Below the pieces are notes generated by a model. The model worked only from the letters and a program-made list of their open reading frames with translations. It was not told the origin of the DNA and did not search any database. A program made the position numbers and the translations under genes. A DNA stretch of 64,000 bases, taken from assembly GCA_016490735.1 (NCBI GenBank), contig JAEMWC010000252.1, positions 111,001 through 175,000 of the forward strand. Reading direction: 5' to 3'. Numbering within the stretch: position 1 is the first letter of the stretch; the number at the start of each line of letters is the position of its first letter. This document shows positions 1 to 64,000 of the stretch, one piece after another. Origin of the DNA: Pachyseris speciosa (taxonomy: Eukaryota; Cnidaria; Anthozoa; Scleractinia; Pachyseridae).

Positions 1-487
1 AGTGAAATAAGAAATACAACATGATACATGTAGTAATGCATGAAACCCCAAACAGAAACTCGAAAACAAAATCTGAGTTCCAGATGGGATTCGAACCCAT
101 GACCCTCCACGATCTACATGTAGATGGATAACCACTGAGCTACTGGACACTCTATGGTGTGCAAGGGTGAAATGTGGGCTTTGACTGGAACCGCATCACG
201 CGGTCACACAGCCAAATAATGACTGGCACACACTGCATCACACAGTCACATTGAGTCGTATCAAAGATACATATTGAGGCATATCAAAGATGGCTGTGTG
301 ACCACGTGATGCAGTTCCAGTCAAAGCCCACATTTCACCCTTGCTCACCAGTAGCTCAGTGGTTAGAGCGTCCGTCTACATGTAGATCGCGGAGGGTCGT
401 GGGTTCCAATCCCATCTGGAACTCGGATTTTTTTGAGTTTCTGTTTGGGGTTTCATGCATTACTATCATGTTACACTTACATGTAGG
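1..487. repeat. Head-to-head tRNA-SINE palindrome (foldback)
   Basis: Bases about 10-208 reappear as the reverse complement at about 290-480, leaving a spacer of about 80 bp. Each arm carries a tRNA-like core (79-147 minus; 348-421 plus) followed by the same non-tRNA tail. The arms differ by scattered substitutions, so the palindrome is not a recent assembly artefact. The inner spacer has further short repeats of a CACACTGCATCAC-like word. Reading: two copies of one tRNA-derived SINE joined head to head, or a foldback element that captured a tRNA promoter. Confidence 0.75.
348..421 (+). other. tRNA-like sequence (SINE promoter head)
   Basis: The D-arm GCTCAGTGGTTAGAGC and T-arm GGGTTCCAATCCC are in register, and the ends pair as CCAG/CTGG. 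The anticodon arm contains a self-complementary CTACATGTAG where a normal 7-base loop should be, so this is a tRNA-derived pseudogene supplying A and B boxes rather than a working tRNA. The opposite copy at 79-147 (minus) has a better B box (GGTTCGAATCC) but a damaged D-arm. Confidence 0.45.
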
Positions 488-2787
488 TTACGTGTAAAAA
501 GCAAGCACACAAACAAACACACACCAGCAGCAAAACATAAAACAACACATTCAAAATAGGAGTAGTTAATAGAGGAGTAATGTTCTTAATTCAGATTTCA
601 ACAGAGACATACTGTCAGCATTCTGAATTTCTGAATGAAAGGAATTAAACAGTTTAGGTCTGGAAACTTATTGCAAACTGTCTGATATTAGTTCTACACA
701 GTACAGTTGCAATGTCTAGTATTGTAACGATGAATATGACTTATCAGCAAGCACAGTTCTCTGAATGCACCAGGAGGGAAGCCTTTCTTGAAAAGTAACA
801 AACTTTCCAATTTGAAATCGGTAAATATTAGATAGTTCACCTAACTGGTGATCATAGGGTATGGACAAATACACAAATATACATGTATTTTACAGCATTA
901 TTCATTCTTTTAAAGTGGGAGTACAGTAATTTAAGACATACAGTGTAGTGTAAAGCCCTGGCCAAACTACATGTATCCAAACTATAGTCTGTGGCAAAAC
1001 AAGCTACTGGTACAACTTGATGCTAAAATGTAATTTCAAACATACACTGTAAAGTGGAAACCAAAAGCGCTTAGCGTTAATGTTTATGGTACCAGAGCTG
1101 TTCAGTGTTCGGTGTGAAGTGAGTAAAAATCATGGAATGGTTAAAGACCAAGCTGAAAAGGGTATGTTCCATACCGTTTTACAGTTATCATTGCAAGATA
1201 CACCCGTGTTTAGGGAGACGATTACAATCAACAAGCCCAGATCAGTTCTCAGAAATTTTAAATGCTATTGAACCGCACATCTGCAAAGAGAGCACGAAAA
1301 TAGCAACTATTGATTGGCTAGCAGGGTGAATGTGACTTGCATCAGGATAAACCTTTGTTGGAAGAGCGGCAAAACACTGCAACATTTTTTTCATTGAGCA
1401 GAATTGTTGGGCGTAATGTTTGATCAAAAGCAAACTCTATCCAACACTTGATCTAGCAAAAATTGTTTGACAAACATCATCCAACATGGGCAGCCAAACG
1501 GTCGAACAATCTTGCAATGTTAAATCCAACTTTGTTCAATAGTTTGACCAGGACTTACATGTAAAAGAAATCACAAGTCTATCATGCTGATGTGATCTTT
1601 TTTATGTTACACTGGATCAAGGTTGCATGAGGTGGAACAAAAATTCCGAAGACGACAAAAGGTTCAATAATGGTCACATTCCTTCATCATGCTATGTTAC
1701 AGAAAGTTCTTACCTTAAAAGGTTTTACTTTTCTTTGCAACTTGAGCATACATGTACACTGAAAGTAGTCTGCCATATACTGTACTGCACACGTAACTAC
1801 ATGTATTCAGCCTGAAGATTAAAAAAACCGGATGTCAAGGCCAAGTATACACTGTACTGTACAGTTCAGAAACCAGAATGAAAATATGTGTATGTTAACA
1901 CAATACAAAATGCTACATTGGCCAGGCTGAAAGATTCAAAGATTCAAATCTTGAGTGCCAGAGGATGATTACTGTCATGATCTCTGATACTGTTAGATGT
2001 AGATGGTCTTAGTGTACATGTAGGTCTCTGGAAAACATGATCTACAATGTAGTTTTTAAGTGTTACAAGCCATGATGGCAGGCCAGAAGACAGTCTTATA
2101 ATTGTTTTGTATGCTGAAGCATGTCAACACTGTGTCTTAACCTTCTCATGACAAAGCATCATTGCAGTTTGCAGGGATGATGCAAGCATTAAGGGAGATT
2201 TTTTTTTAAAGGATTGGTGTTAATGCTGCAATGGCACATGCATATATGGTTGGGCTTAGGAGTTTTACGCTTGTTCCATGAACATGAAGCCATCTTGAAT
2301 GTTATTCTTTATTACACACAACAACTAGACAATCATACAGTCTGTAGGTATGAAAACCACCCCAGCAGTAATGAAATTTCAGAAATCCAGGAGAATACAC
2401 TGTAATTACAGTATGGTCTTCATTGCACATTCTCATTACAAGCCATAAACTGAAGCTTGTTGAATGACTAATTATTGTAAAAGTTAAAAAAAGGCAAAAA
2501 GAAGTGAACATACCACCTTATGATGCAAAAAAATAACTTTAAAAATTTTAGATAGTTCCACTTGCCTTTGATCTGCTCTCATACAGTGATGGTCTCACTG
2601 ACAGTTGTAATACTTGGGTGAGCTATCACTACAGTCTGTAAAAGGAGGCAAATGCCATACAATACTCAGTAGCTGTTTAGCACAACTATTGCAAAACAAA
2701 AGTAAGGCTCCAAGCATTTCAAATACAATCAAGCAGGATAGAGATTTATGTTTTAACACCCCAAATACTTGCCTCGACAGGGGGAGC
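488..2787. other. No gene seen
   Basis: About 2.3 kb of AT-rich DNA with frequent stops in all frames. Only short chance ORFs (under 90 codons) occur, with no recognisable domain or splice-bounded exon. ACATGTA words recur, typical of the surrounding repeats. Nothing else is seen. Confidence 0.6.
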
Positions 2788-3056
2788 AGGGTTGGCGCAG
2801 TGGTGAGAGCGCTCGCCTTCCACCAATGTGTCCCGGGTTCGATTCCCGGACTCGGTGTCATAAGTGGGCTGAGTTTGTTGGTTCTCTACTCTGCTCCGAG
2901 AGGTTTTTCTCCGGGTACTCCGGTTTTCCCCTCTCCCCAAAAAACCAACATTTGATTTCAGTTCAGTTGATTTAATTTGACTTTATTTGTTTCTGTATTT
3001 GCTCGGCCCCACTAGCCTTTGTGCTATAAATACTACCGAGGGTAAATAAAGGTTAA

Positions 3057-3094
<38 letters not shown>
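2788..3094 (+). mobile_element. tRNA-derived SINE with ATT-repeat tail
   Basis: An RNA polymerase III promoter is visible: A-box-like GGCGCAGTGGTGAGAGCGC near 2793, B-box GGTTCGATTCC at 2836-2846. A conserved body follows (CTCCGAGAGG...CTCCGGGTACTCCGG...) and then about 13 ATT units ending at 3094. The same element is present at 57395-57693 in the same orientation. The ATT tail suggests mobilisation by a LINE that ends in the same repeat, such as the fragment ending at 52456. The overlapping ORFs are SINE shadows. Confidence 0.88.
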
Positions 3095-4008
3095 GCACTG
3101 TACTATGGAAAAAAACAGCCTTTGAAGGTCATTTGTAAATGTACATGATACACAGTAAATAAAGCAAGCCAACTACAGTGTAATTTAATTGACATATTAC
3201 TGTATACTATGATTGGGATAAAAATATATACAACTATAAATTAGCTTTGTCTCTATTTCTTTTCTCATTGTAAAAAAAGTCAGGTCACTGATATGAAATC
3301 AAGCAGACTTTATTGGATGGCAGCTGTGGCCAGAATTAATTTTGTACCACACAATTTTTTTTGTTGAGTTAGGGTTAACAGAATTAATAGTTGCATTACC
3401 ACAACAGCAGGCACTTCAATGAAGATGTGAACACTCAAACTAAAAGACCCATCTTCAGCCTTGATGCATTACAGGGCTGTACACGCCATGACTAATAATT
3501 CATTAATTTCGTGTGACATGAAATTCCTTAGACCTTTGAAGCCCTTGTTTTATCCCACAATTAATGGCCGCAAAATGTTTTCTGTTTATTCTTCTTCATT
3601 TTTCTTTTATTACTTTGGGAAAGTTTTATATATTTGTAAATTTTAAGTCAGAAGAGTCAAGTGAGGCAACATGGTAATGGCCAATTCATACAGCATTGTT
3701 TTTTTTATCAAATTTAAAAGTACTTACACGACATGTACTGTAACAAGAAAATGAGGTTTCATGTTGGGTGCTTTTTACCTTGAAGTTTCTACCAATTCAC
3801 TGAGGGCCAACTTACTTCAATTTGGAAACTGATTTGATGATGAGTAAATTGTGTATATGTCTGGATAACTGTTTTCCTCATGTTTGATGTTTTTACTTCA
3901 AGGTCAGTTTGCATAATGGACTATGTGGCTTGGCTCCACTCTTCAGTGTCAATTCAATCTGACTTGTCATTGTGTCTCTTTATGAACTGCAATTTTCATG
4001 CCCCATTC
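3095..4008. other. No gene seen
   Basis: AT-rich intergenic DNA with no ORF above about 60 codons and no repeat matched elsewhere in the window. Confidence 0.55.
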
Positions 4009-5332
4009 GGCGTTTCGCAGTACAGAGTACTGAGCCAGGCGGGACAGGCTGAAAGCAACTCTCGTCTTAAAAGCGGCCCGCAGTTGAGAGTCTTGGCCCA
4101 TTTGCCAAAGGTTGCCGTGCTAGAAATTCGGAAATAAGAGTTGTTTTTTGACTTAGGCGAAAATATCGGATGTTTGAAGACGTGTTGCGCGCGCTCGAAA
4201 GAATGTTTTTATGCCCACAATCCAATGCGACCACAGAGGGCGCTGTCTCCTTGAAAAGTTCTCGCGAGGACTGGAAATGAATATTCGCTCGGCTTTCACT
4301 TCGGGGCGGGAACATTACGGAGAATTCATCTAAGAGTGGGAAATCGGCAAGACGAGTAGTCAGTCCGTTTTCGATGAGCTGAGTATCTTGGAAAACCAGT
4401 GCAAGGAAAACTTTCTTTGCCGCACGCAGCAAATATTCAAAGCACAAATGACGTGACAAGGTGACAGCGTCCTCTGATAAACATGCTGGCGTATTTTAAC
4501 ATATCAATCACTTTTGCATCGAGTACCTCGGTTAGTTCGCTTATATGGAGTCTTGTAAACATCATCAAAAAGTGTTTTCACGCGAGATTAACGGCAAAAA
4601 GCATTTTCACCCCAGGTAAACAGTTAAAATTATTTTCACGCGAGTCGTGTGACAGCCCATTGTGTGCGATCGAATTTCATATATACCGGGTATGCAAATT
4701 TTCGGCAGTTTGAAGCTAAAGAATATCTTCAGAACTAGTTAAGCATGTTGTCCAAAGTCTTGACCTGTCGTCATTTACTTTGATTTTAATACCATTTTCG
4801 TTCCATATTTTCCATTTGACGACGAAAATAAATCCATTGCCGACGTTTCTCAACCGCCAAAACCACGCAAAACTTACTATTCTGAAAGTGCCGTTTAGAA
4901 ATGAAAACCGATGGAAAATGCACTGTTTGCAAGATACTCAGCTCATCGAAAACGGACTGACTGCTCGTCTTCCGAATTTCCCACTCTTAGATGAATTCTC
5001 CGTAATGTTCCCGCCCCGAAGTGAAAATTTTCCAACCGCAGCCGAGCGAATATTCATTTCCAGTCCTCGCGAGAACTTTTCAAGGAGACAGCGCCCTCTG
5101 TGGTCGCATTGGATTGTGGGCATCAAAACATCCTTTCGAGCGCGCACAACACGTCCTCAAACATCCGATATTTTCGCCTAAGTCAAAAAACAACTCTTAT
5201 TTCCGAATTTCTAGCACGGCAACCTTTGGCAAATGGGCCAAGACTCTCAACTGCGGGCCGCTTTTAAGACGAGAGTTGCTTTCAGACTGTCCCGCCTGGC
5301 TCAGTACTCTGTACTGCGAAACGCCTATTTGT
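4009..5332. repeat. Large inverted repeat, arms about 390 bp
   Basis: The left arm (about 4009-4393) and right arm (about 4932-5332) are reverse complements at high identity, e.g. GGCGTTTCGCAGTAC at 4009 against GTACTGCGAAACGCC at 5309. The arms are more GC-rich than their surroundings; the spacer (about 4394-4931) is unique and AT-rich. Both arms carry the same out-of-context open frame, which is why mirrored ORFs appear at 4067-4459 and 4780-5181; no known domain is seen in it. Small differences (for example extra bases near 5030) show that the arms have diverged. Likely a foldback or long-TIR non-autonomous DNA transposon; no clear target duplication was found. Confidence 0.8.
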
Positions 5333-5812
5333 TCCAGCGTTTGGTACGCACAGAGAAACACCACTGGCTTCTTTCAGAAGTGTCTGAATTGCCGATCGAC
5401 AGACTTAAATGACGTCCGTTCGACCACCAGGCTGGCGAGTTTCCATTAAAGTTAGCTAGCAATCGACACCTCACAGCCACGTAAGTTTCCTATCAATGAA
5501 ACTTAAATCGATGTTTTAACCGCCAAATGTATAGTCTACGTCACACTATCAAACAATACTTTCCAAGCGTCAATCATTTCACGTGCCCTAAAGGTAATTC
5601 AATTCGCGCATGAATATTAATACGCAAGGGAATGAGCTGACTTGGGTTTTTTGCATACGTTATTTCTCGAAAACGAAGAGGAAATCAACCAAAACAAATC
5701 CAGAGCAATGTTTTTTAACTGCAATGAAGTCCACATGCCAAATCTCAGTTTCTATTGAGCACATCGAAAATCAACCAAAAACCGGCAGGACGTTCTTGCC
5801 CCGAGCCCTTCA

Positions 5813-6142
5813 ATTGTTATGGACGGCATTGAAATGAAGAAAAAGAATGAAAAAAGTACTGTTTTGGAAAGATGTCTTCCACAGTACCTTCAATTTGGCC
5901 ATTTGAAAGTGTTATTTTCAAAGGACGGCAAAGAAATGCACCAAAATGTAAAATGAACATGTAGATCTGAGCAAATTATTGTTATGGACGGCATTGAAAT
6001 GAAGAAAAAGAATGAAAAAAGTACTGTTTTGGAAAGATGTCTTCCACAGTACCTTCAATTTGGCCATTTGAAAGTGTTATTTTCAAAGGACGGCAAAGAA
6101 ATGCACCAAAATGTAAAATGAACATGTAGATCTGAGCAAATA
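5813..6142. repeat. Perfect 165-bp tandem duplication
   Basis: The segment starting ATTGTTATGGACGGCATTG at 5813 is repeated starting at 5978 with no difference seen over about 165 bp. The second copy ends near 6142. The unit has no ORF of note. The identity implies a recent duplication or an assembly duplication. Confidence 0.85.
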
Positions 6143-8031
6143 TTGTCTAAACTGAGTGATAATTTCTTTCTTGATGAGATCTCTGTGATGAGGTCCACAC
6201 TGCTGTGTTGCTTTGTTTTGCTCCTACAGCTGTATGCTTTAGTGTAGACCTAAATGTTTCCTTCCTTTAACAACAGCGCAATTTCAAAACAAAAACAGAT
6301 GCCAACATTGGATCAAGGGAGAAAAATAGGCCTTTAAATTGGAAAGCTAATTTCAAAAGATGTCCACACAGTTCCATACATAATTAAATACAATCATTGT
6401 ATTACTGTGCTAACCCTTCTCCCGAAACAGAGTTTGGGTCTTACATTATTTTGTAAGTGTATACATAATTAGTGGATGGGACTTTGTGGAGTCTTGCCAT
6501 CCAATTTAGAGACACTTGGAAAGCAAAATTTATAATTGAGTTTAAGTACAAGTACATTAATTTATGATCACACCAAAAGCTCACTTTGCCACCAACTACA
6601 GGTAAATCAATGGATCTAATCAAGTGTAAGCCAGTTGAGCACCTAGTTTGCCGCAATCTTAGCTACGATTCCTTACCTGCACATGCAGTAAGCTTAACCC
6701 TTGCTTATATTAAGAACAAACACGGTAATGAATTAGCAAGATAGCATAATTTTATACCGCTGCACGTACTACTGTAGTTATGCAATGCTTTCGAGTGGTA
6801 CATATATTCCATGGAAAATACCACTACTCACTTGTATTTTCTTCGTATAGCAAGCTATTTGAGATACATACACTCAGCCAGTACTAAATATTGGAAATAT
6901 GACAGTCTAAAATGGCCAATATGCTTACCTTTGAAATCTACAGCAGACCAAGGCAACCATCACTGAACATGGAGACCAAAACTTGAGCCAACAGCACTCG
7001 ATTACCGTGGAAGAAGCTTGCCAACCGGTCGCATATACGTTGTAAAACTATTAAATTCCATTATTCTAAGATCCTGAGGTAAAAAGCCATTCGAAGTGGG
7101 AGAAATTCCTCCCAAACTGAGTTCCACGAGTCGAAGTTTGAGTTGAAACGGGCGCCAAAACTACGAATTGCCTACCGGGAATGAACTCGTTTGCGCATGC
7201 CCAAGTCTAACCCAACTCCCTCGAGCTCCCTCTCGGTCAGGAGTACGCAATTTCAAATCATCTACATCCCTCTAGTGAAGGGCTAAGCCCAAAAAGTATG
7301 GTTTGTCTTTCAAACGACTCTTTGGCACTTTACTACCTTTTATTTTTAAACACTCTGCCTCTCGGCCAAACGGCCAATGCTTATGGCGCCCGAAAGGGAA
7401 ATCAGCCCAGCCGCTCGGGAAGCACAAACTTGGCGAGGAAATAGTTTTGAGGCCGTCCTTCTTTGCCGCGCGCACTGCTTTCCATTTAAAAACAAACGCT
7501 GTTGAAATCCAAGACGAAAGCCGCACACTACCCTTTTGGAGTTGTAATAACTCCAACAGTAGTAACTCAGTTAACTTGACTCCGCATCATGGGGGTTATG
7601 TCCTGCTTGTGTCAATTTACAGAGATTTTAAAATACTATACTTGTATCGATTTACAGAGATTTTAGTGGATAAAATAACCATAGAAAATCTTTGTAAATG
7701 TCAAATTTACAAACATTCTTCAGAGATTTTGTTAAGTCTGTAAATTTTTCAGTTTTCCTTCTTATTTCAGCAGTTAAATTTCATAATCATTTCATAAACA
7801 TTCTAAAAAGGAATACCACAAAAAGTGTATAAAATATCTATAAAAATGATTTTACAGATATTTTGTATGCCATATGTAAAAGTAGGTCAGATTTGAACTC
7901 TCATAAAAAGTCTGTAAATTTAAGATTCACAGACATTTCATTAACTCTGTAAATGGTCCAGATTTTCCAGTGTTTTATCGGACAGTACAATAAGGCAACA
8001 CATTCAAAGTAGTATTTTAAAACAACCAATT

Positions 8032-8063
<32 letters not shown>

Positions 8064-8225
8064 GAAACCTTGGTAACAATCACCATACATTTTGATCGCA
8101 GTCAATTTCAGAGTGACATTAAACAATTAACGCTTGTTTTGTCAGTCTTTTAATGCAAAATCTCCCTCCCTTTTATAACTCGGCTCTTCTTCTTTTCTCG
8201 GAAATTGTAATTTTTATGATTAATT
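6143..8225. other. No gene supported; degenerate repeats near 7.6-8.0 kb
   Basis: A GC-richer stretch at about 7130-7560 is open on both strands (94 and 146 codons), but neither frame has a recognisable domain. Between 7606 and 7975 the words TTTACAGAGATTTT and TCTGTAAATT recur in both orientations, suggesting an old palindromic element. A CAAAG|GTAAGCA splice-donor-like site lies on the minus strand near 6935, so a host 5' exon reading leftward is possible but unproven. Confidence 0.4.
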
Positions 8226-8227
8226 CA

Positions 8228-8375
8228 GTGGTATTAAGACTTCGTGTCGTCCAGTTCGGTCTGTAATCATACTCCTGATAAAGAAATCGGACTCCAGTCG
8301 CGCGGTCGTCCGATTTTGTTATCACTCGTATGTTTACAGACCGAATTGGACTCCACTCAGTCCTATTACCATTAC
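8228..8375. repeat. Short palindromic (MITE-like) element
   Basis: GTCCAGTTCGGTCTGTAATC near 8248 is mirrored by ACAGACCGAATTGGAC near 8337, with a GGACTCCAGTCGCGCGGTCGTCC core between. The structure folds as one imperfect hairpin of about 120-150 bp. It contains no ORF. Confidence 0.55.
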
Positions 8376-8403
8376 TTATAAGACTGGGGTTTGCATCATT
8401 AGC

Positions 8404-8700
8404 AAAACACGTCAATCAAATATATGTTTCCTGTATTTGAATTTCTCTGAAAGTACTTGTATAATAGCGTGCAGAGATCTCTCTTGTTTGCCTCCAGTGC
8501 ATCTACCCTTGGCAGTTGCACACAATTAGTCAGTTTCGTAGCAGGTATATACAGGCAAAAAAATTGTGTTCGTGATACGAGAAGGCGAATTGAAAGAAAT
8601 TTTAATTCAAAAAGTGACTCCCGTTCTAAGTGGGAATGGTGTTGAACTTCGGTAAGCCCTGATGAATAAGTGTTCTGCACATTGCGAGGTTTTTTGGAAG
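8404..8700 (-). pseudogene. Orphan 5' flank of a lost GPCR array member
   Basis: This segment is clearly related to the DNA immediately upstream of the GPCR at 11721-12725 (compare 12730-12990), including the words GCCTCCAGTGCATCTACC and GCAGTTGCACACAATTAG. To its left, where the receptor body would follow on the minus strand, there is a palindromic element instead of coding sequence. It is therefore a scar of a receptor unit whose coding part was deleted, or whose flank was duplicated alone. A third version lies at 21716-21950. Confidence 0.6.
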
Positions 8701-8714
8701 ACAAATTTGTCAAA

Positions 8715-11700
8715 AAAGTAAAGTAATCTTCCCAAAAACATTTACATTTGGCCGAAAAACAGCAAAAAAGGCGTGAAACCAGAGCGGTTGTTTGTTGTGA
8801 TCTCCCTTTATTTTCATAAGCGTCAAGTTCTCGTCGTTTTCTGCTTTGTGGGTGTTTCCTTGTCTTTACTTTCTGTTCGAAACATGACCACTTCGGAAAA
8901 GAAGTTTACATCTGTAAAAGCCGCCGAAGGGAATTAACATACGCTAAATAGCTAATCATTCCAGCCCACAGAGCTTGCTATTCTCAATTAATTCTAACTT
9001 GTGGTTGCACAAATTTATGGGCAATATTTTTCTATGATAATCGTTATTCCTTGCTGGCGAACTCTATACAAACACCCGATGTAATTGAGGGCCCGCTAAC
9101 TAATTTAGCTGTTTAAAAATGATAAAGCGTTGTCTCCTGTGTGGAAGAGATCTGGTGTCAAATATACAGGGACTAAAATGCGCTTAACTGTCTGTGAAAT
9201 AATTGAGCTATCTATGATGTAAGGAGAGATCAAATTTTGATCAGAGCGTACAAAGGAAGTCTTAATATTCAATCAGTTTAAACATTTCATGGGGAGTCTA
9301 CTTTGGAAAAATATATTAAAACACCTGCCCCTAAGTTGACATCTAAAATAATCATCAGATCTGTTAATCAAGCCTAGCATCGAGATCGCGGCGAAACTGA
9401 CATTCATTTAGGATAGAAAAGAAAATCCGGCGGGCTCAAGCATATGGCCGCCAATATCAAATTTAAAGCAATCGAGCTCATAGTAGAACAACTGAGCTTG
9501 GTAAAGATTCGGTAGCCGCGCAGCTCCTATAAGCTCTAAATTTCAGTGGCGGGGATGGTGTCGCAGCCCTATTGTTTTAGGGCTAGGGTCCATTGTTTGT
9601 GTTTTTTGTCCTTTTGTCTCACCTGAAGGGTATGTTTAGAAAGGGGCTAAAATGGTGAAGCAGAGATTGTACTCGTAGGCAAACTTTTATGTTTTTTAAT
9701 CTCAAAACTCGAAACCACTAAAAGTAAGAAAACCTGAAAAAAAACAAAACCAAAACACTAACGAAAACAAAACAACACCAGAACAAAAGAAAACAAAACA
9801 AAAACGCGGCAGCACACTCAGTTTCCATCAGGAATTGCCTGCAGTTAGTAAGATACTCCAAAACATTTCCAGCCTCCTTCAGTACAAAATTGAAACTGGG
9901 TACAGATCATAGCTTCGAGTTTTTCGACCGTCTATGAAATATAGTTCTGGGATATATGATCCTGAATTCCTGGTAGTCGTTGAGTATTCCTCGTGTTTGT
10001 CTGAAATTGCCTTACAGCCGTGTTTCGGGAAGAATTTTTTCTGCCCACACCCCCGACCAACCCCTTCCCCCCCTCCCCCCCCCCTACACACCCAAATCCG
10101 CCCCCCAACCCTGAACCTCCTCATCTCCAATACGAAATAGATAAAAATTCCCAGTACCTTTTTTCAGAATTTTAACGAGATATTCTGCTCACTGCTTGTT
10201 GTTCACGCACATTTAAGGTAAAAAGTTTATCCCGTCAAATAGCACATGTTTCAAATGTTTGGCGATCTAATGATCAGAGACTCAGTCATTAATTACACAA
10301 AGCGCCAGAGCTACACCACCAAAAATTTGCTCCTCTTAAAATGTTAAATGTTCCGTGCTTATTAATCTTTGTCTCGCCCGCCAAATTAAGAGCGGGTGCC
10401 ATACGACAATAAGCCAAACTTGTTAACCTAATGTTTTCCTTAAATTGAACTACGTTTATAAATAAATGTGCGTAGACCGATGCTGTTGTCTTCCCTATTT
10501 GCTTCCTGTTTTTGAACTTAACTTGTGACAGAGCAGGTGCATTCAAGGAAAACGAAACGATTGTTTATAGGAGAGCAGAGGATAAAAGAAATCCTATAAA
10601 TTTGCAAATTTTTGTGGTTTAGAGTTGTAAAAGAAAAGCAACGCATGGGAACTCGCTCGTGCTGAACCTAACAAATGACAGGGAACGTGACAAATAGGTT
10701 AAACCTGGTAACAGGGCGCCAAGCAACTACTATGAGATCATTCGTGCAGAACGAAGGGGTTAATTTATAAAAACCAAATTAAGAATATATAAAGAGGATA
10801 TGACTCCCCAAGACTCACTCAGACTTATGATTTGAGAGATTTAAATGTGAAGAGTTTCAATTTGGGGCCGATAGATCTCTATTTTGTTTTTAAACAGTGT
10901 ATGGTATCTGATACCTTTTAAAACAGTAGAAATAACGGAAGAGCTATATAACAGACAGAAAGAGTGTGGGGTTTACAGTAAACAAGACATTCTGAGGGTA
11001 TCTAAATTATAATCAATTCGCTGAATTCGAAACTTGAGCGAAAGACAGAAGAGAACCATTATTGCAGTCCTACGTTACAATATTTTATTCGTTTTGCAAA
11101 GGAAGTCCGAGTATAACATTCCTCATCCTAACTGGAGTTTCACAAATACCAACAATATTTCAACCGCAACTGATTCGACCAAACAACGGTTTTGAAAGTT
11201 TCACCCAGTTTGCATCCAGAGTAACAAAGAATGATTAATACTGAACCGTTCAGCAAAGTGTCTCAAATCAGCTAAGTCAGATTACAGGTGACAACAGGTT
11301 TATTTACAATTATTCACCTTTTTAGTATATTCTATTCTTCATGCACTGGAATCTTTCAAAATTGAAGAAACAACCAATATTTTAAATACATTGGACGATG
11401 AACAATATCTTACTTAGGTGGCTATTTACAAGGAAAGCTTCACTGAACATGTTAAAACCTTTCACGAAGTAGTATCATATTTACAAGTTATATCTTAAAT
11501 TACACGGCATACCAGGTATCCCTTCACTAAGTTATTCAAGTTTTCGGTTCGTGCGCACAGAATTAGAACTAGTCATCCCTATGCAAAATGTATAATTTAC
11601 TCACGTCAGTTCGTTTTACTTATCTGAAATATTTCAGTTTTCACTAGAGTTTGTGTGAATACGAAAAATTGAAAACCGACAAACATAAGTAGGCTGGAAA

Positions 11701-11720
11701 TCATGTTGTTCCTGGGAGGT
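8715..11720. repeat. Array flanking unit, copy 1
   Basis: Non-coding spacer of the receptor array. The order of landmarks is the same as in 12990-16640: a CTTTATTTTCATA block, a CAAAACAAAAAC-rich tract (about 9740-9810), a polypyrimidine tract rich in CCCCC (about 10045-10110), then about 1.4 kb ending at the 3' side of the next receptor. Other copies or parts lie at 18300-21540, 32560-34006 and 55270-57870. No ORF here is conserved between copies. Confidence 0.7.
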
Positions 11721-12725
11721 TCAGAAATCGAGACATATCACAGTGAGAATTTTTAAGACCACTGCCGGTCTGCGCACCGCTAGGAGTCTCTTAAGAGCTC
11801 TTTTATAATTACCACAGAAAATAAAACAGATCCATGGATTAATGGAACAATTTAATACGGCCATAAACCAGGCAATTTTATAATAGATAAAAAAGCTACA
11901 AGCTGAAGTAATGTCACTGTCAAAGAAATCTAGCAACATGAGAATACTGAACGGTACCCAGCACAGGGCAAACCCCAACACGATAGCAATGGCCATCTTC
12001 AGCACGTTTCTGTTTCTGTTCACTCGTTGTTGTTCAGCGTTGGCTGATCGTTCGCCTGGAATCTTCTGCGACTTCAGTTTGATAAGGATGATGGAATAAA
12101 GTACGGCCAACAAGGCGAGAGGGATGTAATGAAATACAACACAGGCTGATAAAACGTAATGTTGAATAGAGAAGGACTCTCCGACCTCTTCATTCCAATG
12201 ACGGAGACAAAACAGTTCTCCTTCATGTTCTACAAGTCTGTAGGTGAAGAGATATGGAGACCAGAAAGCCATAGCGACGATCCAGGTGGCGAGAATGAAG
12301 TAGGGACACAGCTTTGAACTGATGAGTGGGGAGCGGAGAGGAAAGAACACAGCTCCAAATCGATCCACTGCAACCAAAACCAGGCTTTGAATAGACACAA
12401 AAGTGGAGACATCTGCGAAGAAGGGAACCAATCTGCAAAAGGCCTGACCAAGAGGACCACTGATAAACCAGGAGTTTAAGTACAACTGACTTAGTTCCCG
12501 CGGAAACAGGAATATAGGATACAGCAGGTCGGACATAGCCATGTTAACGATGAAATAATTTATCGGTTTCCTCAAGGTTCGCGTTTTGTAAAAAACTATT
12601 CCTATCAAGGAATTTCCGACCAGCGAAGCAACAAAGATCAGGCAGAAAGCAACGGTTTGTCCAATTTTTGCTGCAGTAGGGTTAAACAAGATGGAGCAGC
12701 TCGATCCATCTGCCGTTATGTTCAT
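11721..12725 (-). CDS. Class A (rhodopsin-family) G protein-coupled receptor, peptide-receptor type
   Basis: A plasma-membrane seven-helix receptor of about 334 residues, intronless. Visible landmarks: TM1 GNSLIGIVFY, TM2 NMAMSDLLYP, a TM3 Cys and DRF (in place of DRY) after a long hydrophobic helix, TM4 WIVAMAFWSP, an ECL2 Cys after GELF, TM5 YIPLALLAVLYS, TM6 FALCWVPF and TM7 NCSINPWICFIF. This layout is that of neuropeptide-type receptors (NPFF/QRFP/NPY-like); the ligand is unknown. The start at 12725 (MNITADG) is chosen because the paralogue at 16645 begins MNTTVNG at the same point; an upstream in-frame ATG at 12866 would add 47 residues lacking any membrane or signal feature. The N-terminus has a possible glycosylation site (NIT). 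The C-tail after KRLL differs from all other copies, which end KCSSG..QQ, because of a small deletion and frameshift. It may still be functional. Confidence 0.85.
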   Translation of the reverse strand: MNITADGSSCSILFNPTAAKIGQTVAFCLIFVASLVGNSLIGIVFYKTRTLRKPINYFIVNMAMSDLLYPIFLFPRELSQLYLNSWFISGPLGQAFCRLVPFFADVSTFVSIQSLVLVAVDRFGAVFFPLRSPLISSKLCPYFILATWIVAMAFWSPYLFTYRLVEHEGELFCLRHWNEEVGESFSIQHYVLSACVVFHYIPLALLAVLYSIILIKLKSQKIPGERSANAEQQRVNRNRNVLKMAIAIVLGFALCWVPFSILMLLDFFDSDITSACSFFIYYKIAWFMAVLNCSINPWICFIFCGNYKRALKRLLAVRRPAVVLKILTVICLDF

Positions 12726-15700
12726 TTTCAAATATATGTTTTTGGTATTTGAATTTTTCTGAAAGTACTTATATAATAGCGTGCAAAGACGTCTCTTGTT
12801 TGCCTCCAGTGCATCTACCATTGGCAGTTGCACACAATTAGTTACGTAGCAGGTGTATACATGCAAAAAAAGATGGAATGTGTTTGTGATACGAGAAGGC
12901 GAATTGAAAGAAATTTTATTTCAAAAAGTGACTCCCGTTCTCACTCAAGTGGGAATCATGTTGAACTTCGGTAAACCCTAATGAAAGAGTGTTTTGCACA
13001 TTGCGCGGGGTTTTTTGGAAGACAAATTTGTCAAAAAAGTAAAGTAATGTTCCCAAAAACATTTACATTTGGCCGAAAAACAGCACAAAAGGCGTGAAGC
13101 CAGAGCGGCATTTCTAACGAAATTCATGTTACTAAACAAAACGGCCAGGCCGTCCAAAAAGGTTATGTATTCTGAGCCGTACATGATCATCAAATTTTCT
13201 GCCATATTTGAAACAGGCAGTATGTGTTTAAAAGTTGTTTGGCGGGCTGAACTATAGTTTTGTTTGTTCTGATCTCCCTTTATTTTCATACGCGTCTTTC
13301 TCGTCGTTTTCTGCTTTGTACGTGTTTCCTTCTCTTTACTTTCTTTTCGAAACGTGACGACTTCAGAAAAGAAGTTTACATCCGTAAAAGCCGCCGAAAG
13401 GAACATACGCTTAATAGCTAATCATTCCACCCCAACAGAGCTTGCTATTCTCAATTAACCCTGTGGTTACACAAATTGATGGACAATATTTTTCTTTGAG
13501 ACGGCTCAGAAAGTATATCCTCTTTGGACGGCCTGGCCGTAATGCTTAGTAACATGAGTTTCGTAAGAAATGCCGCTCTGATTTTCCTTGCTGGCGCACT
13601 CCCCAGCGTGGAAGAGATCTGGTGTCAAATACACAGGGACTAAAATGCGCTTAACTGTTGGTGAAATAATTGAGCTATCCATGGTGTAAGGAGAGATCGA
13701 CTTTTGATCAGAGAGTGCAAAGGAAGTCAATTAGTTTAAACATTTCATGGAGAGTCTACCTCTAAGTTGTCCTCTAAAAAACTCATCAAATCTGTTAATC
13801 AAGCGTAGCATCGAGATCGCGGCGAACCTGGCATTCATTTAGGATAAAAGCGAACGAATTTTATTTTTGAAGAAAATTATACAAGCGCAAAATTTAATTC
13901 ACCCGCGGCTATACGTAAGAAACGTTTAAGGTATCCCAATCATCTCTTTAAATTTGATCTTAAATGTAGAAACAAGAAGCTGTGAGCGCAAGAAGGAATC
14001 ATGCTAGGGCGTCGTAAATTCTGGTAGATCGAAGGAGGATGACAGTTCTTAGGGAGCAAATAAACATATTTTTTGTTCTTTTTCTTACAGAGTAGTATTC
14101 TTTGTAGAGAGGTAATGAAATAAACTTGAGAATTAATTAATAGGCGGAGAGAATTTGAAAACTTGATAGAAAAGAAAATCCAACCGGCTCAAGCATATGG
14201 CCGCCAATATCAAATTCAAACCAATCGAGCTCATAGTAGAACAACTGAGCTAGGTAAAGATTCGGGGCACCTCGGAGCTCTTACAAGGTCTCACCTGATT
14301 GGAGACCACCCTTCAGTTGAGAGAAAAGAACAAAAAACACAAACAATGGACCCTAACCTTAAAACAATAGGGCTGCGACACAATCCCCGCCACTGAAATT
14401 TAGAGCTGATAGGAGCTGAGAGGCTACAAAGATTTGTTGAATATGATTAGAAAGGGGCTTAAATGGTGAGACAGAGAGTGTACTCGTAGGCAAACTTCTA
14501 TATCTTTTTATTCTCAAAACTCGAAACCACTAAACCTAAACAAATCTGGACAAAACAAAACCAAAACACTAACGAAAACAAAACAACACCAGAACAAAAC
14601 GAAACAAAACAAAAACGCGGCTGCAATCTTAGTTTCCATCAGGAATCGCCTGTAGTCAGTAAGATACTCCAAAACATTTCTAGCCTCCTTCAGTACAATA
14701 TTGAAACTGGGTACAGATCATAGCTTCGAGTTTTTCGACCGTTCATGAAATATGGTTCTGGGATATATGATCCCGGATTCCTGGTAATCGTTGAGTATTC
14801 CTCGTGTTTTTCTGAAATTGCCTTACAGCCGTGTTTAGGGAAGAACCTCTTTTTCCCACACCCGCGACAGCCCCCCCCCCCCACACACACCCCCACCCAC
14901 ATCCGCCCCCTACACATTCCCATCTCCACTCCCAAATAGAATAAAATTCTCAACACCTTTTTTCAGAAGTTGAACAAGATGTTCTCCTCACTGTTTGTTG
15001 TTCACGCACAGGTAAGAAGAACAGTTTATCCCGTCAAATAGCACATGTTGCAAATGTTTGGCGATCTAATGATCAGCGAATCAGTCATTCAATACATAAA
15101 ACGCCAGAGCTACACCGCCAAACGTTTGCTCCTCTTAAAATGTTAAATGTTGCATGCTTATTAATCTTTGTCTCTCCCGCCAAATTAAGAGCGGGTGCTA
15201 TAACAAAATTAGCCAAACTTATTAAAATAATGTTTTTCTTAAATTGAACCACATTTAGTTTATAAATAAATGTGCGTAAACCGATGCTGTTGTCTTCCCT
15301 ATGCGCTTCCTGTTTTTGAACTTGTGACTGAGCAGGTGCATTCAAGGAAAACGAAATGATTGTTTAGAGGAGAGCAGAGGATTAAAGAAATCCTATAAAA
15401 TTTACAAATTTTTGTGGTTTAGAGCTGTAAAAGAGAAGCAACGCATGAGAACTCGATCGTGCTGAACCTAACAAATGACAGGGAACGTGACAAATGAGTT
15501 AAACCTGGTAACAAGGCGCCAAGCAACTATTATGAGATCATTCGAGCAAAACGTACGAAGGGGTTAATTTATAAAAACCCAATGCAGTTTGCGAAAATAT
15601 ATAGAGGATTTGACTCCCCAAGACTCATTCAGATTTATGATTTGAGAGATTTAAATTTGAAGAGCTTCAATTTGGGGCCAATAGATCTCGTTTTGTTTTA

Positions 15701-16644
15701 AAACAGTGTATGGCATCTGATACCTTTTAAAACAGAAATAACGGAAGAGCTAATAGACAGAAAGAGTGTGGGGTTTATAAACAAGACATTCTGAGGGTAT
15801 CTAAATTATTATCAATTCGCTGAAACTTGGGCAAAAGACAGAAGAGAACCATTATTACACTGCTACGTTACAATATTCTATTCGTTTTTATAAAGGAAAT
15901 TCGAGTATAACATTGATTTCCTTCCTAACCGGAGTTTCGCAAATAACAACAATGTTTCAACCGCAAATTCGACCAAACAACGGTTTTGAAAGTTTCGCAT
16001 AGTTTGCATCCAGAGTCACAAAGAACGGTTAATACTGAACCGTTCAGCAAAGTGTCTCAAATCAGCTAAGTCGTGTTACAAGTGACAACAGGCTTATTTA
16101 CAATTATTCTTTTTGTTGGATTTATATTCTTTGCTTATTTACAAGTTAGCATTTTGTAGACTGGAAATCACTCATTCAACAGTCTACGCCCTTTTAAGTG
16201 TATTCTATTCTTCATGCGCTGGAATCTTTTAAAAAATATTGAAGAAACAACCAATATTTTAAATCGATGGGACGATGAACAATATCTTACTTAGGAGGCT
16301 ATTTACAAGGTAAGCTTCAGTGAACATGTTAAAACCTTTCACCAAGTGGTAATCATATTTACCAGTTATATCTTATTTTACACGGCATATCAGGTATCTC
16401 TTCACTAAGTTATTCAAGTTTTCGGTTCGTGCGCACAGAATTAGAACTTGTCATCCTTATAAACAATTTATAATTTACTCACATCAGATCGTTTTACTTA
16501 TGTGCAATATCTCAGTCTTCACTATTAAGAGTTTGTTCGAATACAAAAATTGAAAACACAAACATATTAAGTAGGCTTTGGTGGAATTCATGTTGTTCCT
16601 GGGAGGTTCAGAAATCGAGACATCACAGTGAGAATTTTTAAGAC
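12726..16644. repeat. Array flanking unit, copy 2
   Basis: Non-coding spacer between the two open receptors, colinear with 8404-11700. Relative to copy 1 it carries two extra pieces that are inverted copies of each other: about 13107-13185 (CGGCATTTCTAACGAAATTC...) and about 13503-13588 (...TTTCGTAAGAAATGCCGCTC), both containing a GGCC(A/T)GGCCGTCC word. Copy 1 lacks both at the corresponding sites. They look like a MITE or its two ends. The polypyrimidine tract is at about 14868-14915. No supported gene. Confidence 0.65.
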
Positions 16645-17613
16645 CTACTGCTGATCCGTGCCGCTTGAACACTTCAGGAGTCTCTTTAGAGGTCGTTTAT
16701 AATTATCACTGAAAATAAAACAGATCCATGGATTGATGGCACAATTTGAGCGGGCCGTAAACCAGAAAGTGTTATAAGAGATACGGAAGCTACAAGCTGA
16801 AGTAATGTCAAAGAAGCGTAGCAACACGTTAATACTCCAAGGTACCCAGCACAGTGCAAACCCCAACACGATAGCAATGGCCATCTTCAGCACGTTCCTG
16901 TTTCTTTTCGCTCGCTGTTGCTCAGCGTTGGCTGATCGTTCGCCTGGAATCTTCTTCGACTTGAGTTTGATAAGAATGATGGAGTAAAGTACGACCAACA
17001 AGGCGAGAGGGATGTAAAGAAATATAACAGAGCCTGTTAGAAAGTAATGTGTAAAAGAGGACTCTCCGAACACTTCATTCCAATGAGTTCGACAAAACAG
17101 TTCTCCTTCATGTTCAACAAGTTTGAAGGTGAAGAAATGTGGAGAGTGGAAAGCCATAGCGACGATCCAGGTAACGAGAATGAAGTAGGGACACAGCTTT
17201 GAACTGATGAGTGGAGGGCGTAGGGGAAATACCACAGCTCCAAATCGATCCACTGTTATCAGAACCAGGCTCTGAATCGACACACCAAAGGAGATATCTG
17301 TAAGGAAGGGAACCAGTTTGCACAAGGCCACACCAAGAGGACCACTGATAAGCCAGGAGTAGTTAGAGTACAACTGACTTAGCCTCCACGGAAACAGGAA
17401 CATAGGATACAGCAGGTCGGACATGGCCATGTTAACGATGAAATAATTTATCGGTTTCCTCAAGGTTTGCGTTTTGTAAACAACTATTCCTATCAATGAA
17501 TTTCCGACCAGCGAAACAAGAAAGATCAGGCAGAAGGCAACGGTTTCCCCAATTTTGACTGCAGTAGTGTCAAACAAGATGGAGCAGCTCAATCCATTCA
17601 CCGTTGTATTCAT
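16645..17613 (-). CDS. Class A G protein-coupled receptor, peptide-receptor type (intact paralogue)
   Basis: An intronless 322-residue receptor, paralogous to 11721-12725 along its whole length. It has N-terminal potential glycosylation (NTT), TM1 GNSLIGIVVY, TM2 NMAMSDLLYP, a TM3 cysteine before KLVPFLTDIS, a DRF triplet, TM4 WIVAMAFHSP, an ECL2 Cys after GELF, TM5 YIPLALLVVLYS, TM6 FALCWVPW, TM7 NCAINPWICFIF, then a short basic tail KRPLKRLLKCSSG with a possible palmitoylation Cys. All class A hallmarks except DRY (here DRF) are present and no frame break is seen, so this is the best functional gene in the window. It shares orientation and flanks with the other array members, and a TATA-like site lies upstream near 17686. 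The ligand cannot be assigned. Confidence 0.9.
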   Translation of the reverse strand: MNTTVNGLSCSILFDTTAVKIGETVAFCLIFLVSLVGNSLIGIVVYKTQTLRKPINYFIVNMAMSDLLYPMFLFPWRLSQLYSNYSWLISGPLGVALCKLVPFLTDISFGVSIQSLVLITVDRFGAVVFPLRPPLISSKLCPYFILVTWIVAMAFHSPHFFTFKLVEHEGELFCRTHWNEVFGESSFTHYFLTGSVIFLYIPLALLVVLYSIILIKLKSKKIPGERSANAEQQRAKRNRNVLKMAIAIVLGFALCWVPWSINVLLRFFDITSACSFRISYNTFWFTARSNCAINPWICFIFSDNYKRPLKRLLKCSSGTDQQ

Positions 17614-17680
17614 GTTTGCCGACTTTCTGATACTTGTGTTGCTCTTCTCAAACAGTTCAGTTGTTTGAGAGCCAGCGTTG

Positions 17681-17692
17681 CTCTATTTATGC
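17681..17692 (-). promoter_or_regulatory. TATA-like core promoter of the GPCR gene
   Basis: CATAAATAG on the minus strand lies about 70 bp upstream of the receptor start at 17613. The same block (AGCATAAATAGAGCAAC) lies about 70 bp upstream of the start codon of the split receptor (near 31930). Conservation in both position and sequence supports a core promoter. The receptor at 11721-12725 has a different upstream sequence. Confidence 0.5.
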
Positions 17693-17699
17693 TGTAGAT

Positions 17700-19239
17700 T
17701 CAATAGGATGGTGGCATAGACCTCCCACAATCGATTGATCTATGACGCAATCGATTCAATTCTTTGAGCTTGATTAAAGATAATTATTGCCGTCAATTAT
17801 AAAGTCAGCAAAGTTGTTTGTTGGCATTGGGAAAAGAATCTGTAAAAGAAGCGAAAAAGAAGGAAATGGACAGTTTCATTTCACAGACTGTAGTGTTGTT
17901 TTAACATTGGTAAGTAACATTCGAAGGAGATGATGTGTTAGTAGGCAAGGTGGTTACGTATTAATATGTAAGAGGAATAAGTCCCTTAACCTTAATTAGT
18001 TGTTCATTAGCCAAACCCTTTCCTTTAAACAAACAAAGCTGCTCCCAGCTTTCAACACAGTTAAGAGCGAGGTTATGGGATATATTCCCCTTTGGCAAAA
18101 CAAAGGAATTCAAGCCAAAGTAAAAATAAGTTCATTTAATACAGGGCGTAAAGAAATGTGTGTTAAAGGATCCCGCTTACGGCTCGTGCTTCCCAGGGCA
18201 TTTCTCTTTCGCTTTTAAAAATCCCTCAACAATGCACTCTTCGGTTTTTTTGTATCTTAGTATGTTTTAACCTTAAATTTTGACCGAAAAATGGGTCAAA
18301 AATGAGCTACGTGAGCATTTCTAACTCATGTCACTAAGCAGTGCGGCCAAGCCGTCCAAAGAGGATACACAGTCTAAGCTACGTGATCACCAAATTATAC
18401 GCCATGATCGAAACAAACGTGTTTTTAAAAGTTATTTGGTAAACGGAACTAAAGTTATTCTTCTTCTGTTCTCCCTTTATTTTCACACGTCTTTCTCGTC
18501 TTTTTCTGCTTTGTCCGTGTTTCCTTCTCTCTATTTTCTGCTCGAAAGGTGACCATGCACTTTTTAAAAGAAGTTTACATCTGTAAAAGCCGCCAAAAGG
18601 AACTTAAGTCTAATAACAGGAGCCGTAATAATCACTAAATAGCTAATTCTTCCAGCCCACAATATTTGCCTATTCTCAATTAACTCTAACTTGCTATACA
18701 GGGACTAAAATGGGCTTAACTGTCGGACGAGTGAAATAATTGAGCTCTCTGTGGTGTAAGGGAGAGATCGACTCTTGATCACAGCGGAAAGAGGAAGTCT
18801 TTAAGTTTCAACATTTCATGGAGAGTCTATCTTTGAAAAATAAATTCCTACACCTGCCTCTAAATTGTACTCTAAAATACTTATCAGGTCTGTTACCGAC
18901 CCATCATCGAGATAGCGCCGAAACTGACATCGGAAAACTATAAAGGCGAACAGCTTTTATTTGTGCACAACTTTATACAAACGTAAATTTAATTCATCTC
19001 GCTTTACGTAAGGAACGGTTAAGGTATCCTAATCACCTCTTTAAATTTGATCTTAAATGTAGAAACATGAAGCTGTGAGCGCAAGAAGGAATCATGTTAC
19101 GGCGACTTGATCGAAGGAGGACGTCAGCTCTTGCTGAACAATTAAATATATATATTGTTTGTTTTTATTCCCACAGAGAATTATTTTTTGTAGGGAGGCA
19201 ACCTAAACGAGATCGGTTTTATTTCAGTAGAATATTATA
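17700..19239. other. Spacer with diverged array flank; no gene
   Basis: 17700-18230 is unique in the window with no supported ORF. From about 18240 it becomes a diverged copy of the array flank (compare 13070 onward: CATTTCTAAC, GCCGTCCAAA, CTCCCTTTATTTTCA blocks). No gene is seen. Confidence 0.5.
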
Positions 19240-20057
19240 TATTATACTGGGTACAGATCATAGCGTCGAGTTTTTAGACCGTCTATAGAATATAGTTCAA
19301 ATGATTCGGAAATCCTAATAATTGTTAAGTATTTCTCGCGTTTGTCTGAAATTATCTTACGGTCGTGTTTCGCGAAGAACGTCTTCTGGCCACACCCTCG
19401 GCATCCCCCCCGCCCCCTCACACACACACCCAACACCCCAACCCCCTCCAACTTCCCCATTCCCACTTCGGAAAAGAAAAAATTCCCAGCACCTTTTTTT
19501 AGAAGTTTAACATGATGTTCTCCTTACTGTTTGTTGTTCACGCACAGGTAAGAAAAATTTCATCCCGTCAAATAGCACATGTTTCAAATGTTTGATGATC
19601 TTAAGATCAGGGACTCAGTCATTACAGAAAACCCCAGAGATACACCGCCAAAAATTTGCTCCTCCTGTTTAGAGGGTGTCGGAAACACAGCGAAATTTAT
19701 CAAACTAATGTTTTCCTTAAATTGAACTACTGGTATATTTATGAATGTATGTGCGTAAATTAAACGGTTAGGTATTTCTCTTGTTTGTCTGCAAATGCCT
19801 TGTAGCAATGTTTCTTTAAGATCTTATTCGGTCCCCCTCATTTCGAGGGAAAAAGTAATCGACATCTTTTGCAAGAATTTTCAAATGATGTCCTCAATTT
19901 ATTGTTGACCCCTCTCATGAGACAAATTTCCTTCCGTCAAATTGCATGTTTCAAATTTTAGGCGCTCTAATGATCAGCGACTCGGTCATTACACAAAACG
20001 CCAGAGATACACCGCCAACAATTTGCTTCTCTTAAAAAGTTAAATGTTCCATGTTTG

Positions 20058-20275
20058 ACTATATATGAATATATGAAAATCACAAATTTGAAGTATGGAT
20101 TGATAAATGAATATGTGAGTGATCATCTCAGTTCAGTATGAACACTACTAAAGCAGTAGTAAAAATAAAGCCTGAAAAATTGTACGGGATTCGAGCCCAC
20201 GACTTCTGCGATACCGGTGCAGTGTTCTACCAACTGAGCTAACAAGCCAACTGGGAGCAGGTCATTAAGTTGGTT
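20058..20275 (-). mobile_element. tRNA-derived SINE (second family)
   Basis: The minus strand carries a tRNA-like head (20178-20249) with D-arm TAGCTCAGTTGGTAGA, anticodon region CTGCACCGGTATCGCAG and T-arm GGGCTCGAATCCC, then a tail with AAGCAG and ATATATGAATATATG words. The loop would read GGT at the anticodon positions but lacks the usual T33. A paralogue lies at 56056-56270, and a tail-only fragment at about 22560-22690 (and 59215-59350). Treated as a SINE, not a working tRNA gene. Confidence 0.6.
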
Positions 20276-20380
20276 CGTAATACACCCGCGAGTGATGAAC
20301 AAATGACTATTGATCTTTGTCTCGCAAGCCAAATTAAGAGCGGGTGTCGAACTTCAATTAGCCAAACTTATCAACCTAAT

Positions 20381-20722
20381 GCACATGCAATCGGTTTCCT
20401 CGTGGGGTCGACCCCCGGGCCAACCAGGGAGATACGTGGGGGAGTACAAAGAGATGGATGAGATTCTTTGCCCTAGGGTAGGGGAAAAAACGACATTGTT
20501 TTACGATCAAAGATTAGGGGTGCGGGGAAAATCACGAGTTTGTAAAGGAAGTCATGGGGATTTTCTGCTGAGAGACACCTCACCCAGGGGACTTTGTCAT
20601 GCAAGATTCCTCGACTCCCCGGGAAATTCCTCAAGCTTGCTTGACTGATTTTACAATCCCCCTGGTTAGCCCGGAGGTCGACCCTACGGTCGGGTAAGGC
20701 GATGACATGCGCATAATGCTTT
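20381..20722. mobile_element. MITE with about 50-bp terminal inverted repeats
   Basis: The left end ATGCACATGCAATCGG...GGTCGACCCCCGGGCCAACC is mirrored at the right by GGTTAGCCCGGAGGTCGACC...CGATGACATGCGCAT. The interior of about 240 bp has no conserved ORF. A second copy is at about 56376-56712 within the segmental duplication. No transposase; superfamily not assignable by eye. Confidence 0.65.
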
Positions 20723-21577
20723 CGAACTCTATTTGTGAATGAATGTGCGTAAAATGATGCTGTTGTGTTTTCTATTTGCTTCCTGTGTTTGAACTTGTAA
20801 CAGAGGAGGAGCATTCAAGGAAAGGAAAAAATTGTTCACAGGGCAGAGGATCAGTGGAAGAAATCCTACAAATTTGCAAATTGATGTTGCTTGGAGCTGT
20901 AAAACGGTAACAACGCACGGGAAAGTCGCTCGTGCTGAACCTAACCAAACTGGACAGCAAACGTGACAAATTGGTCACACCTGATAACAGGGCACCAAGT
21001 AAATTCTGAGATCATTCGAGCAGAATGAAGGAGTGAGTTAATAAAAGCCAATGCAGTTTCCGAGAATATAAAGAGGATTTGTAAGCTTAAGACTCACTCA
21101 GGGTTATTGCGATTTGAGAGATTCAAATTTGAAAGCTTAAATTTGGAGCCAAAAGATCCCCCTTTTTTGAAATAGTATATAGTGTCTGATACCTTTTAGC
21201 AGTAGCGATAAAACTAAAGGAAGCGCTAACAGACAGAAAGAGTATGGCGTTTATCTAGAAGACATTCTGGTGGTATCTAAATTATTATTAATTTCGCTGA
21301 AACTTGGGAGAAAGACAAAAAATACCACGTTTTACAGTGTTACGTTGCAATATTTTATTCCCTTTTATAAAGGAAGTTCGAGTATAACATTCTTCATCCT
21401 AACTGGAGTTTCACAAATGAACGCAAATTCGACCAAAGGCGGTTTTGAAATCCGTTTAACGTGTTTCACATAGTTTTCATCCAAAGTCACAAAGAACTGT
21501 TATAACCGTTCAACAAAGTGTTTCAAATCTATGTCATTTAGGCCGTGTTACAGGTCATAAAAGGTTTATTTACAATT

Positions 21578-21662
21578 AAAGTACCATTCCGCAAAGTACC
21601 ATTTCGCAAACTACAACTTCGTAAAGTACCATTTCGCAAAGTGCCATTTCGTAAAGTGCCAT
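21578..21662. repeat. Short tandem repeat (about 18-19 bp unit)
   Basis: About five imperfect copies of AAAGTACCATTTCGCA follow each other where the other array units would carry receptor sequence. This marks the breakpoint where the receptor body is missing from this unit. Confidence 0.7.
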
Positions 21663-21715
21663 TTTTATTGGTTTATTGAAACCGGCTCTATTATGAGTGG
21701 TGTTTGGGCGAAAAC

Positions 21716-21950
21716 CAACAAAACACATCAATCAAACATTTTTCGTATTTGAACTTTTTATGAAACTACGTGCATAATTTGACATGAAGATCTCTGCTTG
21801 TTTGTCTCCAGTGCGTCGACCCATGTCATTACACACAATAAGCCGTTAGGTCACTAGCAGGTGTATTCACGGAAATAGAAAAAATGTGTTCATTATAAAG
21901 GAAGGAAAAATAAAGTTTATTTAAGAAAACGGATCCCGTGCATGTCTGGA
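21716..21950 (-). pseudogene. Orphan 5' flank of a second lost GPCR unit
   Basis: Diverged copy of 8404-8640 and 12730-12950: shares AAAACACATCAATCAAA, GTTTGTCTCCAGTGCGTC and ACACACAATAAGCCG. It is again without receptor coding DNA on its minus-strand downstream side. The remaining stretch to about 22,430 holds nothing recognisable. Confidence 0.5.
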
Positions 21951-22429
21951 TCTTTCTCGTATGCCGTCTCAACCGGGTCGAGAATCCCGGTCGGGAACAC
22001 ACTTCTCGCCTTTCGATACTTAACCAGTGATTGTGATCGAAAAGTTTTTGAATATCAGAGAAATATACTTTTTAGTTCCAACGGGGGAGAGTTGTTTTGA
22101 AGCCGATGACTTTCTCAGAACCCAGTTGACCGGCAGAAAGTTTGTTTTGACTGCATAAAGTTGTCAGCGAGTACAGCACACGAAAGACTCGCTTGGATTG
22201 TGACAAAACAAACGGCAACAAAATATTATTATTATATTATTATAAGGACCCTCCCTAACGTCTTCAATTGTCTCAGACACAAGTGACAACCCAACCAGGG
22301 TCTCTTTTCTCTTGCTCCAGGGGGCGGGAAGAATAGAGATTCTGGGAACGAGGTTGCATATTTGACACTAAATTGTGCTAGTAAGGGAGGGTGATGAATT
22401 GAAGGTTGTTTTTGGTTTCCACCCCCACC

Positions 22430-23945
22430 CCTCCTTTTTTCTGTAATCTGTACTTTTACCTCAGTTTCTTGTCTTGATACCCTCCTGCCCCACCACCCCT
22501 TTGTAATTTCAATTGCTCTGTGGGAGGGGTGGGAGGATGCAAGTCAAGTATACTGTCTGTCCATGATGACTATGAATATATAAAAATCATACTTGAACTG
22601 CGGATCAATGATCAAATGATCATCGCAGGTTTGAACACTACTTAAGCAGTTGTGGCTTTGTTTTCACTACCGCTGCAGAGGTGTTAAAAACTGCGATGAT
22701 CTTTCACATATTGATAAGGTATTGATGTTGCTTCGTTTTTGACAGGCTCTGCTATCACTGGTCGTGTGGCTAAAGAGTATGCCGACCTGTGGCCAAGGAT
22801 AGCGTCCAATTCGGGAAGCATTCAGTGAAGTGTACAAAACACGTGTTAAATAAAGCTGCCCTGGCTTCTTGCAATTGCAGCTTGTGTTTTACTTCTCAGA
22901 GTGCTCATTAAGCCTCCTTCGCTGTAGCTTGTGAAGCAAGTGTTTCTGTTGGGTTTTCATTAGAAGTCAACTGACGGAAACTCCCCTTAAATCACACAGT
23001 AACGTTATTTATCTGGCCCACAGTACATCGAAATTTGGGTTCAGAAGACGTAAAAGTCTTTGATTGCTTGACTCCAACGGACATCAACCGTTGGGAAAAT
23101 GTACGAGATCAAATAGCATAACGTGACATCACTTGCGCGTCGCACACAGATAGAATGGTGGACCTGTGGTCACCACTAAGGCTGAAAAGATTTTGACAAG
23201 CATTCGTATTTGGACCAGCTCTTCAAGGGGCTTTCGAGAAAAAGAGGGTCACCTTCGACTTTTGTGTTGCATTTGATGGCTCACAGGAACTTAACTTCCT
23301 GCCATTGTGCACAGGCTCTGATTCAGATTCGTACTTTCCGTTTTGATACCTACGGTTCGCAGAATTTGACCTCCACTGTGGCTTTGGAACGCGGGCTATC
23401 ATTGAAACTTGAAATGTTAAGGCTGTGGGTATTCGGAATTTTTCTCAGTGCAGAGCAAGGAGAGTTAAACGAAAACAAACGAAAACATAACTAAACCAAA
23501 TTAAAACCAAACCACTAACGAAAAACATCCAGAACAAAAGGAAACGAAAACACGGCGGTGCACTCAGTTTCTATCATGCATCGCCTGTAGTCAGTAAGAA
23601 ACGGCAAAATATTCCAGCCTCCTTCTGTCTTATAGTTACTTGATTTAAAATCATAGCATCGAGATATTCTACCGCCTATCAAATATAGTTTGGGATATGT
23701 GATTCCGAAATCCCTGTAATCGGTGAGTATTTGTCGCGTTTCTCTGAAATATCCTTGCAGAAGAACCCTCCCTCACCCCCTCCAACCCTCCCACTCGCTC
23801 GCGCTGAACCTAACAAATAAGAGGTAACCTGATAAATGGGTCAAATCTGATCACAAGGCATACGGCTTCTCAGACAAATCCGTTAATCTTATGCGATCTT
23901 TCCTCGGGTCTAGTAAAAATCGAGTTAAGTTGCAAAATCTTCAAA
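22430..23945. other. No gene supported
   Basis: Shared with 59070-60610. It contains a SINE tail fragment (about 22560-22690), a CAAAACAAA-type tract and a short polypyrimidine tract near 23765. The frame at 23210-23494 is shorter in the duplicate (59860-60057) and is not conserved, so it is not called. Confidence 0.5.
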
Positions 23946-23989
23946 ATGTATGGAAAGAACAAACAAGATGATATCCTGAAGGTTCGTCT

Positions 23990-24750
23990 TTTGGACCTCT
24001 CTTGTCTAGCCTGCTTGCAGACGCTTCCTATTTCCTTTGTGATTTATTTGAGGGGAGGAGGCGGATGTACACAGGCTACTTATGTGGAACCTATACCAAA
24101 ACGGCCTCCCATCATATGCAGAGTCAGAAAACCTCTTTATGTTTGGCAGACGACCACCAAATGTACACGATTGGAGACTCCATCGAAGATGCCGCCCAAG
24201 AGCTTAAGAAAGAAACTGAGAAGATCACGCAGTGGTACAAAAAAAAAAACTTCTAAAAGGCCATTCCCAGGAAATTTCAGATCATCGTTATCGACCCAAA
24301 GTAGTAAAAAAAGAAAAAAAGAGTTTGCAGATGAAGTATCACTTGAAATAGGCCTTTTTAGCTTGTAGGTTTTGTTTTCCCAATGTAGACCATGCGATCT
24401 TCCCAAGGGGGTTTGCCTTTTGTCTTTTCATAAATTATGCGTACATATTCTCGTGAATAAGGCGAAATTTCAAAGAAACAGTTCTCTGGGGTAACATCAC
24501 GTGGTCTAATTGGGAAAACAAAATCTACAAGCTAAAAAGGTCTATTGATTATTCTCACTGGGAGTAAACATTGATGACAAACTAACATTTAGCGAACCTA
24601 TCAAAACTATTAGCAAGAGAGCAAGCCAAAAAGTTGGAGTGTTACTGAGGTTGTGAAATCTCATACCTTGCTCTGCTAAACTGCAACTCTATAAATCTGG
24701 CATTCTAACTTACTTGACGTACTATGACGTTGTATGGCACTTTTGTAACT
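23990..24750 (+). pseudogene. Non-LTR (CR1/Jockey-like) reverse transcriptase remnant
   Basis: Pieces of an RT domain in shifting frames: an FQNDLPSYAES-like segment, the catalytic [Y/F]ADD region at about 24145-24160 followed by HQMYTIGDSIEDAA, KKETEKITQWYKK, and further on VNIDDKLTF and KRASQKVGVLLRL. In this copy the ADD region is knocked out of frame; in the duplicate (60650-61430) it reads MYADDHQMY. A MITE (24355-24538) splits the gene. It has no 5' end, endonuclease or intact frame, so it is dead. Confidence 0.7.
24355..24538. mobile_element. MITE inserted in the RT remnant
   Basis: Terminal inverted repeats begin TTTTTAGCTTGTAG and end CTACAAGCTAAAAA, continuing inward through TTTTGTTTTCCCAATGTAGACCA for about 40 bp; total about 184 bp. 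The duplicate block has it at about 61045-61225, so it predates the duplication. The RT reading continues on both sides. Confidence 0.75.
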
Positions 24751-24883
24751 ACGCCCTTTAAGTATATTCTATTATTCTATTCTTCATGTTCTCGTTCCTA
24801 CAACTTGTCTTATTCGGGCGCCAGCGACGCAACGTCTCCCGCCTGACGATTTCGCTCCCTGTTCAGCCATTTTGCTGCGAGCG

Positions 24884-24937
24884 AAATATCACGTGACATG
24901 TACTTGTGACGTCACAAGTACATGTCACGCGATATTT
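24884..24937. repeat. 54-bp hairpin centred on GTGACGTCAC
   Basis: Near-perfect dyad: AAATATC...ACATGTACTTGTGACG / CGTCACAAGTACATGT...GATATTT. The copy at about 61572-61626 has degenerated. The CRE-like core (TGACGTCA) may be chance within a palindromic element. Confidence 0.55.
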
Positions 24938-25377
24938 TGGCCGCGCGACAATCGGGACACTTTTGAAGGTGAAAAGCGGGTATTTCGAAAGACAAAAAAC
25001 GGGGTTTCAGCCATTTCGGACGCTTTTTAACTTTCGATTTGTTTTTTAGGGATATTCATCTTCCAAAAACGGGAAAACAAAATTCGTGTCATATGCACTT
25101 TTAAGAAACAACCAATTTTTTTTAAATGGATGGTACGACGAACAATATCTTACTTATGTGACTATTTACAAGGATAGTTTTATGGGACATGTTAAAACCT
25201 TTCACAAGTGGTATTCATATAAATTACCAGTTACAGCTTATATTAGACGGCATACGAGGTATCTCTTCACTAAGTTATTCCCGTTTTCGGTTCGTGCGTA
25301 CAGTCCGTACGAAATTAGAACTAGCCATCCCTATACAAAATGTACTGTTTCCTCACACCAGTTCGTTTTACTTATCA

Positions 25378-25681
25378 ACAATTATTCACCGAAGTGGAGG
25401 TGAATAGTGGTCGATATTTACCGAGCCGCGAAGCGGCGAGGTAAATATCCACCACTTTCACCGACACTGAGGTGAATAATTGTTTTAGTATATACCACAC
25501 AAGCTGAATAATTAGCGGACCAAAAACATTACTTTATGTGTGAAAATATACCGACAAGCGGTCGGAAATTGTAAAATCTCGCGCGCCGGCTGCTCGGAGG
25601 TGAATAGTACCTGCTATTCACCTCCGTGTTAACCAATCACAGCACGCGAAAAGCACTATTCACTTGTGTGGTATATACTAA
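25378..25681. mobile_element. Palindromic MITE 3' of the receptor remnant
   Basis: A strong hairpin at 25378-25482 (CAATTATTCACC ... GGTGAATAATTG with centre GAGCCGCGAAGCGGC) is followed by a second GGTGAATAG/CTATTCACC pair and the end GTGGTATATACTA. Related array units (e.g. near 58250) lack it at the corresponding site, which supports insertion. An essentially identical copy is at 62062-62365. Confidence 0.65.
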
Positions 25682-26651
25682 TGTGAATTATTGCAGTTTA
25701 CACGAAAGTTTGTGCGAATACAGAAAATTGAGGAAACAAATATTGTTAGGCTTTTCTGGAAATCATGTCATGTACGGGAGGTTCAGAAGCCAAGACATAT
25801 CGCAGTGCGAATTTTTAAGACCTACTGTTGGTCTGCGCCGCTAGAACACTGTAGGAGTTTCTAAGAGCTTTTGAAAATTACCACTGAAAATAAAACAGAT
25901 GCATGCAGGATTGATGGCAGAATTTGAGAAGGCCGTAAACTTGGCAATGAGTTCATATAGATAAAGAAGCTACAAGTTGAAGTAATATCACTGCCAAAGC
26001 GGTCTAGTATCTAGCCAATAGCCCTGGCACCCAGCACAGTACAAACATCAACACGATAGCAATGGCCATCTTCAGCACGTTTCTGTTTCTTTTGGCTGGT
26101 TGTTGCTCAGAGTTGGCTGATTGTTCGCCTGGAATCTTCTGGAACTTGAGCTTGACGAGGATATGATGGAGTAAAGTATGCCGGGACAACAAGAAAAGAG
26201 GGATGTAAAAACTAGCATCGTCACTTGCTAGGACGAAATCTAAAAAAGAGATGGACTCTCCGAAAACTTCATTCCAAAGGATGCGACACTGTTGTCCTTG
26301 AATTCAACAAGTTTGAAGGTGACGAAATGTGGAGAGAAGACTGCAACAGCGACGATCCAGGTGGCCATAATGAAGTAGGGGCGCAGCTTTGAACTGATGC
26401 GTGGGGAGTTGAGAGGATAAACTGCGGCTCCTAATTGCCGGATCCACTGTTTTCAGAACCAAACTCTGAGAAGACAGAACACCGGAGACGTCTATTAAGA
26501 AGGGAACCAACTTGCACAAGGCCAGACCAAGAGGACCACTGATAAACCAGGAGTTCTCAGATTACAACTGACTTAGGTTCCGCGGGAACAAGAATATAGG
26601 AAACAGCAAGTCGGACATGGCCATGTTGACGATGAAAAAGTTGCTCGGTGA

Positions 26652-27338
26652 ATTGGATATATGCGTATCCCTTTGGAAGAGACGTCGACCAAACAGACCT
26701 TTGGAGAAATAGTTTATAGAATGAACGGTTAAGTTCTTTATGTTTTATTTTGTCAAACTACAAAGGAAAGTAAAGGATATACGTTACAATATTTTACGGA
26801 TACAACTAACTACTAGAACAGCAAAGAGTACCAGAAAATCACTAAAGCTACTTAAAATTCTGGTTGCCTTCTGTTCTAACTTTATGAGGCGAGGCGCGTT
26901 TCAATTTATACTTTTACGACAATATGTGCGATATGCAGGCGTGTTTAAATCACGAAATGGCGAAATGACAAAATGACGAAATAACAAAATGAAGAAATGG
27001 GGAAATGACAAAATGAGGATGCTCTAGGAGTGTTGACGTGTGAACGCTGTTCTTTGACGTACTACCGTGGAATACTCTGGATCTCTGAATTTACAGTGCG
27101 AACCCGACCGAAAGCCGTGAATACTTTGATGCTAATCTTTTGTGTACTTCACGCGCGGTTCCATATCTCATCTAATTGGTGGTCGTACAACTGGGAATGT
27201 CAAAATCAAATAAGGGCCGTATATGCTGAGAAACTCCCCGCAAAGTCGTACTCACGTATGTATTTAACACATATCTATTTATCCTCTCACAAAGTCTCAA
27301 TTTTTGCGTCAAAAATATGTGCGATATGCAAAACACTC
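26652..27338. other. About 690-bp insertion between TM1 and TM2 of the receptor pseudogene
   Basis: Unrelated DNA between the RKL codons of the first block and the TM2 block. It contains an AT-rich stretch and a run of GAAATGACAAAATGA-type repeats at about 26953-27017. It is present in the duplicate (63336 to the window end), so it is older than the duplication. Superfamily unknown; termini are not clear by eye. No ORF above 111 codons and no domain. Confidence 0.6.
26953..27017. repeat. Short direct repeats CGAAATGACAAAATGA
   Basis: Imperfect 7-16 bp direct repeats of [C/A]GAAATG and ACAAAATGA inside the 690-bp insertion. The same array is at 63636-63700. Confidence 0.6.
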
Positions 27339-27907
27339 AGTTTCCTCAAGACTTGGGTTTTGTAAACAACTATTCCTACCAAGGAATTCCCGACCAGCGA
27401 AACAACAAAGATTAGGCAGTAAGCAACGGTCTCCCCAATTTTTGATGTTGTAGAGTTTAGGCCTGTCCCGATTGGGCTGGGCACTTTTTCGAATTTGGAG
27501 CACTATTTTACATTTCCAGCACTCTTGACCACTTAATTGACTTTTGAGCAGAATTTGAACATTTTTTTCGCTTTTTGGGAGACATTTCAGCACATTTTTA
27601 ACAAGTTTCCATATGTTAAATGTATTCAGTAAAGCCTCGTGATTCTATTATCGTGAATTTGAATAATTCAACCTTGTCGCCGGACTGGCTAACTGTTTAG
27701 TTTAGTTTATTGAGATTCATCACAAGAAAATATATACATTAATATAACAATACTATGACGTGACCGGGGAGACGAACAGAGCAGAGCCCCAATTGAAACG
27801 TATCCCCTTGGTTAAAAAAGATAAAAATTAGACTTACATGGTAAAATTAATTAGACTTACATAATAAATTAAGAAAGGAAAAAAAATTATGCAAAATAAT
27901 TGACAAA

Positions 27908-29302
27908 TCATGGCGGACTATAAGTTTGTAGTAGACCTCTGAAGTGATCGTTAAGATGGACTCTAAACCACAAGAGATCCTGGCTAGACTTAAGTATATT
28001 AGGTAAGCTGTTCCACAACTTAACAGTCCTAGGAAAATAGCTGTTACAATAGTATTCCTGATCGTGCCTAGAAAGTAGGTCAAAGTTGGCTTGATGAAAC
28101 TGATTACGGGTTCTATAGTGCCGAGTGGCAGTTTGAATGAAACGACCAAAATTACTAGTAACAGTTCCAGTTTTATACCTAAACAGGAGAACTAAATCAT
28201 GCATTTGTCTACGAAAATCAAGAGGTAGTAGATTAAGCTGGTCTAATCTATTAGTATAACTGACTTCTCTTTGAGGATAGTTCAATATGAATTTAGTGGC
28301 ACGCCTCTGAATATTCTCTATCAGTCTACGATGTTTTACCAAGTAGGGTGACCACAAACTTGATGAATATTCTAGTAACGGCCTGACAAGCGCCGTGTAT
28401 AACAGTTTTCTCGTCTGGACGTCACGAATGTCCCTGCCACACAGCCTCTTCACTAGACCAAGTACCCTATTCGCCTTCGCACACATCTGTTCGATGAGAC
28501 TATTCCATGTGCAGTTACCAGAGACAGATACGCCCAAATCAGAGGTTTCAGGAAAGTGCGATAATACTTCCTCGCCAAGATGATATGTGTTGAGGGGCTT
28601 TCTACGAGATCTTCGCTTGGACATACGCAAAACCTTACATTTAGTAGTGTTAAATGCCATCCTATGATCGCTGCTCCGTGAATGTAAACCATCTAGGTCA
28701 GATTGCAACAAGGCAGGAGAACTTACAGAGTCTATAGGCCGGTAAAGTTTGCTGTCGTCCGCAAAAAGGGCGAAGCTTGATCCATGCTGTACGTACGTTT
28801 TTACAAAAACCAAGAACAACAGAGGCCTCAGTATGGAGCCCTGTGGTACCCCAGATGTTACAGGTAGCCAATCCGAGAAGGCGCCCTCTAGAACGACCCG
28901 CTGTTGTCTATTTGACAGATAGCTCGCAAACCATCGGAGGGCGGTGCCTGAAATACCATGGCGGTGGAGTTTAGTCAATAAGAGGTCATGGGGCACCTTG
29001 TCAAATGCCTTAGAGAGATCGAGGTGTATGACATCTACCTCCTGACCTCCAGCAACCATGTCCAGGATGTCATGATATACCTCTAATAATTGTGTAACTG
29101 TTGATTTCCCTCGTAAAAATCCATGTTGCAGATTGTACAGTAGAGGTGCAAAGTGTGGATAGCAGCGGCTAAAAACACACCTTTCTAACACTTTTGAGAC
29201 TATGCAAAGCAGGAAAATCGGTCGATAATTCTCTGCCAGAGTCGGGACGTCCTTTTTGAAAACGGAAGAGACATTTGCACGTTTCAACAGCACGGGTACC
29301 AC
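27908..29302 (-). CDS. Non-LTR retrotransposon reverse transcriptase (CR1/Jockey-like), 5'-truncated
   Basis: A 464-codon open frame for a retrotransposon polyprotein C-terminal half. RT blocks in order: NYRPIFLLCIVSKVLER, QHGFLRGKST, HLDLSKAFDKVPHD (catalytic Asp), SGVPQGSILRPLLF, FALFADDSKLY (catalytic FADD), then thumb and connection with SLWSPY and ENIQRRATKFI, ending at a tail motif PRTVKLWNSLP. The frame continues a little beyond 29302 without a start codon, and no endonuclease domain is present, so the copy is 5'-truncated. The Arg after GSIL, where Gly is usual, is a likely inactivating change. The 3' UTR runs leftward to about 27690. Nested in the hAT-like element. Confidence 0.88.
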   Translation of the reverse strand: MVPVLLKRANVSSVFKKDVPTLAENYRPIFLLCIVSKVLERCVFSRCYPHFAPLLYNLQHGFLRGKSTVTQLLEVYHDILDMVAGGQEVDVIHLDLSKAFDKVPHDLLLTKLHRHGISGTALRWFASYLSNRQQRVVLEGAFSDWLPVTSGVPQGSILRPLLFLVFVKTYVQHGSSFALFADDSKLYRPIDSVSSPALLQSDLDGLHSRSSDHRMAFNTTKCKVLRMSKRRSRRKPLNTYHLGEEVLSHFPETSDLGVSVSGNCTWNSLIEQMCAKANRVLGLVKRLCGRDIRDVQTRKLLYTALVRPLLEYSSSLWSPYLVKHRRLIENIQRRATKFILNYPQREVSYTNRLDQLNLLPLDFRRQMHDLVLLFRYKTGTVTSNFGRFIQTATRHYRTRNQFHQANFDLLSRHDQEYYCNSYFPRTVKLWNSLPNILKSSQDLLWFRVHLNDHFRGLLQTYSPP

Positions 29303-29398
29303 CCGTGGAAATGCACGAGCTATGGTCCTTTTAACAGTGGAACAGTCGATTATGGTTGGTTCGTGTTTCTCAAAACTTTTAGCGCTCTTTTCTGTTCA

Positions 29399-29643
29399 GT
29401 GCAGCTGGACAAGTTTCTGAGGCCGGCACACACGAGGGGAATATTGCAGGGAACGGTCGCGGTGGGGACCAGGCGTGCGTTTCTCGAAACCCTGAAAGCT
29501 TTTCGGGTCTATTTCGGGTGCCACAATTTCCTTCATATCTTAAAAACGAAGACGTTTCCGGGAATGAAATTTTGCAACAAATTTTCCCTTTCGTATCTTT
29601 AAATCATAGTTAAAGGCCAGCTTTTTAGAATAGATGGATCTTG

Positions 29644-29683
<40 letters not shown>

Positions 29684-31428
29684 GGCCCCCAGTTCCCTTC
29701 GTGTGAACTAACCGAAATCTACTCGCTGGGACCAAAATTTGTTTCCTGCGAATGTTCCCACGAAATCAAACCTGTTTGAATTCGTGGGACCGTTCGCAGG
29801 GAACATCCCCTGAAAAAGGCTTGTTCCCTTCCTGTGAACTGTGCGTAAAAGTATAACAACGTGGGAATATTCCCTGCGAACAATTTCAAACTTTCAGTGG
29901 ATTTACTTTTATTTTTCTCTGGTTTTGCTGAATAAAACATCCTTCCTTCAACTCCAAAAACAAAATCTTATCGAAACTGCAAGTTACAAACACTTAGTAA
30001 GTTGATAGCTGAGTTAATCTTTTGTCTCACGATTGAGTCACAAAAATGTGTATCGCGACGTTTGGACCGCTATACTGCTGGTCTTCATCAGGCGATGGTG
30101 TCGACTTGGTGCGTGTGAGTATGAAGCACCGTGGCTGGTGGTGATTGGTGCGTTTCGATCCTCGCTTAGGCTTTTGATGATTGGAGGATGTCGATCCTTG
30201 TCGTTCAGACTAGAAATTGTTCCCTCAGCGGTCAGCTTTGGTACTGATCGGCTGTTGTGTTGTTTGATCGAGGGCATCCACGCTTCAGGAATTTCAATGC
30301 CACTGTCCCTGTTGATGTTGTTAGGGTGAAGTCTTATGTGAATAGCCTATTTTACCCTACAGGTGTACCAATGTGGATAACTTCGTCCCAGAGCGGATAA
30401 TGTCCGGTTGCGTTGCTATGTTCTGAAACGGCGGTGGATAGGGTTCTACCAAGCCGAATGTCTCTATCGTGTTCCTTAATCCGTTCATGGATAGATCTTC
30501 TCGTCTCCCCAATATAAACCTTACCACATTCGCAGGGAATCTTGTAGACTACTCCGTCTTGTTTTACTGGATCGACAATGTCCTTAGCTCGCACTAGGTG
30601 TCATCTAAGAGTTGTGTCAGATCTGAAAACAGTCCGTATGCCTTGTTGTTGTAGGCAACGGCGAAGAGCCTCCGATGTGCCTTTGACGTATGGCAGAACC
30701 AAAGTAGATTTAATTTCGGGTTCAGGTTCTTTAGTGGGTGTTCGTCCCCTGGTTTTTGTAAGGTTTTTTACAAACGAAGACGGATAACCGTTGGAAACAA
30801 GGACCGATGAGAGGTGTTTCTTTTCATGAGAGATAACAGATGGTTTTGTAATGAGGTGTGTAGATCGATCGTACCGGCACTTGACAATACCGCGTTTTAC
30901 AGATTGCGCGTGGTGTGAATCATACGCTAGCTACTGGTCAGTGTGCGGAGGCTTTCTGTAAACACTAGTAGAGAGGTATCCATTCGAATCCTTAATGATC
31001 AACCTATCAAGGAAGGGAATTCAGTTTTCATTCTCACTTTCCATTGTGAAACGGATCGTCGGCTGTTGGCTATTGAGGTGTTGTAAGAAAGAGTCAAATT
31101 TGTCACGAGTAAGTTTATAGACGAACAATGTGAGGCGTTATAAGCATACGCTGGTTTATTTCAATGTATTTTGCGGCTCGTTATTTACTGCGTGCTATAA
31201 TTTTAATTAACTTTCTTGAGCTTATGACTGATCCTGACTCCGCGGCTCATTTCTCGTCTATTTTTCGAGAATCTCAGTCAAAGAAAAACTAAAATTTATG
31301 CTATTCCGTCTCCCCCCGCGTAAACCCTTTTGTCCCCGTAACTGGTTTCACGGTCTGAACTCTTCAGGGGAATATTCCCTGCGACCCTACTCTGCGAATA
31401 TTCCCTCGTGTATGCAGCTGAACGAGTT
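29399..31428. repeat. Inner inverted repeat around the Penelope remnant
   Basis: Left CACACGAGGGGAATATTGCAG near 29429 pairs with right CTGCGAATATTCCCTCGTGT near 31392; both are followed outward by a CAGCTG word. Further GGGAACA/TGTTCCC-like inverted words fill 29690-29870. This suggests a non-autonomous DNA element that received the Penelope insertion before or after landing in the hAT element. Confidence 0.5.
30000..31130 (-). pseudogene. Penelope-like element remnant with GIY-YIG endonuclease
   Basis: On the minus strand from about 31130: an RT C-terminal part with FTMESENEN, IPFLDRLI and VYRKPPHTD, then TFRSDTTLR-like text, then the GIY-YIG (URI) endonuclease at 30352-30594: GVVYKIPCECGKVYIGETRR followed by SIHERIKEHDRDIRLGRT and SEHSNATGH. 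The downstream part to about 30000 keeps the Penelope-type 3' coding tail. At least three stop codons interrupt it (including after MESENEN and after TTLR). RT plus GIY-YIG in this order is diagnostic of Penelope-like elements. The catalytic RT motifs are 5' of the preserved part and missing. Confidence 0.85.
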
Positions 31429-31925
31429 TTTCAGTCTACTTAACGCCCAGCAAGACAGTGCTCTACAAGATTGTATTGAAGCTTCTATGATGCTTCGATA
31501 CAATAGATCGAAGAGAGACCAGCAGTTGTAGCTATACGGTTGATTGCGTACAGCTCTGTGATGCTATGTACTTTACTGAGTTTTAGTTCGACAAACGTTG
31601 TTATACTTTATGGTCACCTCAGTAATAGAAAATCGAGAGTTAAAAGTTTGATAAAACTAGGAATATGTATGAACAGCTGCTCATGAGGAAATAATAAAAA
31701 AACTGCGAGCAACTTTCGTGCACTATTTCTAACTTTCAAGCACTTTTTTTTTAAAATTGAGCACTATTTGAGCACTTTTTGGCGATTTTTCCAGCGCAAT
31801 CGGGACAGACCTAGTAGAGTTCAGGGAGAAGGAGCAGCTCGATCTATTCACCTTTGTATTCATGTTTGCTGAATTTCAGATAGTTTTGTTGCTTCTCTCA
31901 AATTCAGTTGTTTTAGGGCCAGTGT

Positions 31926-31938
31926 TGCTCTATTTATG
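31926..31938 (-). promoter_or_regulatory. TATA-like site upstream of the split receptor
   Basis: AGCATAAATAGAGCAACAC on the minus strand, about 70 bp 5' of the start codon at 31863. It matches the block upstream of the intact receptor at 17613 in sequence and spacing. Confidence 0.45.
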
Positions 31939-31939
31939 C

Positions 31940-32559
31940 TGAAGATTCACAAGGATACTGGCATAGACTTCCCAAACTCCAGACAAGCGAGGGAAATTTT
32001 TCCTGTCAAGCATAAACCTAAATCTATCTCGATGGAAATGTAACCCTTTGAACTCATAAACGACAGAAATATTGCGCCTTTATTTTAATTGTCTTAATAG
32101 TGTCGCCTTTCTATTTGGTTTGTGCGATCTGCGTGGGTTTTAATATATAAATAACGGTTAGCAAATAATATAGATTCAAAATTTTCTTTAATGAGACTTT
32201 TCGCGAATATTCGTCCATAAGCTTTATTGCAGGTGACTTCTGTTTGATGCGAGTGCTTAATTTTTTTTTATTTTATTTTAAATTACACCAAGTAAATCCA
32301 CGGGAAAAAGATAAATTTTAAGCTTTTGGATCTGATTAGAGTTTCCAAAATAATACAAGACAATAAATTTTAAACAGAAGACAAGCTACAATTTTTTAAA
32401 ACCTGCAACATGTAGATTTAATTATAATGTAGGAGGTAACGAAAGGTTAACAACTGCTGAGAAACGCTCAAAAAGTGCTTAACGCACTCGCTTTCGGCTT
32501 GTGCTTCTCTAGACTCTCGTTCTTCAAAATTCCCTCGTGCCAATATTCCTTAAAAATGC
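31940..32559. other. No gene seen
   Basis: AT-rich DNA between the receptor promoter block and the array flank. No conserved ORF and no repeat recognised. Confidence 0.5.
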
Positions 32560-34006
32560 ACTCAGTGGGTTTTGTTTTTCCTTAATAGCTGCACATATGC
32601 ATATGGCATGTTTAGTTGTTTGTTTTGATCTCCCTTTATTTTCATACGCGTCTTTCTCGTCGTTTTCTGCTTTGTACGTGTTTCCTTCTCTTTACTTTCT
32701 GTTCGAAACGTGACCACTTCGGAAACTGAGAAGTTTATATCTGTAAAAGCCTCCGAAAGGAGCGTACGCTAAATAGCTAATCACTCCACCCGAACGGAGC
32801 TTGCTATTCTCGATTAATTCTAGCTTGTGGTTGCACAAATTGATGGACAATATTTTTCTATGACAATCGTTATTCCTTGCTGGCGCACTCTATACAAACA
32901 CCTGATGTAATTGAGCGCCCGCTAACTAATTTGGCTGTTTAAAACCTTGTCTCCAGTGTGGAAGAGATCTGGTATCAAATATACAGGGACTAAAATGCGC
33001 TTAACTGTCTGTGAAATAATTGAGCTATCTATGATGTAAGGAGAGATCGAATTTTGATCAGAGCGTACAAAGGAAGTCTTAATATTCAATCTGTTTAAAC
33101 ATTTCATGGAGATTCTACTTTTAAAAAGTATATTAAAACACCTGCCTCTAAGTTGACATCTAAAATACTCATCAGATCTGTTAATCAAGCCTAGCATCGA
33201 GATCGTGGCGAAACTGACATTCCTTTAGGATAGAAAAGAAAATGCAGCCGGCTCAAGCATATATATGGCCGCCAATATCAAATTTAAAGCAATCGAGCTC
33301 ATAGTAGAACAACTGAGCTTGGTAAAGATTCGGTAGCCGCGCAGCTCCTATAAGCTCTAAATTTCACTGGCGGGGATAGTGTCGCAGCCCTATTGTTTTA
33401 GGGTCCATTGTTTTAGGGTTCATTGTTTGTGTTGTTTGTTCTTTTGCCTCACCTGAAGGGTATGTTAAGCAAGGGGCTAAAATGGTGAAGTAGAGAGTGT
33501 ACTCGTAGGCAAACTTTTATATTTTTTAATCTCAAAACTCGAAACCACTAAACGTAAGAAAAGCTGAAAAAACAAAACCAAAACGCTAACGAAAAGAAAA
33601 CAACACCAGAACAAAACGAAACAAAACAAAAACGCGGCAGCACACTCAGTTTCCATCAGGAATCGCCTGTAGTCAGTAAGATACTCCAAAATATTTCTAG
33701 CCTCCTTCAGTAGAACATTGAAACTGGGTACAGATCATAGCTTCGAGTTTTCGACCGTCTATGAAATATAGTTCTGGGATATATGGTCCCGAATTCCTGG
33801 TGGTCGTTGAGTATTCCTCGTGTTTGTCTGAAATTGCCTTACAGCCGTGTTTCGGGAAGAATTTCTTCTGCCCACACCCCCGACCAACCCCTCCCCCCTT
33901 CCCCCTACCCCACTCACCCAAATCCGCCCCCCACACCTCCTCATCTCCAATCCGAAATAGATAAAAATTCCCAATACCTTTTTTCAGAATTTTAACGAGA
34001 TATTCT
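32560..34006. repeat. Array flanking unit, copy interrupted by the viral element
   Basis: Colinear and highly similar to 8740-10190: CTTTATTTTCATACGCG block, CAAAACAAAAACGCGGC tract, GTTCTGGGATATATG, polypyrimidine tract at about 33880-33930, then TTTTAACGAGATATTCT. The match to 10190 stops dead at 34006; in the other copy the text continues GCTCACTGCTTG. This pins the left edge of the Polinton-type insertion. Confidence 0.8.
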
Positions 34007-34069
34007 AGTAGTATAGTGTTTGGGGGTACGAAATCAATTGATTTCGTTTTCCCCAAACACTATACTACT
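34007..34069. repeat. 63-bp palindrome at the viral left edge
   Basis: Outer arms AGTAGTATAGTGTTTGGGG and CCCCAAACACTATACTACT pair exactly; the centre GAAATCAATTGATTTC is itself a perfect dyad. Only four or five bases between arm and centre fail to pair. It lies exactly at the host/virus junction. Confidence 0.85.
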
Positions 34070-34090
34070 CACCTTCTGGTCTCGTATTCT

Positions 34091-34190
34091 GGAATATATA
34101 GTTATTTAATTTGATGGAATATATAGTTATTTAATTTGATGGAATATATAGTTATTTAATTTGATGGAATCTATAGTTGTTCAATCTGAT
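34091..34190. repeat. Four 25-bp tandem repeats in the viral terminus
   Basis: Three identical units GGAATATATAGTTATTTAAT+TTGAT and a fourth with four changes. Immediately after, GCGTGACATTCTCGGAAAA occurs twice (about 34219 and 34248). Short terminal arrays of this kind are common in Polinton termini; the role is unknown. Confidence 0.85.
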
Positions 34191-34980
34191 GGAACCAAGG
34201 TCAGCACACTTCATAAAATGCGTGACATTCTCGGAAAAATCACCAAGCGTGACATTCTCGGAAAACAGGGAATGAGTCATCGCTATAGCTGCAGAAAAAA
34301 AAATAGCAAAACTGGTGGCCACCAGAACCTCTCATGAGGGACTTAATTTGGAATTTGAATCACCACCCGTCCCTCATGAGAGGTTTTTTTGTTTTGTTTT
34401 TTTGAATTCCCACCACCACACCACCAGAGCTCTGGCCCTATCAGACCCTCTTGGGGCCAATTATTTGTTTTTTTCACCCTCCGGCTTGAGATTGGACCGG
34501 CACTTCTGTCAAGCCTAAGCCTAAGCTTCACTATAGCTCTACCCAACAATCCGACACCATCTAAGGGTGATTTTTTATTTTTCATTTTTTATTTTTCATT
34601 TTTTTATTTTTAATTTTTTTATTTTTCATGTTTTATTTTTATTTTTATTTTTCAACCCATGGAATAACGGCGGGGTTTTTTCGTTATTCCACGGGGTGGC
34701 TTGTATACATTTCGCTAACGAAAGGCCCCCGCTTTTTCCAATCGTTAGATACTCTGTATACAAGCCACACTTTATCTGTGTGAAACAACCCTTATATTTT
34801 CGTTTGTATTTTCATTTTTATGCTTGTGGTACATAAATGAAATTTACAAAGATAAAAAATAATACGCATGTGTAAAAAGCGAAAAATCTGACGTAGTTTG
34901 ATGACTCATTCGAAAGGGAAACCCCCCAAAGAGGGCAGTATTTTAAAACTCACAAAAATCATATGGCGTGACGTCAACAG
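34191..34980. other. Viral left non-coding region with hairpins
   Basis: No gene. Three dyads are visible: CCTCTCATGAGGGAC (34327) with GTCCCTCATGAGAGG (34370); GGAATAACG (34661) with CGTTATTCC (34682); and GGCTTGTATACA (34699) with TGTATACAAGCC (34754). A long T/A homopolymer-like tract spans about 34567-34652. The last may be a terminator for the minus-strand polymerase transcript. Confidence 0.55.
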
Positions 34981-37900
34981 CTAGATTTCATAATGTCCAT
35001 AAGCATAGCTTGTCACGCCATTATCATGAATATACCGCTTGTCGTCAAAGCAGCTGAGTGATACTTTATTTATCTCATAACTTCCAAGTTGATGGTTCTG
35101 ACTTCTGATTGTTTTCATTCTATGATGCATCTGTTTATTATCAAATAGTGTCTCTTTATAATTTTCATGTTTGATGTTATTCTTAATAATATTCTTACTA
35201 ATACCTTTTGCTGTCTTCCCTCCTTTCTGATCATCTTTAATATAGCTATACATCTTCGATCTCAGTCCTACGAATTCACATATTGGGACTCCAGCAGCCT
35301 CATCTTTCATCTTACCAATCACTTTCTTATTGGTCTTATCGGAGAATGGCGAGCTTTCAGGATAGTCACTGTTATCGAATTTATTTTTATCCTTCCAGAA
35401 ATTTCTATAGATGTCATGGGTTCCAATTTCATAGGTCAGTGAGTCTGTGTCTGTGAATAATAATTTTGCTTCATCTCCATATTTCTCTTTGATGTAGTTG
35501 TAATGGAAATCGTACATCAGTGTCTTGCTAAGGTCTAGAATACACATCCCCACATATGCTGGCCGGTTTAAAGTAAGTGTTTCTTTTATCTTATGAACAG
35601 CTACTAGATTTTCATTGAAGATTTTACTGCTAACATATGTCGGTTTAGCAGCCATTTTCAATAGCTTCTTCTCATTAGTCACCAATCTGACGTCTACTCG
35701 CTTTCTGAGGTTTTCCATCGTTTTGCCAAATACACTGTTATTCATCAGCTTGAAAAAGTCTTTCTCAAAGGCATTTTTAGCATTCTTACGTTTTTCAGTA
35801 TTGAAATCAATATATTGCCTAAGCCACGCGGACTGATTGAATTCTAACACTCGATGGATTTTAGTTATTTTCAAACCGAGATCAGTATATAATTGGAGGT
35901 TCCTATAATGGAGCACGTATTTTTCTTTGTTGCTTAATGTTGGTATTAGTTTATGTACCAGACCAGTTGATATATTGTATTTCTTTGCTATGTTTTTACA
36001 ATAATCTGATAGCATGTCCCCAGTCACTTTAATCTTTTCCGGCCCAAGTGGGTAGTCATTATGTAGATCATGTAACTCTTGGGGGTATTTGAGGTCAACT
36101 TCAAGTATCAAACCCTTTGCACTATCTTCTTTATAGACAGCCAGGTCTAACTTGCTGATCCGCTTTTCTGTCAACCATTTGAAACCACCGGTTGGTAAAT
36201 ATTGACTCATAGCCCAACCATACAAATTATTAGCATCAAGATACACGATGTACTTCGAGGGCGCCTTCTCGTCATACTCTTTCATGTATTTATTATTTGC
36301 TTTACCGTAACGGTTGGCTATATAACTGATACCACCACGTAGGCCCTTTTCAATGAATTGAAACATATCAATGTCTGTCATCAATTCTAATTTTATGTCA
36401 GTCATTTTAAGCATGGCGTCCCAAGATAAACCGGGAGATGTGAAATAGTGACACGGGTCCAGTTTATAGTACTCAAGGCATGTTTTTCTGAAGTTTTCAA
36501 ATACATCAGCCAGTAGGAGTACATCTGTTTTAAGGTACAGATCATGATAATCACCCATGTTTTTCAAAGAGAATGTTTCCCACACTGTCTGAGCATGTGT
36601 GTAGTCTTCATCTGATATATGCGTATCACTCAGTATGCTATAGAATTCATCTTTTGATGGCAGCTTCTGATTGAATTGATCGAAACTGTCCATGTAGTCG
36701 TAAGGATAAACACCTTTCTGCGCCATCAGATTAAGATCCTTTCCCTTGAACTCTTGTGAGGTGTATTTTAAGGCTTCTTTTGGTAGATTGCCTACAAGTT
36801 TTTCCAAACTGGAGCTCATGAACTGGAAACTATCAATGAAGGTCAAGTGGTTGCCAAGCATGAAAGCCATATACTTCTCCATGTTATTTGGGATAGCATT
36901 GATATTCATTTGACAGTCTTCACCTTTCTTGTTTTTGTAAGTGTGCTTCTTAACAATGGCTCCAATCTCCTGCATAATAAAATGACTATCATAGCCTCTC
37001 AGATTGTGGAATATAACAGGTATTTTTATTTCTTCTGGGTTCACTCTGAGTTTCAGATTACAATCTTGGTGAGCAGAACCTCTATACTTGCCGGTAATGT
37101 GACAATGATCTCGGACTCTAATATCCTTTTCAGTATATTTCTTATCACAGATGTGACAAACTTTGGCTTTTCGGAATTTCTCTTCATCATCTTTAGTCAT
37201 TTTCAATGGTTTGTTAAAATTTTTTTTCACAACATTCTTGCAATATTTGACCTCCTCCAGCATAGCTTCCATAAATTTGTACACAGCCTTTTCACCCCTG
37301 TATATTGCTGCTGGTTTGCTGTATTTATCATCATAACAACAAACCACTTTATAGCCGTAGCCACAGTCAGTATGCTTCTGATAAGCCTCTGTATATGATT
37401 TATCACTGTTGGGTTGGCAACCGTGTATTTTTTCAGTGATGGCCTCAAAATCAGCATAGATCACAAATGGTACCTGCTGTTGTTTATGAAAGTTGTTGAA
37501 TTTCAGTATGTTGTTATCTTTGTTTGGCATTTTTATTGCCTGTGTGCCATTTACTTGCATGCAGTTGCCCTTGTGATCATTCAGAACCCTTTCAGAGCTG
37601 AAACACTGTAAGCAATGCATACAAAAGTGTTTTCTTTCTTTGTGCTTTGTTTGATTGTACATAAACTTATTGAAATCTTTGATCAGCACATAATGCTTGT
37701 TTTCATTTTCAGTTATTAGAAGCAGATTCAAGCAGTCTGCATATTTCTCTTTTGATACATATATTGGATAAGGTTGTTTCTCCTCATAACCGAATACATT
37801 GATGTTGATCTCATTTTGTTTTTCAATCTTATTGTAATGTTTGGTAGTCACTGGAAATTCAACCCCTGAATAATCTAATGTATTGACAAATTTTCTGTCA

Positions 37901-38472
37901 GTCTTCTTTATTCTCTGTGGGTATTTCTCTTGTGGGTTCAGGTGTCTGATGTGGCACCATCGGAAGCATTCATTATCCTCATTTTTCAAGTTAATTAAAC
38001 CCTTTGCACTGTTTCTGAGTTCATTCGGTAGTTTAATGTATGAGGAGCCCTTCATTGGCGCATATTTCACAACATTGAGGTAATGGCTGTCAACAGATTC
38101 AATTGTCCAACCTGAACCTTCAGATACCCAAACTGCAATCTTATTCATTATTTGGTCTTTTGACAACTGTAGTGATTCAGTTACTTCCAGATTATTCACA
38201 ATTGTTTGAGCTACACTGTTGAAATATGCGGTTTTAAACTCTAATTGTCCATCAGTCATTTTTACAAATGTTACCTTTAGCGTTTCAACGAATTTCAGTC
38301 CTTTCATTTCATTCAACGATTTTATAATATTATATGCAACAGCCTTTCTTGTGTTTTGCAGTTGCGCAAGCGGGTCTTTGTTATTTTTTATACTGATTTC
38401 AAAAGATTTTGTGAAACCTTTCAGAGCTTTCTCTGTTTGCTCTATTTTTGTTCTGGGTGTTGGAACCGGCAC
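34981..38472 (-). CDS. polB: Protein-primed family B DNA polymerase of the viral element
   Basis: Replicates the viral genome from a protein primer. The 1163-codon frame shows: a zinc-finger-like CMHCLQC...HKGNC at about 284-304; exonuclease motif I ADFEA at 340-344; an endonuclease VII-like Cys/His cluster at about 439-471 (CHIC, DHCH, HQDC); Exo II FHNLRGYDSHF at 488-498; Exo III YHDLYLKTD at 642-650; polymerase motif A LDANNLYG at 745-752; motif B NNSVFG at 911-916; motif C DTDS at 1008-1011. All catalytic acidic residues are present. The frame opens with GTG at 38472; its N-terminal Pro-rich PVPTPRTK continues upstream in frame, and a related Pro-rich reading lies in another frame at 38442-38780. 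The natural start is therefore probably at 38780 with a frame break near 38492. Confidence 0.93.
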   Translation of the reverse strand: MPVPTPRTKIEQTEKALKGFTKSFEISIKNNKDPLAQLQNTRKAVAYNIIKSLNEMKGLKFVETLKVTFVKMTDGQLEFKTAYFNSVAQTIVNNLEVTESLQLSKDQIMNKIAVWVSEGSGWTIESVDSHYLNVVKYAPMKGSSYIKLPNELRNSAKGLINLKNEDNECFRWCHIRHLNPQEKYPQRIKKTDRKFVNTLDYSGVEFPVTTKHYNKIEKQNEININVFGYEEKQPYPIYVSKEKYADCLNLLLITENENKHYVLIKDFNKFMYNQTKHKERKHFCMHCLQCFSSERVLNDHKGNCMQVNGTQAIKMPNKDNNILKFNNFHKQQQVPFVIYADFEAITEKIHGCQPNSDKSYTEAYQKHTDCGYGYKVVCCYDDKYSKPAAIYRGEKAVYKFMEAMLEEVKYCKNVVKKNFNKPLKMTKDDEEKFRKAKVCHICDKKYTEKDIRVRDHCHITGKYRGSAHQDCNLKLRVNPEEIKIPVIFHNLRGYDSHFIMQEIGAIVKKHTYKNKKGEDCQMNINAIPNNMEKYMAFMLGNHLTFIDSFQFMSSSLEKLVGNLPKEALKYTSQEFKGKDLNLMAQKGVYPYDYMDSFDQFNQKLPSKDEFYSILSDTHISDEDYTHAQTVWETFSLKNMGDYHDLYLKTDVLLLADVFENFRKTCLEYYKLDPCHYFTSPGLSWDAMLKMTDIKLELMTDIDMFQFIEKGLRGGISYIANRYGKANNKYMKEYDEKAPSKYIVYLDANNLYGWAMSQYLPTGGFKWLTEKRISKLDLAVYKEDSAKGLILEVDLKYPQELHDLHNDYPLGPEKIKVTGDMLSDYCKNIAKKYNISTGLVHKLIPTLSNKEKYVLHYRNLQLYTDLGLKITKIHRVLEFNQSAWLRQYIDFNTEKRKNAKNAFEKDFFKLMNNSVFGKTMENLRKRVDVRLVTNEKKLLKMAAKPTYVSSKIFNENLVAVHKIKETLTLNRPAYVGMCILDLSKTLMYDFHYNYIKEKYGDEAKLLFTDTDSLTYEIGTHDIYRNFWKDKNKFDNSDYPESSPFSDKTNKKVIGKMKDEAAGVPICEFVGLRSKMYSYIKDDQKGGKTAKGISKNIIKNNIKHENYKETLFDNKQMHHRMKTIRSQNHQLGSYEINKVSLSCFDDKRYIHDNGVTSYAYGHYEI

Positions 38473-38780
38473 AGGCTTTTTGGTTCTAGGGCGGGCATAG
38501 GTTTCTTTTTCAATTGTTCTATTTCATCCAGCCACTCTGCAGGTGGAGCTGGTAATCTTTTTCTCTCAAAATAATCAACTAATTCTTTCACAGTTGGTCT
38601 TTTCGTCCTTGGGGCGGGAATTGGTCTTGTTCTTGGTTTAGGCACAGGTTTTGTGTCATCAACTATAATAACTTTAGGCTTTTTCTGCTGCTTCAACAAC
38701 AACTCGATTAGCTTAGATTTGCTCAATTTTTTAAGACTTTTCTTGTCCATATTACTACTAGTTTCGATAATTTTTTCCAT
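38442..38780 (-). pseudogene. Detached N-terminal segment of the viral DNA polymerase
   Basis: A 112-codon ATG-started frame with a Lys/Leu-rich start (KLSKSKLIELLLKQQ, SAP-like in look) and two Pro-Arg repeats (KPVPKPRTR, PIPAPRTK). Its last 14 codons overlap the polymerase frame in another phase, and the same PxPxPRTK repeat continues in the polymerase frame. This points to a single-base frame break near 38492 in a C-rich run that split one long N-terminus. Alternative: a separate small protein that overlaps the polymerase, which I consider less likely. Confidence 0.6.
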
Positions 38781-38847
38781 TTATAATGTATCTATAGTTA
38801 TTATTTCTTTAATACATTTCCGTCTGCGTTTAAATATGGTTGAGAAT

Positions 38848-39081
38848 TCAATTGATCCAATTACTGGATCCTTTTGAATTGTAATTATTGAAGAATATTT
38901 TTTGATGTTTTTTTGTTTTAATATGACAAGATTTTCCTGCCATTGTGTAGTTACGTCCTGTCTTACATATGTTACAGTACCATTCTTTATTTAGCATATA
39001 GGTAGTCTTGTGTTTTTTTCTTTCCTCATCACTGAGAACTCTAGGCCTTCCACGACCTCTTTTAACATTTTTATTTTCCAT
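38848..39081 (-). CDS. Small AT-hook and C2H2 zinc-finger protein
   Basis: 77 codons. N-terminal AT-hook-like KRGRGRPRVLS, then YCNICKTGRNYTMAGKSCHI...KKHQ, a single Cys2-His2 finger. Probably binds viral DNA as a regulator or architectural protein (inference). ATG at 39081 with an AT-rich leader; 67 bp separate its stop from the polymerase N-terminal frame. Confidence 0.75.
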   Translation of the reverse strand: MENKNVKRGRGRPRVLSDEERKKHKTTYMLNKEWYCNICKTGRNYTMAGKSCHIKTKKHQKIFFNNYNSKGSSNWIN

Positions 39082-39115
39082 ATAATATATATATATATTT
39101 TATTTTTATATCAAT

Positions 39116-39955
39116 TTAATTTTCTTTTAAATCTTTCCTTCGTGATAAGTATAATTTGCTTTCTTCCAAGTGTTTGGTTATTTCATAAATAAGGTCTTCG
39201 AAACAATTGCTCATGATGTACTTACACTTATTTTTCTCATACATTTGCTTCATACTTTTTTGTTTATCTGACACTTGATACACACCAGTTGGACTTTTGA
39301 ATTCAAGACATAGAGCATTGTATCTTCTAGTGGGATTCAACAGCATTAAATCACACTGACCAGCCATATATCCTTTGTTATAACTTCTGATTCTCATATT
39401 TGAGCTTATTTGATTTTCACCTAGACCGACAATCATTAAAGCATCTTCATATTTTTTTCTGATGAATGATACAATCTTGCAGTGCAGATCATTTTCACTT
39501 TCAATCATCAGCATGTTATTACTTCTATCATTGAACTGTTTGTAATATCCCTGTTTCCTGATTGATGGTAATACTTTCGATGTAACCCAATGTTTGAATT
39601 TTACTGCTTCCTGTTTTTTAGAGGACAGTATTAGTGAATAAAGTCCAGATTCATTTATGAAGAAACATTTGAAAGTTTTTTCGGGGGTCTCAGCACGAGG
39701 GACCATTTTTGTCCCCCGTGAATCAGTGGCCTCAGCACGAGGGACCATTTTTGTCCCTCGTGAATTTATGCTGATTTTGTGGTCTCTTAAGATTTTATCA
39801 TCCGATACAACATAATCTCTGATTGCTCTTTGTGGATTTTTATAGTCAAGAATTTTAGCAATGTCTCTTCCTCTGAACCATATTTCATTTTTATCATCAA
39901 GATAGCAATCTATTGATACATCTAATTCTTTATTATCGTAGGAATATTTTTGCAT
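39116..39955 (-). CDS. BRO-N domain protein with VRR-NUC-like C-terminal domain
   Basis: 279 codons. Residues about 1-130 resemble the BRO N-terminal DNA-binding domain of large DNA viruses and phages (WFRGRDIAKILDY, ESGLYSLILSSKK, FKHWVTSKVLPSIRKQGYY). Residues about 155-255 resemble a VRR-NUC/Holliday-type nuclease core: GYMAGQCDLMLL then LCLEFKSPTG and SDKQK, giving D, E-x-K and Q at the expected order. The fused layout suggests a DNA-binding nuclease, with function in replication or recombination inferred. Between Bro-N strands there is an in-frame duplicated SRGTKMVPRAE segment (residues about 64-90) encoded by two GAGGGACCATTTTTGTCCC hairpins, likely a short mobile insertion. No frame break. 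Confidence 0.75.
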   Translation of the reverse strand: MQKYSYDNKELDVSIDCYLDDKNEIWFRGRDIAKILDYKNPQRAIRDYVVSDDKILRDHKISINSRGTKMVPRAEATDSRGTKMVPRAETPEKTFKCFFINESGLYSLILSSKKQEAVKFKHWVTSKVLPSIRKQGYYKQFNDRSNNMLMIESENDLHCKIVSFIRKKYEDALMIVGLGENQISSNMRIRSYNKGYMAGQCDLMLLNPTRRYNALCLEFKSPTGVYQVSDKQKSMKQMYEKNKCKYIMSNCFEDLIYEITKHLEESKLYLSRRKDLKEN

Positions 39956-40104
39956 TTGTATATTATATTATAATAATTTATTTTTTAATTCATTTTCGAC
40001 CTGTGTTTAAATATAGTCAGGAATAATAATATTCTTGGCTACATAATAGCAAATAACAGATATACTGTAGGTCTCCTTCACATATATGTTAGATAATTTT
40101 CTCT
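39956..40104. other. Viral intergenic spacer
   Basis: About 150 bp of AT-rich DNA between the integrase stop and the BRO start codon. No ORF. Confidence 0.5.
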
Positions 40105-41054
40105 TTATAATATATCTTTTAAATCCTTGAACGGTATCCAACTGTTAAATTCGTCACTGTAACCCTTCCACTTCACCAAAGCTTGTTTTTTCTTATAGTC
40201 TCTGCGAATGACTTTATCAATACGGAATACATCCTGTCTGGCTTTCAATAATTCAGCTTCATAAAAACTCCCTTCAATATCTTCATCGTTGAGATCTTTT
40301 AGTTTGTATGTTATTGGATTAGTGTATTGGATTTTATCAACTGTAAACACTTCTTCAGTCCAATTTGGTGTATAGCCCTTGTCGAACACATTCCGTTTAT
40401 ACTTGGATATTCGGACCTTATCACCTATTTTAAATTTCGGTTTCTGTTTTAATGTTTTCATATCACCATACAAATTGAAGTAAACAGTTCCTTCATTCCT
40501 CTTATCAGATGCTTCAACGGGTGTCATCTTTGTGCTTGAATGTTTGGTATTATTATACTGTTTCACTAATTTTGGTAACATGTCTAAATACTGTGTATTA
40601 CCTTGAACAGTGAACTGCTTCCACATTTTGGATTTAATTGTCCTATTCCATCTTTCAACTACTGATGACTTCTCTTCATTCTCAGTTGAGTACATCTGTA
40701 CACTATGTTTCTCTAGCAAGTCCTTCAAGTGTTTGTTGTAAAACTTTTTCCCTTGTCGACCCATAAATACTGTGGTTTTCTGCCTTCCTTGAATATTGAT
40801 TTGAATGCTTCAGTGACAGATTCACCTTTCTTATCCTTCAATGGGACAATCCAACCATATTTGCTGAAGACATCAATGACCATAAGAAGATATCGATAAC
40901 CTTTATTCCATTTACTGAACTGTTGCATTTCAACTAGATCACTTGCCCATATTTCATCAATTTTATTTACAATCACACGCCGCCGAGTGAAATTTCGTTT
41001 TATGGGTGCATGTAATTCATCAGCTAGTTTTTCTTGCCAGTTTTCTTCACTCGA
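40105..41054 (-). pseudogene. Retroviral-type (RVE) integrase with chromodomain, frameshifted
   Basis: Inserts the element into host DNA. Two overlapping frames hold one protein. The first (from about 41054, with no ATG; a GTG lies at 40976) includes ELHAPIKRNFTRRR, the first catalytic Asp in IWASDLVEM, YLLMVIDVFSKYGW, and the second Asp in LWVDKGK. Near 40747, in an A-rich run, the reading moves to the second frame (40105 onward), which holds the catalytic Glu in SSVVERWNRT, the SH3-like C-terminal domain and a terminal chromodomain (ALVKWKGYSDEFNSW). All three DDE residues exist, but the frame break should inactivate the copy unless it is a sequencing error. The N-terminal part overlaps the end of the PLA2-like gene in another frame. 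Confidence 0.85.
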
Positions 41055-41662
41055 CGGCTTTTTCCGTTTTTTGAAACACCAAGACCAAGTTTCTGTTTTT
41101 TGTCGATTAAGAATCTAGCTGTTTGACCCCATTTTGGCATCTCACCATATGGTATTTGATCTAGTGACTCGACCATTGTTCTATCACAATCGCCTTTATT
41201 TTTTCCCATATCATAACAAATATCATGGTAAGCTGCTATTTCATCTACTTTATTGTAAGGCAGGACATTCCATTTTGTGACCTCACCTGTGTTTTTATCA
41301 TACTCTAACTGTTTATCGAGGGGATTATAAGGTCCCATGTATTTATACTTTCCGGGTGTCCATCCACTTTTTGGTTTAGGAAGCTTGCCAATAACCTTAT
41401 GAATGTCAATACCTTTGCCATAATCTAATCCTTTGATATCTGTTTTGTAACGAATATTTGGTCTCACTTTTGTTGAGAGTTGTTTTAAAGCTTCTGACCC
41501 AACCTTTGTGATTGCAGGCTTTGCGAGGGAAAGTCCTTTGTCAATTAATTTCTTTTGCAGCTTTGGATTTCTCATTGCTTCTGATGCATAATATCTTCCC
41601 ATTTCTACACCTTTCTTCGCTAAATAAGGGACTCCATGTTCCAAGAATCCTGTTAGTGCCAT
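41024..41662 (-). CDS. PLA2-like domain capsid protein
   Basis: 212 codons. The C-terminal half carries a parvovirus VP1-type phospholipase A2 signature: calcium-loop-like YMGPYNPLD at 108-116 and the catalytic His-Asp in EIAAYHDICYD (His146-Asp147) with a second conserved Asp in GDCDRTM. In parvoviruses such a domain breaches the endosomal membrane; the same role here is inference. A basic, Lys-rich C-tail follows. ATG at 41662 is used, but the frame is open about 24 codons further upstream (through SPSEGAGILDSAAD, which looks protein-like) into the preceding zinc-ribbon gene without an ATG. The true start may therefore be spliced or non-AUG. Confidence 0.8.
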   Translation of the reverse strand: MALTGFLEHGVPYLAKKGVEMGRYYASEAMRNPKLQKKLIDKGLSLAKPAITKVGSEALKQLSTKVRPNIRYKTDIKGLDYGKGIDIHKVIGKLPKPKSGWTPGKYKYMGPYNPLDKQLEYDKNTGEVTKWNVLPYNKVDEIAAYHDICYDMGKNKGDCDRTMVESLDQIPYGEMPKWGQTARFLIDKKQKLGLGVSKNGKSRRVKKTGKKN

Positions 41663-41706
41663 ATCTGCTGCCGAATCTAGTATGCCCGCCCCTTCAGACG
41701 GGCTAA

Positions 41707-41865
41707 TTAGTTTCCCCGATTTCTGACAAATTTAGTCTTTGTGATTCCACATTCAGCACAAGTACATTTCATCACAGTTCGACCATTTTTTGTCTTTTGA
41801 TATCTTTCACTTCCTGGTACACATTCAGTGACTTTCTTCTGTTTAACACAATATGATTTCACCAT
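41707..41865 (-). CDS. 52-codon zinc-ribbon protein (DUF5679-like)
   Basis: Too short for most ORF callers. It starts MVKSYCVKQ at 41865 and has a TKNGRTVMK block and a CTCAECGITKTKF knuckle, with Cys pairs arranged like the DUF5679-type small zinc ribbons of large DNA viruses. The upstream leader has TCTAAC 13 bases before the ATG, the motif shared with the other virion genes. Its stop lies inside the open frame of the PLA2-like gene. Function unknown. Confidence 0.65.
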   Translation of the reverse strand: MVKSYCVKQKKVTECVPGSERYQKTKNGRTVMKCTCAECGITKTKFVRNRGN

Positions 41866-41877
41866 TATACATATTGG

Positions 41878-42291
41878 TTAGATATTCTTGAAATAATTTA
41901 TGATAAACCTGTGATTGACTCTTGTGTCTGTTGGATTAAATTCAGCATTATGTATTGTATTAAGAATGGATCTCCCATTTTGTCTCTCGAGAAGATAGTA
42001 CAAACACCAATATCCACACAAGACTGAATCTCTTTCTTGTATCTCATCTCCAGAGTATTCAAGTTGTTTTCCACTTGTAGCCATGTATTTCTGTACTTCT
42101 GTTGGCATCATTAAACCAAATGAGTCAAAGTATTCACAGTATCTATCACCAATTCGATAACATACCCAGTGAGTACCAGGTCCAATCTTACTGTCAAGAT
42201 TGACTATTCCACATTCATTGTTTTTGATTTGTCTAGGAAGATTGTCTCTTGAAAATACTCCTCTGAAATGTTTTATTCCAAGTTGTTTCAC
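41878..42291 (-). CDS. Adenain-like cysteine protease (virion maturation)
   Basis: 137 codons in the C48/C5 Ulp1-adenain fold. Catalytic His41 in GTHWVC, Asp56 in EYFDSFG, a Gln near 85 and nucleophile Cys92 in SVLCGYWC. Processes capsid precursors in related viruses. The called start is GTG at 42291; the frame is open further upstream (VNKPLSNFDLINW, convincingly part of the family's N-terminus) and overlaps the end of the core-protein gene in a different phase, without an ATG. So the start is uncertain: lost ATG, splicing or non-AUG initiation. Confidence 0.88.
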   Translation of the reverse strand: MKQLGIKHFRGVFSRDNLPRQIKNNECGIVNLDSKIGPGTHWVCYRIGDRYCEYFDSFGLMMPTEVQKYMATSGKQLEYSGDEIQERDSVLCGYWCLYYLLERQNGRSILNTIHNAEFNPTDTRVNHRFIINYFKNI

Positions 42292-42322
42292 CCAATTGAT
42301 TAAATCAAAGTTGGATAAGGGT

Positions 42323-43177
42323 TTATTTACAAAATGGTTCCCAGAATTGGGATTGAATTGAATGGACTGTTTTTGCCCAGTAGAAGTCCTTTTCCTTTGG
42401 TTTTTCTTTTTTTTTCATTCCCATGCCTATTGGGTTATCCCATGTACCAAAAACAGGAGGGGATTGCCATGGAATCATAGCATGTTTCCCACCACTTTTA
42501 TTTTTTGCAATGGAATCTGGAACATGAACTGGTAATGACCGTCTTGGACGGCTGCTTTCAACATGCAAACCTTTTCCAGTTAATTTTCTAATTGCTTCTA
42601 TGGCCAAGGGAATTCCAATACTGGCGAGTATTGTTCCAATACCCTTTCCAGTCTGCGCTTTTGTTGGTTTTATAACAACGTCTCCACCATACTGCATTTT
42701 TTGAATAATATCTGCCATCTGTCTCGTATTCAATAAATTTCCTACATTCAATAATTGGGATAAATTGGCATTAGGAATAAGAAATCCTCCTTTTTGTTTC
42801 TTCCCAAATAGTTTATCAACACCGAGACTTGCTAATGAAGAAAGAGCACCTGTAGCCAATGCTGGAGCCGCTTTAGCTACTGCTTTACCTGCATATAGTC
42901 TTGTTCCAAGTGAAAAAAGACTGGACCAAAGAGAGCCTCCTTCTACAACAGCTTTTCTGATTTGTGATTTTGATATTTTGATGTCTGAACCTTTTCCTGA
43001 TCTACTTGATTTAATCAGTTTGTTGATTTGTGTCTTAGTCAACATTAGTTGATCATTTCCAGACAATTCACTATGTGTCAACCTGATTGTTACAGGCGAA
43101 TTTGTTGCATAAGCTTTTGCTAGCTTTTGTTTCTGACCCTGTGAAAGTTTCACTCCATGAGGATGATAAGTAGTCAT
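42323..43177 (-). CDS. Virion core protein (adenovirus pX-like)
   Basis: 284 codons, ATG at 43177. Basic N-terminal third with MLTKTQINKLIKSSRSGKG and ISKSQIRKAV, a Gly/Ala-rich hydrophobic centre (APALATGALSSLASLGVDKL), a Gly-rich segment with QYGGDVVIKPTKAQTGKGIG, then a second hydrophobic run (ILASIGIPLAIEAI) and a Pro-rich C-terminus. This composition matches the pX-like or membrane-active core proteins described for adintoviruses. Exact role (DNA condensation or membrane interaction) is inference. Its end overlaps the open frame of the protease. Confidence 0.65.
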   Translation of the reverse strand: MTTYHPHGVKLSQGQKQKLAKAYATNSPVTIRLTHSELSGNDQLMLTKTQINKLIKSSRSGKGSDIKISKSQIRKAVVEGGSLWSSLFSLGTRLYAGKAVAKAAPALATGALSSLASLGVDKLFGKKQKGGFLIPNANLSQLLNVGNLLNTRQMADIIQKMQYGGDVVIKPTKAQTGKGIGTILASIGIPLAIEAIRKLTGKGLHVESSRPRRSLPVHVPDSIAKNKSGGKHAMIPWQSPPVFGTWDNPIGMGMKKKEKPKEKDFYWAKTVHSIQSQFWEPFCK

Positions 43178-43304
43178 ATAATATATGTTTATACTAAATT
43201 GTATTTAATACAAACAATCATTTAATTATTTAATTTATTTAATTTATTTAATTATTTATTTAATTTATTTAATTTAATTAATTATTTCCAATTAATTATT
43301 TAAT
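43178..43304. repeat. TTTAATTATTTAATT low-complexity spacer
   Basis: Between the core and capsid genes lies a run of ATTTAATT/TTTATTTAATT units (43218-43305), AT-only for almost 90 bp. Possibly a transcription terminator or slippage product. Confidence 0.6.
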
Positions 43305-44588
43305 TTACATTGATCTCAGAATTAATTTTCCATCAGTCTTTCTCATCTCAATATCCTGCTCATAGAGGACCAGTGCATACACACTGTAATCAGCATTTGT
43401 TGCAGCACTCAAAGTGTATTTGAAAGTCAGTTTTGTCATTCCATCTTTGATATCCTGTTTCTGTTTTGTCAGATCGAAATAAACAAAAGGGAATATTGTA
43501 CCGAAATTGCCCCTGTTGAGAAGGGTACTTTCACTGAAATCATTTACAGCTTGAACATATTTCAAAACATCTCTAAATACTCTTGTTGGTTCTGTTGATG
43601 GTTTATAATGAACCTCTGGATAATCATTACCATTGCCAACCTCAAGATAACAATCAGTCAAAGTTTGGTTATTTGCAACTGAAAAGGTGTTATAGAGAAA
43701 TTTATTGGCTGTCTGAGATGCATCATTGGCATCATTGATGATGAATACAAAAACATGCCTGGGTTTGTTTATTCCTGTGGAAATACGGAAATTGGCAGTC
43801 TGTTGTCTTGTTGAATTGCCTCTCTCAACCATTTCTCTCATGTAAGTCCACTTTCTGTTGTCAAGATACTTGCTCATGTATAAGGACTTTCCCGTAGAAT
43901 TAAAAATAATACGAGGAACAATTAGCTGGAATTTAGTTAGTACCACACGACATTCATCAGTAGCTTGCCAAATCATATTGTCATCACTCTCAAGTGTCAG
44001 ATTCACCTCTACTTTTGAGTTAGGCATGAGTTCATCCCAAAAGCTCTTGAAAAAACCGTATCTGTTCAATGCTATCTCTGCATTTACAGAAGCATTTGCA
44101 CCATCCAACAGATTCTTTCTTGTAAATCCTTTGTTATAAGCAGCTTGTGCTACTCTGTTTTCAGCGCCTCTACTGGTGTCAAGATAGAAGAACTCATTGG
44201 TTCCCTGACTTACAGCATAACCCTGTGAATACTCAAGCAATGACTTAATATTTGTGGCTTGGTTTGCATTACGGCATTCATAAACATCAAGACCATTCAT
44301 TTTTACATTAATGGTGTTAATAAGAGCGTGAACTGAATTAACAATACCATTTCGATCTGCAGCAGCAATGTCACCTCCATCTGCAAGCTTTTTTACAATG
44401 AAAATAACATTAAAACGGGCATTATACCAGTCAAATGGTGTAGTCTCTCCACTGTTATCAACAACGAAACGGTAACCTGTTTTCCTCTGATGAGCACCGT
44501 GTGCTACAACAGTATTAAGTGCTGTCTCTAGTTCGAACACTACATCTTCATATCTTTCGATATATTTTGAGTCACGATAGTTTGACAT
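43305..44588 (-). CDS. Major capsid protein candidate (double jelly roll, hexon-like)
   Basis: 427 codons, ATG at 44588, no break. Predominantly beta-type sequence with features expected of Polinton/adintovirus major capsid proteins: an early TPFDWYNARFNVIFIVKK strand, a central segment with FFKSFWDELMPNSKVEVNLTLES, FQLIVPRIIFN, and a C-terminal FKYTLSAATNADYSVYALVLYE. Length and position between the penton and core genes fit. It builds the icosahedral shell. The TCTAAC leader motif is at 44599-44605. Assignment rests on family resemblance and context, not a single catalytic motif. Confidence 0.82.
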   Translation of the reverse strand: MSNYRDSKYIERYEDVVFELETALNTVVAHGAHQRKTGYRFVVDNSGETTPFDWYNARFNVIFIVKKLADGGDIAAADRNGIVNSVHALINTINVKMNGLDVYECRNANQATNIKSLLEYSQGYAVSQGTNEFFYLDTSRGAENRVAQAAYNKGFTRKNLLDGANASVNAEIALNRYGFFKSFWDELMPNSKVEVNLTLESDDNMIWQATDECRVVLTKFQLIVPRIIFNSTGKSLYMSKYLDNRKWTYMREMVERGNSTRQQTANFRISTGINKPRHVFVFIINDANDASQTANKFLYNTFSVANNQTLTDCYLEVGNGNDYPEVHYKPSTEPTRVFRDVLKYVQAVNDFSESTLLNRGNFGTIFPFVYFDLTKQKQDIKDGMTKLTFKYTLSAATNADYSVYALVLYEQDIEMRKTDGKLILRSM

Positions 44589-44610
44589 ATATTATTGTGT
44601 TAGATAAAAG

Positions 44611-44853
44611 TTATTTTATTTTACGAGGTCGGCCTCTCTTTCTTTTGATTAAACCACCAGTCTGGCTCACACTCTCAGTTCCACTCTTGTTTCCACTTTT
44701 TCTCTTTTTCAAAAGTTCTATGATTTTGTCACCAGCTTTTTTGCCAGCATGTTCACCAATTGTTGTGGCTGCTTTTTTTCCAGCTGTTTTGATCATATCA
44801 GTCACAATACCTTCACCATGTTGTTCATATTTTTTAAACTCAAACCGTTTCAT
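44611..44853 (-). CDS. Small basic AT-hook core protein
   Basis: 80 codons, ATG at 44853. Starts MKRFEFKKYEQHGEG, has an amphipathic Ala/Lys-rich centre (GKKAATTIGEHAGKKAG) and ends in an AT-hook, IKRKRGRPRKIK. Probably condenses viral DNA in the capsid (inference). It lies 14 bp after the penton gene's start of coding on the same strand, compact like the neighbours. Confidence 0.7.
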   Translation of the reverse strand: MKRFEFKKYEQHGEGIVTDMIKTAGKKAATTIGEHAGKKAGDKIIELLKKRKSGNKSGTESVSQTGGLIKRKRGRPRKIK

Positions 44854-44866
44854 ATACTATTAGGTT

Positions 44867-45652
44867 TTATAATTCCACACCTCTCAAGAATAACTCAATA
44901 TACCAATCTATCCCATTTAAATCGACTGGAGCTCTAGAAGAGTCTGTGACATAAAAGCGTATTGAGCTGATTGTGTGTGTTGAGACAGGATTCCATGAAA
45001 GAAAACGAGGTTTGTAAGTGAAAGGTAAACTTCTAACGAGATCTGTGACTGGTATAACTGCGATTGTATTTGTGCTATTGCCATCAACAATGCTATCTAT
45101 CACCATATCACAATTGATATAAATTTCATCTACTCCTCTTGTAATATCAGGTAGATTTGTTCCATATTCTGTGGCTGGAACTAATTTTGAATCGAAACCG
45201 ATAAGTTTTCTGAAATCAAGATTTCTCAGATCCACTCGATAGTTTTCATCAAGTTCAATCAAAATGCGATATGTTGACAAAACGAAATACATGTTAATAC
45301 CATACAGGAATTTTGATTTGTCTGTTTCAGATGGATTCAGTACATGGTTATTTTTTCTCATATACTCATGAATGTAACTATTGATATCGTCGTATGAATA
45401 CATCCCGTTAACGAATGTTATTGTTTCCCAGTTTACACCTTTGTCATAGCTGTATTTAATTTGATTATTCCCAAAAATATCTCTGATATTGTACCAACTG
45501 TATGTCAGATTGATAACATTCACAGCCATTTCATATTTCAAATCATTCGTTAATTTAAGAGGTGTATTGAATCTTTTTTCAAAATCATGACTCTTACTGA
45601 CACCAATTTTGTCTCTGTTTTTACTGTTGAATCGTAATGAAATTTCTGTCAT
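44867..45652 (-). CDS. Penton (minor capsid) protein candidate, single jelly roll
   Basis: 261 codons, ATG at 45652. N-terminal MTEISLRFNSKNRDK, then a beta-rich body (YEMAVNVINLTYSWYNI, SYDKGVNWETITF, LLNP-type loops) and a C-terminal strand pair ending DWYIELFLRGVEL. Size, position next to the major capsid protein and absence of other motifs fit the penton protein of Polintons. The TCTAAT leader is at 45663-45669. Confidence 0.78.
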   Translation of the reverse strand: MTEISLRFNSKNRDKIGVSKSHDFEKRFNTPLKLTNDLKYEMAVNVINLTYSWYNIRDIFGNNQIKYSYDKGVNWETITFVNGMYSYDDINSYIHEYMRKNNHVLNPSETDKSKFLYGINMYFVLSTYRILIELDENYRVDLRNLDFRKLIGFDSKLVPATEYGTNLPDITRGVDEIYINCDMVIDSIVDGNSTNTIAVIPVTDLVRSLPFTYKPRFLSWNPVSTHTISSIRFYVTDSSRAPVDLNGIDWYIELFLRGVEL

Positions 45653-45658
45653 ATACTT

Positions 45659-46525
45659 TTACATTAGATATTTCATCATTATTTTATTTAGCTCACCGGT
45701 TTTCAGGATTCCCAGTCTGTTCAATGTATGCAATATTTTTGTGAATTCATTTTGAACATTTTTGCTGTTGTTGCCGGCTGAAATAGATCCACCAAGTAAC
45801 TGTAGTCTTGAAAGCATGTCACCCAAAAATGCATCCCTTGAACCCATTGCACCTCTTCTCCTTCCCATGCCTGAACCAATAGTTGATGCACCTTCCTCAA
45901 CGGCGCCAATTCTTTTTCGGTACTTTTGCATTAGTTTTATCCTTTGAGTTAATTCATATATCTTATCTTTGTTTTTATCCCTATTTGTTTTGGTTGTTGA
46001 TAGATGAGCTTTTTGTCTCCCAAGTTGTTTGGTTATTTCACCAATATTTTTGTTATACTTGTCGATGTCGATTGTACCATCCATTATCCTATTTAAAATT
46101 GTTGTTGGAGGAGACAATTCATATTCCTGTAATACCTTAACCTCATCAAGTGAGAAACCTTTGTCAAGATTTGACTTATACTTTGGTTCTGTTTCAGTCA
46201 TCATTTTAGGTTTGTAATCAATTGGTAATGTTGTTTTCATTGGTACTGATTCAGGTAACGTGTTTAATAGCATAAGATCTTCAAAACCAGATGTCAAGGC
46301 TTTTTGATTCTTTTTCAACTGTTCAATAACTTCATCCTGTTTTTTGTCAACACTTTCTTTCACACTCTTCTGGACATCAATAGAGGGTTTCAGCAATTCT
46401 GATGTTGTATCATATGCATCCTGTTTTCTGTATTCATAAGTCTTGATAACATCACGAACTTCTCTAGTTTTATTTCCAGCTTCAATTCCACTTTTAAGAA
46501 GCCTTTTCATTCGTTCTATATCCAT
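45659..46525 (-). CDS. Coiled-coil virion-associated protein of unknown function
   Basis: 288 codons from the ATG at 46525 (an upstream TTG at 46531 is in frame but not needed). Rich in Lys/Glu/Gln heptad-like stretches: DIERMKRLLKSGIEAGNK, SVKESVDKKQDEVIEQLKKN and QRIKLMQKYRKRI; then a Gly/Arg-rich GSGMGRRRGAMGSR segment. First gene of the leftward set, next to the divergent promoter. A gene of this type between penton and ATPase recurs in this virus group as I know it; the function is unassigned. Confidence 0.7.
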   Translation of the reverse strand: MDIERMKRLLKSGIEAGNKTREVRDVIKTYEYRKQDAYDTTSELLKPSIDVQKSVKESVDKKQDEVIEQLKKNQKALTSGFEDLMLLNTLPESVPMKTTLPIDYKPKMMTETEPKYKSNLDKGFSLDEVKVLQEYELSPPTTILNRIMDGTIDIDKYNKNIGEITKQLGRQKAHLSTTKTNRDKNKDKIYELTQRIKLMQKYRKRIGAVEEGASTIGSGMGRRRGAMGSRDAFLGDMLSRLQLLGGSISAGNNSKNVQNEFTKILHTLNRLGILKTGELNKIMMKYLM

Positions 46526-46561
46526 ATACAATTGTGTTAGACTAATCTAAACTATTTACAT
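46526..46561. promoter_or_regulatory. Divergent viral promoter
   Basis: Only 36 bp separate the ATGs of the leftward coiled-coil gene and the rightward ATPase gene. It holds two copies of the recurring leader motif, one per strand: GTCTAAC on minus (46536-46542) and ATCTAAA on plus (46545-46551), each 10-20 bp from its start codon. So it must act in both directions. Confidence 0.6.
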
Positions 46562-47200
46562 ATGGAAATCCCTAATTATGATATTCAGGGTTCAAAGAAT
46601 TCATTCAGACAGTTGTATCCGTATATGCCAAAAGACACTTTCAGGATGCTGCTGGCTGGTCATTCTGGATCTGGAAGGACAACATTGTTCATGCATCTGA
46701 TTATGGAACCGTTGGTCTATTATGATCAGATACATCTTTATGCAAAAAATTTGGATCAAGACAAGTACAAATATCTTCGGAAAGTAATAGATGAAATAAG
46801 CAGTCACATTGGATATCCTGCCTTGGTTTGCAGTCAAGAAGAGATATTGCCAGTTGAACAAATAAAAGACACAGATTTGCAGCGATTGGTTGTTTTTGAT
46901 GATTTTGTCACTGACAAGAAACAAGATCAGATAATCAGCTATTTCATTCAGGGGAGACACAAGAACTGTTCAGTCATATATCTCACACAATCATTCTATG
47001 GCTGTCCAAAATCAATCAGACTCAATTGCAGTCACTTCTGCCTTTATGATTTCCCATCCTCAAGAGAAAGGAACTTGATTGCACAAGAACTTGGAATAGA
47101 CAAGAAGAAATACATTGAAGCCACCAAGAAACCTTATTCCTTCTGTTATGTTGACAAGCCAATGAAAACAATCAAGAGGAATTTTTATGGTGCTGTTTAA
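46562..47200 (+). CDS. Genome-packaging ATPase (A32/FtsK-HerA type)
   Basis: 212 codons. Pumps viral DNA into the capsid in relatives. P-loop GHSGSGRTT at 33-41, Walker B VVFDDF at 110-115, and a sensor-like YLTQSF at 140-145, with the length normal for Polinton ATPases. Oddity: the P-loop Lys position is Arg (codon AGG), a change that usually abolishes ATP hydrolysis. It could be decay of the integrated copy. ATG at 46562 follows ATCTAAA. First gene of the plus-strand set. Confidence 0.9.
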   Translation: MEIPNYDIQGSKNSFRQLYPYMPKDTFRMLLAGHSGSGRTTLFMHLIMEPLVYYDQIHLYAKNLDQDKYKYLRKVIDEISSHIGYPALVCSQEEILPVEQIKDTDLQRLVVFDDFVTDKKQDQIISYFIQGRHKNCSVIYLTQSFYGCPKSIRLNCSHFCLYDFPSSRERNLIAQELGIDKKKYIEATKKPYSFCYVDKPMKTIKRNFYGAV

Positions 47201-47216
47201 TCTAATCTAATATTAT

Positions 47217-47456
47217 ATGGCAATCAATAATTTTCAAAATCCAGAAAAACAGGAGAATCCCAGAACAGAAAGAATCGAAAAATTGATCAAACCTGACGCT
47301 GCTGTTGAAACACCATTTGAAATCGCTGAAAAAATCAAAATGGAAGTATACAGGAGGACACAAAAAGTATTGAAAAACAATAACAGACTACCTGTCATCT
47401 ATGAAACCATACCACCTGAATTCTTGGAAGATGAAAGCAGTGATGAAGAAGATTAA
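47217..47456 (+). CDS. Small protein with acidic C-terminus
   Basis: 79 codons; ATG at 47217 preceded by AATCTAAT. Helical, charged middle (PFEIAEKIKMEVYRRTQKVL) and an acidic tail (LEDESSDEED). No known domain recognised. Tight spacing (16 bp after the ATPase stop, 17 bp before the fibre start) makes it a genuine viral gene. Confidence 0.65.
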   Translation: MAINNFQNPEKQENPRTERIEKLIKPDAAVETPFEIAEKIKMEVYRRTQKVLKNNNRLPVIYETIPPEFLEDESSDEED

Positions 47457-49823
47457 TCTAACAAGATGATATAATGGGAGTTTTCAATTCTCCACTAGAT
47501 CAAGATGAAACAAAAACTGGTGAAAGAGGCCCTGCTGGTCCAATTGGTCCCAAAGGTGATAAAGGTGATAAAGGTGAAACAGGTGATGGATTTAGATTAA
47601 CACAAGATGGCAATTATGATATTGAAAATAAACGTTTGACAAATGTTGGTGATCCAGTAAATCATTATGATTCTACTAACTTGGGATATGTCAATGATGC
47701 TGTTTTATCAATTGAAGGAACACGTGTTAATCCATTTAAATTTCTTCTTGAAGATACATCAAAAACAACTATTCTAAGAAATGCGAATAATCTACAATTA
47801 GAAGTCTATAATGAAAGCCCTTACTCAATAAATAAAAAAGCCTTGTCTTTTGTTATTCCTTCTGCTGGTCTTACAACTGTTCTTCGTTTTGATTTGTCAC
47901 AATTGGAAGTTTCAAAGTACACTTTAGTTGTTGAGTTTTATACTGATGGTAATCCAAACAATGCAACAGTTGATGATGACAATTTGTCATCAAATTTAAT
48001 TGAAAGAAAGGATTCAATAAAAAGAGCATTTCCAAAGACTCATCTTGTTGATGGTTCCACATCAATGGAGTTATTGTTGATTTCACCATATTTACAAAAT
48101 AATAAAAAACATCATGTCATAGTTTATGGTGTTTATGGATTTTCTAATATCATTTTATCACATATTCACGACCCAGCTTTTGAAATAGAAGAAGGAAGAA
48201 TTGTATTTAATAATGAGGTTAAAATGAGTTTTCATAGAATAGTCAATGTTGGACGCCCTATACTTCCACAAGACTGTGCAACTAGAAAATACGTTGATGA
48301 TGGTGTAATAGGTAAAGCTGATAAAACATATCTCAATAATAACTTTGTGAAAAAAGATGGAAGCGTTGCAATGACTTCTGATTTGAATCTTGGAGGTAAC
48401 AAATTGACTAATGTAGCAGCGCCAACAGCAAACAATGATTCAGCCACAAAGGGGTATGTTGATACTGAAATTGCTGGAATTACTGGCATTGATGTTTCAC
48501 CATTTCTTAAAAAAGATGGAAGTGTTGCAATGACCGGTGATCTTGTCATGGGTGACAATAAAATAACAAATGTTGGATCTCCAAACTCTGATAAAGATTC
48601 TGCCAACAAAAAGTATGTTGATGACCTTGTTCTTTCAGTATCTGGTACTCAACGCAACCCATTCGCTTTTCTGTTGAAAGATATTTCCAAGTCAACAGGG
48701 ACACAAAATGTTAATAGCCTCCAAATTGAAGATTTTAACAGATCACCATATCATATCAACAAGTCATCATTGTCTTTTTTGATTCCAACAAGTGGCAGAT
48801 TTACATCCAAAATTCGTTTTAATGTGACATCATTGAGAAATGGACTGTATACATTTGTTACAGAGTTTTACTCACCATCAGACCCACACCAAGTCACAAT
48901 TGGGCTTGATCTTCGCACACTGAACATACGTGAAGCCGGACAACCGTTTCAACAACCTTTTCTTAGAACCCAGCATGTTGATGGTTATATGAAGAAGGTT
49001 TTCCAAATCGAAAAAACTGGTGGTGGTCAAGCGTCAATTGAGGTTATACTTATAGCCACAGCTCCATCTATTAACATCAAAACACATATCATCGTTTATG
49101 GGGTATATGGCTATCATACCAATTTATCTTACTTTGTTCATGACCCAGCTTATGAAATTAAAAACGGTCAAATTGCGTTTGGTGGTAATGTTGACATGAA
49201 ATTGAACAAGATCATCAACCTACAGGATAACCCCTCAAACCCACAAGACGCTGTAAACAAAAGTTATGTGGACCAGAGGTTGCAAACCAAACTCGATGCG
49301 ATTGCACAACAAAATCTGAATATGAACAACAATGCCATTACTGATCTTGCTCCACCTGTCAACGCAGACGATGCGGCGACAAAAAGGTATACTGACGAAT
49401 ATTTTCTTTGACGAGACGGTTCGACTGCGATGTATGGAAATTTGTCGATGGGTGGAAATAAAATGACGAATTTAGCGGACGTGGTGAATGAAACTGATGC
49501 AGTGAACTTTAGAGTTTTAAATAGAGCTTCACAAACTATCAGAGCAAACACTTTATTATTGAATGGAACAAATGCGATGGCAGCAGACTTAAAACTTGGA
49601 GGGCATAAAATCATTAACTTAAAAGAAGGAACAAATAAAACCGATGCCGTAAATTTAGATCAATTAGAAAAAAGTCATATTTCATCTGCTTCTCATCCAA
49701 AGAATGCTTTCAAATATTTGATGAATGATATCGATGAAATTAGCACTGAATATGGCTTGACAGTTAATGGATATGTCAATTTACCTCGTTCACCACATTT
49801 GATTTCAAAAAAGGTCATTGATG

Positions 49824-51521
49824 CACAGGGTGCAGAGGAGTTCTGTTCGATCGTAAACGACAAAGTCTCACCTCGTTAATTCCAAAATGTGTTTGCTTTG
49901 TACGATAAAGATTGTCGAAATGAAATCCTTCTGATTTGTGAATGTTTTCTGCTTCCATATCCTTCTATATCCCCCGATCTTGTCTCTCTCGTACGGCTTT
50001 CCGCCATGTTTACTTGCATATACCGCGTCGAACTGACGCTGGCCGCGGACGCATATGATCTTTGCCCGAAGGGCAACGAATAAGCTTCGGAAATCGAAAG
50101 CGAAGCTTTCCGAACGAGGCACGAAGTGACGAGTAAAAGAAGAGTAAAGGGAGGAAACAAGCGTCACGTGACTAGTTCGATGTGAACCGCAATAACTGGT
50201 GACGGAAGTGGGCAGTGACCGGAAACGGGAGAGTAATCTCCCGTTGGGGAAGGATAAAAACATGGCAAGTTTTTCTTTCAAAAGGCCAGCTCCGCTCAAT
50301 GAAAACCCACCGCAGGCAAAAAAAAATCGAAACTGTCCACCAGGGAAACACAAATTGAGCTAGACAGACTAGATAGCCAGCAAATACTAACAACACGTTT
50401 ATTCAACGAGGTCACAACATATACCCTTCAAACAATAGCTAACTAATAATTAAAACAATTCTCACGCTTCGACAATTCTCAGCAAACCTTCGAGCATCAA
50501 AGTCTCCTCCTTTTCTGAAAACGTCCGACGCATGTGTCGAATGTTCACTTGTCTATGACATGATCTCGAATATAGTGGTCTTCTCTATCACCGAAGCCCG
50601 GGCACCGAAGTCACGGCTAACCGCACGCTGGCGAAGCCGACAAACAAACTGATCAACGGTTTCACTGATTTCTTGTGCAATCTGCAGAAACATGTGCCTC
50701 TCAAACAGAACGTTTGCCTTTGGAACGAAGTAGTCATCAAGTGTCTGCGAAACCAGTGTTTCTAACGAACCGACACCTAGGGAAACAGAAATGCTTCCAA
50801 CACTTCCCGACTCGCTGGTTGAACCACTAGCGTTAGCTCCGCTCATCTCGCCGCCGCTTATAAACCGCCGTTGAAAAGAGAAAAATCTCGACAAATACCT
50901 CCACGAAACCGCGAGTGAAAGAGAACGATCCTTGTCGCTTACTGTAGAACCCCGAAACACAAATAGAGACCGCCAGCGAGTACTTCCAACACGTTTATTC
51001 TTCGAGGTCACAACACACTATACGTCATTTCCGTCACCAGTTGTTGCGGTGCACATTGAACGAAAGCGGTGTGATGAGGCCGTAAATCTCCTTTGCCAAA
51101 AATGTTACTTTTCCGACCGTTTCAACAGAATTCTTGTTCAATTTGGCTAAAAAGTGAAAATTCCAAACCATATACGAAAAATGAGACGTTTTCATTGAAT
51201 TTCGTGTCAGATACAGGGAATCGAAAAATTGAGCCTAAATCGGTTTCCTCCCTTTTCTCTTCTTTTAGTGTAAGCCACCGTTTCGTAACCTTAGAAGCCC
51301 ACGATACTTTGGTCCGCGGTATATGCAAATAAACATGGCGGAAGGAGCCGTACGAGAGAGACAAGATCGGGGGATATAAGAAGGATCTGGAAGCGAAAAA
51401 CGTTCACAACTCAGAAGGATTTCATTTCGACAATCTTTATTTTACAACGTAAACATATTTTGGAATTAAAAAGGTGAGACTTTATCGCGTACGATCCAAC
51501 AATACTCCTCTGCACCCTGTG
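49824..51521. mobile_element. TIR DNA transposon (1698 bp) inside the viral fibre gene
   Basis: The ends CACAGGGTGCAGAGGAG and CTCCTCTGCACCCTGTG are exact inverted complements, and both are flanked by the 7-bp direct repeat ATTGATG (49817-49823; 51522-51528). The inverted repeats extend inward for about 380-490 bp with small differences (to about 50215 and from about 51030). The interior holds a gag-like fragment and two similar AACACGTTTATTC..CGAGGTCACAAC words about 595 bp apart (50391, 50986). No transposase frame. The CAGGG terminus hints at hAT or P-type elements, but 7 bp is atypical for both; superfamily left open. Confidence 0.85.
50553..51011 (-). pseudogene. Gag-like fragment of an LTR retrotransposon
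   Basis: The C-terminal part of a 152-codon frame reads LDDYFVPKANVLFERHMF, then ETVDQFVCRLRQRA, closely in the style of Gypsy-type Gag capsid domains. The N-terminal part (Ser/Gly-rich) is not recognised. It sits between the inverted repeats of the transposon and is flanked by two similar words at 50391 and 50986, possibly remains of LTR or cargo ends. Confidence 0.45.
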
Positions 51522-51949
51522 ATTGATGTAGACTTGAATAAAGAAGCTAATCATATTTACAGAGCTAGAATTGGTTTTAAGATGTACACAATAAATGATG
51601 GAAAATACACTTTTATTCTCGAATGGCTATTTCCTGATTATGAAGGAATGAGTCTTAGTAGTGTAACATTCAGTGCAACTGGTGGAATTACAATTCATAA
51701 AACTGTAGGGAGAAAATTTGATAACAGAAATGAAGATCATTCGAGATATTTATTATGGATTGAAAAACCTTCAGTAAGTTCACCACCTGAATATTTATAT
51801 TGTACGATTCATATTAATGCTAACCCAACTTATCCAAATAAGTACAAAGTTCATTGTGTTGCATATGGTATTGATTTTGAAGCTGTAGACGTTCCATCAA
51901 GTGTTTACGACTTCACAGAGGCTTATAATGAATCATAAACTGGATCGGC

Positions 51950-52427
51950 ATAATAACTGTATCTAAGGGATAGAAAAGACCACTGTTCATTTGAAGGGTG
52001 GAGAATATACTTTACCAAAAACGGGAAAACTAACGCATATCTGCAATCTATCTGCATATCTGCAATCTTGGCTGGGATCTTCTTAAGAGATAAACATATT
52101 GTCAAGCTAGTCAAGAATTGTCTTGATGGACAAGCCCCAATGCAGGTTATTTTTATTAGCGAAATATTCATATCTATCACGGGACTAGGACTAAGGATAA
52201 GTTATCTACTGATAGAGTCAATCTAGAGTCGACTAAGAGAGCCTTTTTATGAGGTCGCTACCCTGTTTAATGATTGTATATAATTTTTATCCGGGCAGTA
52301 CTAGATATCAATGTATATAGTTTTACAGTTTTGTTTTTGTTTTTAATGTTAAGTTTGATTTTTATTCATTTTACACAAGACCCATATTAGCAGTTTTTAT
52401 AACTAAAATGGCTATTCTGTCAAAATA

Positions 52428-52456
<29 letters not shown>
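51950..52456 (+). mobile_element. 3' end of a non-LTR retrotransposon
   Basis: Frame-broken C-terminal RT-like text (RDKHIVKLVKNCLDGQAP; then a REPFYEVATLFND block resembling the terminal RT tail) is followed by an AT-rich 3' UTR and an ATT repeat of 9 or more units ending at 52456. It lies directly after the viral fibre stop and may mark where the viral right end was lost. Confidence 0.55.
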
Positions 52457-52462
<6 letters not shown>

Positions 52463-52719
52463 AGCAAAAGTGTATATGGTGCTGTTATAATCACCTGGAG
52501 CGCGAGCACTCCAATACTTCGAATTTCTGCTTTTGTATTCGTCAATAGTGATATTTTAAGAAGTAACATTTGTTTTTGTCATGCTGGTAAATATTGCCGG
52601 CAAGAACTGCTATACTACCCAATCAGTACTCTATTCTTAAAGTAAAATACATGCAGCTTGCTCAAATTAGACATCACATTTTCTTTCTTCATTATATTGT
52701 TCGTTTTGTTATTCATATT

Positions 52720-53234
52720 TACCGTATTTTCTCGATTTTACGCCGGACCCCAATTTAACGCCGGCCTCGTATAACTAGTAATTTTAAAATAAGCGCCGGG
52801 GGCGTTTCATCGAGGCCCCGCGGTTTGTTCGAGGCCCGAAGATTACGAAGATTAGCCAGTTTAAACATTTCCGTATAGTACTGCACACATTTCGTAAGAA
52901 CGACGTTGGCGAAGTTACCTATTATGAAATCAAAACTTTCTTTAGTTGTACCCATCTACTTGCTATGTTCTGTTCATGCATTACTTAATATTTTCTGTCT
53001 GGTTTAGTAATAATCATTTTCGGTGACTTGGGGACAGTTTGTTCGGGTCGGGAAGAAGAGAATAATCGTTCCGCCGTAAAAAAATTGCCTCTGGGTCTCG
53101 GCGAATAGATAGTAATATATCAATTTAAAAAAGTAAAGAAAATTGCACCTTGTTTATAAACGCCGGACCCCGATTAAATGCTGGCTTTAAACAAACGCCG
53201 GGTCCGTCAGGCCAAGTTTGAGAAAATACGGTAT
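52720..53234. mobile_element. MITE with TACCGTATTTTCTC termini
   Basis: Left end TACCGTATTTTCTCGATTTT and right end GAGAAAATACGGTA are inverted complements, followed inward on both sides by CGCCGG-ACCC words. Length about 515 bp. The target duplication is not clear (AT-rich flanks). No ORF of note. Confidence 0.7.
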
Positions 53235-54320
53235 TTTTTAAGTTTTATCTTTAGGAGGCTGTAGCGTGACAGCTGAAAGCTCGATCGATAGTTATAAACT
53301 CTTTAGCAAGAGCAAGCTTTAAAATAATTTTTAGTTTGTTTTATCCTGGATACGTTTCGTCGATTTTTCCTCGTAAATTATCATAAGCCAAGGAAGAAGT
53401 TAGCCAAGCAGACAAAATCCTATTGCTTGCAACGGGAAACGTCGGCATGTGACATGCCTCAGTTTAGAGACTTAAGGTGAACCGTTTTATCTGTATTGTC
53501 AGTACAGCTAATTTAAGACAGGGTTTTCAACTAGAAATAGCGAACTTAAGGTTTAAGAGAACATGTTTTATGAATCCGCATACGTCCGTCGATGTACAGA
53601 CCACCCTTATATAACTAATCATTTGTTGATCCTGTCTACCATCTGTTACTTCTTAAAATAGCATAGAGCGGATCAATCGAGAAATTTGTATGTTGAAAGG
53701 ATTCTGCAAGTTTAAAATAGGTTATCTTTTCTCTCTATAAACAATGCGGTTTTAGGGCACAGGGTCCTATCTTAATGTATTAAACTTCCAAGGAATGATT
53801 TGCAGACCTTTCTCCTTGTACAGCGTGAAAGAGAACATTCCTGTGTCTGCATTTTATTTTTTATTCAATTACAACCTTCAAGATTTTTTTCTATAATCTT
53901 CGCCTGCTTGATAGGTTTTGGCATTTTTTTCTCCCTTGTCGGCCAGTACTTTTTATTTCTCTTACCTTAAGCCCAGTAACTCAATGGGGCTCGGTCAAAA
54001 TATTTTGGGTCATTATTAGGCACATAAAAAATTAACAATAAATATTGGTTCTTGTTATATACCTACACTTTCACTCAACAAAAGGAGTACTGCGATTGGC
54101 TGATTCTTGGTCACGTGCCCCTGACCAAATTCAAATGTATCCCGACCGGGATACAATTCCGCAATTGTTGCCCGCGCGCCCGGATACAACAGCACGTGAT
54201 TAGTGCATGACTAAAAAGTGGCATGATCTTCAGCACGTGCTCACGTCAGCTTGATTGACGAGGCGGACCTGAGAACACTGCCAGTTTTCAGTTTTATAAA
54301 CCAACGATAATACAAACGTT
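53235..54320. other. No gene seen
   Basis: AT-rich intergenic DNA. Near 54090-54260 CACGTG and CACGTCA words cluster directly upstream of a short conserved-looking ORF, as in a promoter. Otherwise nothing is recognised. Confidence 0.45.
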
Positions 54321-54455
54321 ATGGAACCCGAGACTAAAAGAAAACGTTTTTCTCAAGTATCAGTCGAAGAAATTCAGCATCTAATAGGAGGAAAAGATTC
54401 GGAAAATTCAAGAAAGGCATGTTCTACTTTTTCAGGTACTTTTAAACGTTTGTAA
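54321..54455 (+). pseudogene. Possible first exon of a ZMYM/QRICH1/Crypton-like gene
   Basis: ATG at 54321 opens MEPETKRKRFSQVSVEEIQ, then HLIGGKDSENSRKA, resembling the N-terminal RF(S/A)..(S)EEI..L....S.NT.KAT signature of the KIAA1958/QRICH1/ZMYM-like (Crypton-derived) proteins. A TTCAG|GTACTT donor-like site occurs at about 54434, but no second exon follows; the frame runs to a stop at 54455. Probably a truncated mobile copy. Recognition is from memory of the family style, so moderate to low confidence. Confidence 0.4.
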
Positions 54456-54572
54456 ATTATTCAATAAAGACGTGAATAAAGACGTGTTTTTGTAATGCCG
54501 TCTTTGTTTATTTGTCAGTTTATTTTGCTGTGATTGTTGAAGGGAAAGTCTCGGTATATAACAAAGCACTTA

Positions 54573-54705
54573 ATGTATGATCCCTCGGGAAACTAGTTAG
54601 TTTTGTTTTCCCTCGAGTCCTGATGTTTCCCTCGACTTCGTCTCGGGAAACATCAGGACTCTCGGGAAAACAAAACTAACTGTTTCCCTCGGGACCATAC
54701 ATTGA
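54573..54705. repeat. 133-bp palindrome (CCCTCGGGAAAC type)
   Basis: ATGTATGATCCCTCGGGAAA...CCTGATGTTTCCC / GGGAAACATCAGG...TTTCCCTCGGGACCATACAT pairs over about 60 bp per arm with few mismatches around a CGACTTCGTC centre. Confidence 0.75.
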
Positions 54706-54724
54706 GTGTATAATGTACCAGCTT

Positions 54725-54866
54725 GCGTTCATCGAGATATGAAGCACGCTTGAAGTTTGGAGAGCACGAAAGATGCGTAAGAGTCTCTCGAGGCGTAGCC
54801 GAGAGCAACTCTAGCTTCTTGAGTGCTCTCCAAACTTCCCAAGTGCTTCATATCTCGATGAACGCA
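54725..54866. repeat. 142-bp palindrome next to the first
   Basis: GCGTTCATCGAGATATGAAG at 54725 pairs with CTTCATATCTCGATGAACGC ending 54866, and inner GAAGTTTGGAGAGCAC pairs with GTGCTCTCCAAACTTC. Two large palindromes only 20 bp apart suggest related MITE insertions. Confidence 0.75.
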
Positions 54867-56055
54867 CAGCTGACTCATGAACCAATTGTTTTATAGCATT
54901 TTCAACGCGGTAGTTGAAATATTGTGTAAAGAGAAATTCCCTCTGCTACGTCATCAGCGTGCACGGAATATGAAGCACGCTCGCGCAATTGAATTTGACT
55001 ACACGGATTTACCAGCTATGTTATGAAGTGCATTTAAATAATGAGAAACAATGAAATAACAATTTGTCAGGGAAGAGAAGCACCAAAGAGACAAAAATAA
55101 ATGCAAATGTGGCGAGGATGGTGAAGGATGGAGAAGACTGATTGAAACGGATACAAATGACCTTTTTGAAAAATCGAGCTAAACTTTTCAAATTCCAAAG
55201 ACCGTGACGTAGCTCCTTTAAGCTTTTTAACAGTAACTTCTCTTCCTTACTCTTCTTGCTGGTTCGGTCGATATGTTCAAACACCGGATCATAGCATCGA
55301 GACGACCGCCTATGAAGTATAGTTCTGGGATATATGATATCTAACTTACAGTAATGGCTGAGTATTTATCGTGTTTGTCTGAAATTGCCTTACAGCCCTG
55401 TTTCGCTAAGGGCGTATTTTGTACCCCACCCCCACTCCGAGCTTCCCAATAGTTCTTGTTAAAAGTTTAACATGATGTTCGCCTCAGTTTGTTATTCACA
55501 CTCAGGTAGGAAAAATTTGATCCCTCAAATAGCATATGTTTCGAATGTTTTGCGATCACATGATCATGAACTCAAATCATTAAACTGAACGGCAGAGATA
55601 CACCGCCAAAAATGTCTCCGTCTTAAAAAGTTAAACGTTCCAGATTTTGTTAGTTTTATCTCGTCCTCCAAATTAAGAGAGGATGTCGGAGACACAGTTA
55701 GCGAAACTTATCAAACTAATGTTTTCCTTAAATTGAACTACTGGTATATTTATGAATGTATGTGCGTAACTTAAAGCGTTAGGTATTATGTCTGCAAATG
55801 CCTTGTAGCAATCTTTCTTTAATATCTTATTCCGTCCTTCTCGTTTCGAGAGAAAAGTAATCGACATCTTTTGCAAGAATTTTCAAATGATGTCCTCAAT
55901 TTATTGTTCACCCTCTCATGAGACAAATTTGCTCCCGTCAAATTGCATGTTTCAAATTTTTTGCGCTCTAATGATCAGGGACTCGGTCATTACACAAAAC
56001 GCCAGAAATACTCCGCCAAAACTTTGCTCCTCTTAAAAAGTTAAATATTCCATGT

Positions 56056-56270
56056 CTGACTATATATGAATATATGAAAATCATATTTTGAACTGCGGAT
56101 TGATAAATGAATATGTGAGTAATCATCGCAGTTATGAACACTACTAAAGCAGTATTAAAAATAAAGCCTGAAAAATTGTATGGGATTCGAACCCACGACC
56201 ACTGCGATACCGGTGCATTGCACTACCAACTGAGCTAACAAGCCAACTGGGAGCTGGTCATTTAGTTGGT
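56056..56270 (-). mobile_element. tRNA-derived SINE (second family), copy 2
   Basis: Paralogue of 20058-20275. The tRNA-like head (56172-56244) is better preserved: D-arm TTAGCTCAGTTGGTAGTGCA and T-arm GGGTTCGAATCCC. The anticodon loop again lacks T33. Likely a SINE, though a tRNA caller may report it. Confidence 0.6.
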
Positions 56271-56375
56271 TCGTAATAAACCCGTGAGTGATGAACAAAT
56301 GACTATTGATCTTTGTCTCGCAAGCCAAATTAAGAGCGGGTGTCGAGCGTCAATTAGCCAAACTTATCAACCTAA

Positions 56376-56712
56376 TGCACATGCAATCGGTTTCCCCGTG
56401 GGGTCGACCCCCGGGCCAACCAGGGAGATACGTGGGGGGAATACAAAGAGATGGATGAGATTCTTTTCCCTAGTGTAAGGGAAAATACGACATTGTTTTA
56501 CGATAAAAGATTAGGGGTACGGGGGAAATCACGAGTTTGCAAAGGATGTCAGGGGGATTTTCTGCTGAGAGACAACTCACCTAGGGGACTTTGTCATGCA
56601 AGAATCCCCGATTCCCCGGGAAATTCCTCAAGCTTGCTTGACTGATTTTACAATCTCCTTGGTTAACCCGGGGGTCGACCCTACGGCCGGGGAAGGCGAT
56701 GACATAGATGAC
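56376..56712. mobile_element. MITE, copy 2
   Basis: Same element as 20381-20722, with GGTCGACCCCCGGGCCAACC at the left and GGTTAACCCGGGGGTCGACC at the right; the right end is slightly shortened after GGCGATGACAT. Confidence 0.6.
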
Positions 56713-57394
56713 ACAGAGGGCAGAGGATATTTGTGAATGAATGTGCGTAAAATGATGCTGTTGTGTTTTCTATTTGCTTCCTGGTTTTGAACTTGTAACA
56801 GAGCAGGTGCATTCAAGGAAAGGGAAAGAATTGTTTACAGGAGGGCAGAGGATCAGTGAAATAAATCCTACAAATTTGCAAATTTTTGTTGCTTAAAGCT
56901 GTAAAATGGTAACAACGTACGGGAAAGTCGCTCGTGCTGAACCTAACAAAACTGGACAGCAAACGTGACAAATAACAGGGCATCAAGTAAATTGTGAGAT
57001 CATTCGAGAAGAATGAAGGAGTGAGTTAATAAAAGCCAATGCAGTTTACCAGAATATAAAGAGGATTTGTAAGCTAAGACTCACTCAGGGTTATTACGAT
57101 TTGAGAGATTCAACTTTGAAAGCTTAAATTTGGAGCCAAAAGATCCTCCTTTTTTGAAATAGTAAATAGTGTCTGATACCTTTTAGCAGTAGAGATAAAA
57201 CTAAAGGAAGCGCTAACAGACAGAAAGAGTATGGCGTTTATCTAGAAGACATTCTGGTGGTATCTAAATTATCATTAATTTCGCTGAAACTTGGGAGAAA
57301 GACAGAAAATACCACGTATTACAGTGCTACGTTGCAATATTTTAGTCCCTCTTATAAAGGAAGTTCGAGTATAAAATTCTTCAGAGTTGGAGAG

Positions 57395-57693
57395 CAGAGT
57401 TGGGAGCAGAGTTGGCGCAGTGGTGAGAGCGCTCGCCTTCCACCAATGTGTCCCGGGTTCGATTCCCGGACTCGGCGTCATAAGTGGGCTGAGTTTGTTC
57501 GTTCTCTACTCTGCTCCGAGAGGTTTTTCTCCGGGTACTCCGGTTTTCCCCTCTCCCAAAAAACCAACATTTGATTTCATTTGATATATTTAGAGTTGAT
57601 TTGATTTAGTCTCCCCAATTAGTAGAGCATCTGTGCTCGGCTAAATACATTTGAGACTTAAATAAAGTGATTATTATTATTATTATTATTATT
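57395..57693 (+). mobile_element. tRNA-derived SINE with ATT tail, copy 2
   Basis: Same family and orientation as 2788-3094, B-box at 57456-57466, ATT tail to 57693. The paralogous site in copy 1 of the segmental duplication (about 21396, ...CATTCTTCATCCTAACTGG) is empty, so this copy inserted after the duplication split. Confidence 0.88.
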
Positions 57694-57879
57694 CATCCTA
57701 ACTGGAGTTTCACAAACGAACGCAAATTCGACCAAAGGCGGTTTTGAAATCCGTTAAACGTGTTTCACATAGTTTTCATCCAAAATCACAAAGAACTGTT
57801 ATAACCGTTCAACAAAGTGTCTTAAGGCTATCAGTTAGGTCGTGTTACAGGTCATAAAAGGTTTATTTACAATTCTTTT

Positions 57880-58639
57880 CGTCGACAGATTAATGTTCTT
57901 TGCTCATTAATAAGTTAGCATTTTGCCGAGAGAAAATCATTCCTTGAAACGTTTATGCCCTCTTTAGTATTTTCTATTCTTTCTGCATTTCCATCTTTTG
58001 AAAACATTAATTCATGAAGAAACAACCAATTTTTTAATGAAAAGGACGAGGAACAATATCTTACTTACTGATGTGACTATTTACAAGAAGAGTATTATTG
58101 ATCATGTTAAAACCTTTCACAAATATTTACAAGTTATATCTTATATTACAGGGCATATCAGGTATCTCTTCACTGAGTTATTCAAGGTTTAGGTTGGTGC
58201 GTACAAAACTAGTCATCCCTGTAAAAAAATTACAATTTTGTTTTACTTACGTGAATTAACTATTGCAGTATTCTATTCATTTTATTTTATTTTATTAGCT
58301 TTGCCAGAAACCTCGCAGGGACACTACAACAGCTTGCGCCAATTATATTAATGTACGCCCGTACCCCCATAACCACATTCTAGTAGAGATAGACCACCAC
58401 ACCGGGGACTACGTCCCCTACTCTTTTCGAACAGTGCGTGGGTTCTTTAACGTCCCACAGAATCAATTATGAAGAGTTGTGAGACGGGACCTACGGTTTA
58501 TCGTCCTTATCCGAGAAGACTAGAAAGTCTAAAGTTTGTGCGAATACAGAAAACTGAGGAAACAAACATGGTTAGGCTTTGGTAGAAATCATTTTATGCC
58601 TGGGAGGTTTAGAAACCGAGACACCATGTACGGTGAGAA
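57880..58639. other. Receptor 3' flank, no gene
   Basis: Colinear with the DNA downstream of the other receptors (compare 16100-16640). It holds an insertion at about 58275-58530 in place of a short stretch, containing no recognised domain. Confidence 0.5.
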
Positions 58640-59068
58640 GTTTTGAGACCTACTGTTGCTCTGGGCCGCTAGAACACTTCAGGAGTCTCTTAAGAGCTCT
58701 TTGATAATTACTTCTGAAAATAAAACAGATGCATGGATTGATGGCGCAATTAGAGATGGCCATAAACCAGGAAACTTTATAATAGATAAAGCAGCTACAA
58801 GCTGAAGTAATGTCACTGCCAAAGAAATGTAGCAACAGGACAATTCGATAGCAGTGGCTATCTTCAGCACATTTCTGTTTCTTTGGGCTCGTTGTTGCTC
58901 AGCGTTGGCTGATTGTTCGCCTGGAATCTTCTGTGAGTTAAGTTTGATGATTATGATGGAGTAAAATACGGCCAACAAGGGGAGACGGACGTAAAATATT
59001 ACAGCACCGACTGCTAAGAAGTAATTTGATTCAGAGGAGAAGTCTCCGAATACTTCGTTCCACCCCAC
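58640..59068 (-). pseudogene. GPCR fragment (3' half), fourth array member
   Basis: Encodes from ECL2 (WNEVFGDF) through TM5 (LPLLAVFYSIIIIKL), the intracellular KIPGEQSANAEQQRAQRNRN loop, a damaged TM6 (a deletion removes the CWVP region), TM7 (a NPCICFIF-like end in another frame) and the tail KRLLKCSSGPEQQ. On its 5' side it stops abruptly at 59068, joined to the DNA that starts at 22,430 in copy 1. Non-functional. Confidence 0.8.
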
Positions 59069-59367
59069 CCCTCCAACTTTCTGTAATCTGTACTTTTACC
59101 TCAGTTTCCTGTCTTGATACCCTCCTGCCCCACCACCTCTTTGTAATTTCAATTGCTCTGTGGGAGGGGTGGGAGGATGCAAGTCAAGTATACTGTCTGT
59201 CCATGTAAGGTAATGATGACTATGAATATATGAAAATCATACTTGAACTGCGGATCAATGATCAAATGATCATCGCAGGTTTGAACACTACTTAAGCAGT
59301 TGTGGCTTTGTTTTCACTACCGCTGCAGTGGTGTTAAAAACTGCGATGATCACTCGCATATTCATAA

Positions 59368-59472
<105 letters not shown>

Positions 59473-60649
59473 TAGTGAAGTGTACAAAACACGTGTTAAA
59501 TAAAGCTGCCCTGGCTTCTTGCAATTGCAGCTTGTGTTTTACTTCTCAAAGTGCTCATTAAGCCTCCTTCGCTGTAGCTTGTGAAGCAAGTGTTTCTGTT
59601 GGGTTTTCATTAGAAGTCAACTGACGGAAACTCCCCTTAAATCACACAGTAACGTTATTTATCTGGCCTACAGTACATCGAAATTTGGGTTCAGAAGACG
59701 TAAAATTCTTTGATTGCTTCACTCCAACGGACATCAACCGTTGGGAAAATGTACGAGATCAAATAGCATAACGTGACATCACTTGCGCGTCTCACACAGA
59801 TAGAATGGTGGACCTGTGGTCACCACTAAGGCTTAAAAGATTTTGACAAGCATACGTATTTGGACCAGCTCTTCAAGGGGCTTTCGAGAAAAAGAGGGTC
59901 ACCTTCGACTTTTGCGTTGCAATTCATGGCTCACAGGAATTTAACTTCCTGCCATTCTGCACAGGCTCTGATTCAGATTCATACAATTTCCGTTTTGATA
60001 CATACGGTTCGCAGAATTCGGCCTCCACTGTGGCTTTGGAAAGCGAGCTATCATTGAAACTTGAAATGTAAAGGCTGTGGGTATTCGCAATTTTTCTCAG
60101 CGCACAGCAAGGAGAGGTAAACGGAAACAAGCGAAAACAGAACTAGACCAAATTAAAACCAAACCACTAACGAAAAACATCCAGAACAAAAGGAAACGAA
60201 AACACGGCGGTGCACTCAGTTTCAAGCATGCGTCGCCTGTACTTAGAAAGAAACGGCAAAATATTCCAGCCTCCATCTGTCAATGTATTTACAGTTGATT
60301 TCAGATCATAGCATCGAGATATTCTACCGCCCATCAAGTATAGTTTGGGATATGTGATTCCTTATTCCTTGTAATCGGTGAGTATTTGTCGTGTTTCTCT
60401 TAAATATCCTTGCAGCCGTGTTTCGAGAAGAACCCTCCCTCACCCCCTCCAACCCACCCACTCGCTCGCGCTGAACCTAACAAATAAGAGGTAACCTGAT
60501 AAATGGGTCAAACCTGATAACAAGGCATACGGCTTCTCAGACAAATCCGTTAATCTCATGCGATCTTTCCTCGGGTCCAGAAAAAATCGAGTTAAGTTGC
60601 TAAATCTTCAAAGTGTATGGAAAGAACAAACAAGATGACGTCCTGAAGG

Positions 60650-61430
60650 TTCGTCTTTTAGACCTCTGTTGTGTAGCCTGCGTGCAGACGCTTCCTATTT
60701 CCTTTGTGATTTATTTGAGGGTAGGAGGCGGATGTACACAGGCTACTTATGTGGAACATATTCCAAAACGACCTCCCATCATATGCAGAGTCAGAGAACC
60801 TCTTTATGTATGCAGACGACCACCAAATGTACACGATTGGAGACTCCATCGAAGATGCCGCCAAGAGCTTAAGAACGAAACTGAGAAGATCACGCAGTGG
60901 TACAAAAAAAAAAAACTTCTAAAAGGCCAATCCCAGGAAATTTCAGATCATCGTCACCGACCCAAAGTCGTCAAAAAGAAAAAAAAAGAGTTTGCAGATG
61001 AAGTAAAGAGTTTGCAGATGAAGTATCACTTGAAATAGACCTTATTAGCTTGTAGATTTTGTTTTCCCAATGTAGACCATGTGATCTTCCAAAGGGGGTT
61101 TGCCTTTTGTCTTTTCATAAATTATGCGTACACATTCTCGTGAATAAGGCGAAATTTCAAAGAAATAGTTCTCTGGCCGTAACATCACGTGGTCTACATT
61201 GGGAAAACAAAATCTACAAGCTAAACTGAGGTCTATTGATTATTCTGGGAGTAAACATTGATGACAAACTAACATTTAGCGAACATATCAAAAATATTAG
61301 CAAGAGAGCAAGTCAAAAAGTTGGAGTGTTACTGAGGTTGCGAAATCTCATACGTTGCTCTGCTAAACTGCAACTCTATAAATCTGGCATTCTACCTTAA
61401 TTGACGTACTATGACGTTGTATGGCACTTT
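60650..61430 (+). pseudogene. Non-LTR reverse transcriptase remnant, copy 2
   Basis: Paralogue of 23990-24750. Here the catalytic motif reads in frame as FMYADDHQMYTIGDSIEDAA near 60803-60862, followed by frame breaks, a 15-bp duplication GAGTTTGCAGATGAA (about 60987-61023) and the same MITE at 61045-61225. Confidence 0.7.
61045..61225. mobile_element. MITE in the RT remnant, copy 2
   Basis: TAGCTTGTAGATTTTGTTTT at the left and AAAACAAAATCTACAAGCTA at the right are perfect inverted complements. Same element and site as 24355-24538. Confidence 0.75.
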
Positions 61431-62061
61431 TGTAACTACGCCCTTTAAGTATATTCTATTATTCTATTCTTCATGTTCTCGTTCCTACAACTTGTCTTAT
61501 TCGGGGCGCCAGCAACGCAACGTCTCCCTCCTGAAGATTTCGCTCCCTTTTCAGCCATTTTGCTGGGAGCGAAATATCATGTGACATGTGCTTGTGACGT
61601 CACAAGTACAAGTCACTTTATATTTTGGCCGCGCGACAATCGGGACACTTTTGAAGGTGAAGAAGCGGGTATTTCGAAAGAGAAAAAACGGGTTTCAGCT
61701 ATTTCGGACGCTTTTTAACTTTCGATTTGTTTTTTAGGGATATTCATTTTCCAAAAACGGGAAAAAATTCGTGTCGTATGCACTTTTAAGAAACAACCAA
61801 TTTTTTTAAATGGATGGTACGACGAACAATATCTTACTTATGTGACTATTTACAAGGATAGTTTTATGGGACATGTTAAAACCTTTCACAAGTGGTATTC
61901 ATATAAATTACCAGTTACAGCTTATATTAGACGGGATACGAGGTATCTCTTCACTAAGTTATTCACGTTTTCGGTTCGTGCGTACAGTCCGTACGAAATT
62001 AGAACCAGCCATCCCTATACAAAATGTACTGTTTCCTCACACCAGTTCGTTTTACTTATCA

Positions 62062-62365
62062 ACAATTATTCACCGAAGTGGAGGTGAATAGTGGTGGATA
62101 TTTACCGAGCCGCGAAGCGGCGAGGTAAATACCCACCACTTTCACCGACACTGAGGTGAATAATTGTTTTAGTATATACCACACAAGCTGAATAATTAGC
62201 GGACCAAAAACATTACTTTATGTGTGAAAATATACCGACAAGCGGTCGGAAATTGTAAAATCTCGCGCGCCGGCTGCTCGGAGGTGAATAGTACCTGCTA
62301 TTCACCTCCGTGTTAACCAATCACAGCACGCGAAAAGCACTATTCACTTGTGTGGTATATACTAA
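62062..62365. mobile_element. Palindromic MITE, copy 2
   Basis: Essentially identical to 25378-25681, one of the best conserved parts of the segmental duplication. Confidence 0.65.
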
Positions 62366-62505
62366 TGTGAATTATTGCAGTTTACACGAAAGTTTGTGCG
62401 AATACAGAAAATTGAGGAAACAAATATTGTTAGGCTTTTCTGGAAATCATGTCATGTACGGGAGGTTCAGAAGCCAAGACATATCGCAGTGCGAATTTTT
62501 AAGAC

Positions 62506-63320
62506 CTACTGTTGGTCTGCGCCGCTAGAACACTGTAGGAGTTTCTAAGAGCTTTTGAAAATTACCACTGAAAATAAAACAGATGCATGCAGGATTGATG
62601 GCACAATTTGAGAAGGCCATAACTTGGCAATGAGTTCATATAGATAAAGAAGCTACAAGTTGAAGTAATATCACTGCCAAAGCGGTCTAGTATCTAGCCA
62701 ATAGCCCTAGCACCCAGCACAGTACAAACATCAACACGATAGCAATGGCCATCTTCAGCACGTTTCTGTTTCTTTTGGCTGGTTGTTACTCAGAGTTGGC
62801 TGATTGTTCGCCTGGAATCTTCTGGAACTTGAGCTTGACGAGGATATGATGGAGTAAAGTATGCCGGGACAACAAGAAAAGAGGGATGTAAAAACTAGCA
62901 TCGTCACTTGCTAGGACGAAATCTAAAAAAGAGATGGACTCTCCGAAGACTTCATTTCAAAGGATGCAACACTGTTGTCCTTGAATTCAACAAGTTTGAA
63001 GGTGACGAAATGTGGAGAGAAGACTGCCACAGCGACGATCCAGGTGGCCAGAATGAAGTAGGGGCGCAGCTTTGAACTGATGCGTGGGGAGTTGAGAGGA
63101 TAAACTGCGGCTCCTAATTGCCGGATCCACTGTTTCCAGAACCAAACTCTGAGAAGACAGAACACCGGAGACGTCTATTAAGAAGGGAACCAACTTGCAC
63201 AAGGCCAGACCAAGAGGACCACTGATAAACCAGGAGTTCTCAGATTACAACTGACTTAGGTTCCGCGGGAACAAGAATATAGGAAACAGCAAGTCGGACA
63301 TGGCCATGTTGACGACGAAA
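62506..63320 (-). pseudogene. GPCR pseudogene fragment, fifth array member
   Basis: Near-identical to 25822-26640, with the same frame breaks and the same junction to the 690-bp insertion (63336 onward, truncated by the window end). The receptor 5' blocks, if any, lie beyond the window. Because defects are shared, the pseudogene was already dead before duplication. Confidence 0.82.
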
Positions 63321-64000
63321 AAGTTGCTCGGGGAATTGGATATATGCGTATCCCTTCGGAAGAGACGTCGACCAAACAGACCTTTGGAGAAATAGTTTAT
63401 AGAATGAACGGTTAAGTTCTTTATGTTTTATTTTGTCAAACTACAAAGGAAAGTAAAGGATATACGTTACAATATTTTACGGATACAACTAACTACCAGA
63501 ATAGCAAAGAGTACCAGAAAATCACTAAAGCTACTTAAAATTCTGGTTGCCTTCTGTTCTAACTTTATGAGGCGAGGCGCGTTTCAATTTATACTTTTAC
63601 GACAATATGTGCGATATGCAGGCGTGTTTAAATCACGAAATGGCGAAATGACAAAATGACGAAATAACAAAATGAAGAAATGGGGAAATGACAAAATGAG
63701 GATGCTCTAGGAGTGTTGACGTGTGAACGCTGTTCTTTGACGTACTACCGTGGAATACTCTGGATCTCTGAATTTACAGTGCGAACCCGACCGAAAGCCG
63801 TGAATACTTTGATGCTAATCTTTTGCGTACTTCACGCGCGGTTCCATATCTCATCTAATTGGTGGTCGTACAACTGGGAATGTCAAAATCAAATCAAGGC
63901 CGTATATGCTGAGAAACTCCCCGCAAAGTCGTACTCACGTATGTATTTAACACATATCTATTTATCCTCTCACAAAGTCTCAATTTTTGCGTCAAAAATA

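What the first reader, a model, noticed from the sequence alone, without database searches (positions are those of the whole stretch)
34007..51938. Large, nearly complete Polinton/adintovirus provirus in a cnidarian-like genome
All hallmark modules are recognisable in 18 kb: protein-primed PolB, RVE integrase with chromodomain, adenain-like protease, packaging ATPase, capsid and penton candidates, PLA2-like and pX-like proteins, plus accessory BRO-N/VRR-NUC and a collagen-like fibre. The left edge can be fixed to the base by comparison with an uninterrupted flank copy at 10190.
Basis: partly seen in the sequence, partly recalled or inferred. Interest (0 to 1): 0.8.

Follow-up and report, generated by a model that had tools for sequence, protein, structure and literature searches.

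The report
Amplified Polinton with frameshifted integrase gene
This is a decayed copy of a virus-like mobile element (a Polinton) present in many hundreds of copies in its animal host's genome, and its integrase gene appears to be read only when ribosomes slip back one base at a site like those retroviruses use.

Summary
It is not nearly complete. [quoted passage not shown] The window copy stops near 51928 inside the fibre gene, carries a 1.7-kb transposon there and has broken frames. One coding junction has 1119 matches in the genome.

The unexpected part is integrase expression. Its frame overlaps PLA2 in the -1 frame and has no AUG before its first catalytic Asp. The overlap carries a textbook -1 frameshift signal (A AAA AAC in PLA2 phase, 7-nt spacer, 13-bp stem) in 24 of 27 copies read; the other three showed no integrase in the piece read. 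Integrase-frame constraint is seen downstream of that site, not upstream. This predicts a PLA2-integrase fusion made in the manner of Gag-Pol. The protease likewise has no AUG before its core unless fused to the pX-like protein. Some termini are 63-nt palindromes of one fixed orientation.

The parts
34007..51928 (.). Polinton copy: left terminus to the point where homology with other copies ends (truncated; full copies are about 20 kb)
34007..34069 (+). 63-nt palindromic left terminus (AGTAGT...ACTACT)
   Evidence: DNA fold -25.9 kcal/mol, z -11.6; same terminus at host junctions of other copies
34090..34194 (+). 25-bp tandem repeats next to the terminus
   Evidence: the same repeat follows other ends printed
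34981..38307 (-). Family B DNA polymerase (Polinton type); an N-terminal extension up to 38780 lies in another frame
   Evidence: 7993 homologues, best 84%; tblastn of P0243
38848..39099 (-). Small basic protein, possible C2H2 zinc finger
   Evidence: best Pfam finger hit E 0.96 only
39116..39955 (-). BRO-N protein with weak VRR-NUC similarity
   Evidence: 1.7e-25 and 0.0045; PHROG anti-repressors
40105..41114 (-). Integrase frame: rve core 40728-41114, chromodomain part 40105-40809; broken between the two in this copy; first in-frame AUG at 40928
41066..41072 (-). Slippery heptamer A AAA AAC in PLA2 phase
40979..41058 (-). Predicted 13-bp stem (arms 41058-41046 and 40991-40979, 54-nt loop), 7 nt after the heptamer
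41024..41662 (-). PLA2-domain protein; its 3' end overlaps the integrase frame by 91 nt
   Evidence: PF08398 9.1e-8
41878..42414 (-). Adenain-like protease frame with no AUG before its core
42323..43177 (-). pX-like basic protein upstream of the protease
   Evidence: position and composition
43305..44588 (-). Major capsid protein, double jelly-roll
44867..45652 (-). Penton protein (probable)
45659..46525 (-). 288-aa protein, function unknown; divergent from the ATPase across 36 bp
46562..47200 (+).
47211..47456 (+). 81-codon frame
47474..51928 (+). Phage-like fibre gene (T7 tail-fibre and YadA-stalk similarity): in-frame stop after 49411, transposon insert, truncated end
49821..51522 (.). Non-autonomous transposon insert with inverted repeats and 7-bp duplication ATTGATG (edges approximate)
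   Evidence: the two edges abut in 7 of 7 other copies read

Best explanation
A truncated, decayed copy of a highly amplified Polinton. [quoted passage not shown] INFERRED: the family spread by extrachromosomal protein-primed replication and integrase-catalysed insertion. INFERRED with good support: integrase is not translated from its own AUG. Ribosomes translating PLA2 slip back one base at A AAA AAC, helped by the downstream stem, and make a minority PLA2-integrase fusion that could carry the integrase into the particle. The protease is probably made as a C-terminal extension of the pX-like protein, fused in some copies and in a shifted frame in others.
For: Integrase is -1 to PLA2 in 19 of 19 sampled copies that retain both (of 20 sampled) and in the window. 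PLA2 stop and first downstream integrase AUG lie at the same distances in 24 of 24 copies. Heptamer in phase in 24 of 27 copies read; C859, C17a and C17b showed no integrase in the piece read. 95 of the first 100 listed of 1119 junction matches keep it exactly. In-phase A AAA AAC occurs once in 3725 codons of nine element genes. The stem is the single best of 11445 positions, and 5 of 11425 positions have such a stem 5-9 nt downstream. Between PLA2 stop and first AUG, integrase-frame changes are 11 synonymous to 8 not (expected share 0.27, P 0.005), against 5:14 and 0:19 in the other frames; upstream of the heptamer the integrase frame shows 3:21, with stop codons changing. C13 has a different PLA2 body (32 of 60 identical upstream) but 137 of 144 identical from the heptamer on. 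Integration: 13 of 13 copies with both ends found (of 20 sampled) have identical 6-bp duplications, and 3 of 3 more.
Against: No expression data. All copies are from one genome and related. The stem shows no two-sided covariation: 98.5% of cells pair, 2 further pair types by one-sided changes, and the shuffle control has no power. Windows of 4-50, 5-65 and 5-80 nt downstream fold no better than shuffles (z -0.8, 0.7, 1.2); only 5-110 does (z -2.75, mononucleotide shuffles). The loop is long (54 nt). Between heptamer and PLA2 stop only 3-4 changes exist, so that piece is uninformative, and the PLA2 frame upstream is itself not significantly constrained (9 of 22 synonymous, P 0.15). Non-AUG starts and splicing are not excluded. 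pX-protease frames vary (-1 in 11, fused in 5, +1 in 2, unclear in 2 of 20), which may be decay or assembly error in an A-run.
Confidence: 0.82

Rival explanations
1. Ordinary Polinton in which integrase is made from a non-AUG codon or a spliced mRNA; the slippery site is chance.
For: The integrase-frame reading opens 30-42 nt before the heptamer (from the overlaps), so a near-cognate start is possible; the stem lacks covariation.
Against: The integrase frame upstream of the heptamer looks unconstrained (3 synonymous to 21 not, stop codons changing). In-phase A AAA AAC plus a stem at the right spacing is rare.
Confidence: 0.13
2. The overlap is an inherited lesion: integrase is broken in this family and spreads in trans.
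For: Many copies have broken frames, this one several.
Against: 15 of 19 sampled copies with integrase keep one open frame of 331-336 codons and one more runs off the fetched piece. The AUG-less stretch shows a synonymous excess, and diverged copies share the geometry.
Confidence: 0.04
3. Terminal palindromes show hairpin-transfer replication (parvovirus or poxvirus style) instead of protein priming.
For: 63-nt palindrome at the exact end.
Against: 18 of 18 complete palindromes read are one way round and the opposite arrangement has 0 exact genome-wide matches (one form of the inner junction only, and the count for the normal orientation did not complete). Five copies with matching duplications have no palindrome at either end. 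PolB is of the Polinton type.
Confidence: 0.03

Closest known systems
Polintons/Mavericks (vertebrate Mavericks, PMC8097293, sections 7 and 16 and passages)
   Same: PolB, integrase, ATPase, protease, major and minor capsid; 6-bp duplications; (AGT)2//(ACT)2 end motif; size within 12.7-24.6 kb; most copies degraded
   Different: Here the modules point outward from a 36-bp centre (vertebrate ones mostly inward; outward in the cane toad); integrase lies behind PLA2 in the -1 frame; some ends are palindromes
Adintoviruses (PMC11071296, passages)
   Same: Hexon-like and penton proteins, integrase with chromodomain
   Different: That paper suggests -1 frameshifts at Penton 3' ends and a similar relation for Hexon-Adenain; no PLA2-integrase frameshift in the passages seen
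Retroviral gag-pro/gag-pol frameshifting (recalled; A AAA AAC as in MMTV gag-pro)
   Same: Slippery heptamer, short spacer, downstream stem, enzyme fused behind a structural or minor protein
   Different: No reverse transcriptase found among the element's annotated genes; upstream partner is a PLA2 protein
Fibres of polinton-like viruses (PMC12220804, passages)
   Same: Phage-like modular fibre with collagen-like part
   Different: Here T7 tail-fibre and YadA-stalk similarity in an element with PolB and rve integrase; no S74 chaperone among the Pfam hits (the gene is truncated)

Membership tests
Polinton/Maverick | Polinton-type protein-primed PolB | tested here: met
   By homology only: 81-84% to the 120 listed of 7993 homologues, many with PF03175 and/or PF02945. 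Direct Pfam and PDB searches gave no polymerase hit; priming itself not tested
Polinton/Maverick | rve integrase | tested here: met
   rve 4.4e-8, chromodomain 1.3e-7; broken in this copy, one open frame in 15 of 19 others
Polinton/Maverick | DJR capsid, penton, packaging ATPase, protease | tested here: met
   Capsid and ATPase firm; penton modest; protease weak
[quoted passage not shown]
   Met by other copies: 13 of 13 with both ends found, of 20 sampled, and 3 of 3. The window copy itself cannot show it: its right end is lost
Adintovirus | Integrase with C-terminal chromodomain | tested here: met
Adintovirus | Hexon reciprocally recognisable by BLASTp with alpha/beta reference hexons | not tested
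   no named reference hexon was searched
Adintovirus | OTU-like domain in PolB N terminus | not tested
   no PolB structure predicted
Mitochondrial-plasmid PolB | PolB groups with plasmid polymerases in a tree | not tested
   no named references were at hand
Programmed -1 frameshift | X XXY YYZ heptamer in upstream phase with downstream ORF in -1 frame | tested here: met
   24 of 27 copies read, three misses with no integrase in the piece read
Programmed -1 frameshift | Stimulatory structure 5-9 nt downstream | tested here: inconclusive
   13-bp stem at 7 nt, best of 11445 positions, but no covariation, weak folding of shorter windows, no pseudoknot test
Programmed -1 frameshift | Fusion protein is made | not testable with these tools
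   needs expression data

The most novel reading that the evidence does not exclude
A protein-primed DNA virus-like element makes its integrase by programmed -1 frameshifting behind a PLA2 minor protein, and its protease as an extension of a pX-like protein, so that both enzymes enter the particle as Gag-Pol-like fusions.
Probability: 0.7. Interest if true: 0.8.

Novelty: new variant of a known kind. Interest (0 to 1): 0.68.

Why it matters
It would extend the Gag-Pol expression trick to Polintons, suggest how integrase is dosed and packaged, and support the view that Polintons form particles. It also warns that gene callers will miss or truncate such integrases and proteases. The high copy number in one genome makes selection on the signal measurable.

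Tried and rejected
Relatives in IMG/VR: MCP and PolB alignments found none; the fibre found one weak locus (L001). Phage records: no ATPase match. The terminus 19-mer had no exact match in viral or prokaryote contigs. The palindrome as a separate small transposon was rejected because other copies end with it at unrelated host DNA. Active flip-flop of ends was judged unlikely; the matching count of the normal orientation did not complete. pX-protease as a second programmed frameshift is left open because the frame varies with an A-run. Dating: left and right repeats of one copy differ by 0-4 mismatches, plus gaps in several, over 85-401 columns in 12 of 13 pairs (C255: 21 mismatches); no rate is known, so no age is given. 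A PolB tree and a pseudoknot search were not done. Searching for other Polinton families with a distant capsid protein gave 98 scored matches at 63-65% to that query, none closer. Starrett et al. 2021 is not held. 'MMTV' and the merit of A AAA AAC are recalled.
Full report
WHAT IS THERE. The window lies in a 983.7-Mb assembly of 2368 contigs (G000:C252:111001-175000). Genes from 34981 to 46525 run leftward and genes from 46562 run rightward, away from a 36-bp gap. Family searches identify a packaging ATPase (Pox_A32), PLA2, BRO-N, chromodomain and rve core. The major capsid protein has 2184 homologues, best 75%, and a double jelly-roll model. The penton candidate has 406 homologues, best 72%; its best Foldseek hits are mavirus and adenovirus pentons, but with low TM-scores, rmsd above 12 for the full-length alignments and modest model quality. 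PolB has 7993 homologues among 7996 scored candidates, best 84%. The fibre pieces match phage T7 tail-fibre and YadA-stalk families and PHROG tail fibres. Phage-like and collagen-containing fibres are known from polinton-like viruses (PMC12220804, passages).

BOUNDARIES AND STATE. The left edge is 34007. Of the seven other copies read first, three (C1259, C144, C188) showed the complete left terminus in the piece fetched. Right ends were sought in four (those three and C1024) and found in all four; the three with both ends have identical 6-bp duplications and lengths of 19.7, 20.4 and 20.0 kb. In a further sample of 20 copies, 13 had both ends found and all 13 have identical 6-bp duplications. 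The terminus motif occurs 938 + 932 times genome-wide at up to one mismatch, control 1 + 0. Among the first 100 listed hits I count 83 terminus loci, 17 of them palindromic at that stringency, and 36 pairs 16-26 kb apart, median 19.9 kb. Extrapolated from 100 of 1870 hits this is some 670 paired copies, or about 1.4% of the assembly; this is an estimate. The PLA2/integrase junction pattern has 1119 matches, control 0. The window copy is truncated at about 51928: 7 of 7 other copies continue at least 2.5 kb and 51901-55300 does not match those stretches. A 1.7-kb insert with a 7-bp duplication splits the fibre gene; 7 of 7 other copies lack it there. Integrase is broken in this copy, PolB's N-terminal extension is out of frame by comparison with one relative, and the fibre frame has a stop.

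TERMINI. The end is a 63-nt palindrome whose two arms differ at the centre. In the 20-copy sample the left ends were full palindrome 3, partial 4, none 6, not found 7; the right ends were 6, 6, 7 and 1. Two left ends differ: C255, scored none, reads as partial, and C694, not found by the stricter pattern, reads as full. So the palindrome is a variable feature of the lineage. All 18 complete palindromes read have the same orientation. The opposite arrangement has no exact match genome-wide, but that pattern covers one form of the inner junction and its positive counterpart did not complete. This speaks against hairpin transfer at each round and fits protein-primed linear replication.

INTEGRASE EXPRESSION. 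Twenty other copies were read across pX, protease, PLA2 and integrase; one (C859) lacks PLA2 and integrase. In the 19 others integrase is -1 relative to PLA2; 15 have one open frame of 331-336 codons, one (C335) is cut by the end of the fetched piece and three are broken. The first AUG lies after the first catalytic Asp in the WASDLVEM motif (the catalytic role is recalled from the rve family). The overlap is 79-91 nt. It contains A AAA AAC in PLA2 phase, spacer GGAAAAA, then a 13-bp stem with a 54-nt loop; 110-nt folds range from -17.0 to -26.9 kcal/mol over the ten distinct sequences. Six more copies chosen because they were missing from the listed junctions were read: four have the region, with substitutions around the heptamer but the heptamer itself kept, and two (C17a, C17b) showed no integrase in the piece fetched. 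Those two were not carried into the set of 25 used, so across every copy read the count is 24 of 27. Of the first 100 listed genome-wide junctions, 95 keep the heptamer exactly and 5 differ.

TESTS. In-phase A AAA AAC occurs once in 3725 codons of nine genes; 22 in-phase heptamers of any X XXY YYZ type occur. The stem scores highest of 11445 positions in the leftward module. In the 93 nt between PLA2 stop and first AUG, the integrase frame shows 11 synonymous of 19 changes (P 0.005), the other frames 5 and 0 of 19. Upstream of the heptamer the integrase frame shows 3 of 24, the PLA2 frame 9 of 22 (P 0.15) and the third frame 7 of 22; the diverged copy C13 differs from the window at 28 of 60 upstream positions and so can contribute much of that. 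So the integrase frame looks constrained where only a frameshift, splice or odd start could have it translated, and not upstream of the heptamer. Against this: no two-sided covariation, poor folding of the nearest 46-75 nt alone, few changes inside the overlap itself, and shared ancestry of all copies.

PROTEASE. In 20 other copies the 3' end of pX and the protease are in the -1 relation in 11 (several with further breaks in pX), fused in frame in 5, +1 in 2 and unclear in 2; the window copy is +1. In 0 of the 15 unfused copies, and not in the window, does an AUG precede the conserved core. The junction is a variable A-run, so decay or assembly error can mimic frame changes; I do not claim a second programmed site.

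LITERATURE. 'Polinton' with 'ribosomal frameshift' gave two papers: one suggests frameshifts at Penton and a similar relation for Hexon-Adenain (PMC11071296, passages), the other mentions frameshifting for a tombus-like RNA virus (PMC12567637, passages). A wider search (listing only) showed no title or abstract start on a Polinton integrase frameshift. PMC8097293 was seen in outline, sections 7 and 16, and passages. PMC11071308 was seen as abstract and part 1 of 3 of section 5. Absence from print is claimed only for these searches; most subscription papers are not held.

Noticed in passing
window 39681-39764: A 42-nt unit repeated in tandem inside BRO-N, adding 14 residues in frame per copy; one copy holds a perfect short hairpin (CACGAGGGAC/GTCCCTCGTG), the other the same with a mismatch.
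   Followed up: no
window 34326-34385 and 34696-34768: Two further strong hairpins in the left non-coding region, the first followed by a T-run; with the terminus they are the only three in 34000-52400 in the scan (score 12 or more, loop up to 70, AT-only arms left out).
   Followed up: partly
window 8400-33000 and 55000-64000: Tandemly duplicated region with frames that look by eye like 7TM receptors, and a reverse-transcriptase-like frame at 27908-29395 (no family search).
   Followed up: no
L101 (G000:C13:714800-716400): A copy with a very different PLA2 3' part upstream of the same frameshift cassette and integrase, suggesting module exchange near the junction.
   Followed up: partly
window 46526-46561: Only 36 bp separate the two outward gene modules, so a shared bidirectional promoter is likely.
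   Followed up: no
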